The notes beneath the pieces are model-generated. The model did no database searches. It saw only the letters and a list, made by a program, of their open reading frames with translations, and was not told the origin of the DNA. Below are positions 1 through 37,904 of a DNA stretch of 37,904 nt, piece after piece. Both the position numbers and the translations under genes were made by a program. The first letter of the stretch is position 1. Each line of letters opens with the position of its first letter. Origin of the DNA: a virus. Where the stretch lies: IMG/VR virus record IMGVR_UViG_3300033150_002214, positions 1 to 37,904 of that record; one strand, 5' to 3'.

Positions 1-73
1 CCTCCGGCTGGGACGCGCCCGGGGAAGGACCCGCTGCATCATAGGCAGCCCCGAGCGGCCGGGGCGCAGTAGG

Positions 74-181
74 TCAAGCTGTGGCCGCGTACCGGATCAT
101 GATCAGAATGATCGCTATCAGGCCGATCACAAGCAGCACCAGATCACCAAAATGGCCCGCCGGCAGCCTGTGCGCATTCAT
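74..181 (-). CDS. 35-aa single-span membrane peptide
   Basis: This 35-residue peptide reads MNAHRLPAGHFGD, then a hydrophobic run of about 16 residues (LVLLVIGLIAIILIMI), then RYAATA. It would form one transmembrane helix with a basic residue just after it. Its ATG overlaps the TGA of the upstream replication-like gene as ATGA, so it is probably expressed by translational coupling. Size and layout would fit a small holin, a pinholin or a membrane anchor, but nothing in the sequence decides its role. Being expressed straight after a replication initiator it could also tether replication to the membrane; that is speculation. Confidence 0.6.
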   Translation of the reverse strand: MNAHRLPAGHFGDLVLLVIGLIAIILIMIRYAATA

Positions 182-1404
182 CGCTTAGGCTCCTTGTAGC
201 CGTGCCGGCCGAGCTCCGCCAGCAGCTCCTCCCAGCGCTGCAGCGTCAGCCGAGGCCGCACGTTCCGCGCCAGGTGGAAGGCGTTCTGCCCCGTGCGCTT
301 GGCGAGCTGGATCGCCGTCAGCGCGATTCTCGCATCCTGGCTCATCGCCGAGGCCTCGATGCGCTGCCGTGCCCGGGCCAGGTCCTCCTCGGACAGGAAT
401 AGCCATCGCTCGCGGTTGACCAGGTCGGCGAAGAGCGCACGCGGATCGCCGCCCTCGCGCTCGGTGACGCGCACCGCCCGTTCGGCGGCGCCGACCCATT
501 GCACGGGCGTCGCCTTTGTCGCGCTCCGGGCGCGTTCACGGCGGAGCAGAGCCAGCAGGCGCGGCGTGTCGGTGAAGATGCCGGCATCCTCGATGTGCTG
601 GATGCTGGCCCCGGAGCCCTTTCGGGGGCGTCGGAATTGCTTGCGCGGAGGACCTCCGGATGATCCCGAGCCGGCGGTGCGCGCAGGATCCCCACCACCA
701 CCGCGCGAAGCGGACGCCACCACACCATGGTTTCTTACATCACGGCTATGGTCATGGTTTTGGTAGTGTCCGGCTGCCGGACGGGGGTCGTCCGGCTCCC
801 GGACGGGGGTCGTCCGAATTTCGGGCGGAGGTCGTCCGAATCCGATCGCCCCCGGCGGGCTGTAACCGGCCTCTGCGGAGGTCGGTTGGCGCGTGCGGCG
901 CCACAGCGTGGCCTGCGCGCCCGGGCGGATGATCTCGGGCGCCAGCTTGGGACGGCCGCGGGCGTCCTGCTCGCCGGTCGGCCGCATGGTCTGCTCGCGC
1001 CTGCGGGCGCGAAGATGATCGAGGCTCCCCGGTGCGCCGGGGATGCCCCAGGTATTGCTGAGAATGCGTTTCAGGCCCTCCAGACCCTCGCCCTGGACGC
1101 CGCCGCGGGCCACACAGACGAGCATGCCCATCGCCTCGAGTCGCTTGACGTGCTGCCAGAAGGTTGAAACGGCCACGCCGGCGCGGCCCGCGAGCTTCTT
1201 CGTGCCGTACGCGCCGAGCAGGTTGCCGCGGTCATCCGGGCAGTCGCAATGGTCGGCGATGGTTTCGAGCACGGTGCGTGAGGTCCTGTTGCTGCGTCGT
1301 TGAACGGAATAGAGCTCGCTGCGCGTGATCCAGATGGGGATCCGGTTCCGAAAGGTCTGGGCGCCGATCGGGGCGCCGTCACTTTGGCGGGCCGGTTGCG
1401 GCAT
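178..1404 (-). CDS. Winged-helix phage replication initiator candidate containing iterons
   Basis: This 408-aa protein has a helix-turn-helix in its first 110 residues (IWITRSELYSVQRR, then TKKLAGRAGVAVSTFWQHVK RLEAMGML), typical of phage replisome-organiser and RepA-like winged-helix proteins. The middle (about 125-265) is low-complexity, rich in Arg, Pro and Gly and probably disordered. The C-terminal part (about 270-408) is a helical conserved-looking domain. The start ATG has GGAGAG just upstream. DNA encoding the disordered middle carries three and a half 22-bp direct repeats beside an AT-richer stretch, which resembles phage lambda, where the origin lies inside the initiator gene O. An alternative reading is a transcriptional regulator. 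No helicase or primase motif was seen. Confidence 0.6.
   Translation of the reverse strand: MPQPARQSDGAPIGAQTFRNRIPIWITRSELYSVQRRSNRTSRTVLETIADHCDCPDDRGNLLGAYGTKKLAGRAGVAVSTFWQHVKRLEAMGMLVCVARGGVQGEGLEGLKRILSNTWGIPGAPGSLDHLRARRREQTMRPTGEQDARGRPKLAPEIIRPGAQATLWRRTRQPTSAEAGYSPPGAIGFGRPPPEIRTTPVREPDDPRPAAGHYQNHDHSRDVRNHGVVASASRGGGGDPARTAGSGSSGGPPRKQFRRPRKGSGASIQHIEDAGIFTDTPRLLALLRRERARSATKATPVQWVGAAERAVRVTEREGGDPRALFADLVNRERWLFLSEEDLARARQRIEASAMSQDARIALTAIQLAKRTGQNAFHLARNVRPRLTLQRWEELLAELGRHGYKEPKR
724..843. repeat. 22-bp iterons plus AT-richer flank: candidate replication origin
   Basis: Three complete 22-bp direct repeats occupy 766-787, 788-809 and 810-831, and a partial fourth begins at 832. 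The core is TCGTCCG, about five variable bases, CGGACG and a G-rich end. The middle copy holds a perfect dyad, CGTCCGG-ctc-CCGGACG. Because 22 is not a multiple of three, the copies are read in different frames, so the repetition is at DNA level and not a repeated peptide. The adjoining 724-765 segment is about 45% GC in a much richer genome and would suit an unwinding element. Gene-ward order (iterons, then AT-rich) is as in lambda ori. Confidence 0.6.
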
Positions 1405-1472
1405 ATCTCTCCGTCCGTGCGCCCGACGAGTTACCTCGATCGACGAAGCCGATCAAGAAAGAGGGTGATGTC

Positions 1473-1760
1473 CTATCCCTCCTCGCCGGCGGTCAGCTCC
1501 GCCAGCCTGGTCAGTTCGATCGCGGCAGCCAGGAGGTGCAACCTGCCCGAACTGGTGAGGTCGCCGCGGTCATTCCTGTCGTTGATGATGCGAAGGGCAG
1601 CGCTGACCACGCTCTCGCCGTTGATTTCCGCGGCGTGGCGCAGGTGCTCGCATGCCGGGCGGATCTCTTCCTCGAAACGATCGCCGTAGATGCCGCGCAA
1701 TGTGCGATGCGCTTCAAAGAACAGCGTCGTCGTGTGCGCGGCAACTTCAGCGGCGACCAT
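1473..1760 (-). CDS. Hypothetical early protein, 95 aa, helical
   Basis: A 95-residue, acidic, probably all-helical protein with no recognisable motif. Its start ATG is preceded by AGAGG at normal spacing and overlaps the end of the upstream 71-aa gene by 14 bp, placing it in the early operon that runs down to the replication-like gene. The N-terminal half (VAAHTTTLFFEAHRTLRGIY) and the C-terminal helix (LHLLAAAIELTRLAELTAGE) could pack as a small helical bundle. The family is not recognised and no function is proposed. Confidence 0.6.
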   Translation of the reverse strand: MVAAEVAAHTTTLFFEAHRTLRGIYGDRFEEEIRPACEHLRHAAEINGESVVSAALRIINDRNDRGDLTSSGRLHLLAAAIELTRLAELTAGEEG

Positions 1761-1962
1761 GAGGACCTCTTTTCCGCCCCGGTCGATTGCTCAGCGTGAT
1801 GGCCGCCTCAATCGCTTCCGGCCAATAGGCGGCCGTCACTCGTACCTGCGGGCCGTGTGCTTTCGGCCGAATCGTGCACATGTAGCGGCGCCCGCGCGGC
1901 AAGTCGATGCACCGGATCGACCACCAGCCGATGGCATCGAGAACGGCGAGGTCGTCAGCCAT
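1747..1962 (-). CDS. Hypothetical early protein, 71 aa
   Basis: A 71-residue basic protein beginning MADDLAVLDAIGWWSIRC and ending in an Arg-rich tail. The middle (YMCTIRPKAHGPQVRVTAAY) looks like a short beta hairpin followed by a helix (WPEAIEAAITLSN). The chosen ATG has GGACAGG upstream and overlaps the stop of the preceding gene by 8 bp; a longer reading of the frame lacks a ribosome site. Small early phage protein of unknown role; the basic tail could bind nucleic acid, which is inference only. Confidence 0.6.
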   Translation of the reverse strand: MADDLAVLDAIGWWSIRCIDLPRGRRYMCTIRPKAHGPQVRVTAAYWPEAIEAAITLSNRPGRKRGPHGRR

Positions 1963-2938
1963 GGTCCTGTCCCTCCATGCGGGGCTTCTCCAGGGCGGCG
2001 ATCGGCACCTGGCCGAGGACCAGGCCGTCCAGCCGGCCAACGGTCAGAAACTGCCCGGTGCGCACCAGGACGATCTCGCTGGTGCCGCGCGGCAGCTCGA
2101 GGCGCAGCAGCTCCGTCGCCTCCCGGAAGACGATGAAGTCTCCTCGCCCGTCCTCACCGCCGGAAGCCGGGCGCATCGCGGTGCTCGGCGGCGGCACGGG
2201 CGCCCCCGGAGGCCCCGGAGGCCCGGGAGGCCCCGGAGGCCCCGGAGGCCGCGGGGGTGGCGGGGGCACAGGGACCGCCGTGGCGGGCGTCGTCGGCGCC
2301 TGGGGCGGCGGAACGGCCTCGGCCGAGGGTCCGGCCGCGGGCTCTGCCGGCGGCCCGTGGCGGCTTTCCGGCGGTCGCGTGGCCTTCGCCGGTCGCTGCT
2401 CAGGAACCGGGGGCGCCGGGGGCGCGGGGGGTGCCGGGGGCGGCGGGCCGGCGGCTTCCGAGGCCTCGGTTTCGCGGCGCGCGACCTGCATGGCCTTCCA
2501 GTCCCGGACGGACGGGCCGCCGGCCTCGAGCCAGTCGAGACGTTCATCACCGCCGGGTTTGCCCAGCTCCCCCCAACGGTAATAGTGCGTCTGGCAGAGC
2601 CGCTTGGCCGTGATCGGCTTCTCACAGCCGGCCGCAGCGCAGATCGTCGCCCCCGGGCGCTGCTCGCCGGGCTTGAGTTTCCGTTTCGCCGGCGGCGGGA
2701 CATCTTCCTCGCCCTGGAAGGTCTTCAGCTCGCCCGTGACGCTGATGCCGACGATCTGGCGGAAGCTGCAGTCGAGCGCAGTGCAGTAGACCTCGATGCG
2801 CCGCCAGCCGTTCACGGCCGCGATCTCCTGGCGCTTCGTGCTCCCTCGGCAGACCGGGCAGCGCAGTCGCCTGTCGAAGTCGACGACTTCTTCTTCCGGC
2901 AGTCGCGGCATGGTTCCCGTCATGATCATGAAGCTCAT
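1955..2938 (-). CDS. Zinc-finger protein with Pro-rich and collagen-like linker
   Basis: This 327-aa protein has two N-terminal zinc-binding modules. The first uses C27, C30, C52 and C57 (CPVC ... YCTALDC). The second uses C100, C105, C115 and H118 (ICAAAGCEKPITAKRLCQTH), a pattern seen in small phage DNA-binding proteins. Residues about 164-250 are Pro/Ala-rich and contain a collagen-like Gly-Pro-Pro run (about 233-248). The last 60 residues form a folded-looking basic/hydrophobic domain. The ATG overlaps the upstream stop as ATGA. It is likely a nucleic-acid-binding early protein; the collagen-like run lies inside it and not in a fibre gene, which is unusual. Confidence 0.65.
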   Translation of the reverse strand: MSFMIMTGTMPRLPEEEVVDFDRRLRCPVCRGSTKRQEIAAVNGWRRIEVYCTALDCSFRQIVGISVTGELKTFQGEEDVPPPAKRKLKPGEQRPGATICAAAGCEKPITAKRLCQTHYYRWGELGKPGGDERLDWLEAGGPSVRDWKAMQVARRETEASEAAGPPPPAPPAPPAPPVPEQRPAKATRPPESRHGPPAEPAAGPSAEAVPPPQAPTTPATAVPVPPPPPRPPGPPGPPGPPGPPGAPVPPPSTAMRPASGGEDGRGDFIVFREATELLRLELPRGTSEIVLVRTGQFLTVGRLDGLVLGQVPIAALEKPRMEGQDHG

Positions 2939-4149
2939 CGCGTCATCTGCAGCGAGGCCTCGCCCGCCGCCTCGGATCCGAAAACAAGCTCCCGGAACAT
3001 CCGGTACTGCTCCGTATGCAGGCCGCGGAAGTAGGCCGACCAGGCCTGCGACCAGGACAGGCCCGGTTCGATCTCTTCCGCCGGGATCCGGCCTACCGAG
3101 TAATACCACTGATCCGCTCCCCACCAGACGGAGCCATCGCCGTTGGCCAGGCTGGGCGCAATCTGATCCTCATAAATCTCACTCGCCGACAGCAGGGACA
3201 GGTACCAGTCGCCGTGCGTGTTGTAGGTGCGGTGCGACACCGACCACAGGACCGGCGCTCCGGGCTTCATGGCTCGCGCGATCTCGGCGACGAATGCCGC
3301 GTAACCGTCATCGCTCATCGCATCCTCGGCCGGCAAGTGAGCGACCGGGTAGAAGTCGTACAGCGACGGCGTGAACCAGTCGATGCGCTCGATCAGAGCC
3401 GTCGCCGCGGTCCAATGATCGATCTTTCGCTGCCGCGTTTCCGGCCGGCAGTTCGCCCACGCTTTCGGGCCCCCATCCTCCCAGCCCAGGTACCACACCG
3501 TCGGCAGGCCCCAATAAGAGATCAGCGCGCCCGGACGCTCCTGTTTCACCACATCGGCGGCCAGGGCCATCTGCTCGATCGTGTGATTCCACTGCGCACT
3601 TCCGGGGGCGGCGGCCAGGCCGCGTGTGTACGGGCCCTCCATATCCAGGCAGATGAAGCCCTCGAAGTCGGCATCCGGGATCTTCGCCGGGATATACCGG
3701 CGCAACCGATCGGGATCGATCGTGCCCGTCAGGTCCGGGTCCATGTGCACGTGGAGGAAGATCGGAATCATGGCGACGTCCGTCGCCTCGATGATCTCCG
3801 TGCTGAGGGGGCGGGACGTCGTGCCGGCGAAGACCGACAGGCGAGGCGCCGCTTCCGGGGGCGGGAGCTGCGCTTCGCAGTCGGCGAGACGCTGGCGCAG
3901 CTCCTTGAGCTCGACCCGCAAGCGGCCGATCTCGGCCGCCTGCGCCTCGATCGCCTCGATCAGGGCGCCATTCAGTTGTTGGAGGCGCGCCTGCTCCGCT
4001 TCGGCCGCGAGCAGCGCCGTCGCGTAGTCGGCCTGGGCCTGGCGGAGAAGAGCGAGGCCTTCATCGAATATCGCGCCGGGCTCGGCGCCGCCCCCGGAAG
4101 CAGGGCCGGAAATGATGGCGAGGAGGAGAAGGAGAGCGAATCGTGTCAT
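2935..4149 (-). CDS. Secreted or envelope glycoside-hydrolase-like protein with coiled coil
   Basis: This 404-aa protein starts with a signal peptide (MTRFALLLLLAIISGPASGG), followed by a long coiled coil (about 25-95, rich in Leu, Ala, Glu and Gln). The rest (about 105-400) looks like a TIM-barrel glycoside hydrolase with similarity in style to hyaluronidase-like proteins: a strand ending FICLDMEGPY with an acid pair at D169/E171, then LISYWGLPTVWYLGW, FTPSLYDFY and SVWWGADQWYY. It starts at ATG 4149, with AAAGGA seven bases upstream; the long upstream extension of the frame has no such signal. A role in cell-wall or glycan degradation during lysis or entry is inferred. It could instead be a host-acquired exported protein. 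Confidence 0.65.
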   Translation of the reverse strand: MTRFALLLLLAIISGPASGGGAEPGAIFDEGLALLRQAQADYATALLAAEAEQARLQQLNGALIEAIEAQAAEIGRLRVELKELRQRLADCEAQLPPPEAAPRLSVFAGTTSRPLSTEIIEATDVAMIPIFLHVHMDPDLTGTIDPDRLRRYIPAKIPDADFEGFICLDMEGPYTRGLAAAPGSAQWNHTIEQMALAADVVKQERPGALISYWGLPTVWYLGWEDGGPKAWANCRPETRQRKIDHWTAATALIERIDWFTPSLYDFYPVAHLPAEDAMSDDGYAAFVAEIARAMKPGAPVLWSVSHRTYNTHGDWYLSLLSASEIYEDQIAPSLANGDGSVWWGADQWYYSVGRIPAEEIEPGLSWSQAWSAYFRGLHTEQYRMFRELVFGSEAAGEASLQMTR

Positions 4150-4192
4150 GGTGTGTCCTTTCAGGTTTGAAACGCGGAGGGCCGCGGAGGAT

Positions 4193-4741
4193 TCATGGCG
4201 CGCTGCCTTTCTTCTTGCCGCCCCCGGAAGCCTTCTTCTCCTGGGCCTGGAATAGGCGGAGCTGCTCGCGATCGCCATCGAGGTACTCCAGCGCCCGATC
4301 GATGATGGCCTGGAGCTTCTCGACGGTGCCGGCCTGCAGGCAATAGCGCTCGCCATCGACGTCGCCGGCGCTGTACGGCTTCTCGGGCTTGTGCGGCGTG
4401 TTGATGACGAGCGGGGCCCGGCTGTCATCGAGCGTCTTGAGTGCCGTGATAACGGCCCCCATGATGCCGTCCTTCCAGGAGAACGAGACGCCGCGCGGCG
4501 TCACGGACGCGATCCAGTGCGCCAGGTGCTTCTCGGGGATGTCGCACATGACGCCCACATCGAGGTCGAGGGCGTGCAGCGCCTCGATGAAGCGCTTCTT
4601 CGGCGGATCGCCCGACGTGAGGCGGTAGGTGTCCGGGTCCTCATCGTCTCCGGGGGCGCGCAGGACCATGTAGGCGATCGTGACTTTCTTTCCATCCCAC
4701 TTCACCTTCGTGATGTGGCGACCGATCTTCTTGGGTTTCAT
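4193..4741 (-). CDS. Hypothetical early protein, 182 aa
   Basis: A 182-residue mixed alpha/beta protein beginning MKPKKIGRHITKVKWDGKKV. It seems to have an N-terminal beta-rich domain that includes DVGVMCDIPEKHLAHWIASV and GVSFSWKDGIMGAVITALKT, and a helical C-terminal segment (VEKLQAIIDRALEYLDG) with a Lys/Gly-rich tail. The ATG overlaps the stop of the upstream ParB-like gene as ATGA, so the two are probably co-translated and may work together. I do not recognise the family. One copy of the dispersed 10-mer (4220) encodes part of the low-complexity tail. Confidence 0.65.
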   Translation of the reverse strand: MKPKKIGRHITKVKWDGKKVTIAYMVLRAPGDDEDPDTYRLTSGDPPKKRFIEALHALDLDVGVMCDIPEKHLAHWIASVTPRGVSFSWKDGIMGAVITALKTLDDSRAPLVINTPHKPEKPYSAGDVDGERYCLQAGTVEKLQAIIDRALEYLDGDREQLRLFQAQEKKASGGGKKKGSAP

Positions 4742-6375
4742 GCCGGCACCGCCTTCGGGCCCCCGGAATGGGCGGCGGCGCGTTTCGTGCGGCCCCCGGA
4801 ACGGGGAGCCGCTCGCTTCTTACGTTGCTTTGTGCGGGGCTTCGTCTTCGTCGATGATGCTTCTTCCGGGGGCTCGAGCTTCGGCTTCGCCGGCATCGCC
4901 TCGGCCAGCTCGGGGAAGATCTCCAGCCACGCCTCGTCCAGGACGTCGATCGACTCGGAGATGGCATCCGCGACCAGGTCCTTGTTCCCCTCGATGAGGT
5001 CCTTGCCCCGCTCACGGACGAAGCGCACGAGCAACTCGCCGCGCTCGGCATCATCGTTCGATCCCAGCCGCCGCAGGAACGGTTGCAGGGCGGCGCGGGC
5101 TTTCGCGCCGGCCGCGCCGCGGCGGGAGACGTCGTGCATCCAGCTCTGCGTGTCGATGATGAGGCTGAACATCGCTACCCGCCAGGCATCGCCGATGATG
5201 AGCTTCTCGACGCGCCGGCAGAGATCGTCCTCCCATTTCCGCAGCGCGTGATCGAGCTTGGCCTGCGCTTCGTTCTTGGCGCTGGCCGCCTTGGCGCCGC
5301 GCTTCTCGGCCGGCGTGGGCTGTTTCGGCGCCTGCTTGCGCTTGGCGGCCGCCGTCACAGCGCCCGGGCGCACGAAGTCCACCTCGCGCTCCGCGATCGC
5401 CTTCCTCGCCAGCGCCGGCGTGGGCGCTTTCTTCTTCCCGTCGGCCGCGGCGTTCTTCACGAGCGTATTGCTCGCCCGCAGCACCGCCGAGCTGGCGGCC
5501 TTCGTCTTGTCCTTGTAACACCCCGCGTTCAGGCACACCGCTTTCCGGGGGGCTTCGGCATCCTCGAAGAGGCCTGGCGCGTTGGCCGAGTTCTCCGGGC
5601 AGGCGCTGCAGGCGAGCTTGCCGGCGAACTCGGCCTCGAGCCGCCAGGGCACGGCGTCGAGCGTGCGCTGATGCTGCTCGACGTAGTGGCGCGTCTCCGC
5701 GATGGAATGCGGCGGCCACATGTCGCCCTTCCGGGGGCGATGGATTCCGTAACCGTGCGACTTCGTTGCGCAGATGCGGCCGGCGACATCCTCCTGGTCA
5801 TCGAAGCTCGCCAGGCGCGCGATGAGCTGGGCGTGCCCGAGGTAGATGAGCTCATCGAGCAGCATTTGGCGCACGCGCGGAGACAGGCGCAGCAGCGCCA
5901 GACGCCCTTCAACCCAGCGCCCGGAACATCCGATCATGGCGGCCACTGCCTGCACATCATCGGCGCCGTCGGCGAGCAGGGCCTGGCAGGCCTCGGCCTC
6001 CTCGAGCGGGTGGAGGTCCTCGCGGTGGAGGTTCTCGATTGCCTGAGCGGCGCGGATCTCACTTTCGGGGGCCGGCGGCAAGACGAACGCCGCGATCGTC
6101 TTTTGCTTGAGGCGCCTGTGCGCCTCGAGCCGCCGATAGCCGAAGCCGAGCGTGAAACGGCCCCCGGACGTTCCGGCCCCGGAATCGGCCTCATAGACGC
6201 GGATGGGTTGCATGAGCCCCTGGTCCGCGATCGATTTCGCCAGCTCGTCAATCTTGGCTTCCTCGGCCGCGCCGGTGCGTAGGCGATGATTGGAGATGAG
6301 CTCATCGATCCTGTCGATGGGGATGTCGCGCGGCTCACCCTGCGCGCCATCCTTCAGCTTCGTGCCCGTCGCCAT
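4738..6375 (-). CDS. ParB/Spo0J-like DNA-binding protein with Cys cluster
   Basis: This 545-aa protein carries a ParB N-terminal domain (about 15-120) with the GFGYRR box at 77-82 and ENLHRED at 114-120, which in the ParB family bind nucleotide, and then a helix-turn-helix (about 139-165). A putative zinc cluster follows (C256, C259, C281, C286). The C-terminal third is helical, ending in a Lys/Arg/Ser-rich tail. Start ATG 6375 is preferred because AGGAG lies seven bases upstream; ATG 6381 is also possible. Phage proteins of this type may act in replication, plasmid-like segregation or gene control. No ParA partner is present, so a full partition system is not supported. The tail contains two 10-mer copies. 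Confidence 0.8.
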   Translation of the reverse strand: MATGTKLKDGAQGEPRDIPIDRIDELISNHRLRTGAAEEAKIDELAKSIADQGLMQPIRVYEADSGAGTSGGRFTLGFGYRRLEAHRRLKQKTIAAFVLPPAPESEIRAAQAIENLHREDLHPLEEAEACQALLADGADDVQAVAAMIGCSGRWVEGRLALLRLSPRVRQMLLDELIYLGHAQLIARLASFDDQEDVAGRICATKSHGYGIHRPRKGDMWPPHSIAETRHYVEQHQRTLDAVPWRLEAEFAGKLACSACPENSANAPGLFEDAEAPRKAVCLNAGCYKDKTKAASSAVLRASNTLVKNAAADGKKKAPTPALARKAIAEREVDFVRPGAVTAAAKRKQAPKQPTPAEKRGAKAASAKNEAQAKLDHALRKWEDDLCRRVEKLIIGDAWRVAMFSLIIDTQSWMHDVSRRGAAGAKARAALQPFLRRLGSNDDAERGELLVRFVRERGKDLIEGNKDLVADAISESIDVLDEAWLEIFPELAEAMPAKPKLEPPEEASSTKTKPRTKQRKKRAAPRSGGRTKRAAAHSGGPKAVPA

Positions 6376-6377
6376 GA

Positions 6378-6803
6378 TCATGCTCCTGTCATCTGAGTTC
6401 GGCATACCGCGGGCGTCGCGGGACAGTGCGGCATGAAGAGAGAGTTCCCGTCGCTGCGGTTCGGCAAGATGATGCGCACGTCCGGCGGCGCATCGATCGC
6501 GAGCTTCACGCCGGCGGAATTGGCACGCTCGATCGAGATCCGGATGTCGGTCGGTGCGGGCGTGTCCGGCGGCCACGCGGCCGAAGGCAGCCGCGTCCCC
6601 GGAAGGCGGAGGAAGATGGCGGCGCCCACCGGAACCTTCGTAAACAGGGTGCCCATGTGGCAGTCCTCCGGTTGGCGGTGAAACATCGGTCCCGTGCGCA
6701 CGATGCCGAGGCGCTCGCCGCGGGCGGCGATCATGAGCGCACATGCGGCCCCGATGCCGATGAGCAGCAGCACCACAATGCCGATCCAGGTGAGCACGCT
6801 CAT
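6378..6803 (-). CDS. Membrane-anchored hypothetical protein, 141 aa
   Basis: Residues 5-27 form a strongly hydrophobic segment (LTWIGIVVLLLIGIGAACAL), followed by a basic stretch, so the protein is probably an N-terminally anchored membrane protein. The remaining soluble part contains several Cys (around 47 and in the last 20 residues), PTDIRISIERANSAGVKLAI, and a beta-rich look. The start overlaps the upstream stop as ATGA, and the stop lies just before the start of the ParB-like gene. Family not recognised. It might be a lysis accessory or an envelope protein; nothing decides this. Confidence 0.6.
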   Translation of the reverse strand: MSVLTWIGIVVLLLIGIGAACALMIAARGERLGIVRTGPMFHRQPEDCHMGTLFTKVPVGAAIFLRLPGTRLPSAAWPPDTPAPTDIRISIERANSAGVKLAIDAPPDVRIILPNRSDGNSLFMPHCPATPAVCRTQMTGA

Positions 6804-7081
6804 GCCGCACCTCCGCCCCCGGAAGTGTTGTCGAGAAGAGGATCGAATCGCACGATCTCGGCCGCGCAGGCGCGGCAGAAGAAGATGCGCCCGTCGGCGC
6901 GGTTGCTGGATTCTGGCCGTCCGTGGATCGCCAGACCGGCATCGAGACCATTCATCCGCCGGCCACATTGCTGGCACCGCGTGCGCATGAACAGCCAGGT
7001 GCGCAGGCGCTTCAACGGCCCCGGTCGATCGATGACGATCGGCGAGCGGAAGCGGATGCAGCCGAGGATGTAGCCGATCAT
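6800..7081 (-). CDS. Small zinc-ribbon protein, 93 aa
   Basis: Two Cys pairs, C36-x2-C39 (RCQQCGRRM) and C69-x2-C72 (FFCRACAAE), make a zinc ribbon. The N-terminus is basic with a hydrophobic start (MIGYILGCIRFRSPIVI), and the C-terminus ends in Gly/Ala encoded near one copy of the 10-mer (6825). Start and stop both overlap the neighbouring genes as ATGA, so it is translated within the early operon. A nucleic-acid-binding role is likely from the ribbon; the exact role is unknown. Confidence 0.6.
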   Translation of the reverse strand: MIGYILGCIRFRSPIVIDRPGPLKRLRTWLFMRTRCQQCGRRMNGLDAGLAIHGRPESSNRADGRIFFCRACAAEIVRFDPLLDNTSGGGGAA

Positions 7082-7413
7082 GCCGCACCTCCGAACAGGG
7101 TTGTCTCTTCAACGCGGGAGGCTACGCCGCAAGCGGGCGGGCGCGCTTCCGGGGGCGTGGCCCTCTGCGGTTCGAAGAATCGGATCGTCGCGGCCGAGAA
7201 GCGGCCATCCTCGTGGGCGATGACGAAGCGCCTTTGGCCCGCGCCCCCGGAACGGCTGCTGTTGCAGAGTGAGCGGCGGCCCCGGCAGAGCTTGAGGGCG
7301 ATCTTCCGCGTGCGCACCGTCGCATGGATCTCGATCAGCCCGAGGCCATAGAAGCGCTTGGCGCGAGACTCGCGCACGACGGTATCGTTATCCGGCAGAC
7401 GCACCTTGGTCAT
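7078..7413 (-). CDS. Hypothetical early protein, 111 aa
   Basis: A 111-residue basic protein, MTKVRLPDNDTVVRESRAKR at the start, then FYGLGLIEIHATVRTRKIAL with alternating hydrophobics suggesting beta strands, a Ser/Gly-rich turn and QRRFVIAHEDGRFSAATIRF. The last 25 residues are Pro/Ala-rich and probably disordered. Its ends overlap both neighbours as ATGA. Two 10-mer copies (7147, 7243) fall in the loop and tail segments. No family recognised. Confidence 0.6.
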   Translation of the reverse strand: MTKVRLPDNDTVVRESRAKRFYGLGLIEIHATVRTRKIALKLCRGRRSLCNSSRSGGAGQRRFVIAHEDGRFSAATIRFFEPQRATPPEARPPACGVASRVEETTLFGGAA

Positions 7414-7679
7414 GATGCTTGCGTGAGCTCCGTAATACGGTGTTTGCCGGATGGAGCGAAGGCGCGGGAGCTGTTCAACTTCTCCGCCTCGGTCGCCGCG
7501 AGCGAGATCATCTGCGCGAGAATCTGCGCTTGGGCGGTCTCGAGCTCGGCGAACGGTTCCGGGCCGGCGAGAAAGATGATGTGCTTCGGCGACTTGCCCA
7601 GGCGCTCGACGATCCGCAGATCCCAGTCATCGCCGAGGTCGTCGTAATCGGTGAATCGCACTTCACGCGTGATGCTCAT
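7410..7679 (-). CDS. Hypothetical early protein, 89 aa
   Basis: An 89-residue protein beginning MSITREVRFTDYDDLGDDWD, with GAGGAGG eight bases upstream of the ATG, an excellent ribosome site. The middle, KHIIFLAGPEPFAELETAQA, is followed by a helix that runs to about residue 70. It heads the tightly overlapping chain of genes that ends at the 182-aa gene (4193). Family and function are not recognised. Confidence 0.6.
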   Translation of the reverse strand: MSITREVRFTDYDDLGDDWDLRIVERLGKSPKHIIFLAGPEPFAELETAQAQILAQMISLAATEAEKLNSSRAFAPSGKHRITELTQAS

Positions 7680-8278
7680 GCTGCCTCCTCAAACGAAAAA
7701 GCCGCTGGTCCCCGGCCCCCGGCCCCCGGCCCCCGGAATCGATGGCCCGGAGTCCGGGGGCTGCGGGGGCTGCGGGGGCGCGGCGGCAACAGAAGAGAAG
7801 AAAATGGAACGCGGCGCGCCGCGATCGGCGCGCCAGGGGGCCCGGGGCGCCGGGGGCCCGGGGGCGCCGGGGGCGCCGGGGGCCAGGGCGGAAACGAAGC
7901 GCACGGGCCGGGCCTTCCGTGGCCCGATGATCCGTGGCGCCGCGGACGCCGACCGTGCGCGGTCGGAAGCGATCCATCGCCGCCGCACTACAATGCAAAG
8001 GAATCGGCGCATCGCGCCGGGCAGCGCGAGGCGCCGGAATCGAGCGCGCGATCGGCTCCGCCCGCCCGGCGACCGTCGCTGGGGAACACGGACGGACTCG
8101 TTTTGCGGCCAATCGACGCGGCCGCCGAAACACGTCAAAAGACGACCGCACGCGCCCGATGAAGAAGGGCGCGTCTCGCCGATTGACGAGGCGCGCCACG
8201 CTCCGACGACAAACGACGGCGCCCGTCCGGCGACCATCGCCGGAAGACACGGGCCGCTACGACAAGGTTCGAATGAGT
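7680..8278. other. About 600 bp without a convincing gene, very GC-rich
   Basis: No frame on either strand combines a ribosome site, a plausible start and a natural composition. The minus frame that ends in GTSGFFV just before the next gene's ribosome site is the best candidate (start near 8009), but its protein is Pro/Ala/Arg-rich and has no motif. The interval contains tandem GCCGGGGGC-like units (7837-7886) and two imperfect 30-bp direct repeats, each with CCGGCGACC, beginning near 8065 and 8222. It may be a degenerated gene or a regulatory region. Confidence 0.4.
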
Positions 8279-8734
8279 TTAGAGCCGCGGCAGCCAGTGC
8301 CACGTTCCGGCGCCTGGCACGACATCGCCATCGTAAGGCACGTGAATCAGGACCGGGTTGAAATCGTGGGCAGATGGATCGAGCATCCCATCGCGGAAGA
8401 CATGGAGATTCACGACCTGCAGACTGGTCGAGACCTGCGTGATGATCGCGGGCCGGACGTTCCGATCGGTCGCGACGTACAGGACGATCTGTCCGATCGT
8501 GGGTCGCTGCTGCTGGGCCTGATCCGGGGCCCGATCCGGGGCCCGATCCGGGGGCTGATCCGGGGGCTGATCCGGGGGCTGATCCGGGGGCTTCGGCGCG
8601 GCCGCCGGCGGCGCTGGGGCAGTCGATCCCGTCTCGGCCGGCGCTGTTGCCGGTTGTTGCTCGGTGCTCCGTGCTGATTGCTGCTCGTTGTTTTCGGGGG
8701 TAGTTCCGGGGGCCACATCGCGCTCCTTTGTCAT
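8279..8734 (-). CDS. Hypothetical protein with disordered PPDQ-repeat arm, 151 aa
   Basis: The first 75 residues are low-complexity (Gln, Thr, Pro, Ala), with repeats of the PPDQ/APDR type encoded by tandem copies of a GATCCGGGGGCT-like unit at 8520-8590. The last 75 residues form a well-composed domain (PTIGQIVLYVATDRNVRPAI ... VNLHVFRDGM ... VPGAGTWHWLPRL) that resembles a small domain found in other phage early proteins; I recall it only in general terms. The ATG at 8734 has no clear ribosome site. The gene lies between the integrase and the gene-poor interval. Function unknown. Confidence 0.6.
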   Translation of the reverse strand: MTKERDVAPGTTPENNEQQSARSTEQQPATAPAETGSTAPAPPAAAPKPPDQPPDQPPDQPPDRAPDRAPDQAQQQRPTIGQIVLYVATDRNVRPAIITQVSTSLQVVNLHVFRDGMLDPSAHDFNPVLIHVPYDGDVVPGAGTWHWLPRL

Positions 8735-8821
8735 GTTGGGAGGATGCGTAGAAGGAAGACGCGCCGACGAAGCCGTTCTCCGCCGACGCGCCAGGGCATT
8801 GGGCAGGTTCAGCCGCGGAAA

Positions 8822-9835
8822 TCAGGCGTACCGACGGATCGCCTCGATCGCCGACGCCTGATCGGGCGGGGCATAGATCTCGCTCGTCGAGCGGTGCCGA
8901 TGCCCCATCACCGCCTGGACGACATCGAGGCCCGCCGCAGCGCGCATGCGCTTGGCGAAGCTGTGACGAATCTGGTTCGGCGTCCAGGACGGGATGTTGA
9001 ACTCGCGGTTGATGCGCCGGATCGCCTGCCGATAGGAGCTGGTGGTGTAGGGGAAGAGCCGGCCGTCCCATCGCGCACGCGGCAGCCACGTCTCGACGAT
9101 GCCCTGGGCGATCTCGTTGAGGTAGATCCTGCGATCGAAGCCGCGATGCCGACCCTTGTGCTGGAGCGGCCGGTAGATCATCATGTCGAACGCGGGATCG
9201 AACAGCGTGAGCTGCATCGTCTCCACGCGGAGCTCGTCTCGCTTCATCGAAACCAGCTCGCCCGGCCGCATGCCCGTGTGCCAGTGCAGATCGAGCATCA
9301 CCGACAGGCACAGGGCCTGGCTCGCTCGCCGCGGATCCTTGCTCAAATCGGCCAGCGCCTTCACTGTGGCCAGAAAGTCCGGCTCGGGGACTTCCTGGAC
9401 GTCTTCGGTCTCGCGGGCAGGTGATCGGCCGTAGGCGAGCGGCTCCACGAGCCGCAGATCCTCGAGCACGCTGGCGGGCACCCAGCGCTGGGGCGGCTTC
9501 GTCGCCCAACGGAAGCATCGCCGCACCATCATGCAGCACTTGTTGATGTACTCGCGTGAGAGCCGCTGCCCGTCCGCCAGCCGCCGCTCCAGGAGCCAGT
9601 CCTGCACGGCACAGAGGTCCTCGGCGCAGATGGAGCCGGGGGCCCTGTCGCCGGCGACGGCCCGCAGGGCCCGGAGGGCCGAGCGGAGATTCTTCGCCTC
9701 GCCCGTCGGCCGCCGGGCGCCATTGGCATCCGGCGGCGAGCAGTAGTACTCCTCGGCGTGGGCGAGGTAGCGGTCGCAGAGCTCGTTGATGGTGGAGGGC
9801 CGTGAGATGGCCCCGGACGTTCGGTTCGTCCTCAT
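8822..9835 (-). CDS. int: Tyrosine recombinase / phage integrase
   Basis: This 337-aa enzyme would catalyse site-specific integration and excision. It has an N-terminal SAM-like core-binding domain (about 12-115) and a catalytic domain (about 150-337) with R190 (HTGMRPGEL), K227 (LQHKGRH), R290 (NQIRHSF), H312 (MGHRH) and the nucleophile Y321 (TSEIYA). The first position of the usual HxxR box is Asn287. ATG 9835 is chosen because AGGAGG lies eight bases upstream; a longer frame lacks one. It sits about 600 bp from a tRNA-Gly 3' fragment on the same strand, the expected layout of int beside attP. Confidence 0.92.
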   Translation of the reverse strand: MRTNRTSGAISRPSTINELCDRYLAHAEEYYCSPPDANGARRPTGEAKNLRSALRALRAVAGDRAPGSICAEDLCAVQDWLLERRLADGQRLSREYINKCCMMVRRCFRWATKPPQRWVPASVLEDLRLVEPLAYGRSPARETEDVQEVPEPDFLATVKALADLSKDPRRASQALCLSVMLDLHWHTGMRPGELVSMKRDELRVETMQLTLFDPAFDMMIYRPLQHKGRHRGFDRRIYLNEIAQGIVETWLPRARWDGRLFPYTTSSYRQAIRRINREFNIPSWTPNQIRHSFAKRMRAAAGLDVVQAVMGHRHRSTSEIYAPPDQASAIEAIRRYA

Positions 9836-9959
9836 GGTCTCGTCCTCCTGTATTGCTCCGGGCGGTCCGTCCCTCCCGGAGGGGGTTGACCGGTTGATGG
9901 AGGAGAAACCCGTGCATCGCGATCCCATCCTTGATCGCTTTCTCCCCGCGCACCGATAA

Positions 9960-10100
9960 CCGGCTACTGCAGGCCGGCGGGGGCTTTGCCGACTATCGGT
10001 GGGGGGAACGGTGCTCGCGAGGAGCCCCGTTTCGGTCGTTCGGTTGTCGCCAGGTTGGAGGGCGGGGTAGTGGTCCGCCGAGCCAGCCTGCAGTAGCCGG
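9960..10100. repeat. 15-bp perfect inverted repeat upstream of integrase
   Basis: CCGGCTACTGCAGGC at 9960-9974 is repeated in inverted orientation at 10086-10100 with 111 bp between. A related CTGCAGGCCGGC stretch recurs near 10390. The placement between int and the tRNA fragment suits integrase arm-type sites, an excisionase site or an operator controlling int. None of these can be assigned from sequence alone. Confidence 0.5.
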
Positions 10101-10273
10101 CAACCGTACCGAGGGCGCCCGGGTTGTCAACCCTATTTTGAAGAGGACACCCCGCTCCGGCAACAGCGAACCCTAACAAACGGGCCTCTTGTTGAACCGG
10201 GCGGGAGCGGCAATTCCGGGGGCTGAGCGTAAGCTGGGAATGCTGACGTTCAGGGAGGGCTGGGCGATCTGGG

Positions 10274-10312
10274 CGCAAAAGAAGCCCGCGAGCCACTACA
10301 CTCGCGGGCCTT
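10274..10312 (-). terminator. Rho-independent terminator downstream of the tRNA fragment
   Basis: On the minus strand a 9-bp GC stem (GCCCGCGAG with CTCGCGGGC, arms 10301-10309 and 10284-10292) with an 8-base loop is followed by TTCTTTTG. It lies about 110 bp beyond the 3' end of the tRNA-Gly fragment. After integration it would end transcription of the restored host tRNA gene, and so may insulate the prophage from tRNA transcription. Confidence 0.7.
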
Positions 10313-10423
10313 GATCCTGCGTTTCAGACGCCGCAGGACCCGCTGACGGCGGCACTTGTGCGCCACCGCGATCCGGGACGTGCGTGTTGCTGCAGGCCGG
10401 CTATCCGGTGCACGTCGCCGGAA

Positions 10424-10470
10424 AGCGGGTGAAGGGGATCGAACCCTCGACATTCAGCTTGGGAAACTGC
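10424..10470 (-). other. attP: attP core: 3' half of tRNA-Gly(CCC)
   Basis: Read on the minus strand this holds an anticodon loop TTCCCAA (anticodon CCC at 10463-10461) with most of its stem, a five-base variable region, the T arm (GAGGG, TTCGATC, CCCTT), the 3' acceptor strand CACCCGC and a discriminator T. The expected 5' acceptor strand GCGGGTG and the D arm are missing upstream, and CCA is not encoded. Only the 3' half exists, as for phages that integrate into tRNA genes and rebuild the 3' end. The first anticodon-stem pair is mismatched, which may mark the end of homology with the host gene. Confidence 0.75.
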
Positions 10471-10680
10471 GGCTCGGGTCCGTCCGTAAGTTGTTAGGCG
10501 AACAAAAAGGCCGAGAAAATCCTAGCTGATCGCCGCCGCGGCGGCCGACCTTCCGTGGAATATTTGTGGATAACCTCCTGGCCCGGGCTTCCGCCGGCGG
10601 AGCGGCCGTGATACATTCGGCGCAGTCAGATCGTGAGGGTCCGATGGCCATCATGCGAGTTGCGGACGGAGGGCATAGCC

Positions 10681-11373
10681 ATGCCGACCTTTCGGGTCCG
10701 CGGGACGAAGCGACAGACGGGCGAGCCGATCGTCGGCCGGATGAAGGCCGCCTCACTCGAGCGCGCCGAGGCGCACTGCCGCGAGCAGGGGATCACTATC
10801 ACCGAACTGACCGAGATTGAGCCCCCGGAAGCGCCGCCCCCTGAAGGGCCGCCCCCGGAAGCGCCGCCCCCTGAAGGGCCGCCCGCGGAAGCGCCGCCGC
10901 GGGAAGCGCCGCCGCCGGAAGCGCCGCCCGCATCGGCGCAAGATGAACCGCTGGCGCCGGGCCAATACGAGTTTACCGGTCGAGTTCTACCGGGTGAGGG
11001 CACGCGCGTGTACGTCCGTGCGCCGGTGCCCGTGCGTCCCTACAGCGCCGTGGCGATGATCATCATCATCCTGCGGATCGTCGGCGCCGCGCTCGCGGTG
11101 CTCTTCGGACTCATCCTCATCGGCGGCTTCATCGGCGCCAGCCAGGGCGGCGCGATGGTGCTCATCATCGCCTTTCTCATCGCCATCGCATTCGCCGTCG
11201 CCGCTGTGCTCGTCGTCGCCCTCGCCGAGCTGCTGCAGATGCAGCGCGATGTGGCGCAGAACAGCGCGCGGCTCGATGAACGCCTGGCGAATCTCCAGAC
11301 GCAGCGGCCCCCGGAAGTAGTCGCGTCTTCGTCGTCCACCTTCCGGGGGCGCCGGCTCAGATCGCCCCGCTGA
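10681..11373 (+). CDS. Membrane protein with type II secretion F-like N-terminus
   Basis: This 230-aa protein is one of few plus-strand genes. Residues 1-46 (FRVRGTKRQTGEPIVGRMKA, then ERAEAHCREQGITITEL) resemble the N-terminal cytoplasmic domain of T2SS F/PilC proteins. Residues 47-85 are a PPEAPPPEG-type linker encoded by 10-mer copies and variants. Two strong membrane spans follow (about 123-152 and 157-182), then a short coiled coil (185-207). ATG 10681 has GGAGG eight bases upstream. It converges on and overlaps the fibre gene by 17 bp. It could be a lysogenic-conversion gene or a phage membrane factor; the function is unknown. Confidence 0.7.
   Translation: MPTFRVRGTKRQTGEPIVGRMKAASLERAEAHCREQGITITELTEIEPPEAPPPEGPPPEAPPPEGPPAEAPPREAPPPEAPPASAQDEPLAPGQYEFTGRVLPGEGTRVYVRAPVPVRPYSAVAMIIIILRIVGAALAVLFGLILIGGFIGASQGGAMVLIIAFLIAIAFAVAAVLVVALAELLQMQRDVAQNSARLDERLANLQTQRPPEVVASSSSTFRGRRLRSPR
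11307..11350. repeat. Inverted pair of 10-mers near convergent gene ends
   Basis: GCCCCCGGAAG (11307-11317) and CTTCCGGGGGC (11340-11350) form a perfect 11-bp inverted repeat with a 22-base loop, a few tens of bases before the stop codons of both convergent genes. It could act as a bidirectional transcription barrier, although no U tract follows on either strand. Confidence 0.55.
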
Positions 11374-12670
11374 CCTTCACCGCGAGATCGAACGTCCCCG
11401 CCGTCAGGCCCCCGGTCGTGGAGCCCAGGCCCGTCACGCTCATCTTCACGGTGATGTTCGTGCTCCCGCTGTACGATTCGCAGTTGTCCGCGACAGGGCC
11501 ATAGATCGCGAAGCTGTCCACGGCCTGGTTCCAGTTCCAGGTGGCTCCTGCGGTGTACTTGTTGCTGCCGGCCACGCCGATCTCGACCACGCACGTCGCC
11601 ATGCCGCCCTGCACGGGCTGCTCGGTCACGCGGCACGTGATCGCCTCGATGACGCCGCCCGCGGGCAGGACGAATGCGATCTCGGTCTCCTGGTTCGAGC
11701 CGCCCGTGAAGTCGCTCTCATCGACCTCGATGATGTACCAGTGCCCATAGGGCCCGGCCCCCGGAGTGCCGCCGAGGGCGATGGGCGTGCCGCTCTCGCC
11801 GTTGATCGCCGTGACCATCTCCGCGCCCGTCTGGTCGGCGGTCGCACCGTTCTCGACGTTGAGATCTGTCCGCACCTCCTCGTAGCTGCGGCCCTCGAGG
11901 CCGCCGGCGGTGAACTTCGCGTAATCGCCCGCCCCGGCGCCGCTGTCGTGATCGACCTGGACGATGTTGTTGTCCGCGATGCCGATCGAGACGGCCGCGA
12001 CGTTGCCGCCTGTGAGGCGTCCGAGCAGCGTCTGCTCGTTGAAACTGATGGCCGTGGGCGTGTTGTCGGCGACCGCGGCGAGGACGGTCTGGGCATCGTA
12101 GTTCGTGATCGTGCCCGTCCAGGTCTGCGTGCCCGTGATGTTGATGGGGACGCCGGCCGCCCCGATGTTCACCGCACTCGTGTTCGCATCGCCGCATATC
12201 AGTGTGCCGGGCGTGCCGTAGACGGAACAGCCCCCGCGAAACGTGAGGTCGCCCCCATCATGTCCGTAGTTTATTCCAGCCCCGCCGGTGATCGTCAGCG
12301 AGCCGCCATGTCCGGCCAGGTTGTTGTGGCCATAGATGGCCCACGCATCGCTGTCCGTCGTCAGATTGCCATTGTCCAAGCACGCGATGTGGCTGTCCTG
12401 CAGGCCCTTCGTACCGTCCCACCGCACGACGCACCCGTCCGTCCCCGTGCCGTCGAGGTCGGTCAGGCGCTCGGAGAGCTCATCGAGGGCAGGCGCCACC
12501 TCGCCGGGGCCCCCGGAAGCCGTCCAGTCCATGGGATCCTCCGGTGTGTACCAGACATAGGCCGCATCGATCGGGCCGTCGCCCTGGCCGATCATGGAGA
12601 AAATGCCGAAGCCGCCGGCGAGCGCGCCCAGGCCGAGTCCGAAACCTGCTGCGAGTCGTCCGAAATTCAT
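11357..12670 (-). CDS. Tail fibre / distal tail protein
   Basis: This 437-aa protein has a hydrophobic Gly/Ala-rich N-terminus (about 4-27) and then repetitive beta-rich sequence (GNLTTDSDAWAIYGHNNLAG, GGSLTITGGAGINYGHDGGD, SAVNIGAAGVPINITGTQTW) characteristic of trimeric fibre shafts. A C-terminal domain (about 310-437, GHWYIIEVDESDFTGG ... TNITVKMSVTGLG) looks like a beta-sandwich tip. It is the last gene of the tail cluster, where receptor-binding proteins usually lie. The hydrophobic N-terminus could be a signal or a hydrophobic attachment segment. The role is inferred from composition and position. Confidence 0.65.
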   Translation of the reverse strand: MNFGRLAAGFGLGLGALAGGFGIFSMIGQGDGPIDAAYVWYTPEDPMDWTASGGPGEVAPALDELSERLTDLDGTGTDGCVVRWDGTKGLQDSHIACLDNGNLTTDSDAWAIYGHNNLAGHGGSLTITGGAGINYGHDGGDLTFRGGCSVYGTPGTLICGDANTSAVNIGAAGVPINITGTQTWTGTITNYDAQTVLAAVADNTPTAISFNEQTLLGRLTGGNVAAVSIGIADNNIVQVDHDSGAGAGDYAKFTAGGLEGRSYEEVRTDLNVENGATADQTGAEMVTAINGESGTPIALGGTPGAGPYGHWYIIEVDESDFTGGSNQETEIAFVLPAGGVIEAITCRVTEQPVQGGMATCVVEIGVAGSNKYTAGATWNWNQAVDSFAIYGPVADNCESYSGSTNITVKMSVTGLGSTTGGLTAGTFDLAVKVSGAI

Positions 12671-12741
12671 CGTGCTTGTCCTTTCTATGACGCGCCGCGA
12701 TTCATCGCGTGGAGAAGACGCGGCAGATGTGATGATGTCGC

Positions 12742-13071
12742 TTATGTGATCGTCCCGTGAATCCGCGTGCGGCCGCTGCTGCCGGCGTTCGCCGTCGTCA
12801 CCTTCGCCCGCAGCGCCCGCTTGCCGGCCAGGCTGAGCCGTTCGATGGCCCGGTTGCCATCGTTGAGCGTCGGGCTGTCATCGACCCAATAATCGCTGCC
12901 GTCGGCGTGGCAATGCTGACGCGACGTCCATTGCCACGTGATCACGCTCGTGCCCCATGCGGTCGGCTCGATCGCCTGGATGACGGCGAGCGTCTCTCCG
13001 GCCGTGAGCTCGATCGGCTCGCTCACAGCCCCTTCCAGTCGGGTGTCGAGGACGAAGCAGAAGTAACGCAT
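12742..13071 (-). CDS. Small tail-region protein, 109 aa
   Basis: A 109-residue beta-rich protein (FCFVLDTRLEGAVSEPIELT, GETLAVIQAIEPTAWGTSVI, WQWTSRQHC) between two tail genes. It ends in RTRIHGTIT. It lies 12 bp downstream of the 471-aa tail gene and is probably co-transcribed with it. It could be a baseplate, tip-attachment or fibre-chaperone component; no family is recognised. Confidence 0.6.
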   Translation of the reverse strand: MRYFCFVLDTRLEGAVSEPIELTAGETLAVIQAIEPTAWGTSVITWQWTSRQHCHADGSDYWVDDSPTLNDGNRAIERLSLAGKRALRAKVTTANAGSSGRTRIHGTIT

Positions 13072-13083
13072 GGCGGCGTTTTC

Positions 13084-14499
13084 CTACGCGATGAGGTCGT
13101 CGCTGATCGACGGCGTGTCGGACACGGGCAGCAGCAGCGGCTCGCCCGTCGGCAACCGCATGCCGTGGATGTCCCAGACACGATCGAGCCAGGTGATGAT
13201 CTGGCTCATCGTGCGGTTATTCGTGATCGTCGCCGTGATGACATCCCCCTTCACCCAGGGCGTGGCGCCGCCGATGATCGCCAGCTTCGGATCCTGCGCC
13301 CAGAGATCGAAGGCCTCGGCGATCGCGATCCCCCCCACATAAATGTTGTCGCCATCGCCGAGGGCGGTCGAGGTCTCGAGGATGATCTCGGCGGCGGCTG
13401 GAATCAGATACGGCGTCCAGACGAGGGCGGCGTACCACGTGTAAACATCGGTCAGGGCCGTGCAATCGACGGTGACGGCACACGGATCAAGCGTGTTGAG
13501 GATGGTGCCGCCGCCATCCTGGAAGCTCAGTCGCAGCACGCCGGCCCCCGGAACGTCCGTGCCCTTGCGCACCACCGGACCGATCACGTACGGCCGGGCC
13601 GGGCGCAGCAGCGTCGCGCTGGCCCCATCACAGGGTTGCGGGAGGGAGGGTTTCGTGCCCACAGCATCACCGACGAGCTTCAGGTGCTTCGTGCCGACAT
13701 ACGGCTCCGTGTCGTCTTCGAAGATGTGGACTCCGGCGGTCCCGGCCTTCGGCGGGCCCCAGTAGCTCGGCACGTTGGTGACGAAAAGCTGCATGGCGCC
13801 GTTGCTGACGATGTTCTTGCCCGGCCCGATGCCGCGCTGGCGATCGAGGGCGATCGAGGTCATGCGGCCGGTGAGGCCGCTGCCGCCTTTTGCGAACCAC
13901 TCGTGGCACATGTTCGGCTTCGTCGCCTTGCCGGAGACCTCGAAGACTTCCTCGCCGGCGCGGACGGCGCGCCGGGGCCCTTGGGCATCGGCGGTGCAGA
14001 GCATCCTGATCTTCTCGGGGCGCGCGTTGGCCAGGTAGGCGCCGGTGCGATCCTTCACGCCGACAGCGCCCACGCCGTCGCCCGTGTTCGTGTGTCCGGG
14101 GGCGCCGTAGGCGACCGTGGCGGCGACCGTGCAGTCGTTGAGCGTCTCGCTGTCGGCGATCATGAACTGGCGAAGCGTGCGGACCATCGCGATGAGTTGC
14201 TCGCGATCGCGGATCGCCTCGAGCAGCTCCTCAGCGCCGACCTGGCGGATAAAGAAATGCCCGGTGGCGTTGGCGATCGCCTGGCTGTTGAGGAGGACGG
14301 CCTGGTCGATGTTGTCGAACGCGCGCAACACCTCGTTGAACTCGTAGAGTTCGGCCTCCTCGGTGTCGCCCACGATCAGGCCGCGCTCGGTCTTGAGGTC
14401 GGTGCGCAGCGTATCGAGCGTCGCCAGGCGGGCGAAGACGCGGCAGACGGCATTGAAGGCGCCCTGCGTGTCGCCGCTCTCTTGATACGGGAATGCCAT
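13084..14499 (-). CDS. Distal tail structural protein, 471 aa
   Basis: The N-terminal 120 residues are helical (FNAVCRVFARLATLDTLRTD, ELYEFNEVLRAFDNIDQAVL), and the remainder is beta-rich with many Gly, Asp and Thr, ending in a domain with ITNNRTMSQIITWLDRVWDI. It is encoded in the distal tail cluster, after the Cys-rich protein and ahead of the fibre. This suggests a virion component, perhaps tail-tip or capsid-binding. I do not recognise a named family. A 10-mer copy (13546) codes for part of a loop (GTDVPGAG). Confidence 0.6.
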   Translation of the reverse strand: MAFPYQESGDTQGAFNAVCRVFARLATLDTLRTDLKTERGLIVGDTEEAELYEFNEVLRAFDNIDQAVLLNSQAIANATGHFFIRQVGAEELLEAIRDREQLIAMVRTLRQFMIADSETLNDCTVAATVAYGAPGHTNTGDGVGAVGVKDRTGAYLANARPEKIRMLCTADAQGPRRAVRAGEEVFEVSGKATKPNMCHEWFAKGGSGLTGRMTSIALDRQRGIGPGKNIVSNGAMQLFVTNVPSYWGPPKAGTAGVHIFEDDTEPYVGTKHLKLVGDAVGTKPSLPQPCDGASATLLRPARPYVIGPVVRKGTDVPGAGVLRLSFQDGGGTILNTLDPCAVTVDCTALTDVYTWYAALVWTPYLIPAAAEIILETSTALGDGDNIYVGGIAIAEAFDLWAQDPKLAIIGGATPWVKGDVITATITNNRTMSQIITWLDRVWDIHGMRLPTGEPLLLPVSDTPSISDDLIA

Positions 14500-14510
14500 G
14501 GTCGGTTACC

Positions 14511-15161
14511 TCACGCTGGATCGAGGATGATCACATTGCCGGGATTCAAGATTAGCACGTCTGGATCGGTCCACTCTTCATAATCGGTATACTGCCCAGC
14601 GCGTGGACACTCTTCGCCGGGCGATACTGGATCAGCCTGCCACCACATGCCGCCGAAGTTGTGGTAACAATAGGGCGCATAATCATGTTGAACATATACT
14701 TTATGCCTTAGTAGATTATGCGGTCTGCCATTATGTAAATCGCAAGTTAGATCGCGCGGATATGAGCCGGGCCAGAATCGAAACTGCGGGTACTCAACCC
14801 AGAATTCAGCCTCCAACACGCCATCGATCCAGCGCTGAACATAGTCTGTCATGTAGACGATATGCTGTGAAGCGTTCACGCAACGGTATATATGCGCGAG
14901 CGGGTCAAATGGCATCCGAACTTGCAATGCGACCTCATGTACGCAGTAGAAATCAGGGTAATATGAGTAGGGGCTGATCGCTTTGAACTGCGTATGAATC
15001 AGCCGCATGTGATCGTGGCACGGCGGCACGTTCCAGGTCGGGCAATCGCCCCCGCCGCCCGAGCCGCAGCAGCACTTCTTCGCCAGGAGGCCTCCGCCGA
15101 GCGGGTGCGGCCTGTACGGCTTGATGTCCGGTGGCGGTCCCGGTCCGGGTATGCGCGGCAT
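14511..15161 (-). CDS. Cys/His/Tyr-rich mosaic tail protein, 216 aa
   Basis: The N-terminus is a Pro/Gly-rich arm (MPRIPGPGPPPDIKPYRPHP), followed by a Cys cluster (KKCCCGSGGGGDCP) and a domain very rich in Tyr, Trp, His and Cys (YSYYPDFYC, FWVEYPQFRFW, VQHDYAPYCYHNFGGMWW). The codons for residues beyond about 55 are much richer in A+T than the flanking genes. ATG 15161 is chosen because GGAGG lies nine bases upstream; a GTG nine bases further up would abut it. The position suits a tail-tip or receptor-binding accessory. The composition break suggests that the C-terminal domain was acquired recently. Confidence 0.6.
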   Translation of the reverse strand: MPRIPGPGPPPDIKPYRPHPLGGGLLAKKCCCGSGGGGDCPTWNVPPCHDHMRLIHTQFKAISPYSYYPDFYCVHEVALQVRMPFDPLAHIYRCVNASQHIVYMTDYVQRWIDGVLEAEFWVEYPQFRFWPGSYPRDLTCDLHNGRPHNLLRHKVYVQHDYAPYCYHNFGGMWWQADPVSPGEECPRAGQYTDYEEWTDPDVLILNPGNVIILDPA

Positions 15162-15237
15162 TATGAACACCCTCCCGCCGTCCCACGGACGGCCGCTCTC
15201 CTGCTCACCTGTTCACCTGATCCGATCGTTCTCATCA

Positions 15238-16617
15238 TCACTGACACCCTCCGCACGGAGCGGGCGGCAGAGCCGCATCGCTTCGGTAGCCGTTGAGTTG
15301 CTCGAGCTGCTCGACGTTCGTCATGAACTTCGCGCCGCTCTTGCAGGTGACCTTCAACGCGTTCGGCGCCGAGAATCGCGGCCAGGGATTGCCCAGCGCA
15401 TCCGTGGCGATCCACATCCGCACGGGCTGCCCGTTCGGGATGGGCAGGACCTCGACCTCGACGATCTCATCGCTCATCTGCCCGCCGTAAGGACTGAACT
15501 GGCTGCCGAACCCGCTGACCATCTCGACCTGGTTGTGCGCCCAGGCGAAATCCTCCCAACTGAAGCCGTTCGGGTCCGGCACTTCATGCGGGCCATCGGC
15601 CATCGCACTCTGCCAGGTGTAGGCGCGCGGCCAGGCCCCGTAATCGTTGCCGGTGATAATGGCCGTGAAGAGGGTACTTGTCGGGGCCTCGAAGACGAAG
15701 CGGCTGTCGCCCTGCCAAGTCGGCTCGGCGCGGAGCTCGACGATCGTGCCTTCCCGGATCGGAGGCAGCACCAGTCCGCCCCCGTTCCCTGCCGCGCCGG
15801 CCTCGAAACGATTGATCGCCATCCGCTCCGGAATGCCATCGTCCGTGAGCGCTTCCGGGGGCATGAGGTACATGCCGTAGGTCGGGCTGGCGGGGTCGCC
15901 ATCGAGCTCCCGTTCGCTCCAGGGATACACCCAGCCGAACCGATCTTCGGCGATCGGTTGCGCGCTGCCCAGGCGCACGGCCAACCGGTCGCGATCCCTC
16001 GGGCCGACCTCGAGCAGGGCCAGGCGTGCCTCGCCCCCGGAAGCGATCACGCCATTCGGGGGCGGCCCGTCCGGGGGCTGCGCATCCGGGGGCTGTTTCC
16101 AGAGGATGCGCGCAGCGCCGGCAAAGCCGCTTTGCAGGTATTGACTTCCGGGGGCCGTGTCGGCGGCCGTGTGTGCCTCATCGTGGATGATCACAATTCC
16201 GGGGGTGATGCCGCGGATGACGGCGTAGCCGATCTTGCCCGCCGGGATCGGCTCGCGCGCGATGACGAAGCGGCCATGGTACGCATACGGATCATCCCAG
16301 GTGATCGCCGCGCCTCGAAGGGCCGGCCGGCGCTTGAACTCGGCTGTGTTGTAGCCATCTTCCGCCGGCCCCGGCTCGATGATCACGCCCTCGATGCCGA
16401 GGATGGCGAACCGCGGCAGGTCCGCATCGCTCTCGTTGCGCACGAGAACAACGTTCGGTCTCCCTTCCGGCGGCGGCGTGAGGAGCCCGCCGCGCTGGGC
16501 GCTTACGCCTTCGCGCTGCATGCGGTGCGCCTCGGCCGCATCGACGAACGCGTTGTACGCATCGGCCGGCATGTCGAAGCGCTGTCCGGGCAGGACTCGG
16601 CGGAAGGGGTGTGTCAT
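15238..16617 (-). CDS. Tail structural protein, 459 aa
   Basis: It begins MTHPFRRVLPGQRFDMPADA, a type of opening (LPGQ ... PADAYNAFVDAA) I recall from conserved phage tail proteins of planctomycete prophages. A beta-rich section follows (VVLVRNESDADLPRFAILGI, AYHGRFVIAREPIPAGKIGY), then a Pro-rich linker made of PPDG/PPNG units encoded by 10-mer variants, then a second beta-rich domain to the C-terminus. The ATG overlaps the upstream stop as ATGA. It is probably a tail-tip or baseplate component. The C-terminal CGGCQ ending is distinctive. Confidence 0.65.
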   Translation of the reverse strand: MTHPFRRVLPGQRFDMPADAYNAFVDAAEAHRMQREGVSAQRGGLLTPPPEGRPNVVLVRNESDADLPRFAILGIEGVIIEPGPAEDGYNTAEFKRRPALRGAAITWDDPYAYHGRFVIAREPIPAGKIGYAVIRGITPGIVIIHDEAHTAADTAPGSQYLQSGFAGAARILWKQPPDAQPPDGPPPNGVIASGGEARLALLEVGPRDRDRLAVRLGSAQPIAEDRFGWVYPWSERELDGDPASPTYGMYLMPPEALTDDGIPERMAINRFEAGAAGNGGGLVLPPIREGTIVELRAEPTWQGDSRFVFEAPTSTLFTAIITGNDYGAWPRAYTWQSAMADGPHEVPDPNGFSWEDFAWAHNQVEMVSGFGSQFSPYGGQMSDEIVEVEVLPIPNGQPVRMWIATDALGNPWPRFSAPNALKVTCKSGAKFMTNVEQLEQLNGYRSDAALPPAPCGGCQ

Positions 16618-17423
16618 GAGCCGATTCCCATGCCGTTGAAGTCGCCCGAGGGGTAGACCTGCTCGACATAGGCGGCGATGGGCCGCTGGACGATGCGCTT
16701 GGCGTCCGTGTCCTCCTCCTCGCGGTAGAGGACCCAGAGGTACTCCCAGCCCTTCTTGGCGATGTCCGTGATCGGGCCGACGGTAAGGCCGGTTTTGTTC
16801 GGATTGCGGGCGAAGTTGAAGACGATGTCCCACGGGTCATCGGCATCATCGCCCTGCCGACTGCCTGAGGCGCCGAGGAAAAGGACCTCGCCGGCGGCGA
16901 ACCCCCGGAAGCCGGCCTCATTGGCGCGCCCGGTGAGGGCGGCGAGGGCGAGCTTATATCCCTGGGTGACATCGGCCGCGGATTTCGTGTGCTTCTCCGA
17001 CCACTTGTAGGTCGGGATGGTGATGTCCACGCCTTCGACGCCGTTCTCCGTGACGCCGATGGCGCCCTGGAAATCGGGCGCCGTCTCGTCCGGGGGCGCG
17101 TACTTGTTGACGGTGCTGAGCGAATGCGTGATGTGCTGGCTGCCGCCGCCGGTGTCGAAGGTGAAGGAGCTGTCGCCCGGCTCGGGTGGCGAACTGCCCC
17201 CTCCCCAATAGCCGTAGTTGACGCGCCCGCTGAATCCGTCCGCGCCGGCCAGCTCATCGACCTCGCCATCGAGGCGCGGGATTCCGCCGTAGGTTGCCGG
17301 CGCCTCGCTGAGGAGCGCGCCGCGCGCGGCGGCAGCATCGTCCGTGCCCTTGATGAGGTACGTGAGCTCGCCGCGATCGCCGGACAGGCGCCGTCCGAAT
17401 TGTTCCTCGACGGTGATGGCCAT
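16614..17423 (-). CDS. Conserved phage tail protein, 269 aa
   Basis: Beta-rich protein with SSFTFDTGGGSQHITHSLST, APPDETAPDFQGAIGVTENG, GVDITIPTYKWSEKH and AAGEVLFLGASGSRQGDDAD. I recall this pattern from conserved tail proteins in planctomycete prophages, where it lies next to the tape measure as here. That position suits a distal tail or tail-hub protein. A weak ribosome site (GGTGA) precedes the ATG, and about 100 bp of repetitive intergenic DNA lies upstream. The family assignment is from memory; no search was run. Confidence 0.65.
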   Translation of the reverse strand: MAITVEEQFGRRLSGDRGELTYLIKGTDDAAAARGALLSEAPATYGGIPRLDGEVDELAGADGFSGRVNYGYWGGGSSPPEPGDSSFTFDTGGGSQHITHSLSTVNKYAPPDETAPDFQGAIGVTENGVEGVDITIPTYKWSEKHTKSAADVTQGYKLALAALTGRANEAGFRGFAAGEVLFLGASGSRQGDDADDPWDIVFNFARNPNKTGLTVGPITDIAKKGWEYLWVLYREEEDTDAKRIVQRPIAAYVEQVYPSGDFNGMGIGS

Positions 17424-17529
17424 TCAAATCACCAAATGCGCACATCGACACATGCGCACAGCGCGTGCGTCGATCCTGGGCCTTGTGCCAATGTGCGAGT
17501 GTGCCAATGTGTTGATGTCCTTCCTGGGG
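17424..17529. repeat. TGTGCCAATGTG direct repeats between tail genes
   Basis: TGTGCCAATGTG occurs at 17484-17495 and again at 17500-17511 (16-bp period), with degenerate CACATCGACACATGCG-like units at 17437-17460 in the opposite sense. Together they make an imperfect inverted arrangement in the only sizeable gap of the middle tail cluster. It could be a protein-binding site, an mRNA structure or a remnant of a short intergenic repeat element. Confidence 0.55.
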
Positions 17530-19530
17530 TCAGCTGAACGTGAGGCCGCCGCTTTCAACCGCCTGCTGGATGCGCTTCGTGTTGCGCGCTGTCTGTTCGG
17601 TGGCATCGGCCGTGCGATCGGCAGCGCGGCTTTCGCCGAAGAGGCCCTTGATCGCGGCGACGTTGAACGTGCCGCGCACAGTGGTCTCCGCCTTGCCGGC
17701 GATCGCGGAGCCGGCTGATTCGAGTTGTTCGAGGAGTTCGTCGAAATCGGCGCCGAGCGGTCCGGCGCCCCCTTCCTGGATGCCGGCCGCGCGCTGCTCG
17801 GCGGCCTTCGCGCGGGCCTCATCCAGCTCGCGCCGGGCATCGGCAAGCTCTTGTTCGGCGTTGGCCAGGCGCTCCCCGCGCCGCTTGTCGACCGCGGCGA
17901 GCGCCTTTTGCTCCGCTTCATCGACCTCGGCGAGCGCCTTGCGTTGCTCCGCTTCGCGCTCCGCCTGCGTCATTTCGGCGCGCTCGTCGACCGTTTTGTT
18001 GGCTTGCTGGAGCTTGTCCTCGATCTCAATGAGCCGATCAGCCGAGGCCTTCTCGGTCATGCGATTGAGCTCGCTGAGGTCGAGATCTTCATCCATTGCC
18101 GCGTTGAGCGCGTTGAAGCCCTTCTCGACATACTTCTGTGCCAGGGCCCACGCCGTCTTCACGCCGGCGGAGAACTCGTTCCACACCTTGGCCAGGAACG
18201 CCGTGGTCTTGGGGAAGTTCTCGTAGAACCAGTCGCGCACCTTGATCCAGGCTTTCTGCAGGCCGCTGAACGCCGTGATGGCGATCTTCTCGAAGCCCGA
18301 GCTGAAATTGATCCAGATCCGTTCGAGCCCATCCGTGCCCTTCTCCCAGGCGACCTTCAGGCCCGCCCAGAGGACCTTCGCCGCGAGGGCGATGTCGCCG
18401 CCGGCCAGCGCATCGACGACCCCTCCCACCACCTTGCGAACGAAGTCGCGGAGCATGCCGAATCGCTCGGACAGCCAGGCCAGGGCGGCCGACCCGGCGC
18501 CGCTCCATTTCAGGATGCCGATGCCGAGCGCGGCGACGGCGGCGATGACGAGCCCGATCGGCGACAGGAGGGCGCCGAGAACTGTGACGACCGCGCCGAG
18601 CACACTGCCGACGGTCGACACGATCGTGGCGAGCAGGCCGAATCCGGCGGCGACGGCTGCGATGAGCCCGCCGGCGAGGATGAGCGCCGCGCCAATTGCC
18701 ACGAACAGCCCCAGGACCTTCGCCGCGCCGACCACGAGCTGACGATTGCGCTTGATCCAGTCGGCCACGCGGATCGCGATCCGCATCACGGACCGCGTGA
18801 GGGAGATGATCATCGGCGCCAGGGCCGAACCGATGATGAAGGCGCCGTTCTTGAGCACCCGCCAGAGGCGGTTCCACGTGTCGGTCAGCTTCGCCGCGTC
18901 CGCCGCGGCCTCGGTCGAGATCGTCAGGCCCAGCGCGCGCGCCTCCTTCTGGAGCGCCTCGATGCCGGCCGCGCCATCGGCGAGCATGGGCAGAAGCTGC
19001 GTGCCCGCCCGGCCGAAGATCATCATGGCCAGGGCCGCCCGCTTCGTAGGATCTGCGATCTTGCTCAGCCGGTCGCCGATGAGCTTGAATTGCTGCTCGG
19101 GCGAGAGGCCCTCGAGGTGGTCGATGGCCAGGCCCAGCTCGTCGAACGCATCGACCTGGGTTGAGAGGCCGCGCCCGAGGTCGGTGATCGCGCGCTGCAT
19201 CGTGCGGACACCCTTCTCGAGGGTCTCCAGGCCCGCGCCGGACTGCTCGGCGGCGAAGCCCAACTCGGACAGCGTTTCGACGCTCACGCCCGTGCGCTTG
19301 GCCATCTTGTCCAGGGCATCGCCGCCCGACTTGAAGATCTTGATGGCGCCCAGGAGGGGCACGAGGCCCGCCGTGCCGATGGCGGCGAACGCCCGCCCGA
19401 TCCGCCGCACGCCCGCGCCGAAGGCCTTCAGCTTCCGCTGCGCGGCCTTCAGACCGCGCGCAAGCTTCCTGTCATCGGCGAAGAGCTCGACGAAGGCTCG
19501 CCCGGCCCGGATGGCTCCGCCAACTGCCAT
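17530..19530 (-). CDS. Tape measure protein
   Basis: This 666-aa protein sets tail length and passes through the tail tube. The N-terminal part is amphipathic and helical (FADDRKLARGLKAAQRKLKA), with SGGDALDKMAKRTGVSVETL, a hallmark region of short tape measures. A long hydrophobic section (about 265-340) holds several membrane-like segments, and a Glu/Ala/Lys coiled coil lies at about 500-610 (MTQAEREAEQRKALAEVDEA). The ATG has GAGGTGAT upstream. At 666 residues the tail would be short to moderate. It contains no copy of the dispersed 10-mer despite its size. Confidence 0.9.
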   Translation of the reverse strand: MAVGGAIRAGRAFVELFADDRKLARGLKAAQRKLKAFGAGVRRIGRAFAAIGTAGLVPLLGAIKIFKSGGDALDKMAKRTGVSVETLSELGFAAEQSGAGLETLEKGVRTMQRAITDLGRGLSTQVDAFDELGLAIDHLEGLSPEQQFKLIGDRLSKIADPTKRAALAMMIFGRAGTQLLPMLADGAAGIEALQKEARALGLTISTEAAADAAKLTDTWNRLWRVLKNGAFIIGSALAPMIISLTRSVMRIAIRVADWIKRNRQLVVGAAKVLGLFVAIGAALILAGGLIAAVAAGFGLLATIVSTVGSVLGAVVTVLGALLSPIGLVIAAVAALGIGILKWSGAGSAALAWLSERFGMLRDFVRKVVGGVVDALAGGDIALAAKVLWAGLKVAWEKGTDGLERIWINFSSGFEKIAITAFSGLQKAWIKVRDWFYENFPKTTAFLAKVWNEFSAGVKTAWALAQKYVEKGFNALNAAMDEDLDLSELNRMTEKASADRLIEIEDKLQQANKTVDERAEMTQAEREAEQRKALAEVDEAEQKALAAVDKRRGERLANAEQELADARRELDEARAKAAEQRAAGIQEGGAGPLGADFDELLEQLESAGSAIAGKAETTVRGTFNVAAIKGLFGESRAADRTADATEQTARNTKRIQQAVESGGLTFS

Positions 19531-19537
19531 GATCGCA

Positions 19538-20053
19538 TCACCTCACGCTGTTGGCCCACATGTCATCGAGCTTGGGCTTGTTCTCCGCGAACGCCGGCCC
19601 CATATAGGGCCGCGCCGCGATCGATACTTTCCGCAGGCGGGCGGGCAGCCCGCTGAGGCGCCGCTTGCTGCGCAGGTCGGCGCGCTGCCAGCGGCCGTAT
19701 TTCTTGACCTCGAGGATGCGGATGGCGCCGCCTTTCTCGAGCACCTCGGGCACCGTGCCGCGCACCGGCCGGCGGTCCGGGCCGAAGGAGACCTGGTTCA
19801 GCCGGACAGGCCCGATGACGACGTTCTGCCGCTGCGGCTCGTAGGCGAAGTAGATGCGGTTCTTCAGATCGCCCGTGTGGCTGCTCGGCGGCGCCCCCGG
19901 AGCGCTCGCTGCCTTGCGCCTGCGAATGCTGAAGCGTGCCGTCCTGCGCACATAAGAACCGAACCGCGAGAGCACGCGGCGCGTGGCGCGATCGACGGCG
20001 CTGGTCACCGCCGGCCGATCGAAGAACATCTGTGTCACACGCGCGTTGAACAC
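19538..20053 (-). CDS. Minor tail / head-tail joining protein
   Basis: A basic protein of about 171 aa with SRFGSYVRRTARFSIRRR, PPSSHTGDLKNRIYFAYEPQ, RQNVVIGPVRL and EVLEKGGAIRILEVKKYG, ending RPYMGPAFAENKPKLDDMW. This pattern matches HK97 gp10-like and Mu virion-morphogenesis-type minor tail proteins. The start is uncertain: GTG 20053 has GGAGGG six bases upstream and is chosen; ATG 20029 is the alternative. The longest frame, from 20161, would overlap the lipoprotein gene. A 10-mer copy (20066-20075) lies just upstream of the ribosome site. Confidence 0.7.
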   Translation of the reverse strand: MFNARVTQMFFDRPAVTSAVDRATRRVLSRFGSYVRRTARFSIRRRKAASAPGAPPSSHTGDLKNRIYFAYEPQRQNVVIGPVRLNQVSFGPDRRPVRGTVPEVLEKGGAIRILEVKKYGRWQRADLRSKRRLSGLPARLRKVSIAARPYMGPAFAENKPKLDDMWANSVR

Positions 20054-20111
20054 GTCGGGCCCTCCGCCCCCGGAAGGGGAACTCCTGTTGCGGCTGCCGG
20101 GGGCCGGTCTG

Positions 20112-20639
20112 CTAATCCGGGGACCGGATGCGGGTGATGATCGCCTCGGCGAGTTCGGCATCGAACGTCTCGACGAACGCGATGAACTCAGCGCGCCGAT
20201 CCACGCTCATCTGTGTGGCGTACTGCACCAGCAGATCGATCGTCGCCGCGCGGGCGGCCGTCGGATCAGAGATCGAATACGTGAGATCGTTGACGCTGAC
20301 ACTGGCGATCTGGCCGGTTTCGGTGAACGTGACGATCAGCGCCCCGATCGTGCCGTCCTTCGGCGAGGACAGATGGAGCGCCACATCGTTCGGCAGCGAG
20401 ACGGTCATCGCCGTCTCGGCCAGCGGCCCAGTGACCGAATGCTGACTCGCATCGGTCCACAGTGTGTATGGCTGATCGAGCCCGCCGGCGACGATCGACT
20501 CGCGGGTCAGGACCGCCGTGTTGTGCCCGAGGTTGCGGGTCACGATCTGGCCGTCCTGCGCCGTGGTGCCGGTCATGCAGCCGGCGAGGCACAGCATTGT
20601 CATGATCGAAACGATGCAGAGAAACGTGATCCATCTCAT
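20112..20639 (-). CDS. Phage-encoded lipoprotein, 175 aa
   Basis: The N-terminus (MRWITFLCIVSIMTMLCLAG then C21) is a lipoprotein signal with the lipobox LAGC, so Cys21 would be lipidated and the protein anchored in the membrane. The mature part is beta-rich to about residue 120 (TAMTVSLPNDVALHLSSP, IGALIVTFTETGQIASVSVN), then helical (DRRAEFIAFVETFDAELAEA). It lies between the tail chaperone and the minor tail gene, on the same strand. Lipoproteins encoded in phage structural operons can block superinfection or modify the envelope; that role is inference. It could also be a tail-associated lipoprotein. Confidence 0.7.
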   Translation of the reverse strand: MRWITFLCIVSIMTMLCLAGCMTGTTAQDGQIVTRNLGHNTAVLTRESIVAGGLDQPYTLWTDASQHSVTGPLAETAMTVSLPNDVALHLSSPKDGTIGALIVTFTETGQIASVSVNDLTYSISDPTAARAATIDLLVQYATQMSVDRRAEFIAFVETFDAELAEAIITRIRSPD

Positions 20640-20651
20640 GTCCAGGGGTCC

Positions 20652-21484
20652 TTATTTCCGGGGGCAGGGCTCGTGTTTCGCATCCGGCAGCTTATGATCG
20701 ATGAAGACGGTCCTGAAGATCGAAACGTCCTTCGTGACGGGGATCGATTCTCGTCTTTCCTTGCCTGGCCGGCCTTTTTTCCGGGGCCTGTAGAAGTCTT
20801 CGGGCTTGAAACTCTGACCCTTCTTCGGGTCGCGATGGCAATTGGCGATGAGCGCCATGAGGGAGGCCGTGACTTGGAACTGCACTTCGATCTGATCATT
20901 CACCAGCTCCACCCGCGCCTCGGCCATGAGTACGAGCTCGCGGAGCGTCAGGGGGTGGGGGTCGATTCCGGCGATGCCCGCGCACTGCCAGATGAGCTTC
21001 CAGGCGCCCCCGGAAGCGCGCCCGGAAGCGCGCCCGGAAGCGCGCCCGGGTTGAGCGCCTGGTCCATCTCGGTCTCCAGCATCTGATCCAGGCGCCCCGA
21101 GTCGAGCTCCGCGATCACCCGCTGGCTCGCCTTCGCCTCGAGCTGGTCGAGCTTCTCCATCAGTCTGCGAAGCGCTGCGCGCTTCGCTTGCGGGAAAAAA
21201 TCGACGAGCTCTCCGAGCAGGGCGGCAGTCGCCGCATCGATCACATCGCCGCCGAGGGCGGCGCCGAAGTCCTCATCGCTCACATTCCGGCGCTCGGCCT
21301 GCGGCTGGACGAGCACGAAGAGGATGTTGGCGAGGAGGACGAAATCGGTGCTGAGCTTTTCGAGGAGGCCGCCGTCGAGGACCGCGAGCAGATCGACATC
21401 GAGCACATCGCGCACGCGCTTGATCGCCGCGACGTTGATCGTGATCTCCCAGGTGCGCTTCTCCGTGTCGATGAAGGTCTTCAT
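20652..21484 (-). CDS. Tail assembly chaperone, probable -1 frameshift product (gpGT-like)
   Basis: The 178-aa upstream frame overlaps a second frame, in -1, that has no start of its own in the overlap. From codon Gly159 (21010-21008), a slip at the GGGGG run 21011-21007 would continue as GAWKLIWQCAGIAGIDPHPL and TLRELVLMAEARVELVND, then LIANCHRDPKKGQSFKPEDF. That sequence is well conserved in character and matches the second domain of tail chaperones. The fusion would be about 277 aa. Lambda G/GT and many siphophages use the same programmed frameshift to supply the T part that binds the tape measure. The slip codon is inferred. Confidence 0.7.
20948..21484 (-). CDS. Tail assembly chaperone, zero-frame product (gpG-like)
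   Basis: A 178-aa helical protein: MKTFIDTEKRTWEITINVAA, then KRVRDVLDVDLLAVLDGGLL, TAALLGELVDFFPQAKRAAL and a helix to about residue 150. The style and position (after the tail tube, ahead of the tape measure) match tail assembly chaperones. The tail of the zero frame is LPGALPGALPGAPG followed by Ser/Pro-rich residues; it is encoded by tandem copies of a CTTCCGGGCGCG unit and one true 10-mer copy (21006), and looks dispensable. The start has GGAG nine bases upstream. Confidence 0.75.
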   Translation of the reverse strand: MKTFIDTEKRTWEITINVAAIKRVRDVLDVDLLAVLDGGLLEKLSTDFVLLANILFVLVQPQAERRNVSDEDFGAALGGDVIDAATAALLGELVDFFPQAKRAALRRLMEKLDQLEAKASQRVIAELDSGRLDQMLETEMDQALNPGALPGALPGALPGAPGSSSGSARASPESTPTP

Positions 21485-21547
21485 GCCGCGTCGCTCCAGT
21501 CATTCCGGGCCGTGGCCATTCCCGGGGGCAGGGGCACTTCCGGCCGG

Positions 21548-22147
21548 CTACGGCGTCGAGTCGTAGAGGATGCCCATGTTCAGGGTGGCGGTGGCGCTCG
21601 AGCTCGCCTGGGTGGCCTTGACGGCCCCCACCACGGTGGCCACGAGCGGGTTGGTGATCTGCTGGCCGTCGACCCAGGACCACGGCTCGCTGGCCGTGAG
21701 CTCGACGGAGAGCTCGGTGACATCGCTCTCCTGGAAGCTGAGGTGGCCGCGCTGGGTGCAGAGCGCGCCGATGGCCACGAGGTTTGCGCCGTCGAAGACC
21801 GTCTCGATCGTCACCTGCTCGGCGGCGGTGATCGGATCGTCCTGGGTCGGGAGGTTGTCGCCGTCGCCGCCGGAGAAGGTGACCGCCGTGCCGGCCACGT
21901 TGTCGACATCCACATCGTAGCGCATGCCGCCGTCCCAGTAGATGTCGATGACATCGCCGATCTCCAGCGCCGTGTCGGTGATGGTGAGGATGCCCGTGGT
22001 GTCGGTCGTGCGCGTCGAGAGCGTGCCGGCCTCGGCTGCGGGCAGGGTGATGGGCCCGTGCCGGATACCGGTGTCGGCGGAGCGGTTGATCGACGCGTTC
22101 AGCGGCGCGCCCGCGATCTCGCCCGTGATGCTGAGTTGGCTGTCCAT
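21548..22147 (-). CDS. Structural protein downstream of tail tube, 199 aa
   Basis: Beta-rich protein beginning MDSQLSITGEIAGAPLNASI, then GILTITDTALEIGDVIDIYW, VDVDNVAGTAVTFSGGDG and SVELTASEPWSWVDGQQITN. It looks like an all-beta virion or tail-tube-related protein. The ATG has AGGACG upstream; a longer frame crosses a hairpin-rich spacer and is not favoured. It is flanked by tail tube and tail chaperone genes, so a second tube-like or tail-terminator-like component is possible. Confidence 0.6.
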   Translation of the reverse strand: MDSQLSITGEIAGAPLNASINRSADTGIRHGPITLPAAEAGTLSTRTTDTTGILTITDTALEIGDVIDIYWDGGMRYDVDVDNVAGTAVTFSGGDGDNLPTQDDPITAAEQVTIETVFDGANLVAIGALCTQRGHLSFQESDVTELSVELTASEPWSWVDGQQITNPLVATVVGAVKATQASSSATATLNMGILYDSTP

Positions 22148-22191
22148 CGTCCTGTTCCGTACTGAGGTTGAGAGGGGCGCATGTCCGGGGG

Positions 22192-22219
22192 CCGGGTGCA
22201 CCCGGCGCGGAGCGCCGGG
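22192..22219. repeat. Overlapping palindromes between tail genes
   Basis: The perfect 14-bp palindrome CCGGGTGCACCCGG (22192-22205) overlaps a second hairpin, CCCGGCGC-gga-GCGCCGGG (22201-22219). The two cannot form at the same time. They lie in the 100-bp gap after the tail tube gene, together with one 10-mer copy (22239). They could adjust expression of the genes beyond, by attenuation or mRNA stabilisation. Confidence 0.55.
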
Positions 22220-22250
22220 CCACCCTCGGAATCCCCACTTCCGGGGGCCG

Positions 22251-22679
22251 TCACTCGCCGATCCAGCTCGGCGGCGTGGCCGAGTAGGTGATCTTCACCG
22301 TGACCGAGACGGTCATCACGCCTTCCAGCGGCTCGCCGCGTGAGAAGTTGGTCACCATGAAGTCCGCCTGGAGCCCCTCGCCGGCATCCGTGTCGAGGAT
22401 CTGCAGGCCGATGATGGTGTCGTTGAAGAAGGAATCCTTGATGGCGGTGAAGCCCGCATCATCGGTGTCCCACACCATGTCCCATTCGACCGAGCCGTCC
22501 TTCAGGGCGGCGACGGTCGCCTTCCAGCCGCTGTTGGCGCGCGTCGTCGCGTCCGCTTCGCCTTTCTCGACGTTGAGCGTGACGTCCTTCGCGTTCGTGA
22601 GTTCGGCCCACGCGCCGCCGGCATCCTGGCCGCCGGCCTTGAAATTGAGAACGCCTTCGAATCCGAGTCGGAAACCCAT
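22251..22679 (-). CDS. Major tail tube protein
   Basis: This 142-aa protein has the composition and sequence pattern of siphovirus tail tube proteins: LTNAKDVTLNVEKGEADATT, RANSGWKATVAALKDGSVEW, FFNDTIIGLQILD, then EGVMTVSVTVKITYSATPPS. These proteins form hexameric rings that stack into the tail tube. The ATG has AAGGAG nine bases upstream. The position after the neck genes and before the chaperone and tape measure agrees. There is no sheath gene nearby, so the tail is probably non-contractile. Confidence 0.8.
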   Translation of the reverse strand: MGFRLGFEGVLNFKAGGQDAGGAWAELTNAKDVTLNVEKGEADATTRANSGWKATVAALKDGSVEWDMVWDTDDAGFTAIKDSFFNDTIIGLQILDTDAGEGLQADFMVTNFSRGEPLEGVMTVSVTVKITYSATPPSWIGE

Positions 22680-22693
22680 GAGTGATCACTCCT

Positions 22694-23140
22694 TCAAGCG
22701 CGCATGGCGCAGTAGGTCGCGCGCACGACGCTTGTGAACACCCGTCGCTCATCCAACAGTTTGGGGTCGTAGATGGGGTCGATCCTGATCTTGCTGAGCA
22801 CGGCGTTGGCTGGACCAGCCAGCCGGCGTTTGGCCGGGGCCGCGAGATGGTCGCGCAGCGCCTCGACGAAGGCGATGAGGGCGTCGATCGTTTCCGTGCT
22901 GGCAGCGTCCACCTTCTGCTGCACGCCGATGTCGATGCCGTAATCGTGCTGGGCGTTGGCGCGGCTCGCGCCCGTCTCTTCATCATCGCGCGCGACGACG
23001 GAGACACGGAGCTCATCCAGCTCGCCCTTGAGCTTGAAGTCCACGAGATAGCGGCGCACGGCCTCGAACTCGGGATCGAACTCGCCGTCGTTGATGAGCG
23101 CGACGACGGCATCGGCGATCTGGATGATCTTCGCGCTCAT
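22694..23140 (-). CDS. Neck / tail terminator-like protein
   Basis: A 148-aa protein with KIIQIADAVVALINDGEFDP, then KLKGELDELRVSVVARDD, YGIDIGVQQKVDAASTETID and FTSVVRATYCAMRA. This arrangement (helix, strand carrying the RVSVVAR-type core, long helix, C-terminal strand) resembles tail terminator/neck proteins (lambda gpU-like), and I recall close relatives in planctomycete prophages. GGGAGG lies eight bases before the ATG, which overlaps the upstream stop as ATGA. The role would be to cap the tail tube at the head side. Confidence 0.7.
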   Translation of the reverse strand: MSAKIIQIADAVVALINDGEFDPEFEAVRRYLVDFKLKGELDELRVSVVARDDEETGASRANAQHDYGIDIGVQQKVDAASTETIDALIAFVEALRDHLAAPAKRRLAGPANAVLSKIRIDPIYDPKLLDERRVFTSVVRATYCAMRA

Positions 23141-23457
23141 GGTTCAAACCCTCCCCCGGACGGTCGAGCGTCTTGCATGCCAGAGCCGCCGAGATCCGGC
23201 GGTCCGAAGTGCAGCCGCCGGCCGCCGGCGCCGCTGTCCTGAAACCTCAGCCGGTCGCGGATCTCCACCTCCATCTCGACGACCTTCCTGAGGGTGTCCG
23301 TGAGGCGCACCAGGGCATCGGTGTTCGCCGCGATGACCTCCGCCTCCCGCCGATTGGCGGCCAGGAGATGGCGAATCATCCATATCAGGATCGCCAGCAG
23401 GATGGCCGCGAACCCCGCGAAGCCATACTTCACGATGGGATCCATGAGCACATCCAT
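23137..23457 (-). CDS. Small membrane protein with coiled coil, 106 aa (holin-like?)
   Basis: Residues about 7-30 are a strong membrane span (YGFAGFAAILLAILIWMIRH), followed by a coiled coil (REAEVIAANTDALVRLTDTL, RKVVEMEVEIRDRL) and a Gly-rich C-terminus. Start ATG 23457 overlaps the upstream TGA by one base. A single span plus coiled coil fits XhlA/holin-like or spanin-like proteins, although its place among neck genes is not the usual one for lysis genes. Many phages do put small holins there. Confidence 0.65.
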   Translation of the reverse strand: MDVLMDPIVKYGFAGFAAILLAILIWMIRHLLAANRREAEVIAANTDALVRLTDTLRKVVEMEVEIRDRLRFQDSGAGGRRLHFGPPDLGGSGMQDARPSGGGFEP

Positions 23458-23882
23458 CACGTAGTCCCCGATCCCACGAGCTTGGTGTGGATGCGCAGCG
23501 CGCTGCGACCCGGGTCCATGTAGCGCCAGGCCGGCTCGTCTCCGCCCGGAGGCATGACCTCGTAGGTCAGTGTGATCTCGCCCTCGCCCCCGGAACATGT
23601 GACATCGATCTGGTCGCCCTCGGCCGGCTCGGTGATGGCCTCGCCCAGGACGAGGTCGGCCGCCGCGATGAGCTCATCGTGGACCTCCATCTCGGTGACC
23701 AGACCCAGGTCATCAGCTCGCTGGTATCTGCTCATTCCGGGGGTGGCGGTGATTTGGACCTCATCGCTTCCGGGGGCGCCGGGGGCGCCGCGGCGGTACG
23801 TGACCGTGCGGCCGCCGGCGGTCTGGAGCCGCGTGAGCAGGCGAGCGGTCGCGTTGTCGAGGCGGGTCGTGGTCATGGCCAT
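23457..23882 (-). CDS. Head-tail connector protein
   Basis: A 141-aa protein: TRLDNATARLLTRLQTAGGR, TVTYRRGAPGAPGSDEVQIT, VHDELIAAADLVLGEAITEP, GEITLTYEVMPPG and PAWRYMDPGRSALRIHTKLV. The order and beta-rich C-terminus resemble head-tail joining (lambda FII-like) proteins. The APGAPGS loop is encoded by a 10-mer copy (23768) plus a GCCGGGGGC unit, an apparent insertion between two beta strands. The start may be M1 or M3; neither has a strong ribosome site. Confidence 0.65.
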   Translation of the reverse strand: MAMTTTRLDNATARLLTRLQTAGGRTVTYRRGAPGAPGSDEVQITATPGMSRYQRADDLGLVTEMEVHDELIAAADLVLGEAITEPAEGDQIDVTCSGGEGEITLTYEVMPPGGDEPAWRYMDPGRSALRIHTKLVGSGTT

Positions 23883-24046
23883 CCGTGGCCGCCCGCGGAA
23901 TGGAGATCCGAAGGCTGTGATTCGCGCTGGAGGCCCCTTTTCCGGGGGCCGGGGAAGTTCCGGGGGTGAAACCCCCCGGCCGGCGCGTCCCTGCGTCCGG
24001 CCGGGGGTGCGACGGGTCCGCTGTTGGGCAGGCCCCTTCCGGGGGC

Positions 24047-24961
24047 TCAGCCCTTGATGTCGAGCAGCAGCTCGACGGTGTTGATCTGGCCGATGACGGC
24101 CGTGCCGGTGGCGCCGTCGTTGACGGCGACCGTGAGCACGACATCGAGGATGTCGCCGGGCACGACGTCGGTCGGCGTGATCGTGAAATCCTTATCCGCG
24201 GCATCGAGACTGTTGATGCTCTGGGCCGCGGTGGCGCAGATGTCGGTGTCCGCGGCGGCCTGTCGGACGCACTCGACATCGAGCGTGGCCGAGGTGTCGG
24301 CGACGGTCGTCTTCATGCCGGCGTTGGCGCGCAGGGTGATCGTCTGCCCGGCCACGTACTCGACGGGCACGGCGAACTGGAAGCGCGTCTTGCGCGAGGT
24401 GGCGCCGGCGGCCTTGAGGTCGCCGGTCTCGATCGTCGGGGCGGCCGTGCCGAACGTGTTGTCGATGAGGCCCAGGTCATCGTTGGCCGGCGTGCCCGGG
24501 ATGACCGTCTGCGGCGCGTCCCAGACGCGGTAGGCGTCGAAGGTGATGGGGTAGGGCTGGAGGTCCTGCTGGACTATCGCTGCACGCGCCAGCGTCACCG
24601 CGGCATCGCGCGAGGCGAGGTAGAGCAGGACGGTGCCCACGCCGACGCCGGCATCCTCGAGGAACCAACCGGCGAAGGGGCCGAGCGTCGAATCATTCGT
24701 GAACGCGCCCGTGCCGGCCTCGCCGCCGACAGGGTCGCCATTGGCATCCCAGTAGGCCGGCTCGAAGGCGGTGACATCGCTGCTGTCCTTCACGGCGGTG
24801 AACACGCCGCGGGTGGCGACCGCGCCGAGGGCCGAGGCGGCGATGTCGAGATTCGCCACGGTGACGAGATTCGACCCGAGCAGCACGACGTCGCCGGCGG
24901 AGACGGCCGTGGCCGGCGTATGGTCGAGCTGGTCGCCGTAATGGTTCATGATGGCCTGCAT
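24047..24961 (-). CDS. Capsid decoration protein (DUF2190-like) with extra C-terminal domain
   Basis: Residues about 5-120 (LDHTPATAVSAGDVVLLGSN, LVTVANLDIAASALGAVATR GVFTAVKD, GPFAGWFLEDAGVGVGTVLL) match the DUF2190/capsid-cement fold of small head decoration proteins, which stabilise the capsid. About 180 further residues follow (PYPITFDAYRVWDAPQTVIP, TRFQFAVPVEYVAGQTITLR, VPGDILDVVLTVAVNDGATG), a second beta-sandwich not present in the minimal family. AAGGA lies eight bases before ATG 24961. The gene directly follows the capsid gene, as expected for a decoration protein. Confidence 0.75.
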   Translation of the reverse strand: MQAIMNHYGDQLDHTPATAVSAGDVVLLGSNLVTVANLDIAASALGAVATRGVFTAVKDSSDVTAFEPAYWDANGDPVGGEAGTGAFTNDSTLGPFAGWFLEDAGVGVGTVLLYLASRDAAVTLARAAIVQQDLQPYPITFDAYRVWDAPQTVIPGTPANDDLGLIDNTFGTAAPTIETGDLKAAGATSRKTRFQFAVPVEYVAGQTITLRANAGMKTTVADTSATLDVECVRQAAADTDICATAAQSINSLDAADKDFTITPTDVVPGDILDVVLTVAVNDGATGTAVIGQINTVELLLDIKG

Positions 24962-25134
24962 GGTGTGTGTCCTTGTCGTTGCCAGGGGTTGTCCCGGGGG
25001 TCATTCCGGGGGCAAAGGCGGAGGCGCCGGTCAGCGCAGCTTCTTCAGGGAAGTGGTGGTTGTGTCTCTGCGTGCCGATGCGCCTCCGCCTGATCGGTGT
25101 CGATTCACTGAGCCCCATTTCCGGGGGGCCGGGG

Positions 25135-27447
25135 TTAGACGCCGTCGTTCTTGACGCCCGCCCGCTGCTCGTGGAGGGCGATGCCGAAGTCCCAGAAGGA
25201 CCGCCACTGCATGCCGAGGACGTTGAAGTTCGCCTGGGCGGATCCGAGCGTCGGGCGGCGCTGCCCGCGCAGATAGCCGACCTGGACGATCGCATGGCCC
25301 GTGCCGGGCTCCGGCAGCAGGTACCAGGCCGTGTCGCTGGCGCCGGTGAGGCCGGAGGCCGTGCCGAGGTACGGCGAGACCACAGGCTTGAACGAGCCCT
25401 TGTGCGGGTTGCCCCGCGGCTTCGGCTTGTTGGCTGTGGTCGTCTCGTTGAGCTCCGTCGACTCGTAGATCGACTTCGCCGTGGCCTCGAGGGCGGGCGG
25501 GGCCAGCACCTTCCGGGGGCTGACCATGATGAACTTGCCGCCCGCGTTCGTCTGCTCGCGGTACGCCTTCACGGCGTTGTTGAGGCCGGCGATGGCCAGG
25601 GCCGAACCGGCGCCTGTGAGCAGGTTGCCGTTGTCGGCGTGGAAGAAGTCGCCGCCGTTGGCGAGGATCAGCGTGAACAGGCCCTGCTCGCGGGCATGCA
25701 TGGCCAGCTCGACGAAGATGTACGGGATCTGGAGGAAGGCCCCGAGGTCGTCGTTGATGATCATCTGCCGGTTGAGCGTGATCATCCCGCCGTGCGTCTT
25801 GAGCTGGTTGGCGTACTCGCTCTCGAGGAGCGCGATGTGCTTGAGTTCGCCGTCGGGCCCGACCTCGCTGAACGTGCCCTTGCCGTCAAGGCGGTAGCGG
25901 GTGAACTGCTTGAAGTTGTTCGTATCGGTCTCGTAGGCGATCTCGCTCACGACGGATTCGAGCATCTCAAAGCGCTCGAGCATCGCCTTGTTGGCGACGT
26001 TGCTGAGGATGCCCGAGAGGGAGATCGTCGAGAAGCCGCCGGCCGCCTGGATCATGTTTCCGTTGAGCAGCGGATCCGTTCGCAGGGCCGCTTCGATCGT
26101 GTCATCGTCGAGGCGGCCGAGCATGCTGTGTCCGCCATTGGCGGCGAGCGAAGCGTGGATGAGCTGGCCGAGCGTGAATCCTCGCAGGTCGCGCCCCATC
26201 GCGGCGTTCACGACCTGCTCGCCGTACTGCTCGCCGACGAACTCCTCGGCGCAGCCGACGCTCAGGCACATCGAGGCCTCGATGACGCGCGCGCTGTCCG
26301 GGCCCCCGGAAGTGGCGCCCACGCTGGCCATCGGCGCCTGGGGCCGGTTGGCCCGCAGGGCGTGCAGCTCCGCCTGGTCGATCGTCCAGCCCTGGGCGAT
26401 CGCGTGGGCCTGGAGATCGACCTCAGCATCGTCGACGGTAATGTGGGGCCGGTTGTGCCGCGCACAGACGGCCTCGATGCCGCTGATGCGCTGGTGTTCG
26501 GCGCGCATTGTGGTGATCATCTCCGACACCGCCGAGCCGTTGTTCCCAGCGCCCCCGGAATTGGGATTCGGCGCGCCGGCGGATCCTTCGATGCCGGTCG
26601 CGCCATTTCCGGCCGCGCCAGTTCCGGGGGCGGGGGCCCCGGGGCTCCCGGAGCCCCCCGGGCCGGGGGCCGCGGGGGTCGCTGCGGGTGCGGGGGAACC
26701 CTCGCCGGTTCCGGCACCTGCGGCACTTCCAGGGGCGGCGGTGGCCTGGATCTCGGCGTCGTAGGCGGCCTGGAAAAACTTTCGCTGCTCATCGCTGAGC
26801 GTGTTGTGATCGAAGCCCTTGGCCTGGAGCCATTGTTCGAACGTCATGATCAGTACTCCATGTGTTCCTTGGCCCGCTGCAATCTTCGCTAAGGTGTCCT
26901 CGGCCGCCCCGATCGCCGTGAAACTCGCCTCGACGATGACCGTCTCGCGCGCGACGATGAGCGGCCCCCGGAAACTGCGTCCGTTGACCACCACATCCTT
27001 GCCGGCCTCGACGAACTCCCGCCGCACGATCTCGGCGCCGATGGACCCCTCCCATTCGAAGCCGTTCTTCGCCGAGGTCATGATGCTGTTGACGTGCTCC
27101 CCGCTGCCGGAGACGACGCCGGCGACGCGGATCCCGCTGCCGTCGATCTCGACCGTGTCCATGTGGCCGACGATCTTCGTGCGATCATGCTCGTAGAAGG
27201 CCTTCACCCGGCGCCGCGCCTTCGCGCCCTTGAGCTCGATGACCACCGGGAAGTAGAACGCGGCCACGCTCAGGGCGCTGCCGTCGTAGGCCTTCATCTC
27301 AAAGCGCGGCAGGCCCCCGCCCCCGGAATCGTCGCCATCCGGCGCAGCGGCGGTGATCGTCACCGGCGCGGTGAACGTGAAGGTTGCCGGCCCCTGATTC
27401 GAGGCGAGCAGCGTCCGTGGCATCGACATGGCGTCGTGCGGGATCAT
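25135..27447 (-). CDS. Prohead protease / major capsid protein fusion
   Basis: The 770-aa product joins a protease (about 20-205, with FYFPVVIELKGAKARRRVKA, TKIVGHMDTVEIDGSGIRVA GVVSGSGEHV and WEGSIGAEIVRREFVEAGKD) to a capsid part (about 315-770, LSGILSNVANKAMLERFEML, NLLTGAGSALAIAGLN, WRSFWDFGIALHEQRAGVKN), through a Pro/Gly/Ala linker (about 235-310) holding several 10-mers. The pattern is that of Mu-like protease/gpT fusions. The protease would cleave itself free and release the shell protein. The linker would lie at or near the cleavage region. The start overlaps the portal stop as ATGA. Confidence 0.85.
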   Translation of the reverse strand: MIPHDAMSMPRTLLASNQGPATFTFTAPVTITAAAPDGDDSGGGGLPRFEMKAYDGSALSVAAFYFPVVIELKGAKARRRVKAFYEHDRTKIVGHMDTVEIDGSGIRVAGVVSGSGEHVNSIMTSAKNGFEWEGSIGAEIVRREFVEAGKDVVVNGRSFRGPLIVARETVIVEASFTAIGAAEDTLAKIAAGQGTHGVLIMTFEQWLQAKGFDHNTLSDEQRKFFQAAYDAEIQATAAPGSAAGAGTGEGSPAPAATPAAPGPGGSGSPGAPAPGTGAAGNGATGIEGSAGAPNPNSGGAGNNGSAVSEMITTMRAEHQRISGIEAVCARHNRPHITVDDAEVDLQAHAIAQGWTIDQAELHALRANRPQAPMASVGATSGGPDSARVIEASMCLSVGCAEEFVGEQYGEQVVNAAMGRDLRGFTLGQLIHASLAANGGHSMLGRLDDDTIEAALRTDPLLNGNMIQAAGGFSTISLSGILSNVANKAMLERFEMLESVVSEIAYETDTNNFKQFTRYRLDGKGTFSEVGPDGELKHIALLESEYANQLKTHGGMITLNRQMIINDDLGAFLQIPYIFVELAMHAREQGLFTLILANGGDFFHADNGNLLTGAGSALAIAGLNNAVKAYREQTNAGGKFIMVSPRKVLAPPALEATAKSIYESTELNETTTANKPKPRGNPHKGSFKPVVSPYLGTASGLTGASDTAWYLLPEPGTGHAIVQVGYLRGQRRPTLGSAQANFNVLGMQWRSFWDFGIALHEQRAGVKNDGV

Positions 27448-29045
27448 GCCGCGGCCTCCAGTTGCTCCAGCGCCGCCTCGAGATCCTCGAGGCGATCGGC
27501 GAGGGACTCCACGTCGGCTGACGCGTTGGCTGAGCCGGCCGGGGAGTCAGTGAATGAGATCCCGTACTCTTTCTCCAAGTCCTGTTTGACTTTCAATTCC
27601 TTCGCGCGCTGACGCAGGTTCCGCTCCCAGTCGACGCCCTCGCGGGCGCCTTCGCGGGCAAGGTTTGTCGTGCAGCTCGCAAGCCGGTTCTTCTGGCCAA
27701 CGGATTCCTTGGCCGGATCGACGTGCTCATCGCCCGGCCAGAACCACTCGTGGTCGATCGACGCATCGGCATCGGGGATTGGCAGGTAGCCGGGAATCAG
27801 CGAGGCCTCGGCGAACCACTGCTCAAGCAGCCACTCGAGCACGTCGAGCTCCAGCTCATCGCGATCGACGCGGAGGGACTTGTAATAGACCTGGTGATCG
27901 AGCCGGCCCGAGGCGTAGTTGTAGCCGGAGCTGTCGCCGGCGGCGACGTTGTACGGCATGTTCAGGCAGCGGGCGATCTCGTTGATGATCTGCCGCTTGA
28001 AGTCGCCATACGTCGTCGTCGGCTGTTCGGCCTTGAAGCCGGAGGCATCATGGTTATCCGGCAGCACCATGAGGGCGCGGCGCACGATCTCGACGAGGTC
28101 GCCGGGCACCAGGCCGACCGCATCATCCTCCTCGTCTGGAGGCAGGTTGTTCGTGATGACGCCGGCGATGTCGGCCGCCGTCTCGGCGGCGGCGATGGTC
28201 GCCAGCGTGTAGCGGCGGAGCTGCGCATAGAGCGGCAGGGCCGGTGTGATTTCCGGCACGCCGCGCGTCTGCGCCGGGCGCTCGCGCCGGAACAGGTGCA
28301 CCACGTGCTCAGCGTGAACGTCGTCCTTGTCCATGGGTGAGTTCGTGAGCAACGTCACCGTCTCGCCCGGATGCTGCTTGAGCACGTGATAGATGAGGGG
28401 GTTACCGAAGTCATCGAAGATGATGCCATCGGTGACCTGCTTCGGATCGAACCCCATCGTCGGCGTGGCCACCTGGTCCGCCTCCACGAGGCGCAGATCG
28501 AGCTTGACCGGCCCCGGAAGACGCGGGTTGGTGATGCGGATGCCGAAAACCTCGCCGTCGCGGGCGCGGCTCATGCGCATCGTCCGCAGCTTCTGGGCCA
28601 GGCGGATGCGCCGCGCCCAGAGCGCGAACTTACGTTCGATCTCGTTGGCGGCCGCGCGGTTCGAGTGGAGAAGCTGCAGCGTCGGCCCGACGCCGACCAC
28701 ATCGTTGGCGAGCGTGAGCAGCATGCCCTTGCAGTAGGTGTTGTTTGCATACTCGTAGCGGGCGCGGAAGCGAAGCACAGCTCGCACGGCCGGATTGTGC
28801 GCGGCGTTGGCGCTGAGGGCATCGGCGGCGGCCCAGTGCGCCGCGTTCTCATCGGTCGTCTGCGCGGCGTCGTAGCTGGCCCGCAGCCGCCGGTGGCCAT
28901 CGGTCATCGCGCCGATCGTGCAGGGATGGTGCGCGCGCTTTCGGGCGGAGGCCTCGACGGCCGCCCCCGGAAGTGTGGCCTCGGCGACGGCGGCCGTGGC
29001 CGCGCCGGTCGCGTTTCCGGGGGGATTTCCGGGGGCCGGGGTCAT
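27444..29045 (-). CDS. Portal protein (lambda family)
   Basis: This 533-aa protein forms the dodecameric head vertex through which DNA enters. After a low-complexity N-terminus (about 1-40, encoded with two 10-mers), it reads RRLRASYDAAQTTDENAAHW, NPAVRAVLRFRARYEYANNT, YCKGMLLTLANDVVGVGP and MRMSRARDGEVFGIRITNPR, a clear lambda-family portal pattern. Later blocks include LPDNHDASGFKAEQPTTTYG and INEIARCLNMPYNVAAGDSS, also typical. The C-terminal helix is Glu/Leu-rich. It overlaps both the gpW-like and the capsid genes as ATGA, in the usual W-portal-protease order. Confidence 0.9.
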   Translation of the reverse strand: MTPAPGNPPGNATGAATAAVAEATLPGAAVEASARKRAHHPCTIGAMTDGHRRLRASYDAAQTTDENAAHWAAADALSANAAHNPAVRAVLRFRARYEYANNTYCKGMLLTLANDVVGVGPTLQLLHSNRAAANEIERKFALWARRIRLAQKLRTMRMSRARDGEVFGIRITNPRLPGPVKLDLRLVEADQVATPTMGFDPKQVTDGIIFDDFGNPLIYHVLKQHPGETVTLLTNSPMDKDDVHAEHVVHLFRRERPAQTRGVPEITPALPLYAQLRRYTLATIAAAETAADIAGVITNNLPPDEEDDAVGLVPGDLVEIVRRALMVLPDNHDASGFKAEQPTTTYGDFKRQIINEIARCLNMPYNVAAGDSSGYNYASGRLDHQVYYKSLRVDRDELELDVLEWLLEQWFAEASLIPGYLPIPDADASIDHEWFWPGDEHVDPAKESVGQKNRLASCTTNLAREGAREGVDWERNLRQRAKELKVKQDLEKEYGISFTDSPAGSANASADVESLADRLEDLEAALEQLEAAA

Positions 29046-29248
29046 GCGGCGCCTCCCGGCGTGATGCGGAAGAATCGGATGGGCAGCCGCCGCCGATGCT
29101 GGCCGGCCTGGATGGCCCGGAGGTACTTGTCGGCCTCGATCTGCTCGCGCAGCGAGTGCGCGTTTACAGTGGTGCCGTCAACCGTGACCGACTTGTCGCC
29201 GGCCGCCGACTGCTCGATCGCCTCGCTGAGGGGTGTCTCCTCGGCCAT
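29042..29248 (-). CDS. gpW-like head completion protein
   Basis: A 68-aa protein with SVTVDGTTVNAHSLREQIEA and DKYLRAIQAG, then a basic end (QHRRRLPIRFFRITPGGAA). The short strand-helix pattern and the place immediately before the portal gene are those of lambda gpW, which joins at the portal to complete the head. It is similar in length to lambda W (68 aa). The ribosome site is weak. An ATGA overlap couples it to the portal gene. Confidence 0.7.
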   Translation of the reverse strand: MAEETPLSEAIEQSAAGDKSVTVDGTTVNAHSLREQIEADKYLRAIQAGQHRRRLPIRFFRITPGGAA

Positions 29249-29395
29249 CTCGCGGCATCCTGGTCAGTTACCCGTCGCGAGATGAGCTCCCGTTGTGCCG
29301 CCGGGACTCTGACCCCGGGGGCCGCTGGAATCAAGCAAAAAACTCCCGGTAATCGCAGATCGTTACGCATGTGTAACGCACCGGCCCCCGCGGAC
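29249..29395. promoter_or_regulatory. Leader of the head-gene operon, with a small palindrome
   Basis: This gap between the terminator and the gpW-like gene should hold the promoter for the head operon. A CGTTAC-gcatgt-GTAACG palindrome lies at 29361-29378, suited to a dimeric repressor. A weak promoter pair can be read on the minus strand (TTGATT, then CAGAGT, near 29335-29305). The assignment is tentative. Confidence 0.35.
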
Positions 29396-29430
29396 TCAAA
29401 AAGCCGGGTGCCCATGATGGGCACACCGGC
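29396..29430 (-). terminator. Rho-independent terminator after the winged-helix gene
   Basis: On the minus strand a long GC stem (GCCGG-t-GTGCCCAT with ATGGGCAC-CCGGC, 29430-29403) with one bulged base is followed by TTTTT (29402-29398). It lies about 40 bp beyond the stop codon of the 117-aa gene and separates the accessory block from the head operon. Confidence 0.85.
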
Positions 29431-29468
29431 TGTGGACGATTGCTATCCGGCCCTCGCCGTCGGGTCGA

Positions 29469-29822
29469 TCAGGCCTCCGCAGGCTCCTCGTGCAGGGCAT
29501 GGAACTCGATCATCGCATCTTCGAAGAGCCCAGGACCGGCCGCGAAGTTGCGGCGCCAGCGCGTCGCCACGCAGCCTCGCTCCTTCAGGAAGGCGAGCGC
29601 CACCGCGATCTGCGTGCTGGGCAGGTCGGTGATGTCGACGAGCTCCTTGAGCGTGAACGTGCGCCCATCATCGTTCAGCTCGTCGATTACGTGCGCGACC
29701 TCCTCGAACGAAGCGCGCCGGCAGCGATGCTGGTAGGGCTCGCCAGGGGCCGGGACCACCGAGCGAACCAGGTGATCATCGGCAACGGTGAACGTCTCGA
29801 TACGATCACTCCTGCGGTTCAT
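29469..29822 (-). CDS. Winged-helix-like small protein, 117 aa
   Basis: The sequence RCRRASFEEVAHVIDELNDD GRTFTLKELVDITDLPSTQI AVALAFLKERGCVATRWRRN shows a winged helix (helix, FTLKELVDIT, recognition helix, AFLKERGCV wing). I recall this family as common small proteins of planctomycete genomes and phages. It is likely a DNA-binding regulator. The ATG has GAGGAGG upstream. It lies downstream of the HARE-HTH gene and upstream of a strong terminator, so both may share a transcript. Phage regulator or host-derived gene; either is possible. Confidence 0.7.
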   Translation of the reverse strand: MNRRSDRIETFTVADDHLVRSVVPAPGEPYQHRCRRASFEEVAHVIDELNDDGRTFTLKELVDITDLPSTQIAVALAFLKERGCVATRWRRNFAAGPGLFEDAMIEFHALHEEPAEA

Positions 29823-29882
29823 CGATTTGCCTCCTCTGTTGATGGAAAGCCCCGCGCCAGCGTCGGCCGGCGCGGGGCGGGA

Positions 29883-30521
29883 TCATTCGGCTTGCGCGGC
29901 GTTGAAGGCGAAGCGGCCGCGATCGATCTTGCGGAAGCGTGCCTGGTTCCCCTTCTTGGCGATCTCCCGGATGATGGCGCTGTAAAGAGTCGCGTGCGGC
30001 GTCTTGCCGGTCGTCGTCCAGAGGCCCATGTCGGTGGCCAGTTCGACGATTCGTTTGCAGGACATCGCGTTCTTCGACTTGGCGAGGATCTGAGCCGCGG
30101 CATCGAGTGCGCTCATGCGCTTCGGCTCGACTTCGGCTGCCGTCTTCTTCGCCGTCTTCTTCGCCGCGACGTTGCGCGATGCGGACTTGGCCATCGCGCG
30201 CTCGCTGGCGGTCATGCCATCCGGGGCCGCCTGGCGCTCATCCCGCGATTGCGCATTCTCCTGGTCGGCGGCCGCGACGGCTTTCATGTCCTCGGCCGTC
30301 GCCTTCTCGCGATGGATGAGCACGCTGCATTCCTTCGATTCCTCGCTGATGGCGATCACGACCTGCCCATGGCCACCTGCGACCTGTTTGGCCTTGCGCC
30401 GCGCATTCCCAGGCGTGGAGTAGGTGTGAACGTGCTCGAGGGCTCCCGGCAGCCGCTTGGCCTCGGCTTCGCTCATCTCCAGCCACGGTTGCTTGCCAGT
30501 CGTCTTCTGCTTCTTCGACAT
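29883..30521 (-). CDS. HARE-HTH domain protein, 212 aa
   Basis: Residues about 135-208 (SALDAAAQILAKSKNAMSCK, RIVELATDMGLWTTTGKTPH, ATLYSAIIREIAKKGNQARF, RKIDRGRFAFN) are a classic HARE-HTH domain, a winged helix found in RNA polymerase delta subunits and several nucleic-acid enzymes, probably DNA-binding. The N-terminus (about 1-70) is a different domain (LPGALEHVHTYSTPGNARRK, HGQVVIAISEESKECSVLIH). A Lys/Ala linker (KKTAKKTAAEVEPK) connects them. The start has AAGGAG upstream. A regulatory or chromatin-like role is inferred. Confidence 0.8.
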   Translation of the reverse strand: MSKKQKTTGKQPWLEMSEAEAKRLPGALEHVHTYSTPGNARRKAKQVAGGHGQVVIAISEESKECSVLIHREKATAEDMKAVAAADQENAQSRDERQAAPDGMTASERAMAKSASRNVAAKKTAKKTAAEVEPKRMSALDAAAQILAKSKNAMSCKRIVELATDMGLWTTTGKTPHATLYSAIIREIAKKGNQARFRKIDRGRFAFNAAQAE

Positions 30522-30582
30522 CGATGTTCTCCTTGGAAAGAGTCAGTTGATGGGGACGGTCACGATCCGCGCCCGGACGTTC

Positions 30583-30834
30583 TCACTCCGCCAGGCGGGT
30601 GATCAGCTTGAGGTAGTCGTGAATCATGCTGTTCGTACCGCGGCCGCCGTCGAGCGTCTCCTGCAGCCATTCGGCCATGGTCCACAGGGCCGCCTCATCG
30701 TCGGCCGCGACCTGATGCAGATCGTGCAGCTCGGGGCTCCGCAGCTCCACGCCGATGAGCCGTTCCGGCAAACGGCTGATCCGGGCGGTATGGTCTGAGT
30801 CCTTGCCCTCGATATCGATCCGGGTGATTCGCAT
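30583..30834 (-). CDS. Hypothetical protein, 83 aa
   Basis: Starts MRITRIDIEGKDSDHTARIS with AAGGAG properly placed upstream of ATG 30834. It continues RLPERLIGVELRSPELHDLH and DDEAALWTMAEWLQETLDGG, ending in a helix. A mixed alpha/beta protein of unknown family. The long upstream extension of the frame is GC-driven and is not believed. It lies upstream of the HARE-HTH gene and may share its transcript. Confidence 0.65.
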   Translation of the reverse strand: MRITRIDIEGKDSDHTARISRLPERLIGVELRSPELHDLHQVAADDEAALWTMAEWLQETLDGGRGTNSMIHDYLKLITRLAE

Positions 30835-31103
30835 AGCATGTCTCCTTCGCGTTTGGATGGGTTTTATTCGGGTATTCACATGGGGACATCTACCTCGACC
30901 GGGGCGGAGATCAAGGCCAGAAGTGCAGCAATTGCAGTAATTTATGCGAATTCCGCACCCTGGCGGTAGCCGGCCGCCCCGGCGGCGGAGGGCCGCCCTG
31001 GGCCCCAAGGGCCGGGGCTGGCCCGGGACGCCCGGGTCGGGCCCCGGATGCCCCGACGGCGCCTGCACGGCCGCCGTGGGGCCAACGGCGGCCAGAGGCC
31101 AAT
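30835..31103. other. Extremely GC-rich spacer with an AT-rich edge
   Basis: No gene seen. At 30928-30952 there is a tandem pair TGCAGCAAT-TGCAGTAAT followed by TTATGCGAAT, an AT-rich patch where a minus-strand promoter or operator could lie. From about 30955 to 31100 the sequence is almost pure G+C with repeated GGCC/CCCGGG palindromes, unlike its neighbours. Confidence 0.4.
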
Positions 31104-31315
31104 TCAGCCGTCGGAAGCCGGCTTGCTGCCGGAGGGCCGCTCCCAGGTGAGCAGCTCGGCGCCGCAGTGCCGGCAGATGCGCTTGCGGAGGATGCCGCGG
31201 CCACGGGGCCGCGTGTACAGCATGTAGAGATGCCGCCGGCCCGCTCGGCCTCGGCGTCGAGCCACGCGACCTGAGCGGCCGAGAGGCGGAAACCGACGAT
31301 GCGGCCATCATCCAT
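31104..31315 (-). pseudogene. Broken zinc-ribbon paralogue
   Basis: On the minus strand one frame gives MDDGRIVGFRLSAAQVAWLD AEAERAGG, and a different frame then gives LYTRPRGRGILRKRICRHCG followed by AELLTWERPSG and a stop at 31104. The second part matches the intact 67-aa protein at 33124 (LYTRPRGKGIVRKRRCRNCG) but lacks its first Cys pair. Either a frameshift joins the two, or the second part is a truncated copy that could start at ATG 31223. A degenerated paralogue is the simplest reading. Confidence 0.5.
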
Positions 31316-31427
31316 GACGGCCGACGGGCGGCTCCGGGCGGCGGGAATCGCCGGGCCGACGCCATAAATGTAGCCACAATAAGGGTTTACGGCTGGCAAG
31401 AAATCTGCGGTTTTCTTTGGAATCCGC

Positions 31428-31455
31428 TTGACATGCTAGCCGATGCGTGTAGTAT
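31428..31455 (+). promoter_or_regulatory. Sigma70-type promoter of the plus-strand cassette
   Basis: TTGACA (31428-31433) is a perfect -35 element; 16 bp further lies TAGTAT (31450-31455) as a 4/6 -10. It stands about 26 bp before the first ATG of the cassette and is the clearest promoter in the window. The short leader holds ACAGGAGACAGAC. Confidence 0.65.
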
Positions 31456-31480
31456 ATGCATAGATACAGGAGACAGACAA

Positions 31481-31738
31481 ATGACCAGCACGAGAGAAAC
31501 GAACGAGGAAATCCAGTCATGGGGCGGGCAATTCGCGACGGCCGAATTGCTGGATGAATCCGGCAACCATTGGCGCGTTCGCTCATCCGATGGGAGTTGC
31601 TGTTACAACGTGCGATTTGTCGGACGCGGCGATTGTGATGACGTCAGCCGGTGGACGTGTGACTGCGCGGCTGGGCAACACGGAACAACCTGTAAGCACA
31701 TCCGACTCGTCGGCGACATTTGTGCTCGGCTCGATTGA
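31481..31738 (+). CDS. SWIM-type zinc-finger small protein, 85 aa
   Basis: The C-terminal half holds WTCDCAAGQHGTTCKHIRLV, which fits the SWIM zinc-finger consensus CxC...CxH, a module that binds DNA or protein. The N-terminal half (SWGGQFATAELLDESGNHWR, VRSSDGSCCYNVRF) is short and beta-like. ATG 31481 follows the shared leader; an upstream in-frame ATG lies between the promoter elements and is rejected. It is the first gene of the lower-GC plus-strand cassette. SWIM domains occur in transposases, SNF2 proteins and phage proteins; a stand-alone domain of this size is an adaptor or regulator candidate. Confidence 0.7.
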   Translation: MTSTRETNEEIQSWGGQFATAELLDESGNHWRVRSSDGSCCYNVRFVGRGDCDDVSRWTCDCAAGQHGTTCKHIRLVGDICARLD

Positions 31739-31811
31739 CCCCCCCCTGGCTTGCCCGCCCGCGAGCGCCCTGCGGGGCGCCAGCGGATCGGCAAACACAG
31801 GAGACAGACCG

Positions 31812-32081
31812 ATGAGTAATATTTTCTGGCGACCATCAGGCAGTGTTGAGGTCTGGGGCGACAATCCCACGTTGGAGGAAATCGGGCGACTGATTGACCT
31901 CATGGTGGAGTATATCGAATCGCAGGGCCACACAATCACAGTCGGCACATTCACTGATAGCTCAGATGATGTGCGACAATATACCGACCCGAGTGATGAG
32001 ACAGACGACTTCTGTCGTGAGGAATTGAACCAACTGTTCAATCAGGCGTGGGAATACGCAACCGTTCACATCACTACCTGA
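31812..32081 (+). CDS. Hypothetical acidic protein, 89 aa
   Basis: An acidic protein (MSNIFWRPSGSVEVWGDNPT, then EEIGRLIDLMVEYIESQGHT) of unknown family, probably helix-strand-helix. It follows the second copy of the shared leader. The spacer before it is GC-rich with a small hairpin (GCGCCC-tgcg-GGGCGC). Codon use is of lower GC than the phage backbone, as for its neighbours. No functional clue beyond small size and acidity, which would suit an inhibitor or DNA mimic; that is speculation. Confidence 0.65.
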   Translation: MSNIFWRPSGSVEVWGDNPTLEEIGRLIDLMVEYIESQGHTITVGTFTDSSDDVRQYTDPSDETDDFCREELNQLFNQAWEYATVHITT

Positions 32082-32155
32082 ACTCCACAACACCCTCCCC
32101 ACCCCCTCGGCCAGCGCCGGGCGGGGTGAAGTCAACCTGAACAGGAGACAGACCG

Positions 32156-32677
32156 ATGGCAGACCATGTAACACACTATGACGGATGGGTGCGAGACACG
32201 CTCGCAGACTGCCGCAAACCAGAGAAGGCCTATCTGATACCAGATCATCTCACTGATCTGTTGGAGGGCGATCCGAACAATGACAGCTCACTGCAAAGCA
32301 TATTTTGGGATGCATGGATGGAAGCGCTTCGTGATGATGCTGACATGGATGCCGCGAACGCCGCAATTGAACGGGCGATCGGCCAACTAGATCCAAACGC
32401 CGACACTGCCGAACTTGATTTGAGTGAACTCGAAGAGGCGGTTTGTAACTACGAACAAATCGCATCGGATAGGCTACAAAGGATTATCATGGACATCCGA
32501 CAACTGATCCTCGATCGTCTGGAAGCCACCGGCCGGACCCGCTACTGGCTCGCCGAACTCGCCGACCACTCGCTGCACCCGCACACGGTTTACCGTTACC
32601 TGCGTGCCGATGCCGATCTCACCGGCAAGCGACTGGCCGAGCTGATGACGGCGGTCGGGCTGAAGGTCAAGCCCTGA
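32156..32677 (+). CDS. Acidic N-terminal domain fused to HTH domain, 173 aa
   Basis: Residues about 1-110 (MADHVTHYDGWVRDTLADCR, DLSELEEAVCNYEQIASDRL) are acidic, helical and encoded by lower-GC DNA. From M112 the sequence becomes GC-rich and reads MDIRQLILDRLEATGRTRYW LAELADHSLHPHTVYRYLRA DADLTGKRLAELMTAVGLKV, a Cro/XRE-like helix-turn-helix. The frame is open through the junction, so it is read as one gene, but the HTH part could also be expressed alone from the ATG at 32489. It follows the third shared leader. Likely a transcriptional regulator. Confidence 0.65.
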   Translation: MADHVTHYDGWVRDTLADCRKPEKAYLIPDHLTDLLEGDPNNDSSLQSIFWDAWMEALRDDADMDAANAAIERAIGQLDPNADTAELDLSELEEAVCNYEQIASDRLQRIIMDIRQLILDRLEATGRTRYWLAELADHSLHPHTVYRYLRADADLTGKRLAELMTAVGLKVKP

Positions 32678-32747
32678 TCGGCGTGGGGCATTACAATGAT
32701 GGAGGTGGGGCGAGCGCAGGCAGACGAGCGGCTGATAGGAGGCTGCG

Positions 32748-33017
32748 ATGCCGTTCTCCACGATAGGCATTTACAACGTGGTCGATGAGCTCGGTCGGCC
32801 TCATCAGATTGAGGTGTTTGCCACATGGGAGCGGATCTCGCGCGGCGGTTCCGAATGGATGGATACGCCGAAGCTCTACGACGGCAGGACTAACAGCCGT
32901 CATTGGGCAACCCCAGACGGTGATGCTTGGATAATCCACGATCCTCTACACGGCGACCTGCGAGCCACTGGCGATCCGCCGCCGGCAGTACCGCAATTTG
33001 CGGAGACGCCAGGATGA
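32748..33017 (+). CDS. Hypothetical protein, 89 aa
   Basis: Starts MPFSTIGIYNVVDELGRPHQ with AGGAGG six bases upstream; continues ISRGGSEWMDTPKLYDGRTN and DAWIIHDPLHGDLRATGDPP. Beta-rich N-terminus, Pro-rich C-terminus. It does not carry the shared leader and is of intermediate GC, so it may not belong to the same cassette. It converges with the zinc-ribbon gene at 33124. Family unknown. Confidence 0.6.
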   Translation: MPFSTIGIYNVVDELGRPHQIEVFATWERISRGGSEWMDTPKLYDGRTNSRHWATPDGDAWIIHDPLHGDLRATGDPPPAVPQFAETPG

Positions 33018-33123
33018 CCCGAACCTCTGCCGCCAAAACCGAAACTTACCCGAAGCTTTGACGAGAGCCCGTTGAATCGGCCGCCCGATCGCCGTGCCTT
33101 CGCCGTCCGTGGCCTTCCGTGTT

Positions 33124-33327
33124 TCAACCTCCCGGAGCCGGGGGATCTGCCCCCAACCGCTCCACTGTGAAGAACTCGTAGCCGCAGTTGCGGCAGCGCC
33201 GCTTGCGGACGATGCCCTTTCCCCGCGGCCGCGTGTAGAGTACGGGCGCGTGCCGGCAGCCGCATCTCCGGCACTCGACCGGGTATTCCTCCGGCGGCTG
33301 ATCTGATTCGTGATCCGGCTCTCCCAT
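33124..33327 (-). CDS. Zinc-ribbon protein, 67 aa
   Basis: After an acidic start (MGEPDHESDQPPEEYPVECR) it has CRRCGCRHAPVLYTRPRGKG and RKRRCRNCGYEFFTVERLG, a treble of Cys residues and a closing CxxC that form a zinc ribbon. It resembles the zinc-binding half of NrdR-like or Ogr/Delta-like proteins in style. ATG 33327 is chosen; TTG 33333 is possible and better placed after AAGG. It lies 30 bp downstream of the terminase gene, so it may be co-transcribed. Likely a small transcriptional regulator or nucleic-acid binder. Confidence 0.7.
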   Translation of the reverse strand: MGEPDHESDQPPEEYPVECRRCGCRHAPVLYTRPRGKGIVRKRRCRNCGYEFFTVERLGADPPAPGG

Positions 33328-33362
33328 GTTCAAACCGGGCCTTTCTCGTTCGTTCTTGGTCC

Positions 33363-35786
33363 CTAATTCGTCCCCATCGCCGCCCTTCCGGGGGCGCCGG
33401 GGGCCAGGCGGATGCGCTTACGCTTCTTGCCCGACCGCGCCTGGTGCCCGAGGGTGGTGATGCCCTCGATCGACGCGGCGACGGCCGCCCCGACCACGCA
33501 GTCCCACAGGTGGTTGTCGCGCCCGGGGCTGAGCTTCCATTCATCCACCCGCCGGCCGCGGCCCTCCGTGGCTACGGGGTATTCGCTCGTGAGGTGCTCG
33601 ATGAGCATGCGGTGCTCCGCCGGCGAGCCCTTGCAGATGGAGAGACTGCCCTGGTCGCCGTGGGCAGCGCGCAGGCGATCGGCGGCGAAGCTCTTCCACC
33701 AGTTCACATCGAATATGAGATAGCGCGAGGCGCGCCGGGCGCTGCGCACCGGGATGCGCCATTGCTGTCCCACGCGATCCCCGGGTTTCTTCTCCCACTC
33801 GTTGAGCGGCTTCTGACTGGCGCCGATGCCCCGCCCGTGGCTGGGCAGCAGCAGCGCCCGGTGATCGCTCTCGCGGCAGAACTGGTAGACGACATCCGTC
33901 GACTTGCCCCAGTTCGCATCGATGATGATCCGCGTGATGGCCAATTCCGTGGCCCCCTCGTTGCGCCATGGCCGGCTGCAGAGCTCATCGGTGAGCTGCT
34001 GCAGTCCATTGTAGAGCTTCCCCTCGAAGCCTGTCCCGGGGGCCGCGCGGCCCAGCGTGCGCCGCGCATCGCGGTTCGTGAAATACTGCCGCCCCTGATC
34101 GGGCCACGCGCCGTAGTCGACGATGGTGCCGACGAAGTTGTCGCCCCAGGCGCAGACGACCCACCAGAGAACCTTGTCTTGCACATCGATGAACGCGACG
34201 AGCTGGTGGCAGGCCTGCGGGATCACGCCGCGCGCGACGCCGGCGATCTTCCCCGCCAACGCTTCGTCATCCAATCGGTCGGCCGCGTCCGGGTTCAGGT
34301 CCAGCGGCTCATTCTGGTACTCGGCGAAGAAGGTCGCCTCATCACGCAGGCGCAGGTTCCAGGCGTGCTGGATGGCCGACAGCTCCGTCGGATGGAATCG
34401 CTCCGGCCAGGCGACCTCCGCGCCCTGATCCATCGCCTTGCGGTGCTTGCGGTAGAACGCGGTAGCGGCCTTGCCGCCATCCTCGTTGAGCAGGCCGTCG
34501 GCGCGGATCTGAGCGTACTGCTCCCAGAGCGTCTCGTTCGTGGGCCAGCGGTACACCATTTGGCACCGCTCGCTGTTCCAGTCCGGGTGCTTTGTGCGAT
34601 CCAGGATCCGGTCGGCCATGTCATTCTGGACGATGACGGTCACCGTGAGCAGCCCGGCGATGCGCTTGCCCGGGCCGGCCAGGCCGAGGATCGCGCCGGC
34701 CAGGATCCGCTCGCGCTGTTCGTTCTGCGTGATCGACTTGGCCGTCTCGTCCGTCTGCGGATCGTCCACGAGCACGAGGTCCGGCCGCACGGTTTCCCCG
34801 TCGGGCCGGACGAACTTCATGCCGCGGATCCGGCCGGTGAGGCCGGCCACGCGGATGATGCCGCCTGAGGCGACGCTCCCCGGGATCGAGGGGAGGATGA
34901 CCTGATCGACGCGCCAACTGATGCGCGTGCGCTTCCCCTCGTAGAGCTGGCCCTTTGCGCGCTGGGTGATGCCATCGAGGCGCTGGATCGGGTAACAGAG
35001 CTCGGGGAAGTCGGCGGCGAGACGCTCGTTGAGCTCGAGCTCGGTCTTGATGCTGTCGAGCATGTCCACCGCCAGGCCCTTATCGGCCCCGATCAGCGCC
35101 ACGAAACTGCAGTGGCCGTAGCCCTCGGCCCACAGGCACGCGACCTCGCAGAGCGATGTCTTGCCGCTGCCGCGCGCCATGGCCATGGCGAAGAGATCAC
35201 CTCCCAGCACCGCTCGCTCGATCTTGGCGATGACCCGCAGGTGATCCTTTGACCACGGCAGGTAAAAGCGCTGTGGGAAGTACTCATCGCAGAAGGCTCG
35301 AAAGTTCCGCTCGCAACGGGCCCGACGCTCGGGATTCTCGATCGCCGGCAGCGGGGCGATGTCGCGCCCGGACCGCGACTGATCGGCCTGCCGCGCCCGC
35401 GTGCGCTCGCGATGCGCCTCATAGCCGCCTCCCGAAGCCCCTGATCCTGAGCCAGGTGCGCCGGCGATGTGCCGGTCGGTGGCGAGCCAACCGGCATAGC
35501 GCAGCAGGTCGATCGACTTGCCATCACTCCCGGGCGCCGTGATGCGCGCCCCGGCGGCCAAGCGGTCGCTGTAGAGGCGCCGCTCGGTGAGGACCGTGCC
35601 CAGTGGTGTGGAATTGAGGAGCTGCAACAGCTCCGCCGGCTTGAGTTTGCGTGGGTCGCGCGGCATCGCGGGTCCGAGAAGCTGGGCCAGTTTCGACGCG
35701 AGAGCGTCGAGATCGATCTTTCTTGGCGCACCGCGCGATCGGGCTGATGCGCCACCGCGGGTGCGCCGATTGCGAATTTCAGCCAT
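33363..35786 (-). CDS. terL: Terminase large subunit
   Basis: The 807-aa packaging motor has Walker A at 205-211 (RGSGKTS), Walker B at 337-342 (LVLVDD), and the three acidic residues of an RNase H-like nuclease at D534 (FIDVQ), D623 (IIDAN) and D762 (HLWDC). The type is close to lambda gpA-like terminases. Residues about 50-105 (LLNSTPLGTVLTERRLYSDR ... SDGKSIDLLRYAGWLATDRH) form an extra DNA-binding module related to the neighbouring 94-aa protein, with a Gly/Ser linker after it (106-120). It packages DNA into the prohead and cuts it. A 10-mer copy (33386) encodes the C-terminus. Confidence 0.93.
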   Translation of the reverse strand: MAEIRNRRTRGGASARSRGAPRKIDLDALASKLAQLLGPAMPRDPRKLKPAELLQLLNSTPLGTVLTERRLYSDRLAAGARITAPGSDGKSIDLLRYAGWLATDRHIAGAPGSGSGASGGGYEAHRERTRARQADQSRSGRDIAPLPAIENPERRARCERNFRAFCDEYFPQRFYLPWSKDHLRVIAKIERAVLGGDLFAMAMARGSGKTSLCEVACLWAEGYGHCSFVALIGADKGLAVDMLDSIKTELELNERLAADFPELCYPIQRLDGITQRAKGQLYEGKRTRISWRVDQVILPSIPGSVASGGIIRVAGLTGRIRGMKFVRPDGETVRPDLVLVDDPQTDETAKSITQNEQRERILAGAILGLAGPGKRIAGLLTVTVIVQNDMADRILDRTKHPDWNSERCQMVYRWPTNETLWEQYAQIRADGLLNEDGGKAATAFYRKHRKAMDQGAEVAWPERFHPTELSAIQHAWNLRLRDEATFFAEYQNEPLDLNPDAADRLDDEALAGKIAGVARGVIPQACHQLVAFIDVQDKVLWWVVCAWGDNFVGTIVDYGAWPDQGRQYFTNRDARRTLGRAAPGTGFEGKLYNGLQQLTDELCSRPWRNEGATELAITRIIIDANWGKSTDVVYQFCRESDHRALLLPSHGRGIGASQKPLNEWEKKPGDRVGQQWRIPVRSARRASRYLIFDVNWWKSFAADRLRAAHGDQGSLSICKGSPAEHRMLIEHLTSEYPVATEGRGRRVDEWKLSPGRDNHLWDCVVGAAVAASIEGITTLGHQARSGKKRKRIRLAPGAPGRAAMGTN

Positions 35787-35859
35787 CCCACTGTTGTCCC
35801 AGTGAGGTGGTCAGGGAGCTGCGACCGGTCCCGTGCCGGCGCGGCTCCCGCTTGATGGA

Positions 35860-36144
35860 TCACCCCTTCGCCGCATGCTCGTGTGCCAGCCACGCGGTGT
35901 AATGCACTAGGTTGATTGTGCCATCATGATTCGTCGGTGCGCCGTCGCCCAGGTCGGCCCGAACCATCTCCTTCGTGATCCGCGCATCGGAAACCGTGCT
36001 GAGCAGCTTCGCCATCGTGTGGACCGACATTGCCATCGGGTCCACTTCGGCGCGGCGCTGGCGTGCGAGCGGCACTTTCTTCACTGCCCGTCTCCGTCGC
36101 GGTGCGGCCTTCTTCTTCGCGGCCTTCTTCTTCACCTTGCTCAT
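35860..36144 (-). CDS. Small terminase candidate (Nu1-like), 94 aa
   Basis: A very basic Lys/Arg arm (KKKAAKKKAAPRRRRAVKKV) is followed by MAKLLSTVSDARITKEMVRA DLGDGAPTNHDGTINLVHYT AWLAHEH, a compact HTH in the Nu1 style (GAP...DG.I.L..Y..WL). The same module occurs in the N-terminus of the large terminase. Position immediately before terL, size and DNA-binding character suggest the small subunit that recognises the packaging site. The ATG overlaps the methyltransferase stop as ATGA. It could instead be a histone-like protein; the homologous module argues for terminase. Confidence 0.65.
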   Translation of the reverse strand: MSKVKKKAAKKKAAPRRRRAVKKVPLARQRRAEVDPMAMSVHTMAKLLSTVSDARITKEMVRADLGDGAPTNHDGTINLVHYTAWLAHEHAAKG

Positions 36145-37409
36145 CGACGCCCTCTCCGCGTGCGCTTCGCCTTGTGGCCGGTGCATTCCTCCCAGCGCTG
36201 CACGATCACATCGCAATAGGCCGGGTCGATTTCCATCATGAATGCCTGCCGCTCGTACTGTTCCGCAGCGATGAGCGTCGAGCCGGATCCGCCGAAGAGG
36301 TCGAGGACGTTCTCGCCCGGGCGCGATGAGTAGTCGATCGCGCGCGCTGCCAGCTCGACCGGCTTCTCCGTGAGATGCATCATCGCCTGCGGATTCACCT
36401 TCTTCACGGACCAGACATCAGGCACATTGGCCGGACCGAAGAACTTATGCGCAGCGCCCTCGCGCCAGCCGTAGAAGCACCATTCGTGATCGCCCATGAA
36501 GTCCTTGCGCGTGAGCACCGGATGCATCTTGTGCCAGATGATCGCCTGGCTGAAGTAGAGCCCGCAGGCCTTGAGCGCCGGCGGATAGCAGCCAATGTTC
36601 GTGTACCCGCCCCAGATGTAGAAACCGCGGCCGGGCAGCAATACGCGAGCGATGTGCCCGAACCACGCAAGCAGAAGCTCATCGAACTGTTCATCCGAGA
36701 CGAAGTCATTGACGAGCGGCCGATCCTTGGCTCGCATCTTACGTTCGGCTGCCTTTGCCGGTTGGGGTGCCGCGAACGTTGAGTTGCCGGCGGCGATCGC
36801 ATTCCTGCTGCGCGGCTCGACATTGACGTTATAGGGCGGGTCCGTGTTGACCAGATGAATCGGCTCACCATCGAGCAGGCGATCGACATCCGCTTGGCTG
36901 CCGGCATCGCCGCAAAGGAGCCGGTGGTCGCCAAGCTGATACAGATCGCCCGGCTTCGTCTTGGGATCATCGGGCGGTTCGGGCACCGCGTCCGGGTCGC
37001 CCACCAGCGATCCCAGGAGCCGCGCGAGTTCGCCGGCGTCGAAGCCGAGCAGGCCGAGATCCACATCGGCATCGCGCAGCGCCGCCAGCTCGATCGGCAG
37101 CAGATCGAAGTCCCACTCCGCGATCTCGCCCGTCTTGTTGTCGGCGATCCGGTAGGCGCGGGCCTGCTCCGGCGTGAGGTCCTCGGCCACATGAACCGGC
37201 ACCTTCGCCAGCTTCAGGCGCTTCGCCGCCTTCCAGCGCGTCTCGCCGACGACGATCATGCCCTCGGCATCGACCACGATCGGCTGCCGGAATCCGAACT
37301 CCCGCAGCGAGCGAGCAACGGCATCGACCGCCCGATCGTTGCAGCGCGGGTTTCCCTCGTACAGCCGGATCCGCTCGACCGGCCACAGTTCCACCTTCGG
37401 CGCGCTCAT
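36141..37409 (-). CDS. ParB-domain/DNA amino-methyltransferase fusion
   Basis: This 422-aa protein joins a ParB/Srx-like N-terminal domain (about 5-130; IVVGETRWKAAKRL, AYRIADNKTGEIAEWD) to a DNA methyltransferase with DPPY at 190-193 and FGGSG at 372-376. DPPY precedes the AdoMet motif, the class-beta order, so N6-adenine or N4-cytosine methylation is expected. It also has TEKPVELAARAIDYSS, typical of the family. No restriction enzyme lies nearby, so it is probably an orphan modification enzyme that protects phage DNA or marks it for packaging or replication. It ends in an ATGA overlap with the small-terminase candidate. Confidence 0.9.
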   Translation of the reverse strand: MSAPKVELWPVERIRLYEGNPRCNDRAVDAVARSLREFGFRQPIVVDAEGMIVVGETRWKAAKRLKLAKVPVHVAEDLTPEQARAYRIADNKTGEIAEWDFDLLPIELAALRDADVDLGLLGFDAGELARLLGSLVGDPDAVPEPPDDPKTKPGDLYQLGDHRLLCGDAGSQADVDRLLDGEPIHLVNTDPPYNVNVEPRSRNAIAAGNSTFAAPQPAKAAERKMRAKDRPLVNDFVSDEQFDELLLAWFGHIARVLLPGRGFYIWGGYTNIGCYPPALKACGLYFSQAIIWHKMHPVLTRKDFMGDHEWCFYGWREGAAHKFFGPANVPDVWSVKKVNPQAMMHLTEKPVELAARAIDYSSRPGENVLDLFGGSGSTLIAAEQYERQAFMMEIDPAYCDVIVQRWEECTGHKAKRTRRGRR

Positions 37410-37412
37410 TGA

Positions 37413-37856
37413 TCAGGCGACCTTGCAGCGCGGCACCTGCAGCTCGGCGATCACCTTGATCGCGCCCGGGCGCTCCTGTTGCGGCAGCCTGGCGATCACG
37501 TCCTTCTTGACGACGTGCATGACCGTTAGCAATTCCGGCTGCTGGTCAATGAGACGATCGCGGATGGGGATGCCAGCGACGAGCGCCTCCGTCGCCACCT
37601 CGAAGAGGTGCTTCTCGAAGGATTGCCGGGTCACGCCAAGGCGGCGGATTGTTTCGGCGAAGATCGCCTCGTTGAGGAGGGAGGCGGTGGGCTTGGCCAT
37701 CGTGGCCTCGGCCCGCGTGAGCCGGCCGGTCAGCTTCGCCGTGAGGTCGAAGCCGGTGTTCGTGCCCTCGGCGATCTTCTCCTTGAGGGCCTTGAGCTCC
37801 TTGGCGGGGATGCAGTTGGACAGCGCGATCGCCGCGACGGGGTGAATCGGATCCAT
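37413..37856 (-). CDS. Hypothetical protein upstream of the methyltransferase, 147 aa
   Basis: A helical protein beginning MDPIHPVAAIALSNCIPAKE, LKALKEKIAEGTNTGFDLTA, and later SFEKHLFEVATEALVAGIPI and LTVMHVVKKDVIARLPQQE. GGAGG precedes the ATG at good spacing. It is the first gene of the minus-strand packaging block in this window and is separated from the methyltransferase by three bases. I do not recognise the family. A regulatory or packaging-accessory role is possible from context only. Confidence 0.6.
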   Translation of the reverse strand: MDPIHPVAAIALSNCIPAKELKALKEKIAEGTNTGFDLTAKLTGRLTRAEATMAKPTASLLNEAIFAETIRRLGVTRQSFEKHLFEVATEALVAGIPIRDRLIDQQPELLTVMHVVKKDVIARLPQQERPGAIKVIAELQVPRCKVA

Positions 37857-37904
37857 GGCGATTCCTCCACCCGTCGCGAAAGAAAGTCAGTCGATGTCTG
37901 CCGT

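Follow-up and report, generated by a model that had tools for sequence, protein, structure and literature searches.

Why does one ten-letter DNA word, TTCCGGGGGC, recur throughout a phage genome, within genes as well as between them? In the window (the whole 37,904-nt stretch analyzed here), an exact count gave 20 copies on the plus strand and 21 on the minus strand, spanning positions 3600-33395 (Table 1), in agreement with the original prediction of about 41 copies. Roughly 0.3 copies had been expected by chance, and Markov models of the window gave similar both-strand values of 0.32, 0.23, 0.17, 0.31, and 0.69 for orders 0 to 4. The word, which is non-palindromic in that it differs from its own reverse complement, is the most over-represented 10-mer of the window under orders 2 and 3, and the reversed control word has no copy there. 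Enrichment in the flanks is limited to a C at position -1, and the window contains TCCGGGGGC 56 times and CCGGGGGC 76 times. The spread is uneven: all but one of the 41 copies fall within 3600-29036 (binomial P 2e-6, for a range picked post hoc).

Table 1. Exact copies of TTCCGGGGGC in the window, with gene context, reading, and state in related phages (L numbers).
Position	Strand	Context	Reading	Related phages
3600..3609	+	gene 2935-4149(-), antisense	APG	
3853..3862	+	gene 2935-4149	PPE	
4090..4099	-	gene 2935-4149	SGG	
4220..4229	-	gene 4193-4741	SGG	
4759..4768	-	ParB-like gene 4738-6375	SGG	
4792..4801	-	ParB-like gene 4738-6375	SGG	
4864..4873	+	ParB-like gene 4738-6375	PPE	
5729..5738	+	ParB-like gene 4738-6375	PRK	
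6815..6824	-	called intergenic		
7147..7156	+	called intergenic		
7243..7252	-	called intergenic		
7729..7738	-	intergenic, then CCGGGGGC-like runs		
8704..8713	+	gene 8279-8734	APG	
10214..10223	+	intergenic		
10821..10830	-	within 30-bp tandem unit		
10851..10860	-	within 30-bp tandem unit		
11307..11316	-	doubtful gene 11008-11373(+)		
11341..11350	+	doubtful gene 11008-11373(+)		
12509..12518	-	gene 11357-12670	SGG	
13544..13553	-	gene 13084-14499	PGA	L018 and L197 have TTCCGACGGC
15853..15862	+	gene 15238-16572	PPE	L018 and L197 lack word
16033..16042	-	gene 15238-16572	SGG	L018 also has word, 3-bp offset
16146..16155	+	gene 15238-16572	APG	common to L018
20066..20075	-	intergenic		
20656..20665	+	intergenic		
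21006..21015	-	gene 20948-21484, inside TTCCGGGCGCGC repeat		
22239..22248	+	intergenic		common to L197
23586..23595	-	gene 23457-23882	SGG	
23768..23777	+	gene 23457-23882	APG	L037 has ACCCCCGGAA
23940..23949	+	intergenic		common to L037
24037..24046	+	intergenic		
25004..25013	+	intergenic		clean 10-bp insertion vs. L037
25511..25520	+	head gene 25135-27447		L037 keeps SPRK via different codons
26302..26311	-	head gene 25135-27447		L037 keeps TSGG via different codons
26551..26560	-	head gene 25135-27447	SGG	
26622..26631	+	head gene 25135-27447	APG	
26964..26973	-	head gene 25135-27447	FRG	
27319..27328	-	head gene 25135-27447	SGG	
28963..28972	-	portal gene 27444-29045	PGA	common to L037, not in L199
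29027..29036	+	portal gene start	APG	L199 and L037 reshuffled here
33386..33395	+	terminase gene 33363-35666, close to its end	APG	L199 lacks word

The word acts at the level of DNA: it is used on both strands, in all six frames, and outside genes. Predicted genes, including a doubtful call at 11008-11373 (+), hold 28 of the copies, and 13 lie between genes. Shuffling of synonymous codons yielded 0.6 genic copies vs. 26 observed, which, together with the six-frame use, bears out the original view that selection or spread acts on DNA rather than protein; the SGG, PPE, and PRK readings in the ParB-like gene on which it drew are correct. The same codon-shuffle analysis showed SGG, APG, and PGA tripeptides to be over-represented in the window's genes, an excess that is a by-product of the word. 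An amino-acid repeat as the driver is ruled out by the six-frame use and the intergenic copies. Slippage within the G-run of the word is likewise ruled out, by a sharp peak at five Gs. An artefact of composition, codon use, or slippage might be entertained for a GC-rich genome in which CCGGGGGC is frequent as well, but the failure of Markov models and codon composition to predict the word, the empty reversed control, and the G5 peak have already refuted it, and we give it practically no chance.

The word is also a signature of one Phycisphaerae family (Planctomycetota), where it reaches ~770 copies per genome. Among the genomes sampled, it is abundant in a few other Phycisphaerae outside that family, and almost every other planctomycete has a background count; the survey was a pair-pattern scan, and the word-bearing genomes are at least those among the matches listed. 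The host form approximates CACTTCCGGGGG with C, T, or G as the next base, and the form differs between host lineages. Contigs of the G007 sample carry few words. Phages related to the window carry the word at 0.5-1.1 per kb, 4-5 times more densely than the sampled host chromosomes, and related prophages in a complete 7.38-Mb genome show the same ratio over their chromosome. The suggestion of a host-wide motif adopted by the phage was therefore right about a word iterated throughout the host clade, but the phage has not merely adopted it, given this difference in density. The word-rich phages L007, L012, L014, and L030 are distant members of the window's head-tail family and so do not separate the effects of phage lineage and of host on density. 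A DNA search of a phage database returned no match. As had been anticipated, no described motif with this sequence was found in the literature searched, where the 20 matches listed of 33 were, by title, unrelated primers, promoters, and terminators.

At given sites, the word is gained and lost about as fast as the surrounding DNA. Related phages seldom have word sites in common: of 67 comparisons, 14 kept the word intact, vs. 13.9 expected from flanking 10-mers, and 23 had a gap at the word (12 expected). In prophages of genome G157, it was conserved in 46 of 349 comparisons (69 expected) and gapped in 200 (68 expected). A conserved binding or recombination site, another of the early proposals, is thus unsupported in the phages, as word positions are kept no better than neighboring DNA, and homologues often lack the word altogether. 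The proposal of a precise mini-insert fits a minority of genic gains between phages, most being in-place substitutions. Several of these are fully synonymous (25511 and 26302, and one in L199 at ~34869), and the codon-position changes at in-place gains resemble ordinary substitutions. The excess of one-mismatch variants amounts to 0.2-0.6 of the exact copies, below what simple neutral decay would be expected to produce.

Insertion is evident elsewhere, as homologous sites differ by insertion of the word. In G003, the asparaginyl-tRNA synthetase gene has three words within a stretch of ~20 additional residues close to the N-terminus, and the G012 gene, with an 82% identical flank, lacks this stretch. 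Genomes G001 and G003 contain word arrays with a period of 10-30. G157 carries a 27-nt hairpin repeat (107 copies) and 33/34-nt versions (19 copies), the latter having loops that contain the word, or a form close to it, on arms of different sequence; the gain in the loop is a 7-bp insertion. These word-bearing hairpin repeats could reflect few insertions that were then spread by the repeat itself. Arrays of (TTAGGGA)n in G157 are a separate repeat. The copies in phages have nothing in common beyond the word: no arms, direct repeats, or longer unit.

The explanation that we tentatively favor, while granting it somewhat less than an even chance, is that TTCCGGGGGC is a short repeat repeatedly written into the genomes of one Phycisphaerae lineage and its phages. 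Writing would consist of templated insertion or overwriting, either through a template switch that uses a copy already present or through an enzyme. Damaging events would then be purged through protein function, so that copies survive in intergenic DNA, in Ser/Gly/Pro/Ala linkers, and wherever codons can accommodate the word. The higher load in phages would perhaps stem from more replication and recombination of their DNA. Neither a gene for a writer nor an RNA serving as template was found. The further step of regarding the word as a self-spreading element of 10-12 bp, written by templating into planctomycete chromosomes and densest in phages, with neither arms, coding capacity, nor site conservation, seems to us unlikely.

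The in-place, partly synonymous gains in coding sequence are easier to explain by selection for the word, and a recently accumulated recognition signal is the main rival to writing. Here, a host machine for DNA uptake, end processing, or recombination would read TTCCGGGGGC, and word-bearing phage DNA would survive or recombine better, so that point mutations and short insertions creating the word become fixed. We regard this as possible, though on balance not probable. It accommodates a non-palindromic 10-12-mer with host-lineage forms on both strands and in all frames, as well as the synonymous gains and the scarcity of one-mismatch forms. Of 51 family genomes, 44 encode a ComEC-family protein and 48 a PDDEXK nuclease (AddB-like), but both gene families are also found in low-copy genomes, and an informal look across incomplete genomes revealed no obvious tracking of their presence with copy number. 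Conservation no higher than in the flanks and the greatest density being in phages also count against a signal; low site sharing would be read as recent accumulation or a recent change of word form, and few shared sites are indeed expected if selected gains came in a recent burst.

The uptake sequences of Neisseriaceae and Pasteurellaceae (DUS/USS) offer the nearest comparison, being likewise very strongly over-represented non-palindromic 9-12-mers with lineage-specific forms, whose copies are genic and intergenic, some of them arising en bloc and not through point mutation. In favor of a signal, recent DUS copies in Neisseria are likewise too divergent from their homologues for an origin by point mutation (PMC2397512). 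However, DUS are kept in place, with a mean identity of 97% vs. ~85% for aligned sequence, and recently acquired genes lack them (PMC2397512), whereas TTCCGGGGGC turns over as fast as its flanks in phages and prophages and is 4-5-fold denser there. HIP1 (GCGATCGC) of cyanobacteria resembles TTCCGGGGGC as a short, mostly genic word iterated genome-wide and patchily across a bacterial lineage, but is a palindrome, and has been linked to methyltransferases recognizing internal sequences (PMC4390886). Repeats of the intergenic and heptameric kinds, such as REP/BIME and the G-rich repeats of Xanthomonas and Nostoc, also spread through host genomes, and a REP-like hairpin repeat has some word copies in its loop; unlike these, the phage copies are mainly genic and have no arms or common context.

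A Chi-like site of an AddAB/RecBCD-type enzyme, over-represented by phages that lack their own recombinase, would also be G-rich, non-palindromic, and phage-enriched. Recombinase-less phages do over-represent Chi (PMC3784561), and no recombinase or RecBCD inhibitor was recognized among the scanned window genes. AddB-like nucleases occur in the hosts; PDDEXK_1, a family-general model, matched AddB- and AddA-sized frames (putative AddAB) in most family genomes, including G157. Nevertheless, TTCCGGGGGC is not biased by replication strand in G157 (59 copies oriented with the G-rich strand vs. 48 opposite, P 0.33), and a minus-strand run at 1.58-2.41 Mb was rejected as polarity, not being sustained across the replichore. 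Its chromosomal density there is 0.03/kb, vs. about one per 5 kb for Chi in E. coli (PMC3784561). At ten bases it is longer than Chi, it forms tandem arrays, and its over-representation is ~130-fold rather than ~2-fold, making a Chi-like role improbable. Equally improbable is a site bound by a protein of the phage, for instance the ParB-like product (4738-6375) or the ParB-methyltransferase (36141-37409), despite the presence of both genes in the window and the density of the word in phages. The sites known as parS and Noc are palindromic, in contrast to TTCCGGGGGC; G001 has 727 copies yet no portal match, and the words are not kept in place.

Few highly iterated bacterial words are known, and most have led to a mechanism, be it DNA uptake, recombination, or methylation. 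The present word marks a poorly studied planctomycete lineage and is densest in its phages, and its combination of abundance with turnover about as fast as that of neighboring DNA is found in neither uptake sequences nor Chi. The word points to either the writing of short DNA words by some process or a fast-changing recognition system, and it is of practical use as a marker that ties uncultured phages to Phycisphaerae hosts.

By its genes the window is a tailed phage: it encodes a terminase, a portal protein, a head protease fusion and a tape measure, together with a ParB-like protein, a tyrosine integrase and a DNA methyltransferase that has a ParB domain. Within its 37,904 bases (66.7% GC; IMG/VR virus record), an exact count of the 10-bp word TTCCGGGGGC returned 20 plus and 21 minus copies, in agreement with the approximately 41 copies (20 plus, 21 complement) of the original prediction. 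The predicted over-representation also held: Markov models of order 0–4 predict 0.2–0.7 copies on both strands of the window vs. 41 observed, and the reversed word, counted as a control, has no copies there. Models of order 5 and above match the observed count solely because the words that they count already hold most of TTCCGGGGGC. Copies are distributed unevenly (see table).

Coordinates of features in the window, with comparisons to related phages (L037, L199)
Position	Strand	Feature	Observation
1–3599 and 29037–37904		Word-poor range (12.4 kb)	1 of 41 words (P = 2e-6, range picked post hoc); L199 does carry words in the matching region
8500–8600 (gene 8279–8734)		Tandem (CAGCCCCCGGAT)n-like codon repeat	Near the word, but ends GGAT, not GGAA
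25004–25013		Insertion at word	Exactly 10 bp inserted in the window relative to L037
25511		Word read within SPRK	Same residues in L037, other codons
26302		Word read within TSGG	Same residues in L037, other codons
~34869		ASGG, no word	Word in L199; window keeps the residues
36141–37409	−	DNA N6/N4-methyltransferase	ParB domain at N-terminus

The word acts at the DNA level, as had been proposed from its varied readings. By the approximate calls of a simple gene finder, 28 of the 41 copies lie inside predicted genes and 13 are intergenic, where density is ~1.8 times that within genes. Copies inside genes run in either orientation, each of which occurs in all three codon phases, and the word is read as SGG (10), APG (7), PPE (4), PGA (3), PRK (2), and FRG (2). 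Synonymous-codon shuffling (300 shuffles) yielded a mean of 0.6 and a maximum of 4 copies in genes vs. 26 observed in the tested set, and T-TCC-GGG-GGC encodes 10 of the 19 SGG tripeptides (0.04 expected). In phage and hosts alike, the length of the G run behind TTCC has a sharp maximum at five; therefore, a G-run effect was ruled out as the cause of the word.

Individual word sites are clearly unprotected. When the window was aligned with its relatives L037, L199, L197, and L018 (74–87% identical), 14 of 67 directed comparisons showed the identical word in both sequences, with 13.9 predicted from flanking 10-mers, and ten prophages of G157, a genome of the host family, shared 46 of 349 words, with 69 predicted; these comparisons are not mutually independent, and few loci were examined on the host side. 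In contrast, DNA uptake sequences of Neisseria are lost far more slowly than their flanks (97% identity vs. about 85%; PMC2397512). Selection at equilibrium, given ~100-fold enrichment, should likewise make word loss far slower than flank loss; the alternative would be recent parallel accumulation of words.

The possibility, raised for checking, that the word is a precise insertion stood in part, since homologue alignment revealed one 10-bp insertion as well as in-place change at three sites of conserved codons (see table). Gaps of 6 bp and other sizes occur at words in G157 prophages, and the asparaginyl-tRNA synthetase gene of planctomycete genome G003 holds three words within about 20 extra N-terminal residues that its G012 orthologue lacks. 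The synonymous share of changed codons is 20/43 inside words vs. 129/279 in flanks. In G157, the repeat CTGGATTCCCGCCTGCGCGGGAATGAC has 107 copies at 27 nt; in 19 versions of 33–34 nt, found with either arm variant, the loop holds the word or a near-form. The G157 chromosome (L324–L407) bears an abundant REP-like hairpin repeat, CTGGA[CT]TCCCGCCTGCGCGGGA[AG]TGAC, and (TTAGGGA)n heptamer arrays. We tentatively favor, at less than even confidence, a process in which a short template would be written again and again into DNA, with protein function then filtering the written copies. Enrichment, action on DNA, rapid turnover and insertions are the steps that the data show, whereas the writing itself is inferred. 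The main rival, a recognized signal that accumulated recently, is supported by synonymous gains of the word and the scarcity of one-mismatch forms, and we regard it as possible but rather doubtful.

When 85,000 species genomes were scanned for two close direct copies, the matches listed were mostly Phycisphaeraceae, Phycisphaerales, and other Planctomycetota. Whole-genome counts, in hosts that are mostly incomplete metagenome assemblies, gave 727 words in 3.6 Mb of Phycisphaeraceae SJ709 (G001) and 771 in 4.8 Mb of SJ399 (G011) vs. 18–20 for the reversed word. Most of the 51 genomes in G011's family exceed the reversed control (slightly to 40-fold), and most of 397 genomes of the class are at background. 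Among 246 genomes from the phylum, the 11-mer CTTCCGGGGGC is in clear excess only in G001, G002, G005, G009, G068, and G075, and more weakly in G081. In hosts, the word reads CACTTCCGGGGG and then C, T, or G. Tandem arrays (period 10–30) occur in G001 and G003, with none in the G011 sample. Intergenic regions of G001 contigs (L157–L176) contain several further hairpin and tandem repeat families (GTGCCACACAGCA..., AATGACGAATG, CTAACTCCTAA, AATCGGCAAT). A Chi-like site, recognized by RecBCD/AddAB-type enzymes, is weakened as an explanation by sparse chromosomal copies, absent replication polarity in G157 (59 vs. 48), and the strong over-representation of the word.

Relatives of the window picked by protein similarity, independently of the word (L018, L036, L037, L197, and L199), carry 0.5–1.1 words per kb; relative L198 (46% identity) has no copies, and 1.12 Mb of sequence from 79 terminase relatives that lie further away contains 6, where 3.6 would be expected. 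G157, a single contig of 7,376,598 bases with 230 words and 3 reversed controls, has 12 strong portal matches (52–53% identity over reported alignments), and the window's head and tail genes are syntenic with the ten portal regions examined. Across 400 kb of G157 segments selected through the portal gene, 46 words were counted vs. 32 in an unbiased 1.2-Mb sample (P = 2e-10 for equal density). This ratio (~4.3) is similar to the one between the window (1.08/kb) and the densest host genomes counted (0.16–0.25/kb); the word-rich phages examined in detail all belong to one head-tail family, so that effects of phage family and of host are confounded. That the word is the site of a phage protein is weakened by G001, which is word-rich yet without a portal match. 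Another virus record, IMGVR_UViG_3300033489_000019 (L001/L032; ~33% GC at sampled ends), has 18 words, all in tandem arrays at both ends of an otherwise dissimilar contig.

The unusual load of ~12 related prophages of the window's family in the complete planctomycete genome G157 (L304–L323; roughly 50–58% GC) makes it a good system for prophage turnover. In the phage itself, the word is one candidate target of the ParB-domain methyltransferase.
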